Below, piece after piece: positions 1 through 64,000 of a stretch of 64,000 bases of DNA (positions within the stretch are counted from its first letter, which is position 1; each line of letters starts with the position of its first letter). Source of the stretch: Lamellibrachia satsuma (lineage: Eukaryota > Annelida > Polychaeta > Sabellida > Siboglinidae); contig BSQZ01000026.1 in the NCBI GenBank assembly GCA_033239005.1, forward strand, positions 6,341,501-6,405,500, in the 5' to 3' direction. The notes under the pieces are model-generated. The model searched no databases, was not told the DNA's origin, and saw only the letters and a list, made by a program, of their open reading frames with translations. The translations under genes and the position numbers were made by a program.

Positions 1-16
1 GAAACAAACTAAGAAA

Positions 17-22
17 TGTGTG

Positions 23-54
<32 letters not shown>

Positions 55-65
55 TGTCTGTGTGT
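17..65. repeat. GTGC tetranucleotide microsatellite
   Basis: About nine GTGC/TGCG units, followed by a TG-rich tail that continues to about position 85. Nothing coding is seen around it. Confidence 0.9.
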
Positions 66-1057
66 TGTGCATGTGTGTGTGTATGTCCATGTTTCTGCAG
101 GTACGCGAGAATTCATATTGCATGGAATTAAATAACGAAGCAATTCACATACCAGCAATTCATACATAAAATACGTGTACCTTACATATGTAGCACTAAT
201 GTTTTATTACAAAAATATACAACTGATAAAGTTGAACTGGGAAAGAACAATACACCATAAACATCTTCAAACAGTAACAGTACAGTATATTCCCAGGTGA
301 TCTGAAGCCACAATCCTCAGATGTTATACTAAAAGCTAGACAGCGAATTGACCATCCATTCAAAAGCAATTATTTTGATAGCATTTAAATTGTTATACTT
401 TCAAAAAGGCACATACAATATATCTAAATTTAATATTTCAACATTAAATAATATAACATATGTTTAAAATGTGTGTACAATAGTTTTCATTGTTTAATTG
501 GAACTAGTTGGTTGGTGAAATTAGTTGGGAGTTATAATTGAAATGCCCAAACTCTGTAAAAAAAAATTTATCTCAAAGTACATCAATTAACTATGTTAAA
601 CGTCATGTTTTAATCTTTATTGCTGTAGTATATTTATTTTCAGAAAGTTCATAAAATGTGAATTTCACAGGCCAATGAATCACTTAGTGAATTATATTTC
701 ACCTTCAAATCTGAAGATTTACTGATCTGTCGTTAATTAGAGTAAAGCGAAGTATATACCCCAGGTACGTTGTAAAAGTAGCATATTTTACTTTATCACC
801 AAATTGTGTTTTTTTAATATTAAGAGATGACAAATCACGATAATAACTTGTCTTGTATATGTGTATAACATTTCTAACCAACTGATATGTTATAAATACT
901 AATAAATTCAGTGTTCAGTCAGCCAATACATTTTTTTGTACATTCCCAGGACAGAATCGACCCTTGAGGATAAACGTCTTACAGTTTCAAACTCTGTAGA
1001 TGTGTTCAGATCTACACATGTTACTATCAATGTAATGTGGCTGATTGAAACAGTCAG
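66..1057. other. AT-rich non-coding stretch
   Basis: I see no exon, RNA gene or recognisable element here. It lies beyond the 3' side of RSAD1 and could include the distal end of its transcript, but no convincing polyadenylation site ties it to the gene. Confidence 0.5.
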
Positions 1058-2230
1058 TTAAAGTTCCCTCCTCAGTTGATTTCATATCGAATCAGGTTTG
1101 TTGATGTTCACATCTGTAGTTTGTGAATAGCTTAAGAATTATGCAGTATATAAGACTGCATACTTTTGTCAAAATAATTAAAAGAATTGACATTGATCGT
1201 TATATCGGTAACTTCCAAAAGCGTGAATTATGAATATAGACCTGGACTACTTTGCCGTTTTTTTTGCTGAAATGTGACCAGATCTGGTAAAAATTAGTTA
1301 ATAGTTTGTCCAATGATTTCATTAAAACTATTTAACACATTTGCACAAACGAGCTAGCATGTCGACGTTAATACTAGAGCTAGCATGTCAACGTGGATAC
1401 AAGAGCTAGCATGTCATAGTGGATGCTAGAGTTAGCATGTCATAGTGGATGCTAGAGTTAGCATGTCATAGTGGATACTAGAGCTAGCATGTCATAGTGG
1501 GTACTAGAGCTAGCATGTCATAGTGGATACTAGAGTTAGCATGTCATAGTGGATACTAGAGCTAGCATGTCATAGTGGATGCTAGAGTTAGCATGTCATA
1601 GTGGATACTAGAGTTAGCATGTCATAGTGGATACTAGAGCTAGCATGTCATAGTGGGTACTACAGCTAGCATGTCATAGTGGATACTAGAGTTAGCATGT
1701 CATAGTGGATGCTAGAGTTAGCATGTCATAGTGGATGCTAGAGTTAGCATGTCATAGTGGGTACTAGAGCTAGCATGTCATAGTGGATACTAGAGTTAGC
1801 ATGTCATAGTGGATACTAGAGCTAGCATGTCATAGTGGGTACTAGAGCTAGCATGTCATAGTGGATACTAGAGCTAGCATGTCACAGTGGGTACTAGAGC
1901 TAGCATGTCGTAGTGGATACTAGAGCTAGCATGTCACAGTGGGTACTAGAGCTAGCATGTCACAGTGGATACTAGAGCTAGCATGTCGTAGTGGGTACTA
2001 GAGCTAGCATGTCATAGTGGGTACTAGAGCTAGCATGTCATAGTGGGTACTAGAGCTAGCATGTCATAGTGGGTACTAGAGCTAGTATGTCATAGTGGAT
2101 ACTAGAGCTAGCATGTCGTAGTGGGTACTAGAGCTAGCATGTCGTAGTGGACACTAGATAGGTTTGGTTTTTTCACAAAATGATTCTAAAACGAGATGAG
2201 CAAAAACCTGAATAGAGGAGGGAGCTTTAA
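1058..2230. mobile_element. MITE-like element with TTAA borders and an expanded centre
   Basis: The element starts with TTAA then agttccctcctc (1058-1073) and ends with gaggagggagct then TTAA (2215-2230), so the two 12-bp ends are inverted repeats with one mismatch, flanked by TTAA. The body from about 1272 (accagatctggt, then aatagtttgtcc) and the last 90 bp recur at 9124-9298, which shows that this is a dispersed repeat. The middle has been expanded into a 26-bp minisatellite. TTAA target duplication is typical of piggyBac-type elements, but the family is not proven, and no transposase frame is present. It ends about 130 bp beyond the RSAD1 stop codon. Confidence 0.55.
1349..2155. repeat. 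26-bp minisatellite, about 31 copies
   Basis: The unit reads gagctagcatgtcatagtgg followed by atacta. The first two copies are the most divergent (gacgtta, caacgtg), and later copies vary mainly at ata/atg/gta and cata/cgta/caca. It sits inside the MITE-like element; the related copy at 9197-9232 has only one equivalent unit. Confidence 0.9.
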
Positions 2231-2357
2231 TAGAAAGCGCAGAGTACTGGTGAAATTAACTAGAACTGCTCATGCACCACGACATTGTGCAATTTAAACA
2301 CTGCATTTCTTCGCCATGTTCCCCAGCTATGCACAATGTCCATATCCAGACAGTGCG

Positions 2358-5300
2358 TCAAACAACAGTCTTTACATGGTTGGTGGTTTTCTGTGGCGAT
2401 AGTTCAAAGTATTTGTTCAAGACATTCAGCAGCTCAGGTACGATGCTGTCAACGACATTGAGACCACGTGACGTTGTCCGCAAGCCCCTGAAAACACAAC
2501 TAAAACTATTCCAATGTAACACCTTTTTACACGAGCGATTTTTATGCAATTATGTCATATGACATGCAAACAATGTCGCAAACTATGTGTGTGTTTACAC
2601 GAGCAATGTCTAAACACTGTGAGTGCAATCCACTGACTTGCATCAATCCCCACTTGACGAAAGGTCACCATGGGGAGTGCAGCTTCTGCTGATTGCAGTG
2701 GTCGTTGATTGGCCACAACATAGAAAATCGTACTTGTCATAATTGCACACTTACTTGTGTGCACAGACTCACATACATAAAGCTAACATCATTGGTCTTT
2801 ATCAAGCCTACTAGGGTAATATTTGATAATCCAATAAAAAAATGTGATATTAATATATCAAATTTAGAAATTCATTAATACAAATGTATCAATTATTTTT
2901 TTCAAAACCAATACAACGTGCCAGTTATCCAAAAGGTAGGAGAACTGGCAATATGAAAGACACCTCTCTCAGTATATAGCGCATTTAATTTAAAAGGAAT
3001 GTACTGTACAACAGTTGCATTGGTTAACTGAATGATTGTTTTATAGGACACTGCGACACTGAATTTATTAGTGTTTATAACCCCTTGACTGTTGAAAAAT
3101 AACATCTATACAAATTGTGCTACTATTGTGATATTTATTGGTCAGTCAAAACTCCCATTTTAAACAATTTGTGACAGTATATATACTATACCAATAAAGA
3201 TTACAACACAAAGTATAACATTGTTAATTTTAATTAACTCTTAGATCTCAAAATTAAGAGACTTGGGGCATTTTAATTATACAAAATGGTGTATCAGTTA
3301 ACCAATGAAAATATTTTAATGTATGGAATATAATGGATTTTTTATATTAGCAAGCAAATGTCCCACCTGTCATCAAGAACAAGGAAGCCCTCTTTCTGCA
3401 GCAGTTGCACCATGTAAGTATTACTGAATACCTCCTGGAGGGTCGGACCACAGGAAAATCTCAGCCAGCGCTGTTAAGAGAAAATTCTGTTATTACATTG
3501 AAGACAATATTAACAGGATCGTTTCTAACTCGACCGTTCTGAACTATGATAGATTCAATGTGTCAACAGTTCTTACCTATGATAGATTCAATGTGTCAAC
3601 AGCTCTGACTTATGCTGCCACATAAGTAACTGAAGTCTAAAGAATTAGTAGTTCAAGTATGAGGCTGCTACATGTATAATTTTGTTGCTAAAAAATGAAA
3701 ACGTTTAAGTAAAATATGCCAATATGTATAAATATGGTAACATGTTAAAAAAAAATATTGATTGAGTACAACAGTACAACAATCATATTAACCCCAATCT
3801 CACATTAGTACACTCTCCCATTACGAATCAACTTGAACAAACAAGCAGAGAAGCATGTAGGCCAGTGCACATCCAACCTCATGTTCTCTCAGACTTGTTG
3901 GCAAGTCACAAGCTGGCAAGTCAAGTCGTAAGTCAATAACCTCCAAGTCCAAATAAATTCTCGAGTAATCTCTCTGAATTCCGAGTCAAGTCGCAAGCCA
4001 TGAAAATGCGAAAATCGAGCCCGATTCGAGTCAGCCCATAGAACTCGAGAAAACAAGGCTGGCTTCCCTTTAAGTTACCTCCCTAGTCGCCTGCACACTC
4101 ACCTCAGAGGGGATCCCAATCTTAGTCCTCAATCCCAGCATTAGAATCTCCTGCAGGCTGCAACAAACCCTGGTTTCCAATTTAATAAGAAGAGGAAAAC
4201 GTCTATCACAACTAAATCCATGGAAACCCAAGCTCAGGTGCACCAAAATTAAAGGGTTAGGCAATTTTTAAATCGGTATACAATATTAAGTTGTTAACAG
4301 ATTGATGAATACATTGGGGAGCTACAGTGGGTAAACATGGTTGAAAAAAATATTTTATTCAATCTTCAGATAAACGGTGAAATGTTACTGTTCCCTGTCG
4401 CCTAACTCTAGGAGGAAGGGAGTTCCAAATAGTTGGTGCAGCAACCAAGAAAGCCTTAGTTCCAAACTCTAGGGAAAATAGATCATAACTAGATGATCGA
4501 AGCTATCTAGGATTTCTTACAGGAGTAAGCAGTAAATTTGCACAAACACCTTTCTGCTGCATGTAATGGACTAATGTTTGTAGTTGTACTTCTTTTACAA
4601 GAGTTCTGCCTGGTCAGTTTTAACCTGATTTAGACAATTGATCAAACTATCAACTAAGGCTGTGCACAAGTTTTAACTAACAATTGGTGTCATACCACAA
4701 CCAAATTGGTAATCTGTCTTAAAATAATTTTTGATTAATATCAGTCACATGTATTTATTGTTAACTTATCACAAAGTTTCCATATTAAAAGAAATATATG
4801 ATGGCCTTGTCAGAAAATAACAATAGCTTTAAATATCAATTTATTTATAAATAGATTTTTCAAGTAAAAATATTACAACACCCTCACACTAGGGTGACTA
4901 ATAATATTCCACAATACACCTTCCACATAGGTTCACATACCTTTCACTAAATGATGGGCTTGCGGTTGGTCACCGTTACCTAGAACCAATCAACTTACAT
5001 GTCTAGCTGCGACTGCGGGACTGCTCTCCTTGTTGCATGACCATATTTTTCTACCTCGTACATCCAAGGCTCAGGTTCTAAGGTTTGAATTCTTGCCTCC
5101 CTTACAGCTTTACCATCCCCCAGAGGTACAAAGCGACCATGGGCTCCTGCAACAAAATTCCCATGTATAATCCATCAAAAAATTATGTAGGTGAACTAGA
5201 ATTTGAATCAACTTTAGTTGCACATAACACAGTTTAACTCTAGCAGATTTGGTCATTAACTAAAACATTAATAGATTTGTCTTGTAAAAAAGTATTCATG

Positions 5301-8300
5301 CATTCTGGAATTAATGGGCAAGCTTTACAATTGATTTCAACAATATATTAAAATGCTAGTATTTTCCGAAAGTACGGAGACAGTATAAATTGGATAGATA
5401 ACAGAAGATGATTTGATAAGAAAAAGTCAAAAGTCGGAAATCATGGCAAGATAAAAGAATGATGTAAAGGAATGTAAATCTGTGGCACACAGTCCATTCA
5501 AAACAAGAAGAACAACAATGTTGTCGTGCAGAAAATAGTGTAATATATTTGGGTAGAGTTACCATAGAGTTATTCCTATGTACTGTGTACCAACAGGCCT
5601 GGTTGTGTGAACCATACCAACCTGGACCTATTCCTATGTACTGTGTGCCCTGCCAGTAGGCCTGGTTGTGTGAACCATACCAACCTGGACCTATTCCTAT
5701 GTACTGTGTGCCCTGCCAGTAGGCCTGGTTGTGTGAGCCATACCAACCTGGACCTATTCCTATGTACTGTGTGCCCTGCCAGTAGGCCTGGTTGTGTGAG
5801 CCATACCAACCTGGACCTATTCCTATGTACTGTGTGCCCTGCCAGTAGGCCTGGTTGTGTGAGCTTTCTGCATTCTAAAACATGTAACAACATTCTACAA
5901 CCAGCAATGCTAGGAGTGACATCATTCCACATAGATAATTGATAAATCACATAGGTCTTCTATGTACTTTGTCAACATTACATCATCACCTGCAAGTAAT
6001 GCATCGGCCAACAGTCATCAATAGGCACACAACTGACTCGGGACGGGATCCATCATTCGACGGCTCACTCCATACATATCAACATTCCCCCAACCCTACG
6101 AGATCCTATGTCCTGTTGGCGACTTTGAAGAAAACATGTATATCAAGACTACCCCACAATTTCACTTCTCTCCCTAAACATTTACATGCTATGGAACTAA
6201 TGTTTTGCATGTATGAAAAACAACTTATGACAAAGACTACAAGATCCATCTATTTAATATTCACCTTCTACATACTATTGTATTGTGCATGTATGAAAAC
6301 TACAGCAATGACTGGTTGAATGTCACTTCCTTAGAACTGACGACATGTGCTAAAAATATTGTCCAAACAGTACTCATTGTACAAATAAAATCATAAAATT
6401 CTACGAATTACATAATTATGAAAATTATGTACACAGTGTTTGTTTGCAGACATACTTACATTTCTGGCAAAGTTTGATGCTTCATAGCGTGAGAAACCAG
6501 CATCTTCAGTGACCTGAAGTGAAATAAATATTTTACAAAATCATCTTAACAAGCTAATTAATTAACTAGCTACCTATTGTTAGTATTAACTAGAGATATG
6601 TAAGATTTGGTGGCCAGAAACAATTGGTACTGAAGAATTATGGGAAAGAATAAATCACGAACTGATTGAACATCAAATAAGGAGGAAGTGGAGCTGGTTC
6701 TCTCACAAAGTCAACACAACACATCTCTAGGCATGGGCTCATATGGAACCCTCAGGGCATAGTCAAGAAACACATGGAAGCGCTAGCCTAAACGTGTATC
6801 TGGTGGAAGGAGATGTGCTCTGCCAGGGCGTAAAAAGGCTTAACACGAAGTAAGCCAGTAATTAGAGATGGTGCAAGTTGCATATTAATTGAAAACACTA
6901 AGCCTATTATTTCATCAATACGTGTTAAAAGCATTATTATAGTCCAGCTGTAAGTGAATGTAAGTTCCTAGAAATGTCAATGTTACCTGAACGGCTGCAT
7001 CATACATGTCGGCCATTTTGTTTGCAGGTGGCATGAACTGAAATGCATGGTAAATTAATTTTAGCACATATTCCCATAATACAGACTGATTGCACAATAA
7101 TTTTCTATTACTATGCACGCATGGAACAGTTATAAAAACCGAGCTGATTTTTCAGGTGAAGCTTACTGCTATACAATATTTAAATAATAAAAAACTACCA
7201 GCTATTTAGGATCATGTCTATTGTTTACTAAAATGTTGCAGAAACATATTACAATTATTTCTGCATGACAGATTGTTCTAATACAATTAAATCTTCTACA
7301 TTAGAAATAAACGGTTTGCTATACATTTGTCTTTCTTTCACGCACTAAAATATCAACATACCAGTTTTCGGTCCATAACGTCTTTGAAAAGCGAGGTTCC
7401 TCTTTCCAAGGTGAGTTGGTATAAAGAAATGTGGTCATCACACAAATTCAGAATCTGGAATATAAAGGATTAATTTGAGATATTTCTCATTAATTGATTG
7501 TAACTATTATGAAAACTATTAATAATTCTTATTGAGGACATGCTGTGAATGCTGGATGTTGTAACTGCAGAATAATACATTTTAATTATTCTATGTTAAT
7601 ATATCTACAACACTTATACAAATAAAACACAGTAATAACATTTTAACAACCTTTGATACCCAAAACTACTGCCCCTTAATCCACTGCAACTTTTGCTTAC
7701 TTAGTAGACATTCTATACATCATCATATGTTACACTTTGTTATATATTTTCTACTGAACTTTCTCCGTACATTTAAGTTTGTCTAGTTCAGTTGTCAGCC
7801 ATCTTAGCAACTTTTAGTATTTTTATTAGTTAGTCTTCAATATTAAATAGTAATTTTTAGTAGCTCTTTTAATCAGTATTATAGTCTCTTTGCACTTTAG
7901 TCAAATGTAAACACTCATGAACAAGGTCTAACTCTTGTTATGAGTGTACAAATAAAGCTTATTATTAGTTATTATTATCTAGTTCAATACCTGCTCACCT
8001 AGCCACACACCTGTTCGTGCAGCTACATAATAAATCACCTGGACAGATTACCTGCTGTAGTTCATCCTGCCAAACAGACAAAGTCTGTCCTGGTCGGCCA
8101 AATATCACATCGACAGATGTCCTGCCATGAAACAACTTCTTACACATGTCCAGGGTTCTGGTTATCAAGCATATAACACGGGTTCAATAAAAATATAATG
8201 GTATTACATGAGGTGAAACAATGGCATGGAGGAAGATTTATTAAGTTTACATTTATTATGAATATCTGTGTATAGCGTATAATAATAATAATAATATAAT

Positions 8301-11300
8301 TTATATTGCAACTAAATCCACTTTAAATATAAATGCTCTCTGGCATTTTACATAAAATTGCAAAATTAAATGTATTTTTAGTTACAAAATAAACAGCATG
8401 AATTAGAAGAACTGATAAAAACACTTAATAAATCTATACAAAACATTAGTATAAAATATTACAATTATTAATATATCACAGGTCATTAAAACACACAAAA
8501 TAAAATGACTTTTCAAGTTGATTGATAACTAGTGCTAAAATCGCTTAGCAAACATTCGAAAGAATCATTATAGATTTAACTTTTTATGCCAAAATATGCA
8601 AGGTCGCAATCTTCACAGGAAGTATGATTTCTTCCAGCCGCGTCCAACAATGCAAAAACCACACCCACGTTTTGAGGTGAATTTCCATACACAATGATAT
8701 CATAGGTAGCCACAAACCACTGTTAGTGATGCATATGCTCTTCAGTATGATTGGAAAAGATGTTGAAGGTGTTTGAGGACTACAGTTCTGCAACAATTAA
8801 TACCTGAGAGCCTCTTCCACTGTGTGTTGTCTTCCAAGGATGTGCAGGTCATTGTCATTCAATGCCTGACAACATACAAAATACGCTCTGCTCAACATAC
8901 AAAATACACTCTACTCAACGCACAAAACACACTCTACTTAACACACAAAACACACTGTACTTAACACACAAAATATACTCTACTTAGTACACAAAATACA
9001 TTCTACTCAACATACAAAATACACCATTATAGTGGTTCTGTTATACGATCACAAAATGTTCACTGACATCTTAGACAAACCATTTATATTCTAGACTAAG
9101 ACAATAGTAATGATAGTTTTTTTTACCAAATCTGGTAAAAACAATTTAATGGTTTGTCCGATGATATGATCAAAACTAAACAACACATTTAGACAAACAA
9201 GCTGGAATGCTGTAGTGGATACTAGACAGGTTTGAATTTTTGCGAAATGATTCTAAAACAAAATGAGTGAAAAAATCATATCAAAGAAGGACCTTTAATA
9301 CATAAGCAAATAGTTTGTACTCATGAAATAAATAATTTTTTTTACCTGCACACCCAGAGACACACGATTGATTCCCGCATCTCTGAAGGCCCTGAAATCA
9401 ATTGTGACTCATGATAGGTATGTTTCACTTACAGACGAAATCCACAATACACCTGTAATATTTTTGGCTAAACAGTCCTGGACACCATTTCACTAAATGT
9501 CTTAAGAGCTGATAAATGCAACTCAAAATCGATATAACTCTTTAGTTTATGACTGAAACAGAAATATTTTTTGCAAAACTATTTTCATATTTCTGTTAAA
9601 TATTTAAAAACTCTTAAAACATTCCTTTATTAATGACAAGGTTATCCTGCTCTTTAAGCAAAGTATATCCACCATAAGCAATTAAAATGGTTTAACTGCA
9701 TATTATCTGGAGGCCAGGAGATTGTGTATTTCATGACAAGATACATCTACCCCTGGGTAAATGTGATCGACGAATAATAGCAAATGCCTACCATTTACAT
9801 TCTGATTAATAAAATGCACATTTCAAACCAGCAACATTTTCTGGAGTTTTATTTCAAAACATATTCTTGACAACTGTGTCATCTTAGTATCTGCTCTGGT
9901 ATGCAAAAAAATATGTTAGGCCTAGTAAAAAATTAAACTAGTTTCTCAACCGGACTTTTTTGTAAATGAACATCTTGTGTGACGCATAAAAAGTGAACTA
10001 AAAGTATAAAATTATACAGTAAGTTTTCTACAGAAATTTCTTCACAGAACCAAAAAAAACTTTTTAAATAATCTCTTTTTTTTAATAGTAAATAATAAAA
10101 AAGGAAGCAGCAGCAAAAAAGGAAGTGGTCGGGGATGCGAAACTAGTTTCTTTTTTTACTAGCCCTTACCTGAGTTTGGCAGCTTCGGTTGAATTAGGAT
10201 TGACCTCTATGGTGATTTCAGCATCGCTTTGAAGATCGACCCGATCTGCCACAGTTTTTATAACCTTGTGTAGAGTTTCTGGTTCAGCAAGACTTGGTGT
10301 TCCTATCAACAGCAAACTTAACTGTTAATATTATGATGACAACAATGGCTTCCTTGTCCACTTGCCATCTGGGCCTTTGGCTTGGATGGCAAATCTTGTT
10401 AAATCTTGTTGAATAAACATTGTTGATGTGTAAAACTATAGACATATTTACAATGTGCAGCTATAAAGTCTAACGTAGTTTTATTAAATTATTTTTTTAA
10501 ATTGATGTCTTATTGTGAAACTGTAAAGGCAGTTTTATAGCAGTAAATAATAAATGCTTACCTCCACCAAAGAAGATAGATTTAATACGTCTGACATGGC
10601 CGAGTGAAAGTAGTGTGCAAAGTTCAGTGCAAAGACAGTCTCTCATTCTTTTGTGGTCCACTGCATCGCTGAGGAAAACAATTCAGATCAAAGTTGATGC
10701 TTGCTACATGACCCTTCACACCTGGTTCAGTGCTGAGTGAAAGCTCCTTCCCAAATTCTATTTTTTGCATAGGTTCAGGTTCATTCCATGACAAATTGAA
10801 CCTACCTATTATCCGTATGACATGCTACCTTGTTTGCACAGATAAATTTCAACAAAAGTATCCTTTTTTATTAAATCAACCTAAACTATTCACAAACTAC
10901 AAATTTTAACAACAACGAATCTGATTCACAGTGGGCTAAATTTGATTCACGGTGGGTTAAATCAATTAAGGATGGAGTTTAAAACTAGTACATTATTTTT
11001 ACTTTTTTCGTTCAATTTAACGGAAAAAAATCATCATCTAACTATCATTTTGTTTGTCAACTATTATTATTATTAAAAGTGCCTTTAGCAGTCAGGACAG
11101 CCAGCTTGCAGGAGCAGCTGGCTCTTATGCCCGCTTAAACTGCTTCTCCTCAATTATTGTTCTGTGTAGTTTGCTCCACTGGGTTTTGTTTTTGGCGATC
11201 CGACACAGGTCCCCCCAGGTCGGCCCTTGTCTTTAGCCGCATGCCGATCTGCTGCAGGTCGGTGTTAACGGTGCTGGGGAGACCGGTTCTGGGTCGGCCG

Positions 11301-11869
11301 TGACATCCATGGAGTCCGTCCGTTTGAAAGAATGCGGACATTGCTTGGTTTACAGGTGCCTCCTCATCGCATGTCTGTCACATGTGCTTATTTGATGGCA
11401 CTGACATCGTTCATACAATTTCATGTTGCTTATCATCTGTGATCAGGCAAACCAAGTTGGGTATTGAACTAGAATTATTTGGCGGTATGCCTATTATCAC
11501 CCGGTAGTTCATATTAGTTATTTTACTCAACTTGTGGGTCTAAATGTTAACCAAAACTTGTGTTTAATAAACTCCCATAACTGAACTGCTTCGTTCTACA
11601 TAAAAGATGGTATAAACGAGGGGCGTCACCCACCTCGACCAAACACTGTCAACTAACCACTCAGAAATAGTTACTGCTTGATATAAAATTGTCATGAAAT
11701 GATCATCCCCAGCACATCAAACTCAAATGAATACCCTCCTTTTTAAAATTCCAAATCAGAGTAATATGTATTAAAGCATAATCAGACTGAATACATCATG
11801 TGACACTTGGGATGATACACAACATATGCATTAACATATATACGCATGCATATGCGCACACGCACACGC

Positions 11870-11915
<46 letters not shown>

Positions 11916-11977
11916 CCCCACCCACCCACCCACGCACCCACCCCCCACCCCCCCACCCCCACCCACACCCACACCCA

Positions 11978-12015
<38 letters not shown>

Positions 12016-12905
12016 CACACGCACACACACACACACACACACAAGGCAGATTGTTTGATCAGTGCAAGCAAATTTTTGCAACACAGAAATCACCAACTAA
12101 AGATTAGACAATACGTTTCCCTTTAAGATACAATGAACAGCTGGACACCTTACAAACAATTTATGATTCTGAAACAAGCAGGGGTTTGTTGAATTGTAAT
12201 GTAATGCAGCTCACTTACCTGACATATTTATTAAAGTTGCAGTAGGTACACCTCCTCTCACAATATGGCCACTGAAACAAATCATGCCATTTTACTTCAC
12301 AATTAAGTAGCATAATACACATCATATCCAGTGTGTGACTGTAGATGTGCCTCAGGGTCATCAGTAAGGCAGGGTTGCATCCAATTACATCTTGTAAAAA
12401 AATTACATAATTAAATAAATTATAACACTTAAAAAAATGTATTACAATTATGACACTTAAAAAACCAATTACAATGCTTCGTAAAGGGTCAACTGCAATA
12501 GTTCATAGGATGAGCTCAACTACATTGTCTTATATTGAAAGATAACATGTATAATTTCTCCTAATTTGTTAAGGGCTATAGGTAAAATTCATGCTTTCTT
12601 GCAGCTAAGGTTGCGTTCGATTGCAATGGCCAGTTACAATTACACAGCCTCAAGAAAACTAAATGACAATTACATTGCATATATGCATACATAAATATAT
12701 ATATATCTGCCTTAAAGATGTTACTGCATCCTAATTATTTTCTTGGTTAAATACTAACATGTACATAGAGAACTGCCTCTCTTTGCCATGATGCCTCATC
12801 GACATCCTTAGCACTAACAGAAGTATTTGTCAATCTCGCGGGAAAACTGGAAATGCCGCCCAGTAATCTCAAGTCATAAGGAATCCATCTTGCAAACTTT
12901 GTCAT
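2358..12905 (-). CDS. RSAD1: RSAD1, radical SAM / HemW-like protein, 15 exons
   Basis: Mitochondrial radical-SAM protein of the HemW (haem chaperone) family. Coding exons on the minus strand, in order: 12905-12759, 12271-12219, 10668-10562, 10302-10170, 9391-9346, 8865-8804, 8157-8052, 7454-7362, 7037-6987, 6513-6460, 5874-5811, 5146-4999, 4157-4103, 3470-3367, 2487-2358. They sum to 1353 nt, 450 residues plus stop, with GT..AG borders and matching phases throughout; animal RSAD1 is close to this length. Exon 2 carries the iron-sulphur motif CERRCTYC (CX3CX2C) followed by NF, as in HemW rather than HemN. Exons 3-4 join as FFGGGTPSL, the SAM-binding motif. Exon 11 has HNQAYW, the HNXXYW haem-binding signature of HemW, then YIGIGPG. 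The start ATG at 12905 has an in-frame stop 24 nt upstream, and the Arg-containing N-terminus could be a mitochondrial presequence. Oddities: a tandemly repeated exon 11 and a minisatellite abutting the exon 6 acceptor. No gene overlaps it. Confidence 0.93.
3543..3606. repeat. Two-copy direct repeat in RSAD1 intron 14
   Basis: The string ctatgatagattcaatgtgt followed by caacag occurs twice, about 36 bp apart. It has no evident function. Confidence 0.7.
5571..5865 (-). repeat. 63-bp in-frame tandem repeat of RSAD1 exon 11 with its donor
   Basis: Four near-identical 63-bp units (5629-5691, 5692-5754, 5755-5817, and 5818-5865, which runs into the exon's unique start) plus a fifth copy at 5571-5628 that has lost 5 bp and its donor. 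On the minus strand each unit encodes 21 codons without a stop, including [18 protein letters not shown]. Each of four units carries CCAG|GTTGGT, so four possible donors lie 63 nt apart (exon ends 5811, 5748, 5685, 5622). The acceptor is tttta g|AATGCAG, with the exon starting at 5874. Using the first donor gives a normal-length protein; each later donor adds 21 residues and one more HNXXYW motif. Confidence 0.92.
7665..7978 (+). mobile_element. Possible retroposon 3' tail in RSAD1 intron 7
   Basis: The segment ends with tgagtgtacaaataaagctt and then ttattattagttattattat, an AATAAA followed by a TTA-rich microsatellite, as at the 3' ends of many truncated LINEs and SINEs. No coding remnant is recognisable, so this is tentative. 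Confidence 0.3.
8870..9025. repeat. 23-bp minisatellite at the RSAD1 intron 5 acceptor
   Basis: About 6.8 copies of a unit such as caacatacaaaatacactct plus act. It abuts the exon 6 acceptor (AG at 8866-8867), so on the minus strand the pyrimidine-rich tract before that acceptor belongs to the repeat. Each unit ends in a potential decoy acceptor, tgttgagtag or tgttgagcag. Confidence 0.85.
9124..9298. mobile_element. Second MITE-like copy, unexpanded, in RSAD1 intron 5
   Basis: It shares the landmarks of the element at 1058-2230: accaaatctggtaaaaa, then tttgtccgatgatatgatca, then gtagtggatactagacaggt, then aaatgattctaaaac, ending aaggacc and TTAA (9295-9298). Only one equivalent of the 26-bp minisatellite unit is present, so it shows the state before expansion. 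The left end is not clear. Confidence 0.55.
11065..11345 (-). mobile_element. 5'-truncated LINE, C-terminal and 3' tail, in RSAD1 intron 2
   Basis: A GC-richer island in AT-rich intron. On the minus strand it encodes [20 protein letters not shown] and then [16 protein letters not shown], which resembles the region after the RT of jockey-type LINEs, where GRPR-x-W and a DR-x-x-W signature are usual; the tryptophans are missing here, so it is decayed. It ends in a TAA/AAT run (about 11065-11077), the usual LINE 3' microsatellite tail. It is antisense to nothing: both it and RSAD1 read on the minus strand. Confidence 0.6.
11850..12042. repeat. CA / CCCA compound microsatellite in RSAD1 intron 2
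   Basis: CACACG and CA runs flank a central CCCA/CCCCCA block (about 11911-11980). Long frames in all readings here (Thr-His, Val-Cys) are repeat artefacts. Confidence 0.95.
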
Positions 12906-14789
12906 CTTTCCAGTGTTACTTCCTTGCTACCTGTAAGGACATAGATACAAATAGGAGTTTGTGGTGGTAGTAGTTGATGATATTGTGTTTAAGTACTGCA
13001 GTGTCATAGGTGTTTCCACATGTTGCTTTGAATGATAATATACTACCCAGGTACATCACTAAGTCTACAGAGAATGCATATTTTGATAGCTTGTTGACAA
13101 TTTATTTAATACCAGTATTACAATACATACATACAGTAAATGCAATTACATAAAACAAAAATACATTTTTACTGTGGGCCAGGGAGACTCGTATTAAGGC
13201 CAGGCATAGTTGCTAGCACAGGAGCCATCCTTATATTTAAAAAATACTTGATAAGATAGTCACTAGTGGCTTGGATGCTAGTTTCTAGGTGGAATTAGCA
13301 GACTAACGCCAGACTTGGGCTCAATTACACTGTAACTGGAATTGAAACGCCAAAATCCAGAATTGTAGTTGGCGTTTTGTTTTTAAAAGTAATTGTAACT
13401 GGTGAAAATGTAATTGGTAATTGCAATTATTTTTCAATTATTTTTAAAATTACACCATGTAACTTTTTAACTCAAATTATTTGTAACAAATAATCAATAC
13501 AATATACTATGTTGCACATATCATATTTATTTCCCAATATGTACCATAATATGCAGAAATTAAGTAAAGCTGCTCTAAAATAGATATTATTTTTTGCCGT
13601 TGTGTATGTCTATGGTTGCTCTATTCACTGTTATTTCTATATGGAACTGATAACTGAAATTTGTACTTTTGTAATTGGTATTTTTAGGTGGAATTGGAAT
13701 GTGGGCATTAGCACACATACAGTGAGAATGTTAAAGTTCAGTTTATTTGCATACATCCCAGTGTGACTATGTGGACTAACTAAATTAAGTCTTCTTCTTC
13801 CAGATACATGTTTCCCCTGTCTCTTATAAACTCAGTGTGTATGCGCGGGCGTGCACGCATGTCGTGTAACAAAGTGTTACGTGGGAGAAAGAGAAAAGAT
13901 GATCATGTGCATGCTGAAATGCAATTTAAGGTGAGAAAAGGTTGATAGTGGGAAAGACGCAGTATTTGATGTATACTGGAGAATTTCCAAACCTGTGCCT
14001 GTGGATGTGTCAGATGGCAGGTTGTTCCAGTTGGCTATGGTATGGGGTGGGAAAATGAACTAGATGATTTTTTTTTGTAAGAGGAGCTGAAAAGCTTTGG
14101 CTCTGCCATTGGATTGGGTGTGCCGAGAGTCCAAGTCGAGAGGATACTGCAAGGGAGTTAGGGGCTAAAATAAAGTCCAATGCCAATGACAATGCAACTA
14201 CGCCTCGCCTCACATTTAGCACCCAAACAGCTGCAGTGCCCCCACCAATAAGACTAATGTTCAGTACACCGCTATGGTGCAAATAACCACTTTGTTTACT
14301 TTGATTTAGCCGTAGTCTGGTTTAGACTAGCTATGCTGGACCACTTTGAGATAATTAAATTATTGCAAAGTGTTACACATCTTTGGAAAGATATATTATT
14401 AAGATAAGGTATTAGTTGAATGGCTGTATTTAATTAGTTTTCACATTAGAGCACTTTAAAGACACCCCCGTCAACAATTTTAAAACATATTTTTTTCTAT
14501 TTTTATCAAAAAAGCGTACCTGGCCTAAAAAGTAGACTAATCATAGTACTGTTAATTTTAATGTACTTTTCTTGCATATACTGGAACTACTACATTTTGT
14601 CAACCTATTGGTGGTCAACATACAACTGTAGCATCATTATTTTGCCTGCAACAGAGTTGCAAATATTGAAAAATGTGACAAATTGTGCCACATTATATAC
14701 GAGACCATGTTATAGACTTAAATATAATACACTATGTGCACTGAATAATGACTTATTCATATGCTATACACAATTGTCTGTGCTGTTGT
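12906..14789. other. Region upstream of RSAD1, no gene recognised
   Basis: The first 25 bp upstream of the RSAD1 ATG contain an in-frame stop and a cttacag that could be the acceptor of a 5' UTR intron. The rest is AT-rich. A longer minus-strand frame at 14010-14282 shows no family I recognise and may be old repeat. No promoter element can be named with confidence. Confidence 0.45.
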
Positions 14790-15075
14790 GTCTTTAATAA
14801 CTGTAACTGAAGTTGTTTTGGTCACATCGTCAGACAAGAAAGAAATTAAAGGCAAATATTGGAGGGACTGGTTGATGGTAAGACTAAGAGGCAGACGAAG
14901 ACCAAGAGCCACACGGAGAGACAACTGCGACTTCTGCAAGGCATGGATGGAGAACAAGAAGTATGAAGATCTGGTCAAATTGGCACAATGCAGATATGAG
15001 TAGCTGTCTGTGATAGTTGACCATCCGAGAGGGGATGGCGCCACATGATCAATGATGATGACGAAGATGAAGTTG
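14790..15075 (+). mobile_element. 5'-truncated LINE 3' end
   Basis: Reads FGHIVRQERN, then after a frame change RGRRRPRATRRDN and YEDLVKLAQ, then DHPRGDGAT before a stop. This matches the order seen at the C-terminus of many LINE polyproteins (FGHIVR, a GRPR-x-RWRDN block, a LAQDR-type block, PRGDGA). The frame is broken by a stop and at least one frameshift. An ATG/GATGA-rich tail follows, and another LINE relic begins about 50 bp later. Confidence 0.65.
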
Positions 15076-15127
15076 TATCATGCATGGTTACATAGGAAAT
15101 AAAATGTATACACACAGTGTGTGATGC

Positions 15128-15811
15128 ATGTTGGATACATTGTGTAGTTCTTTTTCAAAATACTTTACAGATAAGATTGCTCGTATTCGATCAAATTTTG
15201 TCATTAATGATAATGACTTTGATGAATTTCCAGATTTCCTTGAAACCACCTTACAATTCCAAGAAGACATTTACATGTTTGGAGATTTCAATATCCACCT
15301 TGATCTACCATGTCCAAATACTAGATCATTCATGGATGTCCTTCAAACATATGCATTACATCAACACGTTTCATTTCCTACACACGTTCATGGTCATTGG
15401 CTCGACCTGTTTATTACTAGATCTACTTGCACTAACATTAAAGCAATATTCCCTACTGATGGTTTATCAGATCACCATTGTGTCATTATCGATTTGTGGT
15501 TGCAAGTTGATTCAAGATCTAGAAAAAAAATGATCACATTTCGACCAATAAATAAAATTAACATAAATACCCTTCATGAGGATCTAGCAAATTCTGATCT
15601 TTTGATCAAACCTAAATCTACATTATGCGAGCTTGTTAATCAGTACAATGAAACATTAAGTAAACTTCTGGATAAACATGCTCCGAAACAAACCAAAAGT
15701 GTACAAGTTCGCCCTCCATCACCATGGATGTCTAATGATATAATTGTAGCAAAACGTCGTCGTCGATATCTTGAAAGAATTTGGCGACGAACTCGTTCTC
15801 CAATTGATTGA
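15128..15811 (+). pseudogene. LINE endonuclease fragment with a duplicated leader
   Basis: Residues 1-30 repeat the RT-linker sequence found again at 15983-16073 (offset 852 bp, very few differences), fused to an endonuclease fragment. The endonuclease shows FGDFNIH (15278-15298) and GLSDHH (15461-15478), the Asp/Asn and Asp-His parts of the APE active site; the N-terminal Glu-containing part is absent. It continues into a basic linker and stops at 15811, where an intact element would read on into the RT. Confidence 0.8.
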
Positions 15812-15847
15812 TCCCGTTATACTAAACAGCTACATATATGCAATCAC

Positions 15848-17655
15848 ATGATGTCAAAAGCAAAGTCTGATTACTATACACATTTTATCACAACAAATTC
15901 TGAAAACCCTCGGCAGATGTGGAAATCTGTTAACACAATTCTACATCGGCAGAAATTAAAAGCACTGCCTGAACATTCTTCATTGGATACATTGTGTAGT
16001 TCTTTTTCAAAATACTTTACAGATAAGACTGCTCGTATTCGATCAAATTTTGTCATTAATGATAATGACTATGATTTCCCTGAACCGCCACTTTCTGAAA
16101 AAACACTACAGAGTTTCACACCTGCAACTACTAATGAAGTTCTCATCATTATTAAAAAATATCCTAACAAATCGTGTGATCTTGACCCATTTCCAACACT
16201 TCTACTAAGAAGCTGTATCGATCAACTCATCTTACCCATTACTACTATCATAAACCTTTCAATGCAGAGTGGAGTTGTTCCACAGGATTTCAAACAAGCT
16301 CTTGTAAATCCTCTTATTAAAAAACAAACTTTGTGCAAAGATGACCTAAGGAATTATCGTCCTATCTCTAATCTCAGTTTTCTGTCAAAAATATTAGAAA
16401 AAGTAGTTGCTAATCGCCCTCACGAACATATTTACAACCATCACTTATCAAATGATCTACAGTCTGCATATAAACGGTTCCATTCTACCGAAACAGCTCT
16501 TCTCAAGATACACAATGATATACTGTAGTTGATAACATGGAAAATGGCAAAGTCACAGCACTCACTTTACTTGATCTCTCAGCTGCTTTCGATATAATTA
16601 ATCATTCAATCCTTTTACAACGCCTCCATAGATATTTTGGAATTTCTGGCCCAGCTCTTCGGTGGTTCAAATCATTTTTATCAGACAGATATCAAAGTAT
16701 TAACATATCTGGCACATTATCTAGCCCACAACATCTACCATTTGGAGTGCCACAAGGATCCGTCCTTGGCCCTGTTCTGTTCAGCTTATATACTACATCG
16801 CTCAGCCAAGTTATTGCTAATCGTAATCTCAGTCATCACCTTTATGCTGATGACACACAGGTTTACATATCACTTTCACAATCAAATGTACAAGAATCTC
16901 TTTCGACTTTTAGTGATTGCCTTACTGATATCTTGTCGTGGATGGAATCAAGTAAGCTACAGCTTAATCCAGATAAAACAGACCTTATTATTATTGGCAC
17001 TAAACAAAAACGAAATAAAGTCATCAACCATTTTCCTGTTAAACTGCTTGGCAGTGATACATTCCCATCAGATACTGTTCGTAATCTAGGTGTTATCTTT
17101 GACAGTGACTTAAACTTTCTTGACTATTGCAATTCACTACTAAACAACATTGCTAAAAGAGACTTGGCTAAACTCCAACGAGTACAAAATTGTCTGGCAC
17201 GTGTGGTTCTCAGGGCGCCTCGGTTTTCACCGTCACTACCACTACTTAAACAGTTACACTGGCTTCCAGTTTCTTATCGAATTAATTTTAAGCTGTCCAC
17301 TCTTGCATATCGTGCTCTATCTACACAACAACCATTCTACTTGGCTAGTCTCCTGCATCTTTCAAATATCCCTAGGCAGCTAAGATCATCAGTTTCACAA
17401 CAACTTATTGTACCTAAAACAAAACTTAACTTGGGTAAACGTGCTTTCTCTGTCGCTGCGCCTAGGGTCTGGAATGAACTCCCTATCGCTTTGAAAACAT
17501 TCAAAACTATTGCTATTTTCCGAAAAAACTCAAGACATATCTATTCCAAATTGCATTCCCACCATAAATGTTCGGTTGTCCCTCGTTCTGATACGGACTT
17601 TTGCGCGTCCTTGTTTACGATTACGCCTACTGATTCTGTTTTGTTGCACCTCTGA
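15848..17655 (+). pseudogene. LINE reverse transcriptase, frameshifted
   Basis: The first part (15848-16528) covers the linker and RT fingers (NYRPISNLSFLSKILEKVV, STETALLKIHNDIL). A small frameshift with a stop at 16526-16528 separates it from 16537-17655, which carries AFD (16582-16593), FGVPQGSVLGP (16741-16773) and the catalytic YADD (16842-16853). The C-terminal part keeps APRVWNELP, common in CR1/L2-group elements. It cannot yield a full-length protein from one frame. Confidence 0.87.
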
Positions 17656-17712
17656 GCTCAGGTTCCTGAGGATATAGGCGCCATAGAAGTCAATTATTAT
17701 TATTATTATTAT

Positions 17713-18713
17713 GTGATGAAATACCTTTGAATATATACAATAGTTGTGAGCCTAAGTAATATATTATAAATATTATTTATTATAGTATTATTATGTACCA
17801 TACATTGTTGAGTATAACCAAACAATTTGTCTTCAGAATGTTGCCACCAGGTCATATATCAGATTGTATAGATGAAGGGACCATGTTTATGTAGATACAC
17901 ATGTGTAATTAATCAATTAAACAAGCTAATTTGAAATGCTCACTGACACTGTGACAACATGACAAAGTATCGGTTTGCATCTTGCTAGGTGGTGCCGTTT
18001 TCGATCTTGAACATTCTGTTATACTATGAAAATATATAAATAAAATGCAGAATTTACGTGTATTCATGTTTGTAAATCAAAGATCACCCTATACCAGACG
18101 CTAATTATTAAAACTGAGTGACATAAATCATTATTTTATGTAGTAATTTTTCACTGCACGGGCGGTGCCATCTAGCGGATCAAAATGCAATGATTTGTTG
18201 ATACCGTCGCACGTGGGAGCGTCACTTTAGGAGTGATGTACTTTACTAGCCAGAACTAGCCAAGCCCAAATATTTCGTACACTTTTATTATAGGTGGTCC
18301 ATGTCAGCTGCTATGGACCGTAATAGGCACCCCTATAAACGGGCCACTGGGGGTACGTTTTGATCAAATTGCCGATCGCATTACTACTAGCGCCGCCTAA
18401 CGAGCTCCGGCATTGCTACTTAGGCTAGGTTTAACGGGCGATAATGCAGCACTGCTGAAGTTTATTCGGTAACTTTTAAAACATCTACACTGACAGCAAA
18501 TATACTTGTCGCCTTCTTCAAAGTATCAATATTGCTCTTAACGTCACTGCATCAACACTTACTTACCAAATATAAAAGCGCCAAATTACCAATAGTTGTT
18601 ACATACCGAATCGGAATCGCCCGATTCCGGTATGGGAATTGCCGCCAAGCCCAATTCCGGAATTGCGCGCCCAAAATCGGAATGCTGCGCTGACGCGTGT
18701 ATTTTTTTAGCAG
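17713..18713. other. Intergenic stretch, no gene recognised
   Basis: AT-rich to about 18,150, then more GC-rich. Around 18605-18690 the motif aattccgg/gaatcgg recurs in both orientations and could form small hairpins. No coding or RNA gene is seen. Confidence 0.45.
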
Positions 18714-18880
18714 GCAGGTTGAGCCCACTGACCTATATAATATCTGGACTGGCTGCCCTGCCTAAGTAGTGAAGCCGCGGGATGCCATTAGGCTACTCCC
18801 AAGGACCCTCAATACCATGCTGCCTAAGCCCAGCTGCTGTGGACAACCAGAATTTAGTGTTGTGTAAATGTACACATTGC
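18714..18880 (+). repeat. Inverted copy of the 5' part of the THAP-transposase remnant
   Basis: A 32-bp core at 18726-18757, containing tatataatatctggactggc, is identical to the reverse complement of 20137-20168. Similarity continues inward: gtgaagccgcggg and aaggaccctcaata match gtgaagccagcgg and aaggaccctcagaag on the minus strand near 20104 and 20060. The two ends thus face each other around a 1.4-kb interior. Confidence 0.75.
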
Positions 18881-19320
18881 TGTTATTCTTCACCTATTTT
18901 TTATTGTCACTTTGTTCTAAATCACAGAAACAATGCAGTATTTGCTACAATCAATATACAATATGTTTATTTTCCAACATAGAAGAACACAGTGTATAAT
19001 GAATAGAAGCATACATAGTGTCACAAATGAAGACTGGTGAAATATCTTGTGCATCTTTATGCACCGGTACATTGTTTGGTTGTTTATAGTACGTGATAAC
19101 ATTATGTAAAATAATAGTTTAACATTATACTGTGTACAAAATACGACACATAATTATATATATGAAAAACATAAGCCTAACACTCCACCTGTAGTAGATA
19201 ACAACACTAACTAGTATGCAATATTTGCACTGTTATTAGTATATAAAACACTACATCATATAGAAACAGACTACACTAAAATGATTACTGATGTTTGAAG
19301 AGTATCAGTTTGGACAAATG

Positions 19321-20175
19321 CTAGCGAACTTTGTCACCAACGGCTTCCTCGTTTATTCTGCTACCAAGGTGATGGAGCCGTATTAATGTGAAGTATGTTG
19401 AGACGACTTTCACAAGGGCATGAACATGATAGTCATCAGCTGCTGTGGCTCGACAGATTGGTCACCTTCTTTAAATACACCTAGTGGACAATCAGAAAAC
19501 GAACAGGACATTTTATTGCTATTTTTATGTCTACGTTCAGACGAATGACAAGACCTGACTACACTAAACCTACTTTCCGTACTTGTAAATACTAATGAAA
19601 TGTCGCATAACATTGTTCTAATTAATCGAAAAGAAATTATGACAATGCAACAATTTGTTAGCACTGACTGGCAGCAAAAACAGTAACTTGTTAAAAGTGA
19701 AGCTGATTATTTGGGTTGCATGTTTTGTTAATCATGTGCAAGTAAGTGCATACCTTTACAAATATCTGGTTAAAGAACACATTATATCACCATGTCAGTG
19801 ATATTAAGCAAGTTTAAATTGTACACAAATTGTAAGCTTACAAGGCCTTAAGATGAATGACATATCATACCAACAGCCACTGGGTGGGCTGACTAAAAGC
19901 ATAGGTGTACATGGAATGCAAAAATGGTAGGAATTGCATCATTGCACAGACGAACGATCTTTCCGGTGCCAATGAAGCTTTCTGGCTTGAGTAAACACCA
20001 TACCACACCCAAAATGTGAACAAAATTATAATAACAATGGAGGCTTCTGAGGGTCCTTGCCCAAATGTATCCCATGAGTCGCACTACTTCCGCTGGCTTC
20101 ACTGCCTGTAGTGGCCAGTAGGCAGAAACCCCAAGAGGCAGCCAGTCCAGATATTATATAGGTCAGTGGTTGAGC
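19321..20175 (-). pseudogene. P-element-like transposase remnant with THAP-domain tail
   Basis: At about 19995-19915 the minus strand reads LKPESFIGTGKIVRLCNDAI and then PTIFAF. This fits the end of a THAP DNA-binding domain, where a conserved Phe-Lys-Pro-x-Ser-Phe block is followed by Leu-x-x-x-Ala-x-Pro-Thr-Ile-Phe. The N-terminal CCHC cysteines of THAP are not recognisable. Further on, 19445-19321 encodes DDYHVHALVKVVSTYFTLIR and LHHLGSRINEEAVGDKVR before a TAG stop, which resembles the C-terminus of P-like, THAP-containing transposases (IRLHHL, KVR). The catalytic middle is deleted and frames change between blocks. It could instead be a decayed host THAP gene, but the inverted repeat at its flank favours a transposon. 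Confidence 0.6.
20137..20168 (-). repeat. 32-bp inverted-repeat core, right copy
   Basis: Exact reverse complement of 18726-18757. It lies just upstream of the THAP remnant on its coding strand and includes TATATAATA, which could be a TATA box. The 16-bp palindrome tgcatcacgtgatgca follows at about 20202-20217. Confidence 0.75.
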
Positions 20176-20355
20176 CCCATAGGCGGATGTGAACCAATGC
20201 GGTGCATCACGTGATGCAAATATTATGGAGGATCTTTACACTTGGTGTTACACTCCTCCATTCTCGCTTATAAATTCTTGCTTCTCCCATTTCTCCATTC
20301 TCGCTTATCCATTCCCATTTATCTAGTCTTGCTTCTCCATTCTTACTTCAAAACG

Positions 20356-20420
20356 TACGCACACTCACACACACACGCACACGCACACGCACACGCACAC
20401 GCACACGCACACGCACACGC

Positions 20421-20451
<31 letters not shown>
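20356..20451. repeat. CACACG hexamer microsatellite
   Basis: About 11 CACACG/CGCACA units ending in a pure CA run. Confidence 0.95.
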
Positions 20452-20454
20452 TGT

Positions 20455-20555
20455 AGGCTACAGAATGCAGATAGGGTAACGCGGGCTACAACGAACCGGG
20501 TGGTTGTAGGCTATAGAATGCGGATAGGGTATCGCGGACGACAATGAGCCAGGGG
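20455..20555. repeat. Two-copy direct repeat, about 53 bp
   Basis: The string gtaggctacagaatgcagat plus agggta is followed 53 bp later by gtaggctatagaatgcggat plus agggta. Downstream (20580-20770) are scattered gttaggg and gggggcgct motifs without a gene. Confidence 0.7.
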
Positions 20556-20939
20556 TTAAATGCCTTGGGGTACAATTAAAATTATCTCGCTCCTTGAGGG
20601 TTTGGGGTAGCGGTCACGTTAGGGTAGCGGTCACTCCGTTAGGGCCAGGGGTCACCACTGATAAGGTCAGGTCGGGATTATGTCAAAAAGTTGGGGTTAC
20701 GACGGTTAGGGTTAGCTCCAGTCGCCAGGGGGCGCTATAGGGGTATATAGGTCGCCGCTAGGGGCGCTCACGGTACCCAGAAGGCTCTGCGACCGGAAAT
20801 CACAGGGGTCCTCCCTACTGGGCGACTCTTTTGATCGGTCGTTTCCCTTTACTAACTACTATCCTTTAACCAATGACAGCAATTATGAAACTCATAAAAA
20901 GTTTAACGTTTATGATTGACTGAATTGGTTCAATGATCC

Positions 20940-21997
20940 GCGTTACTGTTCTAGGATACTTTACTGTGTTAATGGTCCAAGTTTCTGTTCAGTGTTACTG
21001 TTACGGGTTGTCGTTCCGTGTTCCTGTTCATCATTACTGTTCCATGTTGCATGCTACTGTTCTGCTTTGCTGATCCGGGCTACTGTTCTGCGTTACTGTT
21101 CCGAATTGCTGTTCAATATTATTGTTCCATTTTACTGTTCTGCGTTACTGTTACGCGTTAGTGTTCCGTGTTACTGTTCTGTGTTACGGTTCCATGTTGT
21201 GGTTCCATGTTACGGCTCCATGTTACAGCTCCGTGTTATGGTTTCTTGTAGCTGTTCAGTGTTACTGATCTGTTTATCGTTTTTTTCAGTTTTATTCAGT
21301 GTTACTGTTTGGTGTTACTGTTCAGTAGTACTGTTTACATAAAATGGTTCAGTGTTCTGGTTCCGTGGTACAGTTATGTGTTACTATTCTGGTTCACTGT
21401 TCTGCGTTATTGTTCCGAATTACTATTCCGCATCACTGTTCTGGGATACTGTTCTGTGTTAATGGTCCATGTTTCTGTTCGGTGTTATTTTTCCGGGTTA
21501 TTGTTCCATGTTACTGTTTATCATTAATGTTCCATCTTGCATGCTACTGTTCTGTGTTACTGTTCCGAATTGCTGTTCAATAATAAAAAAAAATTACTAT
21601 TCCGTTTTACTGTTCCTTGTTGCTTTTCCATGTTACTCTTCAACATTGCTGTTCCATATTTCTGTTCCGCGTGAACGAATATCCTGTGATCCTGTTCCGT
21701 GTTACTGTGTTACAGTTGCTATTCTTGGTTAATGTTCCATGTTAACGATCCATGTTACTATTCAGCGTCACTGTTCCTTGTTTCTGTTCCACGATACTGT
21801 TCCATGTTCCGTGTTACTGTTTTGTATTGCCTTTTCGTATTACTGTTCCATGTCACCGTTCCATGCACGTTTTCCGTGTTACCGTTCCATGTTAATGTCC
21901 CGTGTTACTGTTTTTTGTTCGGTGATTTTGTTCCGTGTTACTGTTCCGAGTTCCATGTTACTGTTCTTTGTTATGGTTCCGTGTTACTGTTTTGTGT
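20940..21997. repeat. 13-bp degenerate minisatellite, about 80 copies
   Basis: Units follow gttactgttccgt with many substitutions and few indels, so the 13-bp phase is kept over long runs. Because 13 is not a multiple of 3, all frames give similar Cys/Val/Leu-rich nonsense. A higher-order repeat of about 490 bp is visible: 20948 onward (gttctaggatac, then gtgttaatggtcc, later catgctactgttctg) recurs at 21438 onward. Confidence 0.9.
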
Positions 21998-23437
<1,440 letters not shown>

Positions 23438-23498
23438 GGACGTGTATTTGAAACATTTTGGTAACGCCACAAGAATGCATACTGACCAACAATTGTAC

Positions 23499-23577
23499 CG
23501 TCTGTAGACGAAGCAGGCCATTACCACAACAAGAAACACACCGAGTTGAGTCGCAAACGAAATTCCCACAACGAAAC
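23499..23577 (-). other. Candidate membrane-spanning exon of the collagen-like gene
   Basis: On the minus strand, ttctaactacttccag|G offers a branch-site-like motif and an acceptor 13 bp later. Read in the phase required by the preceding collagen exon, it gives [20 protein letters not shown] and then ACFVYRR, a plausible transmembrane helix with basic residues after it. A weak donor (ACG|gtacaa) ends it. Without that donor the frame runs into microsatellite. The evidence is only splice-site-like strings, phase and hydrophobicity. Confidence 0.3.
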
Positions 23578-23812
23578 CTGGAAGTAGTTAGAATATTGTT
23601 TTTAATCGCAACACTCAAATGTGTTATGATTTGTTTCAAATCAAACATATCGAAATCTTAGTTTTCAGTAGGCAAGTCCAGTAATACTACATTAGAAATA
23701 TGACACTTTACTCGCTTTATGGCAAGGAACATTTCTAGCTGGAAGTAAATTTCACCACGGAAGTAAATCGTGATTTTTTTAGCATTTCGCTTTTCATTTC
23801 ACTTAATGTTTG

Positions 23813-23925
23813 AACACGCATTAGGTAATGTAATAGTTTGTCTGAAGATTTCACAAAACCTACATACAAAAGTTGTACAAACGAGCGGTTTGAAATGAAA
23901 GAGATTGTAATGTCGTAGTCTTAAA
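23813..23925. mobile_element. Possible fragment of the MITE-like element
   Basis: The stretch aatagtttgtctgaagattt, then gtacaaacgagc, then aatgtcgtagt follows the order of landmarks in the element at 1058-2230. No ends are visible. Confidence 0.35.
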
Positions 23926-24186
23926 TCACGACTTCCTTGGTGATTTACAATATTAGTCAAGTAAAATACTGGTTTTATCAAACAAATCTAGAATAAATAA
24001 ATTTAGAAGCCGTTTTGTTTAACACAACATTTTGTTTAACACAACGTGCTTAGGCATGTTGTATGTAGCATCAAACCATGTTGCAATGTACGTATAACCA
24101 CACGAGAACATTAAAAAATTGACAATCATAAAAAATATCTGAATTAGTCGTTGTACCCATGTCCTTCTGATAGTACTGTACACGAA

Positions 24187-24262
24187 TACATGCATGCATA
24201 CAAGCGTGCGTACATACGTGCGTACGCACACGCGCACGTACGTACGTACGTACGTACGTACA
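24187..24262. repeat. GTAC/GTGC microsatellite
   Basis: Alternating ACGT-type tetranucleotides just downstream of the donor of the collagen exon at 24275. Confidence 0.9.
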
Positions 24263-24274
24263 CATCATACATAC

Positions 24275-24418
24275 CTTCTCCAATCGGCTGAGTTGTCGGA
24301 ATAGATTTTCCAGCTCGACCCTGTGGTCTTGGTGCTCCTGGTACTCCTGTTGCTCCTGGTGATCCTGTTGCTCCTGGTGCTCCTGGTACTCCTTTTGCTC
24401 CTTTTGCTCCTGGTGCTC
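24275..24418 (-). CDS. Collagen-like gene, 3' Gly-X-Y exon
   Basis: 144 bp, acceptor ttctgcacattgcag| and donor GAGAAG|gtatg. In the register set by the upstream exon it reads [19 protein letters not shown] and so on. The frame offset by one is also open and gives a Gln/Glu/His-rich sequence ending [15 protein letters not shown], which looks like a coiled coil. Phase continuity favours the collagen reading. The exon is phase 1 at both ends, typical of modular collagen exons. Confidence 0.72.
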
Positions 24419-26234
24419 CTGCAATGTGCAGAAATATGCGGAAACGTAGTAGAAGATTTATTATGAATTAAATTAATTTTAAAATTAATAACATTTGTAA
24501 GGAAAGAGTGAAAGCTGAGAAGAGACTACGAAATGCAGGATATGCTTGAAAGAATACAAGACTTTCTTTTGTTAAGTTTGAGTTGTTCTCCTCTGTATTC
24601 ATTCTAAAACATAGTACACATCTTATGCATGACCTGGCTTTTAGGAATCCATATTGATAGTGATTTATTAATTTGTTCTTAACATAGAAACCCACCATAT
24701 ATAATATGCATGACCTGGCTTTTAGGAATCCATATTGATAGTGATTTATTAATTTTTTCTTAACATGGAAGTCCACCATATATAATATGCATGACCTGGC
24801 TTTTAGGAATCCATATTGATAGTGATTTATTAATTTGTTCTTAACATAGAAACCCACCATATATAGTATGTATGACCTGGCTTTTAGGAATCCATATTGA
24901 TAGTGATTTATTAATTTGTTCTTAACATGGAAGTCCACCATATATAGTGTGCATGACCTGGCTTTTAGGAATCCATATTGATAGTGATTTATTAATTTGT
25001 GCTTAACATGGAAGTCCACCATATATAGTATGCATGACCTGGCTTTTTGGAATCCATATTGAAAGTGATTTATTAATTTGTTCTTAACATGGAAGTCCCC
25101 CATATATAGTATGAATGACCTGGCTTTTAGGAATCCATATTGATAGTGATTTATTAATTTGTGCTTAACATGGAAGTCCACCATATATAATATGCATGAC
25201 CTGGCTTTTAGGAATACATATTGATAGTGATTTATTAATTTGTGCTTAACATGGAAGTCCACCATATATAATATGAATGACCTGGCTTTTAGGAATCCAT
25301 ATTGATAGTGATTTATTAATTTGTGCTTAACATGGAAGTCCACCATATATAATATGCATGACCTGGCTTTTAGGAATCCATATTGATAGTGATTTATTAA
25401 TTTGTTCTTAACATGGAAGTCCACCATATATAATATGCATGACCTGGCTTTTAGGAATCCATATTGATAGTGATTTATTAATTTGTGCTTAACATGGAAG
25501 TCCACCATATATAATATGCATGACCTGGCTTTTAGGAATCCATATTGATAGTGATTTATTAATTTGTTCTTAACATGGAAGTCCACCATATATAATATGC
25601 ATGACCTGGCTTTTAGGAATCCATATTGATAGCGATTTATTAATTTGTGCTTAACATGGAAGTCCACCATATATAATATGCATGACCTGGCTTTTAGGAA
25701 TCCATATTGATAGTGATTTATTAATTTGTGCTTAACATGGAAGTCCACCATATATAATATGCATGACCTGGCTTTTAGGAATCCATATTGATAGCGATTT
25801 ATTAATTTGTGCTTAACATGGAAGTCCACCATATATAATATGCATGACCTGGCTTTTAGGAATCCATATTGATAGCGATTTATTAATTTGTGCTTAACAT
25901 GGAAGTCCACCATATATAATATGAATGACTTGGCTTTTAGGAATCCATATTGATAGCGATTTATTAATTTGTGCTTAACATCGAAGTTCACCATATATAA
26001 TATGCATGACCTGGCTTTTAGGAATCCATATTGATAGCGATTTATTAATTTTTGCTTAACATGGAAGTCCACCATATATAATATGCATGACCTGGCTTTT
26101 AGGAATCCATATTCATAGTGATTTATTAATTTGTGCTTAACATGGAAGTCCACCATATATAATATGCATGACCTGGCTTTTAGGAATCCATATTGATAGT
26201 GATTTATTAATTTTTTCTTAACATGGAAGTCCAT

Positions 26235-26321
<87 letters not shown>

Positions 26322-28931
26322 GCATGACCTGGCTTTTAGGAATCCATATTGATAGTAATTTATTAACTTGTGCTTAACATGGAAGTCCACCATATATGAT
26401 ATGCATGACTTTGCTTTTAGGAATCCATATTGATAGTGATTTATTAATTTGTGCTTAACATGGAAGTCCTCCATATATAATATGCATGACCTGCCTTTTA
26501 AGAATCCATATTGATAGTGATTTATTAATTTGTGCTTAACATGGAAGTCCACCATATATAATATGCATGACCTGGCTTTTAGGAATCGATATTGATAGTG
26601 ATTTATTAATTTGTTCTTAACATGGAAGTCCACCATATATAATATGCATGACCTGGCTTTTAGGAATCCATATTGATAGCGATTTATTAATTTGTGCTTA
26701 ACATGGAAGTCCACCATATATAATATGCATGACCTGGCTTTTAGGAATCCATATTGATATTGATTTATTAATGTGTGCTTAACATTGCAGTCCACCATAT
26801 ATAATATGCACGACCTGGCTTTTAGGAATCCATATTGATAGTGATTTATTAATTTGTGCTTAACATGGAAGTCCACTATATATAATATGCACGACCTGGC
26901 TTTTAGGAATCCATATTGATAGTGATTTATTAATTTGTGCTTAAAATGGAAGTCCACCATATATAATATGCACGACCTGGCTTTTAGGAATCCATATTGA
27001 TAGTGATTTATTAATTTGTGCTTAACATGGAAGTCCACCATATATAATATGCATGACCTGGCTTTTAGGAATCCATATTGATAGTGATTTATTAATTTGT
27101 GCTTAACATGGAAGTCCACCATATATAATATGCATGACCTGGCCTTTAGGAATCCATATTGATAGTGATTTATTATTTTTTTCTTAATATGGAAGTCCAC
27201 CAATATATATATATATATATATATATTATGCATGACCTGGCTTTTAGGAATCCATATTGATAGTGATTTATTAACTTGTGCTTAACATGGAAGTCCACCA
27301 TATATAATATGCATGACTTTGCTTTTAGGAATCCATATTGATAGTGATTTATTAATTTGTGCTTAACGTGGAAGTCCTCCATATATAATATGCATGACCT
27401 GGCTTTTAAGAAGCCATATTGATAGTGATTTATTAATTTGTTCTTAACATGGAAGTCCACCATATATAATATGCATGACCTGGCTTTTAGGAATCCATAT
27501 TGATAGTGATTTATTAATTTGTTCTTAACATAGAAACCCACCATATATAGTATGTATGACCTGGCTTTTAGGAATCCATATTGATAGTGATTTATTAATT
27601 TGTTCTTAACATGGAAGTCCACCATATATAGTGTGCATGACCTGGCTTTTAGGAATCCATATTGATAGTGATTTATTAATTTGTGCTTAACATGGAAGTC
27701 CACCATATATAGTATGCATGACCTGGCTTTTTGGAATCCATATTGAAAGTGATTTATTAATTTGTTCTTAACATGGAAGTCCCCCATATATAGTATGAAT
27801 GACCTGGCTTTTAGGAATCCATATTGATAGTGATTTATTAATTTGTGCTTAACATGGAAGTCCACCAATTATAATATGCATGACCTGGCTTTTAGGAATA
27901 CATATTGATAGTGATTTATTAATTTGTGCTTAACATGGAAGTCCACCATATATAATATGAATGACCTGGCTTTTAGGAATCCATATTGATAGTGATTTAT
28001 TAATTTGTGCTTAACATGGAAGTCCACCATATATAATATGCATGACCTGGCTTTTAGGAATCCATATTGATAGTGATTTATTAATTTGTTCTTAACATGG
28101 AAGTCCACCATATATAGTATACATGACCTGGCTTTTAGGAATCCATATTGATAGTGATTTATTAATTTGTGCTTAACATGGAAGTCCACCATATATAATA
28201 TGCATGACCTGGCTTTTAGGAATCCATATTGATAGTGATTTATTAATTTGTTCTTAACATGGAAGTCCACCATATATAGTATGCATGACCTGGCTTTTAG
28301 GAATCCATATTGATAGTGATTTATTAATTTGTGCTTAACATGGAAGTCCACCATATATAATATGCATGACCTGGCTTTTAGGAATCCATATTGATAGTGA
28401 TTTATTAATTTGTGCTTAACATGGAAGTCCACCATATATAATATGCATGACCTGGGTTTTAGGAATCCATATTGATAGCGATTTATTAATTTGTGCTTAA
28501 CATGGAAGTCCACCATATATAATATGCATGACCTGGCTTTTAGGAATCCATATTGATAGCGATTTATTAATTTGTGCTTAACATGGAAGTCCACCATATA
28601 TAATATGAATGACTTGGCTTTTAGGAATCCATATTGATAGCGATTTATTAATTTGTGCTTAACATCGAAGTTCACCATATATAATATGCATGACCTGGCT
28701 TTTAGGAATCCATATTGATAGCGATTTATTAATTTTTGCTTAACATGGAAGTCCACCATATATAATATGCATGACCTGGCTTTTAGGAATCCATATTCAT
28801 AGTGATTTATTAATTTGTGCTTAACATGGAAGTCCACCATATATAATATGCATGACCTGGCTTTTAGGAATCCATATTGATAGTGATTTATTAATTTTTT
28901 CTTAACATGGAAGTCCACCAATATATCTATA

Positions 28932-28995
<64 letters not shown>

Positions 28996-31900
28996 GCATG
29001 ACCTGGCTTTTAGGAATCCATATTGATAGTAATTTATTAACTTGTGCTTAACATGGAAGTCCACCATATATGATATGCATGACTTTGCTTTTAGGAATCC
29101 ATATTGATAGTGATTTATTAATTTGTGCTTAACATGGAAGTCCTCCATATATAATATGCATGACCTACCTTTTAAGAATCCATATTGATAGTGATTTATT
29201 AATTTGTGCTTAACATGGAAGTCCACCATATATAATATGCATGACCTGGCTTTTAGGAATCGATATTGATAGTGATTTATTAATTTGTTCTTAACATGGA
29301 AGTCCACCATATATAATATGCATGACCTGGCTTTTAGGAATCCATATTGATAGCGATTTATTAATTTGTGCTTAACATGGAAGTCCACCATATATAATAT
29401 GCATGACCTGGCTTTTAGGAATCCATATTGATATTGATTTATTAATGTGTGCTTAACATTGCAGTCCACCATATATAATATGCACGACCTGGCTTTTAGG
29501 AATCCATATTGATAGTGATTTATTAATTTGTGCTTAACATGGAAGTCCACTATATATAATATGCACGACCTGGCTTTTAGGAATCCATATTGATAGTGAT
29601 TTATTAATTTGTGCTTAAAATGGAAGTCCACCATATATAATATGCACGACCTGGCTTTTAGGAATCCATATTGATAGTGATTTATTAATTTGTGCTTAAC
29701 ATGGAAGTCCACCATATATAATATGCATGACTTGGTTTTAGGAATCCATATTGATAGTGATTTATTAATTTGTGCTTAACATGGAAGTCCACCATATATA
29801 ATATGCATGACCTGGCTTTTAGGAATCCATATTGATAGTGATTTATTAATTTTTTCTTAACATGGAAGTCCACCAATATATATATATATATATATTATGC
29901 ATGACCTGGCTTTTAGGAATCCATATTGATAGTGATTTATTAACTTGTGCTTAACATGGAAGTCCACCATATATGATATGCATGACTTTGCTTTTAGGAA
30001 TCCATATTGATAGTGATTTATTAATTTGTGCTTAACATGGAAGTCCTCCATATATAATATGCATGACCTGGCTTTTAAGAATCCATATTGATAGTGATTT
30101 ATTAGTTTGTTCTTAACATGGAAGTCCACCATATATAATATGCATGACCTGGCTTTTAGGAATCCATATTGATATTGATTTATTAATGTGTGCTTAACAT
30201 GGCAGTCCACCATATATAATATGCACGACCTGGCTTTTAGGAATCAATATTGATAGTGATTTATTAATTTGTGCTTAACATGGAAGTCCACCATATTAAA
30301 TGCATATTAAATATGGTGGACTTACATGTTAAGCACAAATTAATAAATCACTATCAATATGGATTCCTAAAAGCCAGGTCATACATATTATATATGGTGA
30401 ACTTCCATGTTAAGCAAAAATTAATAAATCGCTATCAATATGGATTCCTAAAAGCCAGGTCATGCATATATATATGACCTGGCTTTTAGGAATCCATATT
30501 GATAGTGATTTATTAATTTTTCTTAACATGGAAGTCCACCATATATATATGCATGACCTGGCTTTTAGGAATCCATATTGATAGTGATTTATTAATTTGT
30601 GCATAACATGGAAGTCCACCATATATAATATGCATGACCTGGCTTTTAGGAATCCATATTGATAGTGATTTATTAATTTGTCTTAACATGGAAGTCCACC
30701 ATATATAATATGCATGACCTGGCTTTTAGAATCCATATTGATAGTGATTTATTAATTTGTGCTTAACATGGAAGTCCACCATATATAATATGCATGACCT
30801 GGCTTTTAGGAATCCATATTGATAGTGATTTATTATTTGTGCTTAACATGGAAGTCCACCATATATAATATGCATGACCTGGCCTTTTAGGAATCCATAT
30901 TGATAGTGATTTATTAATTTGTGCTTAACATGGAAGTCCACCATATATAATATGCATGACCTGGCTTTTAGGAATCCATATTGATAGTGATTTATTAATT
31001 TGTGCTTAACATGGAAGTCCACCATATATAATATGCATGACCTGGCTTTTAGGAATCCATATTGATAGTGATTTATTAATTTGTGCTTAACATGGAAGTC
31101 CACCATATATAATATGCATGACCTGGCTTTTAGGAATCCATATTGATAGCGATTTATTAATTTGTGCTTAACATGGAAGTCCACCAATATATATATATAT
31201 ATATATTATGCATGACCTGGCTTTTAGGAATCCATATTGATAGTGATTTATTAACTTGTGCTTAACATGGAAGTCCACCATATATGATATGCATGACTTT
31301 GCTTTTAGGAATCCATATTGATAGTGATTTATTAATTTGTGCTTAACATGGAAGTCCTCCATATATAATATGCATAACCTGGCTTTTAGGAATCAATATT
31401 GATAGTGATTTATTAATTTGTTCTTAACATGGAAGTCCACCATATATAATATGCATGACCTGGCTTTTAGGAATCCATATTGATATTGATTTATTAATGT
31501 GTGCTTAACATGGCAGTCCACCATATATAATATGCACGACCTGACTTTTAGGAATCCATATTGAGAGTGATTTATTAATTTGTGCTTAACATGGAAGTCC
31601 ACCATATATAATATGCACGACCTGGCTTTTAGGAATCCATATTGAGAGTGATTTATTAATTTGTGCTTAACATGGAAGTCCACCATATATAATATGCACG
31701 ACCTGGCTTTTAGGAATCCATATTGATAGTGATTTATTAATTTGTGCTTAACATGGAAGTCCATCATATATAATATGCACGACCTGGCTTTTAGGAATCC
31801 ATATTGATAGCGATTTATTAATTTGTGCCTAACATGGTAGTCCACCATATATAATATGCATGAGCTGCCTTTTAGGAATCCATATTGATAGCGATTTATT

Positions 31901-34900
31901 AATTTGTGCTTAACATGGAAGTCCACCATACATAATGTGCATGACCTGGCTTTTAGGAATCCATATTCATAGCGATTTATTAATTTGTGCTTAACATGGA
32001 AGTCCACCATATATAATATGCACGACCTGGCTTTTAGGAATCCATATTGATAGCGATTTATTAATTTGTGCTTAACATGGAAGTCCACCATATATAACAT
32101 GCATGACTTGGCTTTTAGGAATCCATATTGATAGCGATTTATTAATTTGTGCTTAACATGGAAGTTCACCATATATAATATGCATGACCTGGCTTTTAGG
32201 AATCCATATTGATAGCGATTTATTAATTTTTGCTTAACATGGAAGTTCACCATATATAATATGTATGACCTGGCTTTTACGAATCCATATTGATAGTGAT
32301 TTATTAATTTGTGCTTAACATGGAAGTCCACCATATATAATATGCATGACCTGGCTTTTAGGAATCCATATTGATAGTGATTTATTAATTTGTTCTTAAC
32401 ATGGAAGTCCACCATATATAATATGCATGACCTGGCTTTTAGGAATCCATATTGATAGCGATTTATTAATTTGTGCTTAACATGGAAGTCCACCATATAT
32501 AATATACATGATCTGGCTTTTAGGAATCCATATTGATAGTGATTTATTAATTTGTGCTTAACATGGAAGTCCACCATATATAATATGCACGACCTTGCTT
32601 TTAGGAATCCATATTGATAGCGATTTATTAATTTGTGCTTAACATGGTAGTCCACCATATATAATATGCATGAGCTGGCTTTTAGGAATCCATATTGATA
32701 TTGATTTATTAATGTGTACTTAACATGGCAGTCCACTATATATAATATGCATGACCTGGCTTTTAGGAATCCATATTGATAGTGATTTATTAATTTGTGC
32801 TTAACATGGCAGTCCACCATATATAATATGCATGACCTGGCTTTTAGGAATCCATATTGATAGTGATTTAATAATTTGTTCTTAACATGGAAGTCCACCA
32901 TATATAATATGCATGACCTGGCTTTTAGGAATCCATATTGATAGTGATTTATTAATTTGTGCTTAACATGGAAGTCCACCATATATAATATGCATGACCT
33001 GGCTTTTAGGAATCCATATTGATAGTGATTTATTAATTTGTGCTTAACATGGAAGTCCACCATATATAATATGCATGACCTGGCTTTTAGGAATCCATAT
33101 TGATAGTGATTTATTAATTTGTGCTTAACATGGAAGTCCACCATATATAATATGCATGACCTGGCTTTTAGGAATCCATATTGATAGTGATTTATTAATT
33201 TGTGCTTAACATGGAAGTCCACCATATATAATATGCATGACCTGGCTTTTAGGAATCCATATTGATAGTGATTTATTAATTTGTGCTTAACATGGAAGTC
33301 CACCATATATAATATGCATGACCTGGCTTTTAGGAATCCATATTGATAGTGATTTATTAATTTGTGCTTAACATGGAAGTCCACCATATATAATATGATT
33401 GACCTGGCTTTTAGGAATCCATATTGATAGTGATTTATTAATTTGTGCTTAACATGGAAGTCCACCATATATAATATGCATGACCTGGCTTTTAGGAATC
33501 CATATTGATAGTGATTTATTAATTTGTTCTTAACATGGAAGTCCACCATATATAGTATGCATGACCTGGCTTTTAGGAATCCATATTGATAGTGATTTAT
33601 TAATTTGTGCTTAACATGGAAGTCCACCATATATAATATGCATGACCTGGCTTTTAGGAATCCATATTGATAGTGATTTATTAATTTGTGCTTAACATGG
33701 AAGTCCACCATATATAATATGCATGACCTGGCTTTTAGGAATCCATATTGATAGTGATTTATTAATTTGTGCTTAACATGGAAGTCCACCATATATAATA
33801 TGCATGACCTGGCTTTTAGGAATCCATATTGATAGTGATTTATTAATTTGTGCTTAACATGGAAGTCCACCATATATAATATGCATGACCTGGCTTTTAG
33901 GAATCCATATTGATAGTGATTTATTAATTTGTGCTTAACATGGAAGTCCACCATATATAATATGCATGACCTGGCTTTTAGGAATCCATATTGATAGTGA
34001 TTTATTAATTTGTGCTTAACATGGAAGTCCACCATATATAATATGCATGACCTGGCTTTTAGGAATCCATATTGATAGTGATTTATTAATTTGTGCTTAA
34101 CATGGAAGTCCACCATATATAATATGCATGACCTGGCTTTTAGGAATCCATATTGATAGTGATTTATTAATTTGTGCTTAACATGGAAGTCCACCATATA
34201 TAATATGCATGACCTGGCTTTTAGGAATCCATATTGATAGTGATTTATTAATTTGTGCTTAACATGGAAGTCCACCATATATAATATGCATGACCTGGCT
34301 TTTAGGAATCCATATTGATAGTGATTTATTAATTTGTGCTTAACATGGAAGTCCACCATATATAATATGCATGACCTGGCTTTTAGGAATCCATATTGAT
34401 AGTGATTTATTAATTTGTGCTTAACATGGAAGTCCACCATATATATATATGCATGACCTGGCTTTTAGGAATCCATATTGATAGTGATTTATTAATTTGT
34501 GCTTAACATGGAAGTCCACCATATATAATATGCATGACCTGGCTTTTAGGAATCCATATTGATAGTGATTTATTAATTTGTGCTTAACATGGAAGTCCAC
34601 CATATATAATATGCATGACCTGGCTTTTAGGAATCCATATTGATAGTGATTTATTAATTTGTGCTTAACATGGAAGTCCACCATATATAATATGCATGAC
34701 CTGGCTTTTAGGAATCCATATTGATAGTGATTTATTAATTTGTGCTTAACATGGAAGTCCACCATATATAATATGCATGACCTGGCTTTTAGGAATCCAT
34801 ATTGATAGTGATTTATTAATTTGTTCTTAACATGGAAGTCCACCATATATAATATGCATGACCTGGCTTTTAGGAATCCATATTGATAGTGATTTATTAA

Positions 34901-37900
34901 TTTGTGCTTAACATGGAAGTCCACCATATATAATATGCATGACCTGGCTTTTAGGAATCCATATTGATAGTGATTTATTAATTTGTGCTTAACATGGAAG
35001 TCCACCATATATAATATGCATGACCTGGCTTTTAGGAATCCATATTGATAGTGATTTATTAATTTGTGCTTAACATGGAAGTCCACCTATATATAATATT
35101 AATGCACGACCTGGCTTTTAGGAATCCATATTGATAGTGATTTATTAATTTGTGCTTAACATGGAAGTCCACCATATATAATATGCATGACCTGGCTTTT
35201 AGGAATCCATATTGATAGTGATTTATTAATTTGTGCTTAACATGGAAGTCCACCATATATAATATGCATGACCTGGCTTTTAGGAATCCATATTGATAGT
35301 GATTTATTAATTTGTGCTTAACATGGAAGTCCACCATATATAATATGCATGACCTGGCTTTTAGGAATCCATATTGATAGTGATTTATTAATTTTTGCTT
35401 AACATGGAAGTCCACCATATATAATATGCATGACCTGGCTTTTAGGAATCCATATTGATAGTGATTTATTAATTTGTGCTTAACATGGAAGTCCACCATA
35501 TATAATATGCATGACCTGGCTTTTAGGAATCCATATTGATAGTGATTTATTAATTTGTGCTTAACATGGAAGTCCACCATATATAATATGCATGACCTGG
35601 CTTTTAGGAATCCATATTGATAGTGATTTATTAATTTGTGCTTAACATGGAAGTCCACCATATATAATATGCATGACCTGGCTTTTAGGAATCCATATTG
35701 ATAGTGATTTATTAATTTGTGCTTAACATGGAAGTCCACCATATATAATATGCATGACCTGGCTTTTAGGAATCCATATTGATAGTGATTTATTAATTTG
35801 TGCTTAACATGGAAGTCCACCATATATAATATGCATGACCTGGCTTTTAGGAATCCATATTGATAGTGATTTATTAATTTGTGCTTAACATGGAAGTCCA
35901 CCATATATAATATGCATGACCTGGCTTTTAGGAATCCATATTGATAGTGATTTATTAATTTGTGCTTAACATGGAAGTCCACCATATATAATATGCATGA
36001 CCTGGCTTTTAGGAATCCATATTGATAGTGATTTATTAATTTGTGCTTAACATGGAAGTCCACCATATATAATATGCATGACCTGGCTTTTAGGAATCCA
36101 TATTGATAGTGATTTATTAATTTGTGCTTAACATGGAAGTCCACCATATATAATATGCATGACCTGGCTTTTAGGAATCCATATTGATAGTGATTTATTA
36201 ATTTGTGCTTAACATGGAAGTCCACCATATATAATATGCATGACCTGGCTTTTAGGAATCCATATTGATAGTGATTTATTAATTTGTGCTTAACATGGAA
36301 GTCCACCATATATAATATGCATGACCTGGCTTTTAGGAATCCATATTGATAGTGATTTATTAATTTGTGCTTAACATGGAAGTCCACCATATATAATATG
36401 CATGACCTGGCTTTTAGGAATCCATATTGATAGTGATTTATTAATTTGTGCTTAACATGGAAGTCCACCATATATAATATGCATGACCTGGCTTTTAGGA
36501 ATCCATATTGATAGTGATTTATTAATTTGTGCTTAACATGGAAGTCCACCATATATAATATGCATGACCTGGCTTTTAGGAATCCATATTGATAGTGATT
36601 TATTAATTTGTGCTTAACATGGAAGTCCACCATATATAATATGCATGACCTGGCTTTTAGGAATCCATATTGATAGTGATTTATTAATTTGTGCTTAACA
36701 TGGAAGTCCACCATATATAATATGCATGACCTGGCTTTTAGGAATCCATATTGATAGTGATTTATTAATTTGTTCTTAACATGGAAGTCCACCATATATA
36801 ATATGCATGACCTGGCTTTTAGGAATCCATATTGATAGTGATTTATTAATTTGTGCTTAACATGGAAGTCCACCATATATAATATGCATGACCTGGCTTT
36901 TAGGAATCCATATTGATAGTGATTTATTAATTTGTGCTTAACATGGAAGTCCACCATATATAATATGCATGACCTGGCTTTTAGGAATCCATATTGATAG
37001 TGATTTATTAATTTGTTCTTAACATGGAAGTCCACCATATATAATATGCATGACCTGGCTTTTAGGAATCCATATTGATAGTGATTTATTAATTTGTGCT
37101 TAACATGGAAGTCCACCATATATAATATGCATGACCTGGCTTTTAGGAATCCATATTGATAGTGATTTATTAATTTGTGCTTAACATGGAAGTCCACCAT
37201 ATATAATATGCATGATCTGGCTTTTAGGAATCCATATTGATAGTGATTTATTAATTTGTGCTTAACATGGAAGTCCACCATATATAATATGCATGATCTG
37301 GCTTTTAGGAATCCATATTGATAGTGATTTATTAATTTGTGCTTAACATGGAAGTCCACCATATATAATATGCATGATCTGGCTTTTAGGAATCCATATT
37401 GATAGTGATTTATTAATTTGTGCTTAACATGGAAGTCCACCATATATAATATGGATGACCTGGCTTTTAGGAATCCATATTGATATTGATTTATTAATGT
37501 GTGCTTAACATGGAAGTCCACTATATATAATATGCATGACCTGGCTTTTAGGAATCCATATTGATAGTGATTTATTAATTTGTGCTTAACATGGAAGTCC
37601 ACCATATATAATATGCATGACCTGGCTTTTAGGAATCCATATTGATAGTGATTTATTAATTTTTGCTTAACATGGAAGTCCACCATATATAATATGCATG
37701 ATCTGGCTTTTAGGAATCCATATTGATAGTGATTTATTAATTTGTGCTTAACATGGAAGTCCACCATATATAATATGCATGATCTGGCTTTTAGGAATCC
37801 ATATTGATAGTGATTTATTAATTTGTGCTTAACATGGAAGTCCACCATATATAATATGCATGACCTGGCTTTTAGGAATCCATATTGATAGTGATTTATT

Positions 37901-40900
37901 AATTTGTGCTTAACATGGAAGTCCACCATATATAATATGCATGACCTGGCTTTTAGGAATCCATATTGATAGTGATTTATTAATTTGTGCTTAACATGGA
38001 AGTCCACCATATATAATATGCATGACCTGGCTTTTAGGAATCCATATTGATAGTGATTTATTAATTTGTGCTTAACATGGAAGTCCACCATATATAATAT
38101 GCATGACCTGGCTTTTAGGAATCCATATTGATAGTGATTTATTAATTTGTGCTTAACATGGAAGTCCACCATATATAATATGCATGACCTGGCTTTTAGG
38201 AATCCATATTGATAGTGATTTATTAATTTGTGCTTAACATGGAAGTCCACCATATATAATATGCATGACCTGGCTTTTAGGAATCCATATTGATAGTGAT
38301 TTATTAATTTGTGCTTAACATGGAAGTCCACCATATATAATATGCATGACCTGGCTTTTAGGAATCCATATTGATAGTGATTTATTAATTTGTGCTTAAC
38401 ATGGAAGTCCACCATATATAATATGCATGACCTGGCTTTTAGGAATCCATATTGATAGTGATTTATTAATTTGTGCTTAACATGGAAGTCCACCATATAT
38501 AATATGCATGACCTGGCTTTTAGGAATCCATATTGATAGTGATTTATTAATTTGTGCTTAACATGGAAGTCCACCATATATAATATGCATGACCTGGCTT
38601 TTAGGAATCCATATTGATAGAGATTTATTAATTTGTGCTTAACATGGAAGTCCACCATATATAATATGCATGACCTGGCTTTTAGGAATCCATATTGATA
38701 GTGATTTATTAATTTGTGCTTAACATGGAAGTCCACCATATATAATATGCATGACCTGGCTTTTAGGAATCCATATTGATAGTGATTTATTAATTTGTGC
38801 TTAACATGGAAGTCCACCATATATAATATGCATGACCTGGCTTTTAGGAATCCATATTGATAGTGATTTATTAATTTGTGCTTAACATGGAAGTCCACCA
38901 TATATAATATGCATGACCTGGCTTTTAGGAATCCATATTGATAGTGATTTATTAATTTGTGCTTACCATGGAAGTCCACCATATATAATATGCATGACCT
39001 GGCTTTTAGGAATCCATATTGATAGTGATTTATTAATTTGTGCTTAACATGGAAGTCCACCATATATAATATGCATGACCTGGCTTTTAGGAATCCATAT
39101 TGATAGTGATTTATTAATTTGTGCTTAACATGGAAGTCCACCATATATAATATGCATGACCTGGCTTTTAGGAATCCATATTGATAGTGATTTATTAATT
39201 TGTTCTTAACATGGAAGTCCACCATATATAATATGCATGACCTGGCTTTTAGGAATCCATATTGATAGTGATTTATTAATTTGTGCTTAACATGGAAGTC
39301 CACCATATATAATATGCATGACCTGGCTTTTAGGAATCGATATTGATAGTGATTTATTAATTTGTTCTAAACATGGAAGTCCACCAATATATATAATATG
39401 CATGACCTGGCTTTTAGGAATTCATATTGATAGTGATTTATTAATTTTTGCTTAACGAGGAAGTCCACATATATATAATATGCATGACCTGGCTTTTAGG
39501 AATCCATATTGATAGTGATTTATTAATTTTTCTTAACATGGAAGTCCACCATATATAATATGCATGACCTGGCTTTTAGGAATCCATATTGATAGTGATT
39601 TATTAATTTGTTCTTAACATGGAAGTCCACCATATATAATATGCATGACCTGGCTTTTAGGAATCCATATTGATAGTGATTTATTAATTTGTGCTTAACA
39701 TGGAAGTCCACCATATATAATATGCATGACCTGGCTTTTAGGAATCCATATTGATAGTGATTTATTAATTTGTGCTTAACATGGAAGTCCACCATATATA
39801 ATATGCATGACCTGGCTTTTAGGAATCCATATTGATAGTGATTTATTAATTTGTGCTTAACATGGAAGTCCACCATATATAATATGCATGACCTGGCTTT
39901 TAGGAATCCATATTGATAGTGATTTATTAATTTGTGCTTAACATGGAAGTCCACCATATATAATATGCATGACCTGGCTTTTAGGAATCCATATTGATAG
40001 TGATTTATTAATTTGTGCTTAACATGGAAGTCCACCATATATAATATGCATGACCTGGCTTTTAGGAATCCATATTGATAGTGATTTATTAATTTGTGCT
40101 TAACATGGAAGTCCACCATATATAATATGCATGACCTGGCTTTTAGGAATCCATATTGATAGTGATTTATTAATTTGTGCTTAACATGGAAGTCCACCAT
40201 ATATAATATGCATGACCTGGCTTTTAGGAATCCATATTGATAGTGATTTATTAATTTGTGCTTAACATGGAAGTCCACCATATATAATATGCATGACCTG
40301 GCTTTTAGGAATCCATATTGATAGTGATTTATTAATTTGTGCTTAACATGGAAGTCCACCATATATAATATGCATGACCTGGCTTTTAGGAATCCATATT
40401 GATAGTGATTTATTAATTTGTGCTTAACATGGAAGTCCACCATATATAATATGCACGACCTGGCTTTTAGGAATCCATATTGATAGTGATTTATTAATTT
40501 GTGCTTAACATGGAAGTCCACCATATATAATATGCATGACCTGGCTTTTAGGAATCCATATTGATAGCGATTTATTAATTTGTGCTTAACATGGAAGTCC
40601 ACCATATATAATATGCATGACCTGGCTTTTAGGAATCCATATTGATAGTGATTTATTAATTTGTGCTTAACATGGAAGTCCACCATATATAATATGCATG
40701 ACCTGGCTTTTAGGAATCCATATTGATAGTGATTTATTAATTTGTGCTTAACATGGAAGTCCACCATATATAATATGCATGACCTGGCTTTTAGGAATCC
40801 ATATTGATAGTGATTTATTAATTTTTTCTTAATATGGAAGTCCACCATATATAATATGCATGACCTGGCTTTTAGGAATCCATATTGATAGTGATTTATT

Positions 40901-43900
40901 AATTTGTGCTTAACATGGAAGTCCACCATATATAATATGCATGACCTGGCTTTTAGGAATCCATATTGATAGTGATTTATTAATTTTTTCTTAATATGGA
41001 AGTCCACCAATATATATATATACATTATGCATGACCTGGCTTTTAGGAATCCATATTGATAGTGATTTATTAACTTGTGCTTAACATGGAAGTCCACCAT
41101 ATATAATATGCATGACTTTGCTTTTAGGAATCCATATTGATAGTGATTTATTAATTTGTGCTTAACGTGGAAGTCCTCCATATATAATATGCATGACCTG
41201 GCTTTTAAGAATACATATTGATAGTGATTTATTAATTTGTGCTTAACATGGAAGTCCACCATATATAATATGCATGACCTGGCTTTTAGGAATCCATATT
41301 GATAGTGATTTATTAATTTGTGCTTAACATGGAAGTCCACCATATATAATATGCATGACCTGGCTTTTAGGAATCCATATTGATAGTGATTTATTAATTT
41401 GTGCTTAACATGGAAGTCCACCATATATAATATGCATGACCTGGCTTTTAGGAATCCATATTGATAGTGATTTATTAATTTGTGCTTAACATGGAAGTCC
41501 ACCATATATAATATGCATGACCTGGCTTTTAGGAATCCATATTGATAGTGATTTATTAATTTGTGCTTAACATGGAAGTCCACCATATATAATATGCATG
41601 ACCTGGCTTTTAGGAATCCATATTGATAGTGATTTATTATTTTTTTCTTAACATGGAAGTCCACCATATATAGTATGCATGACCTGGCTTTTAGGAATTC
41701 ATATTGATAGTGATTTATTAATTTGTGCTTAACATGGAAGTCCACTATATATAATATGTATGACCTGGCTTTTAGGAATCCATACTGATAGTGATTTATT
41801 ATTTTTTCTTAACATGGAAGTCCACCAATATATATAATGTGCATGACCTGGCTTTTAGGAATCCATATTGATAGTGATTTATTAACTTGTGCATAACATG
41901 GAAGTCCACCATATATAATATGCATGACCTGGCTTTTAGGAATCCATATTGATAGTGATTTATTAATTTGTGCTTAACATGGAAGTCCACCATATATAAT
42001 ATGCATGACCTGGCTTTTAGGAATCCATATTGATAGTGATTTATTAATTTGTGCTTAACATGGAAGTCCACTATATATAATATGCATGACCTGGCTTTTA
42101 GGAATCCATATTGATAGTGATTTATTATTTTTTTCTTAACATGGAAGTCCACCATATATAGTATGCATGACCTGGCTTTTAGGAATCCATATTGATAGTG
42201 ATTTATTAATTTGTTCTTAACATGGAAGTCCACCATATATAGTATGCATGACCTGGCTTTTAGGAATCCATATTGATAGTGATTTATTAATTTGTGCTTA
42301 ACATGGAAGTCCACCATATATAATATGCATGACCTGGCTTTTAGGAATCCATATTGATAGTGATTTATTAATTTGTGCTTAACATGGAAGTCCACCATAT
42401 ATAATATGCATGACCTGGCTTTTAGGAATCCATATTGATAGTGATTTATTAATTTGTGCTTAACATGGAAGTCCACCATATATAATATGCATGACCTGGC
42501 TTTTAGGAATCCATATTGATAGTGATTTATTAATTTGTGCTTAACATGGAAGTCCACCATATATAATATGCATGACCTGGCTTTTAGGAATCCATATTGA
42601 TAGTGATTTATTAATTTGTGCTTAACATGGAAGTCCACCATATATAATATGCATGACCTGGCTTTTAGGAATCCATATTGATAGTGATTTATTAATTTGT
42701 GCTTAACATGGAAGTCCACCATATATAATATGCATGACCTGGCTTTTAGGAATCCATATTGATAGTGATTTATTAATTTGTGCTTAACATGGAAGTCCAC
42801 CATATATAATATGCATGACCTGGCTTTTAGGAATCCATATTGATAGTGATTTATTAATTTGTGCTTAACATGGAAGTCCACCATATATAATATGCATGAC
42901 CTGGCTTTTAGGAATCCATATTGATAGTGATTTATTAATTTGTGCTTAACATGGAAGTCCACCATATATAATATGCATGACCTGGCTTTTAGGAATCCAT
43001 ATTGATAGTGATTTATTAATTTGTGCTTAACATGGAAGTCCACCATATATAATATGCATGACCTGGCTTTTAGGAATCCATATTGATAGTGATTTATTAA
43101 TTTGTGCTTAACATGGAAGTCCACCATATATAATATGCATGACCTGGCTTTTAGGAATCCATATTGATAGTGATTTATTAATTTGTGCTTAACATGGAAG
43201 TCCACCATATATAATATGCATGACCTGGCTTTTAGGAATCCATATTGATAGTGATTTATTAATTTGTGCTTAACATGGAAGTCCACCATATATAATATGC
43301 ATGACCTGGCTTTTAGGAATCCATATTGATAGTGATTTATTAATTTTTTTCTTAATATGGAAGTCCACCAATATATATATATATATTATGCATGACCTGG
43401 CTTTTAGGAATCCATATTGATAGTGATTTATTAACTTGTGCTTAACATGGAAGTCCACCATATATAATATGCATGACTTTGCTTTTAGGAATCCATATTG
43501 ATAGTGATTTATTAATTTGTGCTTAACGTGGAAGTCCTCCATATATAATATGCATGACCTGGCTTTTAAGAATACATATTGATAGTGATTTATTAATTTG
43601 TGCTTAACATGGAAGTCCACCATATATAATATGCATGACCTGGCTTTTAGGAATCGATATTGATAGTGATTTATTAATTTGTTCTTAACATGGAAGTCCA
43701 CCATATATAATATGCATGACCTGGCTTTTAGGAATCCATATTGATAGTGATTTATTAATTTGTGCTTAACATGGAAGTCCACCATATATAATATGCATGA
43801 CCTGGCTTTTAGGAATCCATATTGATAGTGATTTATTAATTTGTTCTTAACATGGAAGTCCACCATATATAATATGCATGACCTGGCTTTTAGGAATCCA

Positions 43901-46900
43901 TATTGATAGTGATTTATTAATTTGTGCTTAACATGGAAGTCCACCATATATAATATGCATGACCTGGCTTTTAGGAATCCATATTGATAGTGATTTATTA
44001 ATTTGTGCTTAACATGGAAGTCCACCATATATAATATGCATGACCTGGCTTTTAGGAATCCATATTGATAGTGATTTATTAATTTTTTCTTAACATGGAA
44101 GTCCACCATATATAATATGCATGACCTGGCTTTTAGGAATCCATATTGATAGTGATTTATTAATTTGTGCTTAACATGGAAGTCCACCATATATAATATG
44201 CATGACCTGGCTTTTAGGAATCCATATTGATAGTGTTTTATTAATTTGTGCTTAACATGGAAGTCCACCATATATAATATGCATGACCTGGCTTTTAGGA
44301 ATCCATATTGATAGTGATTTATTAATTTGTGCTTAACATGGAAGTCCACCATATATAATATGCATGACCTGGCTTTTAGGAATCCATATTGATAGTGATT
44401 TATTAATTTGTTCTTAACATGGAAGTCCACCATATATAATATGCATGACCTGGCTTTTAGGAATCCATATTGATAGTGATTTATTAATTTGTGCTTAACA
44501 TGGAAGTCCACCATATATAATATGCATGACCTGGCTTTTAGGAATCCATATTGATAGTGATTTATTAATTTGTGCTTAACATGGAAGTCCACCATATATA
44601 ATATGCATGACCTGGCTTTTAGGAATCCATATTGATAGTGATTTATTAATTTGTGCTTAACATGGAAGTCCACCATATATAATATGCATGACCTGGCTTT
44701 TAGGAATCCATATTGATAGTGATTTATTAATTTGTGCTTAACATGGAAGTCCACCATATATAATATGCATGACCTGGCTTTTAGGAATCCATATTGATAG
44801 TGATTTATTAATTTGTGCTTAACATGGAAGTCCACCATATATAATATGCATGACCTGGCTTTTAGGAATCCATATTGATAGTGATTTATTAATTTGTGCT
44901 TAACATGGAAGTCCACTATATATAATATGCATGACCTGGCTTTTAGGAATCCATATTGATAGTGATTTATTAATTTGTTCTTAACATGGAAGTCCACCAT
45001 ATATAATATGCATGACCTGGCTTTTAGGAATCCATATTGATAGTGATTTATTAATTTGTGCTTAACATGGAAGTCCACCATATATAATATGCATGACCTG
45101 GCTTTTAGGAATCCATATTGATAGTGATTTATTAATTTGTGCTTAACATGGAAGTCCACCATATATAATATGCATGACCTGGCTTTTAGGAATCCATATT
45201 GATAGTGATTTATTAATTTGTGCTTAACATGGAAGTCCACCATATATAATATGCATGACCTGGCTTTTAGGAATCCATATTGATAGTGATTTATTAATTT
45301 GTGCTCTTAACATGGAAGTCCACCATATATAATATGCATGACCTGGCTTTTAGGAATCCATATTGATAGTGATTTATTAATTTGTGCTTAACATGGAAGT
45401 CCACCATATATAATATGCATGACCTGGCTTTTAGGAATCCATATTGATAGTGATTTATTAATTTGTGCTTAACATGGAAGTCCACCATATATAATATGCA
45501 TGACCTGGCTTTTAGGAATCCATATTGATAGTGATTTATTAATTTGTGCTTAACATGGAAGTCCACCATATATAATATGCATGACCTGGCTTTTAGGAAT
45601 CCATATTGATAGTGATTTATTAATTTGTTCTTAACATGGAAGTCCACCATATATAATATGCATGACCTGGCTTTTAGGAATCCATATTGATAGTGATTTA
45701 TTAATTTGTGCTTAACATGGAAGTCCACCATATATAATATGCATGACCTGGCTTTTAGGAATCCATATTGATAGCGATTTATTAATTTGTGCTTAACATG
45801 GAAGTCCACCATATATAATATGCATGACCTGGCTTTTAGGAATCCATATTGATAGTGATTTATTAATTTGTGCTTAACATGGAAGTCCACCATATATAAT
45901 ATGCATGACCTGGCTTTTAGGAATCCATATTGATAGTGATTTATTAATTTGTGCTTAACATGGAAGTCCACCATATATAATATGCATGACCTGGCTTTTA
46001 GGAATCCATATTGATAGTGATTTATTAATTTGTGCTTAACATGGAAGTCCACTATATATAATATGCATGACCTGGCTTTTAGGAATCCATATTGATAGCG
46101 ATTTATTAATTTTTGCTTAACATGGAAGTCCACCATATATAATATGCATGACCTGGCTTTTAGGAATCCATATTGATAGCGATTTATTAATTTTTGCTTA
46201 ACATGGAAGTCCACCATATATAATATGCATGATCTGGCTTTTAGGAATCCATATTGATAGTGATTTATTAATTTGTGCTTAACATGGAAGTCCACCATAT
46301 ATAATATGCATGACCTGGCTTTTAGGAATCCATATTGATAGTGATTTAGTAATTTGTGCTTAACATGGAAGTCCACCATATATAATATGCATGACCTGGC
46401 TTTTAGGAATCCATATTGATAGTGATTTATTAATTTGTGCTTAACATGGAAGTCCACCATATATAATATGCATGACCTGGCTTTTAGGAATCCATATTGA
46501 TAGTGATTTATTAATTTGTGCTTAACATGGAAGTCCACCATATATAATATGCATGACCTGGCTTTTAGGAATCCATATTGATAGTGATTTATTAATTTGT
46601 GCTTAACATGGAAGTCCACCATATATAATATGCATGACCTGGCTTTTAGGAATCCATATTGATAGTGATTTATTAATTTGTGCTTAACATGGAAGTCCAC
46701 CATATATAATATGCATGACCTGGCTTTTAGGAATCCATATTGATAGTGATTTATTAATTTGTGCTTAACATGGAAGTCCACCATATATAATATGCATGAC
46801 CTGGCTTTTAGGAATCCATATTGATAGTGATTTATTAATTTGTGCTTAACATGGAAGTCCACCATATATAATATGCATGACCTGGCTTTTAGGAATCCAT

Positions 46901-49900
46901 ATTGATAGCGATTTATTAATTTTTGCTTAACATGGAAGTCCACCATATATAATATGCATGACCTGGCTTTTAGGAATCCATATTGATAGTGATTTATTAA
47001 TTTGTGCTTAACATGGAAGTCCACCATATATAATATGCATGACCTGGCTTTTAGGAATCCATATTGATAGTGATTTATTAATTTGTGCTTAACATGGAAG
47101 TCCACCATATATAATATGCATGACCTGGCTTTTAGGAATCCATATTGATAGCGATTTATTAATTTGTGCTTAACATGGAAGTCCACCATATATAATATGC
47201 ATGACCTGGCTTTTAGGAATCCATATTGATAGCGATTTATTAATTTGTGCTTAACATGGAAGTCCACCATATATAATATGCATGACCTGGCTTTTAGGAA
47301 TCCATATTGATAGTGATTTATTAATTTGTTCTTAACATGGAAGTCCACCATATATAATATGCAAGACCTGGCTTTTAGGAATCCATATTGATAGTGATTT
47401 ATTAATTTGTGCTTAACATGGAAGTCCACCATATATAATATGCATGACCTGGCTTTTAGGAATCCATATTGATAGTGATTTATTAATTTGTGCTTAACAT
47501 GGAAGTCCACCATATATAATATGCATGACCTGGCTTTTAGGAATCCATATTGATAGTGATTTATTAATTTGTGCTTAACATGGAAGTCCACCATATATAA
47601 TATGCATGACCTGGCTTTTAGGAATCCATATTGATAGTGATTTATTAATTTTTTCTTAACATGGAAGTCCACCAATATATATATATATTTATGCATGACC
47701 TGGCTTTTAGGAATCCATATTGATAGTGATTTATTAATTTGTGCTTAACATGGAAGTCCACCATATATAATATGCATGACCTGGCTTTTAGGAATCCATA
47801 TTGATAGTGATTTATTAATTTGTGCTTAACATGGAAGTCCACCATATATAATATGCATGACCTGGCTTTTAGAATCCATATTGATAGTGATTTATTAATT
47901 TGTGCTTAACATGGAAGTCCACCATATATAATATGCATGACCTGGCTTTTAGGAATCCATATTGATAGTGATTTATTAATTTGTTCTTAACATGGAAGTC
48001 CACCATATATAATATGCATGACCTGGCTTTTAGGAATCCATATTGATAGTGATTTATTAATTTGTGCTTAACATGGAAGTCCACCATATATAATATGCAT
48101 GACCTGGCTTTTAGGAATCCATATTGATAGTGATTTATTAATTTGTTCTTAACATGGAAGTCCACCATATATAGTATATATGACCTGGCTTTTAAGAATC
48201 CATATTGATAGTGATTTATTAATTTGTGCTTAACATGGAAGTCCACTATATATAATATGCATGACCTGGCTTTTAGGAATCCATATTGATAGTGATTTAT
48301 TATTTTTTTCTTAACATGGAAGTCCACCATATATAGTATGCATGACCTGGCTTTTAGGAATCCATATTGATAGTGATTTATTAATTTGTGCTTAACATGG
48401 AAGTCCACTATATATAATATGCATGACCTGGCTTTTAGGAATCCATATTGATAGTGATTTATTATTTTTTTCTAAACATGGAAGTCCACCAATATATATA
48501 ATATGCATGACCTGGCTTTTAGGAATTCATATTGATAGTGATTTATTAACTTGTGCATAACATGGAAGTCCACCATATATAATATGCATGACCTGGCTTT
48601 TAGGAATCCATATTGATAGTGATTTATTAATTTGTGCTTAACATGGAAGTCCACTATATATAATATGCATGACCTGGCTTTTAGGAATCCATATTGATAG
48701 TGATTTATTAATTTGTGCTTAACATGGAAGTCCACTATATATAATATGCATGACCTGGCTTTTAGGAATCCATATTGATAGTGATTTATTAATTTGTTCT
48801 TAACATGGAAGTCCACCATATATAATATGCATGACCTGGCTTTTAGGAATCCATATTGATAGTGATTTATTAATTTGTGCTTAACATGGAAGTCCACCAT
48901 ATATAATATGCATGACCTGGCTTTTAGGAATCCATATTGATAGTGATTTATTAATTTGTGCTTAACATGGAAGTCCACCATATATAATATGCATGACCTG
49001 GCTTTTAGGAATCCATATTGATAGTGATTTATTAATTTGTTCTTAACATGGAAGTCCACCATATATAATATGCATGACCTGGCTTTTAGGAATCCATATT
49101 GATAGTGATTTATTAATTTGTGCTTAACATGGAAGTCCACCATATATAATATGCATGACCTGGCTTTTAGGAATCCATATTGATAGCGATTTATTAATTT
49201 GTGCTTAACATGGAAGTCCACCATATATAATATGCATGACCTGGCTTTTAGGAATCCATATTGATAGTGATTTATTAATTTGTGCTTAACATGGAAGTCC
49301 ACCATATATAATATGCATGACCTGGCTTTTAGGAATCCATATTGATAGTGATTTATTAATTTGTGCTTAACATGGAAGTCCACCATATATAATATGCATG
49401 ACCTGGCTTTTAGGAATCCATATTGATAGTGATTTATTAATTTGTGCTTAACATGGAAGTCCACCATATATAATATGCATGACCTGGCTTTTAGGAATCC
49501 ATATTGATAGTGATTTATTAATTTGTTCTTAACATGGAAGTCCACCATATATAATATGCATGACCTGGCTTTTAGGAATCCATATTGATAGCGATTTATT
49601 AATTTGTGCTTAACATGGAAGTCCACCAATATATATATATATATATATTATGCATGACCTGGCTTTTAGGAATCCATATTGATAGTGATTTATTAACTTG
49701 TGCTTAACATGGAAGTCCACCATATATAATATGCATGACCTGGCTTTTAGGAATCCATATTGATAGTGATTTATTAATTTGTGCTTAACATGGAAGTCCA
49801 CCATATATAATATGCATGACCTGGCTTTTAGGAATCCATATTGATAGTGATTTATTAATTTGTGCTTAACATGGAAGTCCACCATATATAATATGCATGA

Positions 49901-52883
49901 CCTGGCTTTTAGGAATCCATATTGATAGTGATTTATTAATTTGTGCTTAACATGGAAGTCCACCATATATAATATGCATGACCTGGCTTTTAGGAATCCA
50001 TATTGATAGTGATTTATTAATTTGTGCTTAACATGGAAGTCCACCATATATAATATGCATGATCTGGCTGTTAGGAATCGATATTGATAGTGATTTATTA
50101 ATTTGTGCTTAACATGGAAGTCCACCATATATAATATGCATGACCTGGCTTTTAGGAATCCATATTGATAGTGATTTATTAATTTGTGCTTAACATGGAA
50201 GTCCACCATATATAATATGCATGACCTGGCTTTTAGGAATCCATATTGATAGTGATTTATTAATTTGTGCTTAACATGGAAGTCCACCATATATAATATG
50301 CATGACCTGGCTTTTAGGAATCCATATTGATAGTGATTTATTAATTTGTGCTTAACATGGAAGTCCACCATATATAATATGCATGACCTGGCTTTTAGGA
50401 ATCCATATTGATAGCGATTTATTAATTTGTGCTTAACATGGAAGTCCACCATATATAACATGCATGACTTGGCTTTTAGGAATCCATATTGATAGCGATT
50501 TATTAATTTGTGCTTAACATGGAAGTTCACCATATATAATATGCATGACCTGGCTTTTAGGAATCCATATTGATAGCGATTTATTAATTTTTGCTTAACA
50601 TGGAAGTTCACCATATATAATATGTATGACCTGGCTTTTACGAATCCATATTGATAGTGATTTATTAATTTGTGCTTAACATGGAAGTCCACCATATATA
50701 ATATGCATGACCTGGCTTTTAGGAATCCATATTGATAGTGATTTATTAATTTGTTCTTAACATGGAAGTCCACCATATATAATATGCATGACCTGGCTTT
50801 TAGGAATCCATATTGATAGTGATTTATTAATTTGTGCTTAACATGGAAGTCCACCATATATAATATGCATGACCTGGCTTTTAGGAATCCATATTGATAG
50901 TGATTTATTAATTTGTGCTTAACATGGAAGTCCACCATATATAATATGCATGACCTGGCTTTTAGGAATCCATATTGATAGTGATTTATTAATTTGTGCT
51001 TAACATGGAAGTCCACCATATATAATATGCATGACCTGGCTTTTAGGAATCCATATTGATAGTGATTTATTAATTTGTGCTTAACATGGAAGTCCACCAT
51101 ATATAATATGCATGACCTGGCTTTTAGGAATCCATATTGATAGTGATTTATTAATTTGTGCTTAACATGGAAGTCCACCATATATAATATGCATGACCTG
51201 GCTTTTAGGAATCCATATTGATAGTGATTTATTAATTTGTTCTTAACATGGAAGTCCACCATATATAATATGCATGACCTGGCTTTTAGGAATCCATATT
51301 GATAGTGATTTATTAATTTGTGCTTAACATGGAAGTCCACCATATATAATATGCATGACCTGGCTTTTAGGAATCCATATTGATAGTGATTTATTAATTT
51401 GTGCTTAACATGGAAGTCCACCATATATAATATGCATGACCTGGCTTTTAGGAATCCATATTGATAGTGATTTATTAATTTGTGCTTAACATGGAAGTCC
51501 ACCATATATAATATGCATGACCTGGCTTTTAGGAATCCATATTGATAGTGATTTATTAATTTGTGCTTAACATGGAAGTCCACCATATATAATATGCATG
51601 ACCTGGCTTTTAGGAATCCATATTGATAGTGATTTATTAATTTGTGCTTAACATGGAAGTCCACCATATATAATATGCATGACCTGGCTTTTAGGAATCC
51701 ATATTGATAGTGATTTATTAATTTGTGCTTAACATGGAAGTCCACCATATATAATATGCATGACCTGGCTTTTAGGAATCGATATTGATAGTGATTTATT
51801 AATTTGTTCTTAACATGGAAGTCCACCATATATAATATGCATGACCTGGCTTTTAGGAATCCATATTGATATTGATTTATTAATGTGTGCTTAACATGGA
51901 AGTCCACTATATATAATATGCATGACCTGGCTTTTAGGAATCCATATTGATAGTGATTTATTATTTTTTTCTTAACATGGAAGTCCACCATATATAGTAT
52001 GCATGACCTGGCTTTTAGGAATCCATATTGATAGTGATTTATTAATTTGTTCTTAACATGGAAGTCCACCATATATAGTATGCATGACCTGGCTTTTAGG
52101 AATCCATATTGATAGTGATTTATTATTTTTTTCTTAACATGGAAGTCCACCAATATATATAATATGCATGACCTGGCTTTTAGGAATTCATATTGATAGT
52201 GATTTATTAATTTGTGCTTAACATGGAAGTCCACTATATATAATATGCATGACCTGGCTTTTAGGAATCCATACTGATAGTGATTTATTATTTTTTCTTA
52301 ACATGGAAGTCCACCAATATATATAATATGCATGACCTGGCTTTTAGGAATCCATATTGATAGTGATTTATTAACTTGTGCATAACATGGAAGTCCACCA
52401 TATATAATATGCATGACCTGGCTTTTAGGAATCCATATTGATAGTGATTTATTAATTTGTGCTTAACATGGAAGTCCACCATATATAATATGCATGACCT
52501 GGCTTTTAGGAATCCATATTGATAGTGATTTATTAATTTGTGCTTAACATGGAAGTCCACCATATATAATATGCATGACCTGGCTTTTAGGAATCCATAT
52601 TGATAGTGATTTATTAATTTGTTCTTAACATGGAAGTCCACCATATATAATATGCATGACCTGGCTTTTAGGAATCCATATTGATAGTGATTTATTAATT
52701 TGTGCTTAACATGGAAGTCCACCATATATAATATGCATGACCTGGCTTTTAGGAATCCATATTGATAGTGATTTATTAATTTGTGCTTAACATGGAAGTC
52801 CACCATATATAATATGCATGACCTGGCTTTTAGGAATCCATATTGATAGTGATTTATTAATTTTTTCTTAACATGGAAGTCCA

Positions 52884-52919
<36 letters not shown>

Positions 52920-55900
52920 GCATGACCTGGCTTTTAGGAATCCATATTGATAGTGATTTATTAACTTGTGCTTAACATGGAAGTCCACCATATATGATAT
53001 GCATGACTTTGCTTTTAGGAATCCATATTGATAGTGATTTATTAATTTGTGCTTAACATGGAAGTCCTCCATATATGATATGCATGACCTGGCTTTTAAG
53101 AATCCATATTGATAGTGATTTATTAATTTGTGCTTAACATGGAAGTCCACCATATATAATATGCATGACCTGGCTATTAGGAATCGATATTGATAGTGAT
53201 TTATTTATTTGTTCTTAACATGGAAGTCCACCATATATAATATGCATGACCTGGCTTTTAGGAATCCATATTGATATTGATTTATTAATGTGTGCTTAAC
53301 ATGGCAGTCCACTATATATAATATGCATGACGTGGCTTTTAGGAATCCATATTGGTAGTGATTTATTATTTTTTTCTTAACATGGAAGTCCACCATATAT
53401 AGTATGCATGACCTGGCTTTTAGGAATCCATATTGATAGTGATTTATTAATTTGTTCTTAACATGGAAGTCCACCATATATAGTATGCATGACCTGGCTT
53501 TTAGGAATCCATATTGATAGTGATTTATTAATTTGTTCTTAACATGGAAGTCCACCATATATAATATGCATGACCTGGCTTTTAGGAATCCATATTGATA
53601 GTGATTTATTAATTTGTGCTTAACATGGAAGTCCACTATATATAATATGCATGACCTGGCTTTTAGGAATCCATATTGATAGTGATTTATTAATTTGTTC
53701 TTAACATGGAAGTCCACCATATATAGTATGCATGACCTGGCTTTTAGGAATCCATATTGATAGTGATTTATTAATTTTTGCTTAACATGGAAGTCCACCA
53801 TATATAATATGCATGATCTGGCTTTTAGGAATCCATATTAATAATGATTTATTAATTTGTGCTTAACATGGAAGTCCACCATATATTATATGCATGACCT
53901 GGCTTTTAGGAATCGATATTGATAGTGATTTATTAATTTGTGCTTAACATGGAAGTCCACCACATATGATATGCATGACTTTGCTTTTAGGAATCCATAT
54001 TGATAGTGATTTATTAATTTGTGCTTAACATGGAAGTCCACCATATATAATATGCATGATCTGGCTTTTAGGAATCTATATTGATAGTGATTTATTAATT
54101 TGTGCTTAACATGGAATTCCACCATATATAATATGCATGACCTGGCTTTTAGGAATCCATATTGATAGTGATTTATTAACTTGTGCTTAACATGGAAGTC
54201 CACCATATATAATATGCATGACATGGCTTTTAGGAATCCATATTGATAGTGATTTATTAATTTGTGCTTAACATGGAAGTCCACCATATATAATATGCAT
54301 GACCTGGCTTTTAGGAATCCATATTGATAGTGATTTATTAATTTGTGCTTAACATGGAAGTCCACCATATATAATATGCATGACCTGGCTTTTAGGAATC
54401 GATATTGATAGTGATTTATTAATTTGTTCTTAACATGGAAGTCCACCATATATAATATGCATGACCTGGCTTTTAGGATCCATATTGATATTGATTAATT
54501 AATGTGTGCTTAACATGGAAGTCCACTATATATAATATGTATGACCTGGCTTTTAGGAATCCATATTGATAGTGATTTATTAATTTGTGCTTAACATTGA
54601 AGTCCACTATATATAATATGCATGACCTGGCTTTTAGGAATCCATATTGATAGTGATTTATTAATTTGTTCTTAACATGGAAGTCCACCATATATAGTAT
54701 GCATGACCTGGCTTTTAGGAATCCATATTGATAGTGATTTATTAATTTGTGCTTAACATGGAAGTCCACCATATATAATATGCATGACCTGGCTTTTAGG
54801 AATCCATATTGATAGTGATTTATTATTTTTTCTTAACATGGAAGTCCACCGTATATAGTATGGATGACCTGGCTTTTAGGAATCCATATTGATAGTGATT
54901 TATTAATTTGTTCTTAACATGGAAGTCCACCATATGGTCTTTAATTAACATTTCTAATAACTAACAAATCAAATCAAAACTTTAGTACTTTTGCTAGTAG
55001 TATTCTAAATTGTTCTACTATTTCCATTTTTAGTCTAAGTGGACTTCCATAAACTACAGGCGATTTAGCACCTTCATTGCATGCATTGTCTTAGCTACAA
55101 GTTCTGGAAATACACTTAACTCATCTAAACCGTCTGGTGTAACCTCCTGAAATTTAGCATCTGATTCTGGTTATGAACTAATATCATATCTGGTAAACAT
55201 TGAAGTAATGTACCCTTTTACATCTTACCTTAGTGATTTTTTTTCAAAAACAAAACATAACATATTTGTTAAGCATGACTTCGCTTTTAGGAAGCCATGT
55301 AGAGCTGGATTTAATAATGTATGACTAACGAGATAGTGCACCATATGGTCTTTAGTTAACCTTTCTAATAATTTATAAATCACTGATGTTAATCTCACTA
55401 GTCTGTAATTCGCTAAGGTGTTTTTCAGACCTTTTTTAAATAATTGTATGACGTTTGCTTCTTTCCATTCAAAAGGAATCACTCCCTATTTTCATGATCA
55501 GTTGAACACTGGTAGTGGTACACTAATTTGTTCTACTGTTTCAATTAGTAGTCTTGTTGGAATTCCATCCACTCCAGATGATTTGTTATCCTTCACTCTC
55601 TTTTCTTTCTGGTAAACACTGAACTGAATTATACATTTATGTCTTCCGCCATTAAAAGCTGTGTGCTATTATAGTTCAAGCACCGTCTTCTAGTGGTCCA
55701 AACTTGTCTTGTATGTTTTGTTTACTCCTGGCATATGCATAGGAATTCTTGCCGCCAGTTTCATTGTTACATATTAATTGTTGCCCATAGCTTCTTTTAG
55801 ATTGTCTAATTTCAGTCGTAGCTGCATTAAGTACCTGTTTGCAATTTGTGAATTCATCATCCTTTCTGGTACGCCTATAAACCGTTCACATTGTTTGTTT

Positions 55901-57782
55901 GTACGCTATTTTAATAGCTTCTTTTCACAAGTGTTTCTTTCTATGTGGTTTCCCTTGTTCTTTCAAGAGAACAAATTGATCAATGATACTCTCAGTTTCA
56001 TTAAAGTGTTCCAACTTTCACTTATTGTCTTATTCCGCAGCATGTCAGTTCAGTCTAGCTTTGCTAAATATTTTCTTATATCTTTGTATTTACCTTTATC
56101 GAAGTTTCTCGTGCTGTATTTTTATTTAAACTTTCTGATTTTACTTTGATATAAAAATGCAATTATGATCGTTGCTACTCAGTGTTTCGTATAATTTCAC
56201 ATGTAATTTCTGCACTAATTCGTTTTGTGAGGGCATAACTATGTCTAAAATTGAATTTCCTTGGTGAGCAACTGTCCGGTGACCAACTGTCCGAGCACCG
56301 TCTAATACACTCCCTCATCTGGCTGGTTCTAGCACGTGTGTGGAGAGAAAGCTGTCCTGTATTGTTTGGTCCTCATCACCTTTGTTCTCGATATATTTCC
56401 ATTGTATATTACCGGAGCTAAAACCTCCCATTACAATACGTTCCCATTACTCATTTCATTTATAGCGTTTTGTATTTTTTATACTCTTCGTTTATATGTG
56501 GACTTCAGTAAACCAATTCAATAGTTATTTTTTTATTTCCTGTAACTATATTGCACCAAATAACTTCATCACAATCTGCTTCTCTTTTAAATTTTATTTC
56601 GTAATCCTGAATGGACAGCTTAAATCATTCCTCCCCTTATTCATAACATATCTTTCCTAAATATTTTGGTTTAGTGTCAATCCTAGTTTAGAATCTGATA
56701 TGATTTTTTGGCCTATGATTCGGTCAAATGTAATATTTAGTTCTTTTTTCGAATTTACCATGCTCCTTGAATTTTACTCACTAATTTAAACCCAGCTTCA
56801 GAAATGTTTTCCGGTTGTGGCTGATTTATTTGTACTAGTAGCTTCTTGTCCTGTTTGAAGCACTTCTATGAAACCGCCCTGCGCTTTTAGCTTAAATAAT
56901 GTACATTGCCCATATGCAAATACTGCCGCCTTTCTCGTTTACGTGGAAACCATTCCTCATGTCTACCTTCCAACAAAGCAACCCCACAAATCTACTAAGC
57001 AAGCTGTCTTTTCGCCACTTAGCTGCTGAATTAGTGCGTCGCTAATTGTCATACTAAAGCAATTTCGATATCCCTGATCACTGCCTCTCATTACTGGTGA
57101 ACGCCTTGATAAAAGTTTCTGCCCGACACATGCCTGCATCAGCGTCCTGACAGTGCATTGGATGTCAGGCAAATAGTTTCTAAAGGAAATTTGACCAGCA
57201 TTGGTTGATTAATGAGCACAATATGTCCAAGTTGGAAGAACAATGTTGTAAGACGATCCACAGATCAGACCCACTCGTACCTTTGGCTGGGACACTTGGC
57301 CCCGTTGCTCCAGCTGGGCCCATTTGACCCGTTGCTCCAGCTGGGCCCATTTGACCCGTTGCTCCAGCTGGGCCCATTGGACCCGTTGCTCCAGCTGGGC
57401 CCATTGGACCCGCTGCTCCAGCTGGGCCCCTTGGCCCCGTTGCTCCAGCTGGGCCCTTTGGCCCCGTTGCTCCAGCTGGGCCTGTTGGTCCGGCAGGTCC
57501 GGCTGGACCCGTTTTTCCTTTCAAGCCTAAACCACGAATATGACAAGTTAGTGCGAGTTACTTACACCATGAGCAACAAAACTTCGTCTGTTCAATGATG
57601 GTACTTGCGTCATTGAACTGACGAAAGTACCAGCAACACACAAAGAACAAAGACGATGCTCTTGAACTCGCCAACAGACCAGCCACAAACATAGAATAAA
57701 GAAGATGGTACTTACATCCTTGAACTGTCGAAAAGATCAGCAACAAACTACCAACACCGACGAGAGTGGCAAATGGTGTCAT
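24275..57782 (-). CDS. Collagen-like secreted or membrane protein, partial
   Basis: Three exons in compatible phase: 57782-57716 (or from the acceptor at 57845), 57526-57281 and 24418-24275. From the ATG at 57782 the first 22 residues are hydrophobic ([18 protein letters not shown]), then Cys and 25 Gly-X-Y triplets rich in GPAGAT. A break (PSVPAK) follows, then ten more triplets ([16 protein letters not shown]) and RPQGRAGK. The codon split over the 32.9-kb intron is G|GA, so the triplet register holds across it, the main evidence that the exons belong together. The N-terminus may be a signal peptide, or part of a type II anchor if the exon starts at 57845, where tactaat..ttgcag is a good branch site and acceptor and the frame stays open (GYSATFYNILTAAL). 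Further 3' exons and the C-terminal domain are not found. Short-chain collagen-like proteins of invertebrates are plausible relatives. Confidence 0.72.
24841..30208 (-). repeat. Higher-order tandem duplication within the satellite, unit about 2.68 kb
   Basis: Private variants of block 24841-27524 recur in order in 27525-30208: tagaaacccacc (24847 and 27531), ggctttttgg with tgaaagtg (25041 and 27725), tcgaagttca (25981 and 28665), long TA run (26236 and 28919), attaatgtgtgc with attgcag (26767 and 29441), short TA run (27202 and 29876). The offset is 2684 bp before the long TA run and about 2673 bp (33 units) after it, the difference being TA length. Confidence 0.88.
26236..26319. repeat. TA expansion inside the satellite
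   Basis: A run of about 40 TA units at the catatataatat position of the unit. Shorter runs at the same unit position are at 27202-27227, 28919-28992, 29876-29896, 31187-31208, 41009-41026, 43370-43388, 47674-47691, 49628-49651 and 52886-52918. Most are followed by a unit with attaacttg, then actttgc, then gtcctcc. Confidence 0.9.
30296..30467 (+). repeat. Inverted block of two satellite units
   Basis: Here the satellite reads in the opposite orientation for about 172 bp. Both junctions are palindromic: ccatattaaatgcatattaa plus atatgg on the left, and aagccaggtcatgcatatat plus atgacctggctt on the right. The inverted units carry the ggtgaac, aagcaaaaa and aatcgc variants found together at 32100-32280 and 50460-50645. 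Confidence 0.9.
54936..55224 (-). pseudogene. LINE RT relic A, continuous with the satellite
   Basis: On the minus strand this reads, with breaks, a pre-RT linker ([43 protein letters not shown]), then a deleted RT start, then enters the satellite at the place corresponding to KDHMVDF. The border caccatatggtctttaatta matches caccatatggtctttagtta at 55340-55359 in the neighbouring copy. The other side of the array (24600-24624) continues as [10 protein letters not shown], parallel to [10 protein letters not shown] in copy B. Confidence 0.8.
55225..57172 (-). mobile_element. Decayed CR1/jockey-group LINE, copy B
   Basis: Read on the minus strand from 57172: a possible ORF1 esterase-like piece ([10 protein letters not shown], then [10 protein letters not shown] in another frame, like the DGxHxN block of SGNH hydrolases); endonuclease parts ([61 protein letters not shown]); a linker ([39 protein letters not shown] basic stretch); and RT ([64 protein letters not shown]). 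The frame is broken many times. It is the same family as relic A and the satellite and is truncated at LCF, where relic A starts again with its linker. It lies in the large collagen-gene intron in the same orientation as the gene. Confidence 0.82.
57281..57526 (-). CDS. Collagen-like gene, main Gly-X-Y exon
   Basis: 246 bp, acceptor gcactaac..gtggtttag| and donor CCAAAG|gtacga, phase 1 on both sides. It begins [16 protein letters not shown] and consists of 25 triplets. At DNA level it is a 27-bp repeat (three triplets, GPAGATGPM or GPAGATGQM), about seven units, two of them nearly identical, so it has probably grown by unequal exchange. Confidence 0.85.
57598..57745 (-). repeat. Tandem copies of collagen exon 1 end and donor
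   Basis: The end of exon 1 with its donor (57704-57745, minus strand CAGTTCAAGGAT|gtaagtacc) has two degraded copies further into intron 1, at about 57652-57691 and 57598-57640, roughly 53 bp apart. The last one keeps cagttcaatgac|gcaagtacc, a GC-type donor-like sequence. Confidence 0.7.
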
Positions 57783-57845
57783 TGCATCCGTCGAAGTGAG
57801 TGCTGCAGTCAGAATGTTGTAAAACGTTGCAGAATATCCGCAGCT

Positions 57846-59141
57846 CTGCAACAGTCACAGTTTATTGTAATTAGTACTGTTGTATTGTTCATCGAATAAT
57901 ATGAACCATAATTACGAAATTAAGCACGTATATAAAATTAATTGAGACACTAAGCATATTACCGTGTTTGCTGTCACCGAGTCAGTGAATTTCCTATTGG
58001 AGGTCCAGCCCAGATGTCGGTACCACCTTGGGGGGGGGGGGGCAAAACTTCATTGTTGGTAAATTATTTGTTCCACCATTATAAGTAAAAAAAATATGTG
58101 ACAACCTTTCCAAATGAGTAGCTTTATCTTTTTGGCTACGCATAATGTATTTTTACATAAAACGCCAATACCTGCTAGGTAAAACACTTTCAAAAGCCCC
58201 ATCAAATCAAATGCCCCATGAACAAATTTAATTAATGCCTCAGTATCTAAATATATTTGAACAAATATTTTTCCAATAAAAGTATAAAACAAATGTATGT
58301 TGTAAGTCAACAATACTGAATTAATTGCATACAAACATATTCTTCAGATGTAATAGGTAAAATAATTCCATATATGTATATTAACACTTTACTATCATGA
58401 CCGAAATATATATGTGTGATTTTAGCACTGTTATTACGTGTGTAACCAATGATAATTAGTACATATTATTATGACTTGTGCATCAAGTGCATAAACTTAC
58501 AAGAAGCAGTCACATGTGAATCTAAACGGCAATGTTATCACATAAAATAGCATTGTTAATTGATCTGAGAATTGTGAGTTTAATTGAATTTTACAATTTC
58601 TTAGTTAATTGTAATTTAATTAATTAACTTTTCAATTTAATTGCCCCAAGAAATCCACTGAACTTGCTGTTAATGTGCCCAGTTTAAAAAACAGAATGCT
58701 TTTGTACAGGTACATTCATTCAATATTAAGAAGGTTATCATAAATTATGTTCCTGTGTCAATCCGCAGATGATTATACTTGAGCTGGACCGAGATACCAA
58801 TATTCATACGTCGCGTGCATTTCGTAAGAAACGCGTGAGTGGGTCGCCTGGTTGGGTTTGGACCCGGTCCAAGAATAGCGTCATGCCGTTGCGCTAAAGC
58901 GAAAGTAAATTGTCACACAGTCACGTCTGTTACCTCGACCTGGTCTATGGTAGTGATATCGGCCACAATATAGTGTTTATGTCACTGACATAATTAATTG
59001 TATTATGTATTTATCTTAAGCACCTACCATTGCTGTATAATTCACAAAATATATATCATCGGAATGCCCCAGTTTCAGTTATACTTCCGCTTTGAACATC
59101 AGCAGTATGTAAACATGGCATTTTATGTCACTAAGCTAAGA
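57846..59141. other. Intergenic stretch upstream of the collagen-like gene
   Basis: AT-rich, with a 13-G run at about 58030-58042. A 5' exon or promoter of the collagen-like gene could be here, but none is identified. Confidence 0.4.
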
Positions 59142-60030
59142 TATTCTAGCCGAAAAGGTAATACCGTTATACGTGTTGTGTATAAGTATAGATCTACACG
59201 CGTTACGTACCGTTGTGAATCTTTGTGCTCCTCGTCCTTCGATGTGCTTACCGTTGAAATCAGTGACCAGTCGAAGAACCGAAGAATCTAGTTGTGACCG
59301 TCAACGAGAGTTCACTGAGCAGCTACAAGTCATGTGATTGTTACGCTGACGCATAACGACGATAATATCCCCTTTGCCAGCAGTGTAATTATATGTGGCA
59401 GTGGGCTTACAGTTAGAGATAACCAGCTTTGACTGTGAGAGTAAACGACATTTACCCCAGTGTGGGATCGTTTTCTTACGGGGCATTGGGTCATGTTCTA
59501 CGTTGCGGGTATCCTTCGTAGTAATATATTCGAACACGTAAACACGCACGCACGCACGCACGCACGCACGCACACACACACGTGTACACACTAAATTATG
59601 TATGTTATTTTTACTTCCGATGCATCAGTTAGAAGGAACCTCGATACGACTTCTGTAGACGAAAAGGCAATATGTATTGTGTATAAGTATACACGCGTGA
59701 CGTACCGTGGTGAATATACGTGTGCATCTCGTCCTTCGATGTACTTGTGAGTGAAATCAGTGACCAGTAGAAGGACCGATATGTTGACCTAAACAACACC
59801 ACTTTATACTAGTTGTGTCCGTCAACGAGAGTTCACTGAACCGCTACGAGTCATATGATTGCACACGCTGGTGCACAATAACACGTTGCTTTGTAGCTGT
59901 GCCACTTATAACTCATGCTATGAAATACAATCTAAATATCCATTTTGCTAGCAGTGTGTTCACATGTGTTAGTGGGCAGTTAGAGACGTTAGTCATTACA
60001 CATATTCATATCAAAGACATTTCACCCAGT
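59142..60030. repeat. Tandem duplication, unit about 510-570 bp
   Basis: 59142-59459 and 59651-60030 share a series of blocks in the same order: gacgaaaaggcaata-like start, gtgtataagtata, acacgcgt, ctcgtccttcgatgt, gaaatcagtgaccagt, gtcaacgagagttcactga, then cagcagtgt and cagttagaga. The copies differ by many substitutions and indels. No coding function is evident. Confidence 0.75.
59541..59590. repeat. ACGC microsatellite
   Basis: About seven CACG/ACGC units and a CA tail, lying between the two copies of the tandem duplication. Confidence 0.9.
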
Positions 60031-60972
60031 CTTGATTTTCAATTCTGACTTGTGCAACAGAGTATAGGTGGAATTATCATAGGCGATCTCTACGGCGGCG
60101 TTGACCTGTTGTGCTTCCGATGTAGCCTTTACTGGGCGTACACGTTGTTCTATTTTTTGCATTTTGTGCAACGACAACAATACAACAATAATAACACACA
60201 TTTCAAAAGTGCATAAGCAAACCGATATGCATATATTATTGTAGGCGTGAGAAAGGCCTACATATCAATATATGTATAGCATTCCATGAGATTCTGCACA
60301 GACAACGTTTTAGTTTATATTTTTTTACCGACGCAAACAAGTTCAATGAGCTGATTAAGTGTTTGATGTATGAGTTAAATCTTACCGCAGACCACAGGTT
60401 TGAAACCAAATACCACGCGGTTTGGTCAGTAATGAGAAACTGATGATCTAGACAAATGGTCTGCAGAATGGGAAATGTTAATCAATTTATGGAAATGTTA
60501 ATGCGTACATAGGGGACATTGAAACACGGACGAATAACATAAAATGGGGAATAATTTACTAGGCAGAACCACAAGAAAAATAGGAGTAATAATTATATAG
60601 TGCTGACATGAAAGTACATGAAAGTACCATAGCAATGTGACAAGCATCCCAACCTTTTGAACTTTGCATCCGGGAGATTTCCAGGATTATCGGAGACCGC
60701 CAGAGGGGGACCCCTGTCGATGGGAGAGGGGGTTCCCGGGAATTGTTTTTCAAGTAAAAAATGTGGTTTCTTATGCATTGTGACTCAGGATTCTGGGAAT
60801 TTATTAAACATAAATTTCCTCTGACATTTCACGATTTTTACTTTAGTTCACAATGCAGTTCATAATACAAACCTGAAACAACATTTATAAGGTGACGAAA
60901 GCGGCGGCTCATCTCACATGCATGAGTCTGTTTCTAACTGGCGAACTGTTCCGCATGACAAAGGTATCCGCT
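60031..60972. other. Intergenic stretch, no gene recognised
   Basis: AT-rich; no exon, RNA gene or named element is seen. Confidence 0.4.
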
Positions 60973-61310
60973 CTGCCGTTATTATAATAATTATTGTTAT
61001 TATTAGTATTGTGCTGAGCGGGAGCCCAGCTGACATTTCCGTAAGATTTACAGTGTTGGACGGGAGGCGGGAGGTTGGTTTTCGGACGACTCCCGGACAA
61101 TCCAAGAGAGTTGCGATGCTTGATGTGGCATTGCGGCTTCAAAAGGTAATCAAATAGCGTTAGTAACAGAATATGGTAGATTGGATTGATCGCACAACCC
61201 CACCGGCACAGCCCAACACCAATGACCATAAAGATACAGGGACAAACAACCCCTCTATGGTACAAACCTACAACAGGGATGCCAGGAACACTGTCGGGCA
61301 TCTAGTTTCG
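60973..61310 (-). mobile_element. Possible retroposon 3' end
   Basis: A GC-richer island that on the minus strand ends gctcccgctcagcacaatac followed by TAATAATAAC-type repeats (60973-61012), resembling a LINE or SINE tail. A long open minus frame covers it but shows no motif I recognise. Confidence 0.3.
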
Positions 61311-62523
61311 TAAAAAAGCAGATCTTACAAAACAAGAAGGTACATTTAATGTTAAAGAATGTCGGACATGGTAGAGTAACCAGGGGTAAAACGGCTCCTG
61401 GGAGTAAGACGCCCCCCCCCGTACGTACACAAAATATAAAACTCTGAACGTCCCAAAATCTGGTGCAAAATTAAGCTAACATCTATCGGATACCCACCCC
61501 GAAAGTTCAGCAACTCGAGAGACGTAATTAAATCAGTGTGGTCTTTAACTTTTATATGTACTGTAATACGCTCTGATGTAATAGTTTGACAATAGTAAAA
61601 TTGTGCTCACTATAGCTATATAACTCGCTATAAAAGGATATAAATCCTGTGTTCTAGCCGTTTCATCGCCTCAGCTCTTTGGCTCTGCCTTGGTAGTTGA
61701 CCCGCCTCCATCCACACGAAGTAACCTGCCCACATCCGGCTTATTACGATTCTTCTGAACTGATATCTTCTTTCATATCATCCACACATGCATTTATTGT
61801 TGACCAGGCGGAGCCATGGTTTTACTGAACTGGGTCCAACGATAGTACAGTAGACCTACTATTACAGAAATCGATTCTAACAGATTCCTTTTTAAAAGCA
61901 TAATGTTGTTTGATTGTGTAGGTAATTTTGACCGCAGGCAGAAGATACAGAAATGAGCGCCGGTGTCCATGGTGGGTGCCAACTTTTAAAAAAGAAAATA
62001 CGTACGTTCTTTACTTTTATTTTTATGGCGAATTAACATAATCTCCAATTTGTACCTTCATTCCATGAAAAGATTACTATACCTAATTATAGGTGGTTCT
62101 CGTAATAAGCCCTTTGGGGTTTCCCGAGAATTTCCCGAGTTACCAGATGAAATTAATTATGACAATACCTGTAACAACATTGTAAATGAGTAACCAAATA
62201 AACTAAAATTGCTCGATCGAGTGTGTGCCGCTGAACATAAATGGTAGAGCATCGTTGCAGCGTCGATGGGAAATACATTTTGCTGTGATGTAATGAACTC
62301 AAAACATGTCGTGGCTGAAGCTAGGCTATGCGCCAGCGAGTGTAGGGTAAACGGAGTACGACAGTGCCAGCTGGGAAATATCTGCGACGCCATCTAGCGA
62401 GTTTAGCGTTTCATGGGGACCAACTATGCGGTAGTAATGCGTACTCGCAACACTGTCAATTGATACAACTTTGCATGTGTGCTACACATTAACAGACACA
62501 CAGGGTATTACGTCTTCAATAGC
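61311..62523. other. Intergenic stretch between collagen-like gene and RBBP6
   Basis: No gene is recognised. A C-run lies at about 61411-61419. It follows the 3' end of RBBP6 on the minus strand. Confidence 0.4.
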
Positions 62524-62529
62524 TTTATT
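62524..62529 (-). terminator. Polyadenylation signal AATAAA for RBBP6
   Basis: AATAAA on the minus strand about 500 nt beyond the RBBP6 stop codon. It gives a 3' UTR of normal length; the cleavage site is not determined. Confidence 0.45.
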
Positions 62530-63025
62530 CTCTCTTAATCTCAGCCGACATTGAAAGTGGCATCATAAAGCAAGAACAACACAACTTAACTTTGATAAAG
62601 AACAATGTTTAAATCACTGGCCTAATGGAACATAGCAGATATACGTTCTGGCTGGGTTGAGAACCCAGCCTTATCATGACATGATTGTGGACGTAATTAA
62701 CTCAAGTACTGGACTATTTGGTAAACTCAACCACAGAACAGCACATAATTATCAAAAAAAGATCTGCCTTACTTTACAAAACTATGCAAAATCAGAAATG
62801 CTGAATAGTGCTTAAAGCTTATTTGCTGTCAAAGCAGCCATCACGGCTACGTCAATGACATGGAACATTAAAACTTAATAGGAACGTGTCTGCATAACAA
62901 CTTGTTTTATCTGCCAGACAATTCTCGGTGGCTCGGTAAAACACTGAGAGTCATGGCGACTGACACCTACACGGGAGTGGTTGTTGAACAAGTGCACGAC
63001 TTGCTGCATTTAATATGTCCTCAGT

Positions 63026-63938
63026 CTACGACTTGTGTTTGTGTTTCTTGTGTTTGTGTTTCCGATGCTTGTGCTTGTGCTTCTTTTTCTTCTTCTTCTT
63101 TTCCAACTGCTCGTCTTCGCTACTGCCTGTCGAATCCTCCTCCACTTTCGACGTTTTTGTTTCGCTTTCGTCCTCGCTGCCCGACTGACTGTCCTCGTTG
63201 TAATCCGGCTCAAAGCTCGCTTCGTCCATCACCGAAATCTTCCGACTGGCGTGACGACTCGGCTGCACATGCTCCTTACGGCTGTCCTCCGTACTGTCTT
63301 CCCTCGACTTCGTTGTTAGGGACTGCGACTTGCTGAGTCTGTGTTCCTTCTCTAAGCTGCCTCGCAACGATGTGCGAATATCAGGGTCGCTCTTGGGAAC
63401 GGACTTATTATGACGTAACACCTTGTCCCGGCTACTGCCTCTACTTTCTGATTTTAGTCCCCTCACATCTCTCGCTTCACCGACATCCTTCCGTCTCTCT
63501 CCCACTTCCCGTCTCTCTCCCACTTCCCGTCTCTCTTCCCGATGCTTGCTTCCGACTTCCCGATATCTATCCACTTCATATTTCCCGCCGGTTTGCCGGC
63601 GTTTATCTCCCACTTCGACGCGTTTGTCTCCCACTTCGCTGCGTCTCTCTCCCACTTCGCTGCGTCTCTCTCCCTTCATCTCTACAGTGACTTCCTTCCT
63701 CCTGGCTTCTCTTCCCGTGCGTTTCCCCTCTCCACCAGAGTGATGCTTGTCGCTGGATGATGACGTGATAGTGACCTGAACGGAGCTTCCATGGCCACCA
63801 GATACGACCTTGCGGTCACGCTCCACTTCTTTGTTGACCTTGTAGCCAGTAGACCGTGACGGTGGTGACACGACTGTGGAGGCCACAATGTGGGGCCGCT
63901 TCTGACTTATTACCTTCTCTGCACTCTCTATGACCGAT
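63026..63938 (-). CDS. RBBP6: RBBP6, last coding exon (C-terminal 303 residues)
   Basis: RBBP6 is a nuclear RING-type ubiquitin ligase that also acts in mRNA 3'-end processing; its DWNN, zinc-knuckle and RING domains lie outside this window. The exon starts after ccttgcag| at 63938 (phase 2) and stops at 63026. It is almost entirely charged and low-complexity: Ser-rich start, a run of seven-residue units (ERRSEVG, ERRSEVG, DKRVEVG, DKRRQTG), then DEASFEPDYNE followed by an acidic Ser/Asp/Glu stretch and a terminal Lys/His run (KKKKKKKHKHKHRKHKHK). The same order, a DEAxFEPDYNE motif, acidic serine region and Lys/His-rich tail, closes vertebrate RBBP6, which is why I name it. The vertebrate protein continues a little further after its Lys/His tract. 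A different Lys-rich nuclear protein cannot be fully excluded. Confidence 0.72.
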
Positions 63939-64000
63939 CTGCAAGGCATAAGAAAGTCCGTTCTAATAGTAAGCCAAAGAAAGAATTTCATCTTTTTATG
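63939..64000 (-). other. RBBP6 intron, cut by the window end
   Basis: Upstream of the acceptor the frame stays open, but the sequence has an intron-like composition. The preceding exon is outside the window. Confidence 0.5.

Follow-up and report, generated by a model that had tools for sequence, protein, structure and literature searches.

An array of 371 tandem copies of a 27-codon reverse-transcriptase fragment from a dead LINE, found at a single locus where it likely arose by duplication between ATATG repeats followed by unequal exchange

A tandem array in a predicted collagen-gene intron

We analysed a stretch of 64,000 nucleotides from Lamellibrachia satsuma (contig C26, positions 6341501-6405500; hereafter the window), taken from an assembly of 735 Mb in 279 contigs. 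A long tandem array of an 81-bp unit, two relics of LINE-type reverse transcriptase (RT) sequence and a predicted collagen-like gene lie on its minus strand. In window coordinates, the features are as follows:

24275..24418, minus strand: predicted exon 3 of the collagen-like gene, with Gly-X-Y repeats (GT-AG junctions, open frame; exon in the paralog)
24419..57280, minus strand: predicted intron 2, 32,862 bp, containing the array and both relics (GT-AG junctions, open frame)
24606..24619, minus strand: left edge of the array, RT-like past the unit over at most about 7 codons, followed by non-RT sequence in common with the paralog to about 24490
24620..54935, minus strand: tandem array of 371 monomers of an 81-bp unit, 27 codons of LINE-type RT (VDFHVKHKLINHYQYGFLKARSCILYM) (Tandem Repeats Finder, nhmmer, profile score)
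30316..30469, plus strand: two inverted units within the array (nhmmer)
54931..54935, minus strand: upstream member of the ATATG direct-repeat pair, at the array's right edge (in the paralog, ATATG at offsets 0 and 81)
54936..55230, minus strand: relic 1, the parent RT relic, directly adjoining the array's right edge in the same register and heavily deleted (tblastn, paralog alignment)
55243..55999, minus strand: relic 2, a second LINE relic, with one unit at 55262-55340 and ATATG repeats 81 bp apart
57281..57526, minus strand: predicted exon 2, with Gly-X-Y repeats (GT-AG junctions, open frame; exon in the paralog)
57716..57782, minus strand: predicted exon 1, signal-peptide-like, MTPFATLVGVGSLLLIFSTVQG (GT-AG junctions, open frame; exon in the paralog)

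The array and the relics thus sit inside a predicted intron of the collagen-like gene. Its three exons have GT-AG junctions and join into one open frame, and a paralogous locus (described below) has a similar signal exon and a similar collagen exon.

Tandem Repeats Finder reports a period of 81 over 24624-52898 and again over 52909-54935. When the whole window was searched with the unit using nhmmer, we obtained 372 matches (6 of them partial), 371 in the array at 24620-54935 and one in relic 2. The initial annotation had described a 30-kb array of about 370 head-to-tail 81-bp copies, and both programs bear this out. Apart from the two inverted units, all monomers (369) lie on the minus strand. 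With each gap scored as a mismatch, the monomers average 98.1% identity to the consensus, which 162 of the 371 match exactly. Successive monomers start exactly 81 bp apart in 290 steps; several of the irregular steps fall at AT runs in unit junctions, the longest of which is a run of 82 bp at 26237.

Copy-to-copy variation is unevenly spread. With gaps not counted, the cleanest bins of 20 monomers, at 32.9-36.1 kb and 44.3-45.9 kb, are 99.8% identical to the consensus, and the outermost monomers of the array are at 94% and 95%. The most diverged bin (96.7%) is internal, at 31279-32898, and a pattern of young centre and old edges therefore holds only approximately. Mean divergence within the array is 0.028 between pairs of monomers and 0.015 to the consensus. 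Among 168 overlapping six-monomer blocks that are diverged, 113 have a copy more than 98% identical elsewhere in the array, and for 46 of these a copy lies 32 monomers away. Such near-identical distant blocks are the pattern that unequal exchange or conversion would leave.

To ask where else the unit forms arrays, as the initial annotation had proposed, we searched the whole assembly with a 30-base word spanning the unit junction, allowing up to 3 mismatches. The assembly holds 347 occurrences (1 forward, 346 reverse) and the window alone holds 347 (1 forward, 346 reverse), so that within this tolerance the word was found nowhere in the assembly outside the window; read backwards, it has 0 occurrences in the assembly. 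A 43-base word of the unit had no exact match in viral contigs, Rfam at gathering thresholds gave no matches, and ARAGORN found no tRNA or tmRNA genes.

These data bear on what the array should be called. Its monomer is homologous to a transposable element beyond chance (shuffle tests on DNA and protein, see below), near-identical monomers run head to tail over about 30 kb, and the unit has been amplified beyond its parent element, given that the paralog and 16 other LINE loci with the segment each carry one unit and that the junction word is confined to the window. The distribution over several loci that belongs to classical satellite DNA was tested with the junction word (up to 3 mismatches) and not found, the array occupying one locus in the assembly. 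Here, accordingly, "satellite" denotes a long tandem array and not a classical multi-locus satellite. An alternative name would be a very large minisatellite.

The unit and its flanking relics

Comparison with RT proteins identifies the 81-bp unit as a LINE-type REVERSE TRANSCRIPTASE coding piece in its original frame, as the initial annotation had claimed. On the minus strand the unit translates as VDFHVKHKLINHYQYGFLKARSCILYM. The consensus of the LINE RT family over the matching 27 residues is VDFLVKHKLLNSSQHGFLKARSCLTNM, built from 119 occurrences in 120 proteins with only 17 distinct sequences, and the unit is identical to it at 19 of 27 residues in the same register. Against the RT family profile the unit scores 95.8; the best of 1,000 shuffled units, each read in 162 registers, reaches 24.8. 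At the DNA level, 58 of 81 bases are identical between the unit and its counterpart in relic 2 (55262-55340) in an ungapped alignment; among 5,000 single-letter shuffles, compared in every register and on both strands, the best reached 42. The unit is thus far closer to LINE RT than shuffled sequence is, and its reported alignment with the adjoining relic stands.

The parent family was characterized through the neighbouring relics. Their read-through (122 residues scored) matches 292 proteins at E <= 0.001 among 466 candidates, and Pfam finds RVT_1 in all of the 120 relatives listed of the 292 found; in one of these (P0005), the domain is called at E 3.1e-32. Beyond the RT domain, we take the family to be a LINE, and presumably a CR1-like one. 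Run on three consecutive units, Pfam gave no RVT_1 match, only matches to unrelated families that all fell below curated cut-offs. This might be expected for repeated units of only 27 residues each.

At its right end, the array runs in register into relic 1. On the minus strand the RT sequence reads LLEMLIKDHM before the first unit and then VDFHV, and a tblastn match spans the edge. Counted on the alignment of the unit with relic 2, 23 of the 25 bases before the right-edge ATATG match that relic. When relic 1 itself was used as a query (301 bases), it matched the window at 100% and the paralog at 94%; among the 40 matches scored of 1,044 candidates, the others lie at 74-78%, plus one 36-base piece at 94%.

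The left end is less informative. The last unit continues as SCIRCVLCF where the RT has SCLTNMLCF (tblastn), and with the comparison anchored after Ser-Cys, 5 codons give a score reached at 7.7% of about 48,000 flank positions, 6 codons one reached at 0.38% and 7 codons one reached at 0.019%. An unanchored, frameshift-tolerant scan of 203 bases found no RT signal left of the unit: its top score (21.0) falls at another place in the flank and is equalled or exceeded by 103 of 150 shuffles. It is suggestive at most that the left end of the array keeps RT codons, about 7 at the outside. The identity of the left edge hence rests on the paralog, which has the same non-RT flank.

We considered relic 2 as the parent of the array and ruled it out, as relic 1 is contiguous with the array and is kept in the paralog together with one unit. 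Relic 2 is an older, more distant relative of the array than relic 1. The initial annotation had placed the parent RT beside the array; a parent is indeed present there, fused to the right edge, and the sequence quoted in that annotation (relic 2) is its cousin.

An unamplified paralogous locus

A paralog of this region lies 1.9 Mb away on the same contig (C26:8237253-8244445). It is collinear, with gaps, with window positions 58190-20934 minus the array, and the main collinear pieces are about 77-94% identical among the matches listed. When the two window flanks were joined with one monomer between them, the construct aligned through the paralog across the site of the array; in this alignment the paralog carries exactly one unit between the same flanks. 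The paralog unit is identical to the array consensus at 72 of 81 bases and has ATATG at offsets 0 and 81.

Diagnostic substitutions tie the two loci together. As reference we used the majority sequence of five copies, four from LINE loci plus relic 2, and left out L004 for its indel. Nine substitutions in the unit are common only to the array and the paralog, four are in the array only and five in the paralog only. The nine distinguish these two loci from the other five copies in the comparison. Over the flanks, the divergence between window and paralog is 0.088 (K2P, 4,393 aligned sites) in a set of nine chosen pieces that leaves out a 13-bp array, AT runs and collagen exon 2. Since homogenisation lowers divergence within an array, ages derived from these figures are rough.

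Since the relics are also present in the one-unit paralog, they and their deletions are older than the array, which was born from a LINE copy already dead. The flanking RT is hence not a later insertion, the possibility against which the initial annotation had asked to be judged. A paralogous duplicate that still holds a single copy also argues that the array was amplified in place and likely born on the spot.

The single copies point to short direct repeats at the limits of the unit. In relic 2, two ATATG words lie exactly 81 bp apart and flank the segment that matches the unit, so the unit period equals the spacing of two 5-bp direct repeats in an unamplified copy. The pair sits at a His-Met and an Asn-Met of the RT protein. 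In 113 of 118 database occurrences, many of them in near-identical proteins, both positions are Met. As background, 0.39% of flank positions show a 5-mer repeated at a distance of 81. The segment is present in 17 of 18 LINE loci that we fetched, and the exact ATATG pair in 7 of these 17 (L001-L003, L005, L006, L041 and L042); these seven, along with L004, which is without the pair, come from the list that the search with the array as query produced. That search passes over very common words and did not recover the array itself. Ten loci not picked for resemblance to the array (L031-L040, from the relic 1 search) hold the segment in 9 cases and the exact pair in 0 of 9. The paralog's own relic 2 is also without the exact pair. 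In the alignment with the paralog, the left edge of the array itself has ATGTG at the place of the repeat, within a stretch that aligns poorly. As none of the nine unselected copies keeps the pair, we infer the founder repeat from the paralog unit and relic 2. On its own, a 5-bp repeat is weak evidence.

Birth and growth of the array

We consider it highly probable that this 27-codon piece of a dead RT, now in 371 copies at one locus, arose there through duplication at the ATATG repeats and then unequal exchange. The starting point would be a dead LINE copy with one unit between ATATG repeats 81 bp apart. A first duplication between the pair could have come about by slippage or microhomology-mediated repair, and further growth and homogenisation would have proceeded through unequal crossing-over or conversion. 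The amplification would be later than the duplication of the locus.

The order of these events could in principle be reversed, with an array already in place before the locus was duplicated and a later contraction of the paralog, through unequal exchange, to a single unit. Tandem arrays can shrink to one unit, and the comparison rests on two loci only. Against such a collapse, the segment occurs as a single unit in the 16 other fetched LINE loci that hold it, and the paralog is without all 4 array-common substitutions. The divergence of 0.028 within the array is also well under the 0.088 of the flanks, though homogenisation can lower the array figure. On balance we regard a collapsed paralog as quite unlikely.

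An array formed elsewhere, for example from extrachromosomal circles, and then inserted into the relic is less likely still. The routes by which satellites are proposed to arise include rolling-circle and extrachromosomal ones, according to a recent review (PMC12628747). The right edge, however, is in register with the parent relic, the paralog presents the same site with one unit and the same two flanks, and the junction word occurs at no other locus. The array was most likely amplified in place, judging from these comparisons; a growth step via circles excised from and returned to the same site may have contributed.

On the minus strand, which is also that of the predicted collagen-like gene, the array has a frame open for as many as 1,435 codons, and this raises the possibility of a repetitive protein under selection. 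Long open frames nevertheless follow from a period divisible by three and a stop-free unit. The 84 distinct variants comprise 19 synonymous, 59 nonsynonymous and 6 stop changes, compared with 17.8, 60.2 and 6.0 expected; on these neutral counts we reject a coding function of the array. In the absence of detectable coding constraint the array most likely encodes nothing, and most likely it would be spliced out with the predicted intron. Selection for an encoded protein is thus hardly credible. That the RT likeness is a coincidence of AT-rich sequence has a negligible chance of being right: the missing RVT_1 call on three units in a row would fit it, yet it is refuted by the shuffle tests and the paralog, and the register with the flanking RT at the right edge speaks against it as well.

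Beyond the favoured course of duplication in place and unequal exchange, the RT family as a whole might act as a built-in satellite trap. In such a family, His-Met and Asn-Met lie 27 codons apart, and their spelling as CATATG and AATATG would let any copy duplicate an in-frame, stop-free 81-bp unit, with the present array as a runaway product. We hold this extension to be possible but doubtful. If it is true, the unamplified sister is a natural control, and the full birth of a satellite can be read from sequence.

Several known systems resemble parts of this picture. A review tabulates LINE ORF2-related satellites, namely HinfI/SCR1 and CR1 in Gallus gallus, PROsat in Phodopus roborovskii and Pvc20 in Phoca vitulina concolor, and states that any transposon part may serve as a satellite source (PMC9659126). 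These are alike in having a monomer related to a LINE coding region; relative to what is tabulated there, our unit lies wholly inside RT coding sequence, spans 27 codons and occupies one locus, and its flanks and unamplified sister survive. Birth from inside a coding RT, called unusual in the initial annotation, is therefore uncommon but not unheard of, going by that table. In the Haber-Louis minisatellite model, as described in PMC3389668, flanking direct repeats of 5-10 bp bound the segment, and the same source gives 300 human tandem repeats derived from transposable elements and flanked by 5-20 bp repeats. Here too, a segment bounded by a 5-bp direct repeat was duplicated and expanded, in this case to 371 copies and about 30 kb. 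Bounding repeats of the size in that description are seen before amplification in the paralog unit and relic 2; against this, 0 of the 9 unselected copies keep the exact pair.

Degraded transposons in heterochromatin have been proposed to seed composite satellites, according to a passage of the 2025 review (PMC12628747). The likeness lies in a dead, rearranged element as the seed; in contrast to the composite, heterochromatic monomers considered there, ours consists of one RT fragment and lies in a predicted intron of a gene. CRM1TR and CRM4TR of maize are, in the account of PMC3648361, local tandem repeats derived wholly from one retrotransposon family, as is our array, whereas their source is the LTR and UTR of Ty3/gypsy centromeric retrotransposons. 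Within the portions of the open-licence literature covered, we came across no previous account of an array like this together with its unamplified paralogous site.

Neither the source nor the mechanism is new in kind; the unusual part is to have the founder, the flanks and the unamplified sister together. Satellite origins are hard to study because the founder is usually lost. Here, the founder relic, the breakpoints and both flanks survive along with an unamplified paralogous site, whose copy is linked to the array by diagnostic substitutions. With this locus, a two-step model of duplication at short repeats and then unequal exchange can be put to the test in related species and individuals. 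The locus further indicates that a coding piece of a dead element, lying in a predicted intron of a gene, is able to seed an array of 30 kb, extending the sources of satellites beyond terminal or non-coding parts of transposons in heterochromatin.

AT runs within the 81-bp array

The 81-bp array (window 24620-54935) contains (AT)n runs that are located at junctions between units, including those at:
window 26237-26318, (AT)n run
window 27203-27226, (AT)n run
window 28934-28991, (AT)n run
window 52887-52916, (AT)n run
These runs, together with others in the array, grew at the unit junctions. Some sit within longer duplicated blocks.

Further reverse transcriptase sequences

A second retroelement, distinct from the array's LINE and less decayed, occupies window 15125-17655 (+ strand); it is split over frames, and window 16519-17655 (+ strand) matches RVT_1 with an E value of 1.3e-23. 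Two fragments in the opposite orientation look like RT tail sequence from the array's LINE family, one at window 60436-60594 (+ strand) and the other, a weak match (E 0.14-0.8), at 61124-61156 (+ strand). P0001, a related database protein, appears to carry two RT domains in tandem within a single open frame.

Comparison with the sister locus

The stretch that contains predicted collagen exon 3 (window 24113-24489, set against C26:8240842-8240896 in the paralog on the same contig) is unmatched in the alignments with the paralog, and thus the two predicted collagen-like genes seem to differ in structure. A tandem array of 13 bp and ~5 copies lies between the paralog's two relics (C26:8240282-8240349; 9283-9350 of the fetched stretch L027). 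Since the window lacks a counterpart at the matching place between its relics, this is a separate small repeat that started in the sister locus. A diverged 13-bp array (TTCCGTGTTACTG) is common to window 20942-21991 and the paralog side (C26:8243435-8244622), and thus apparently predates the locus duplication.
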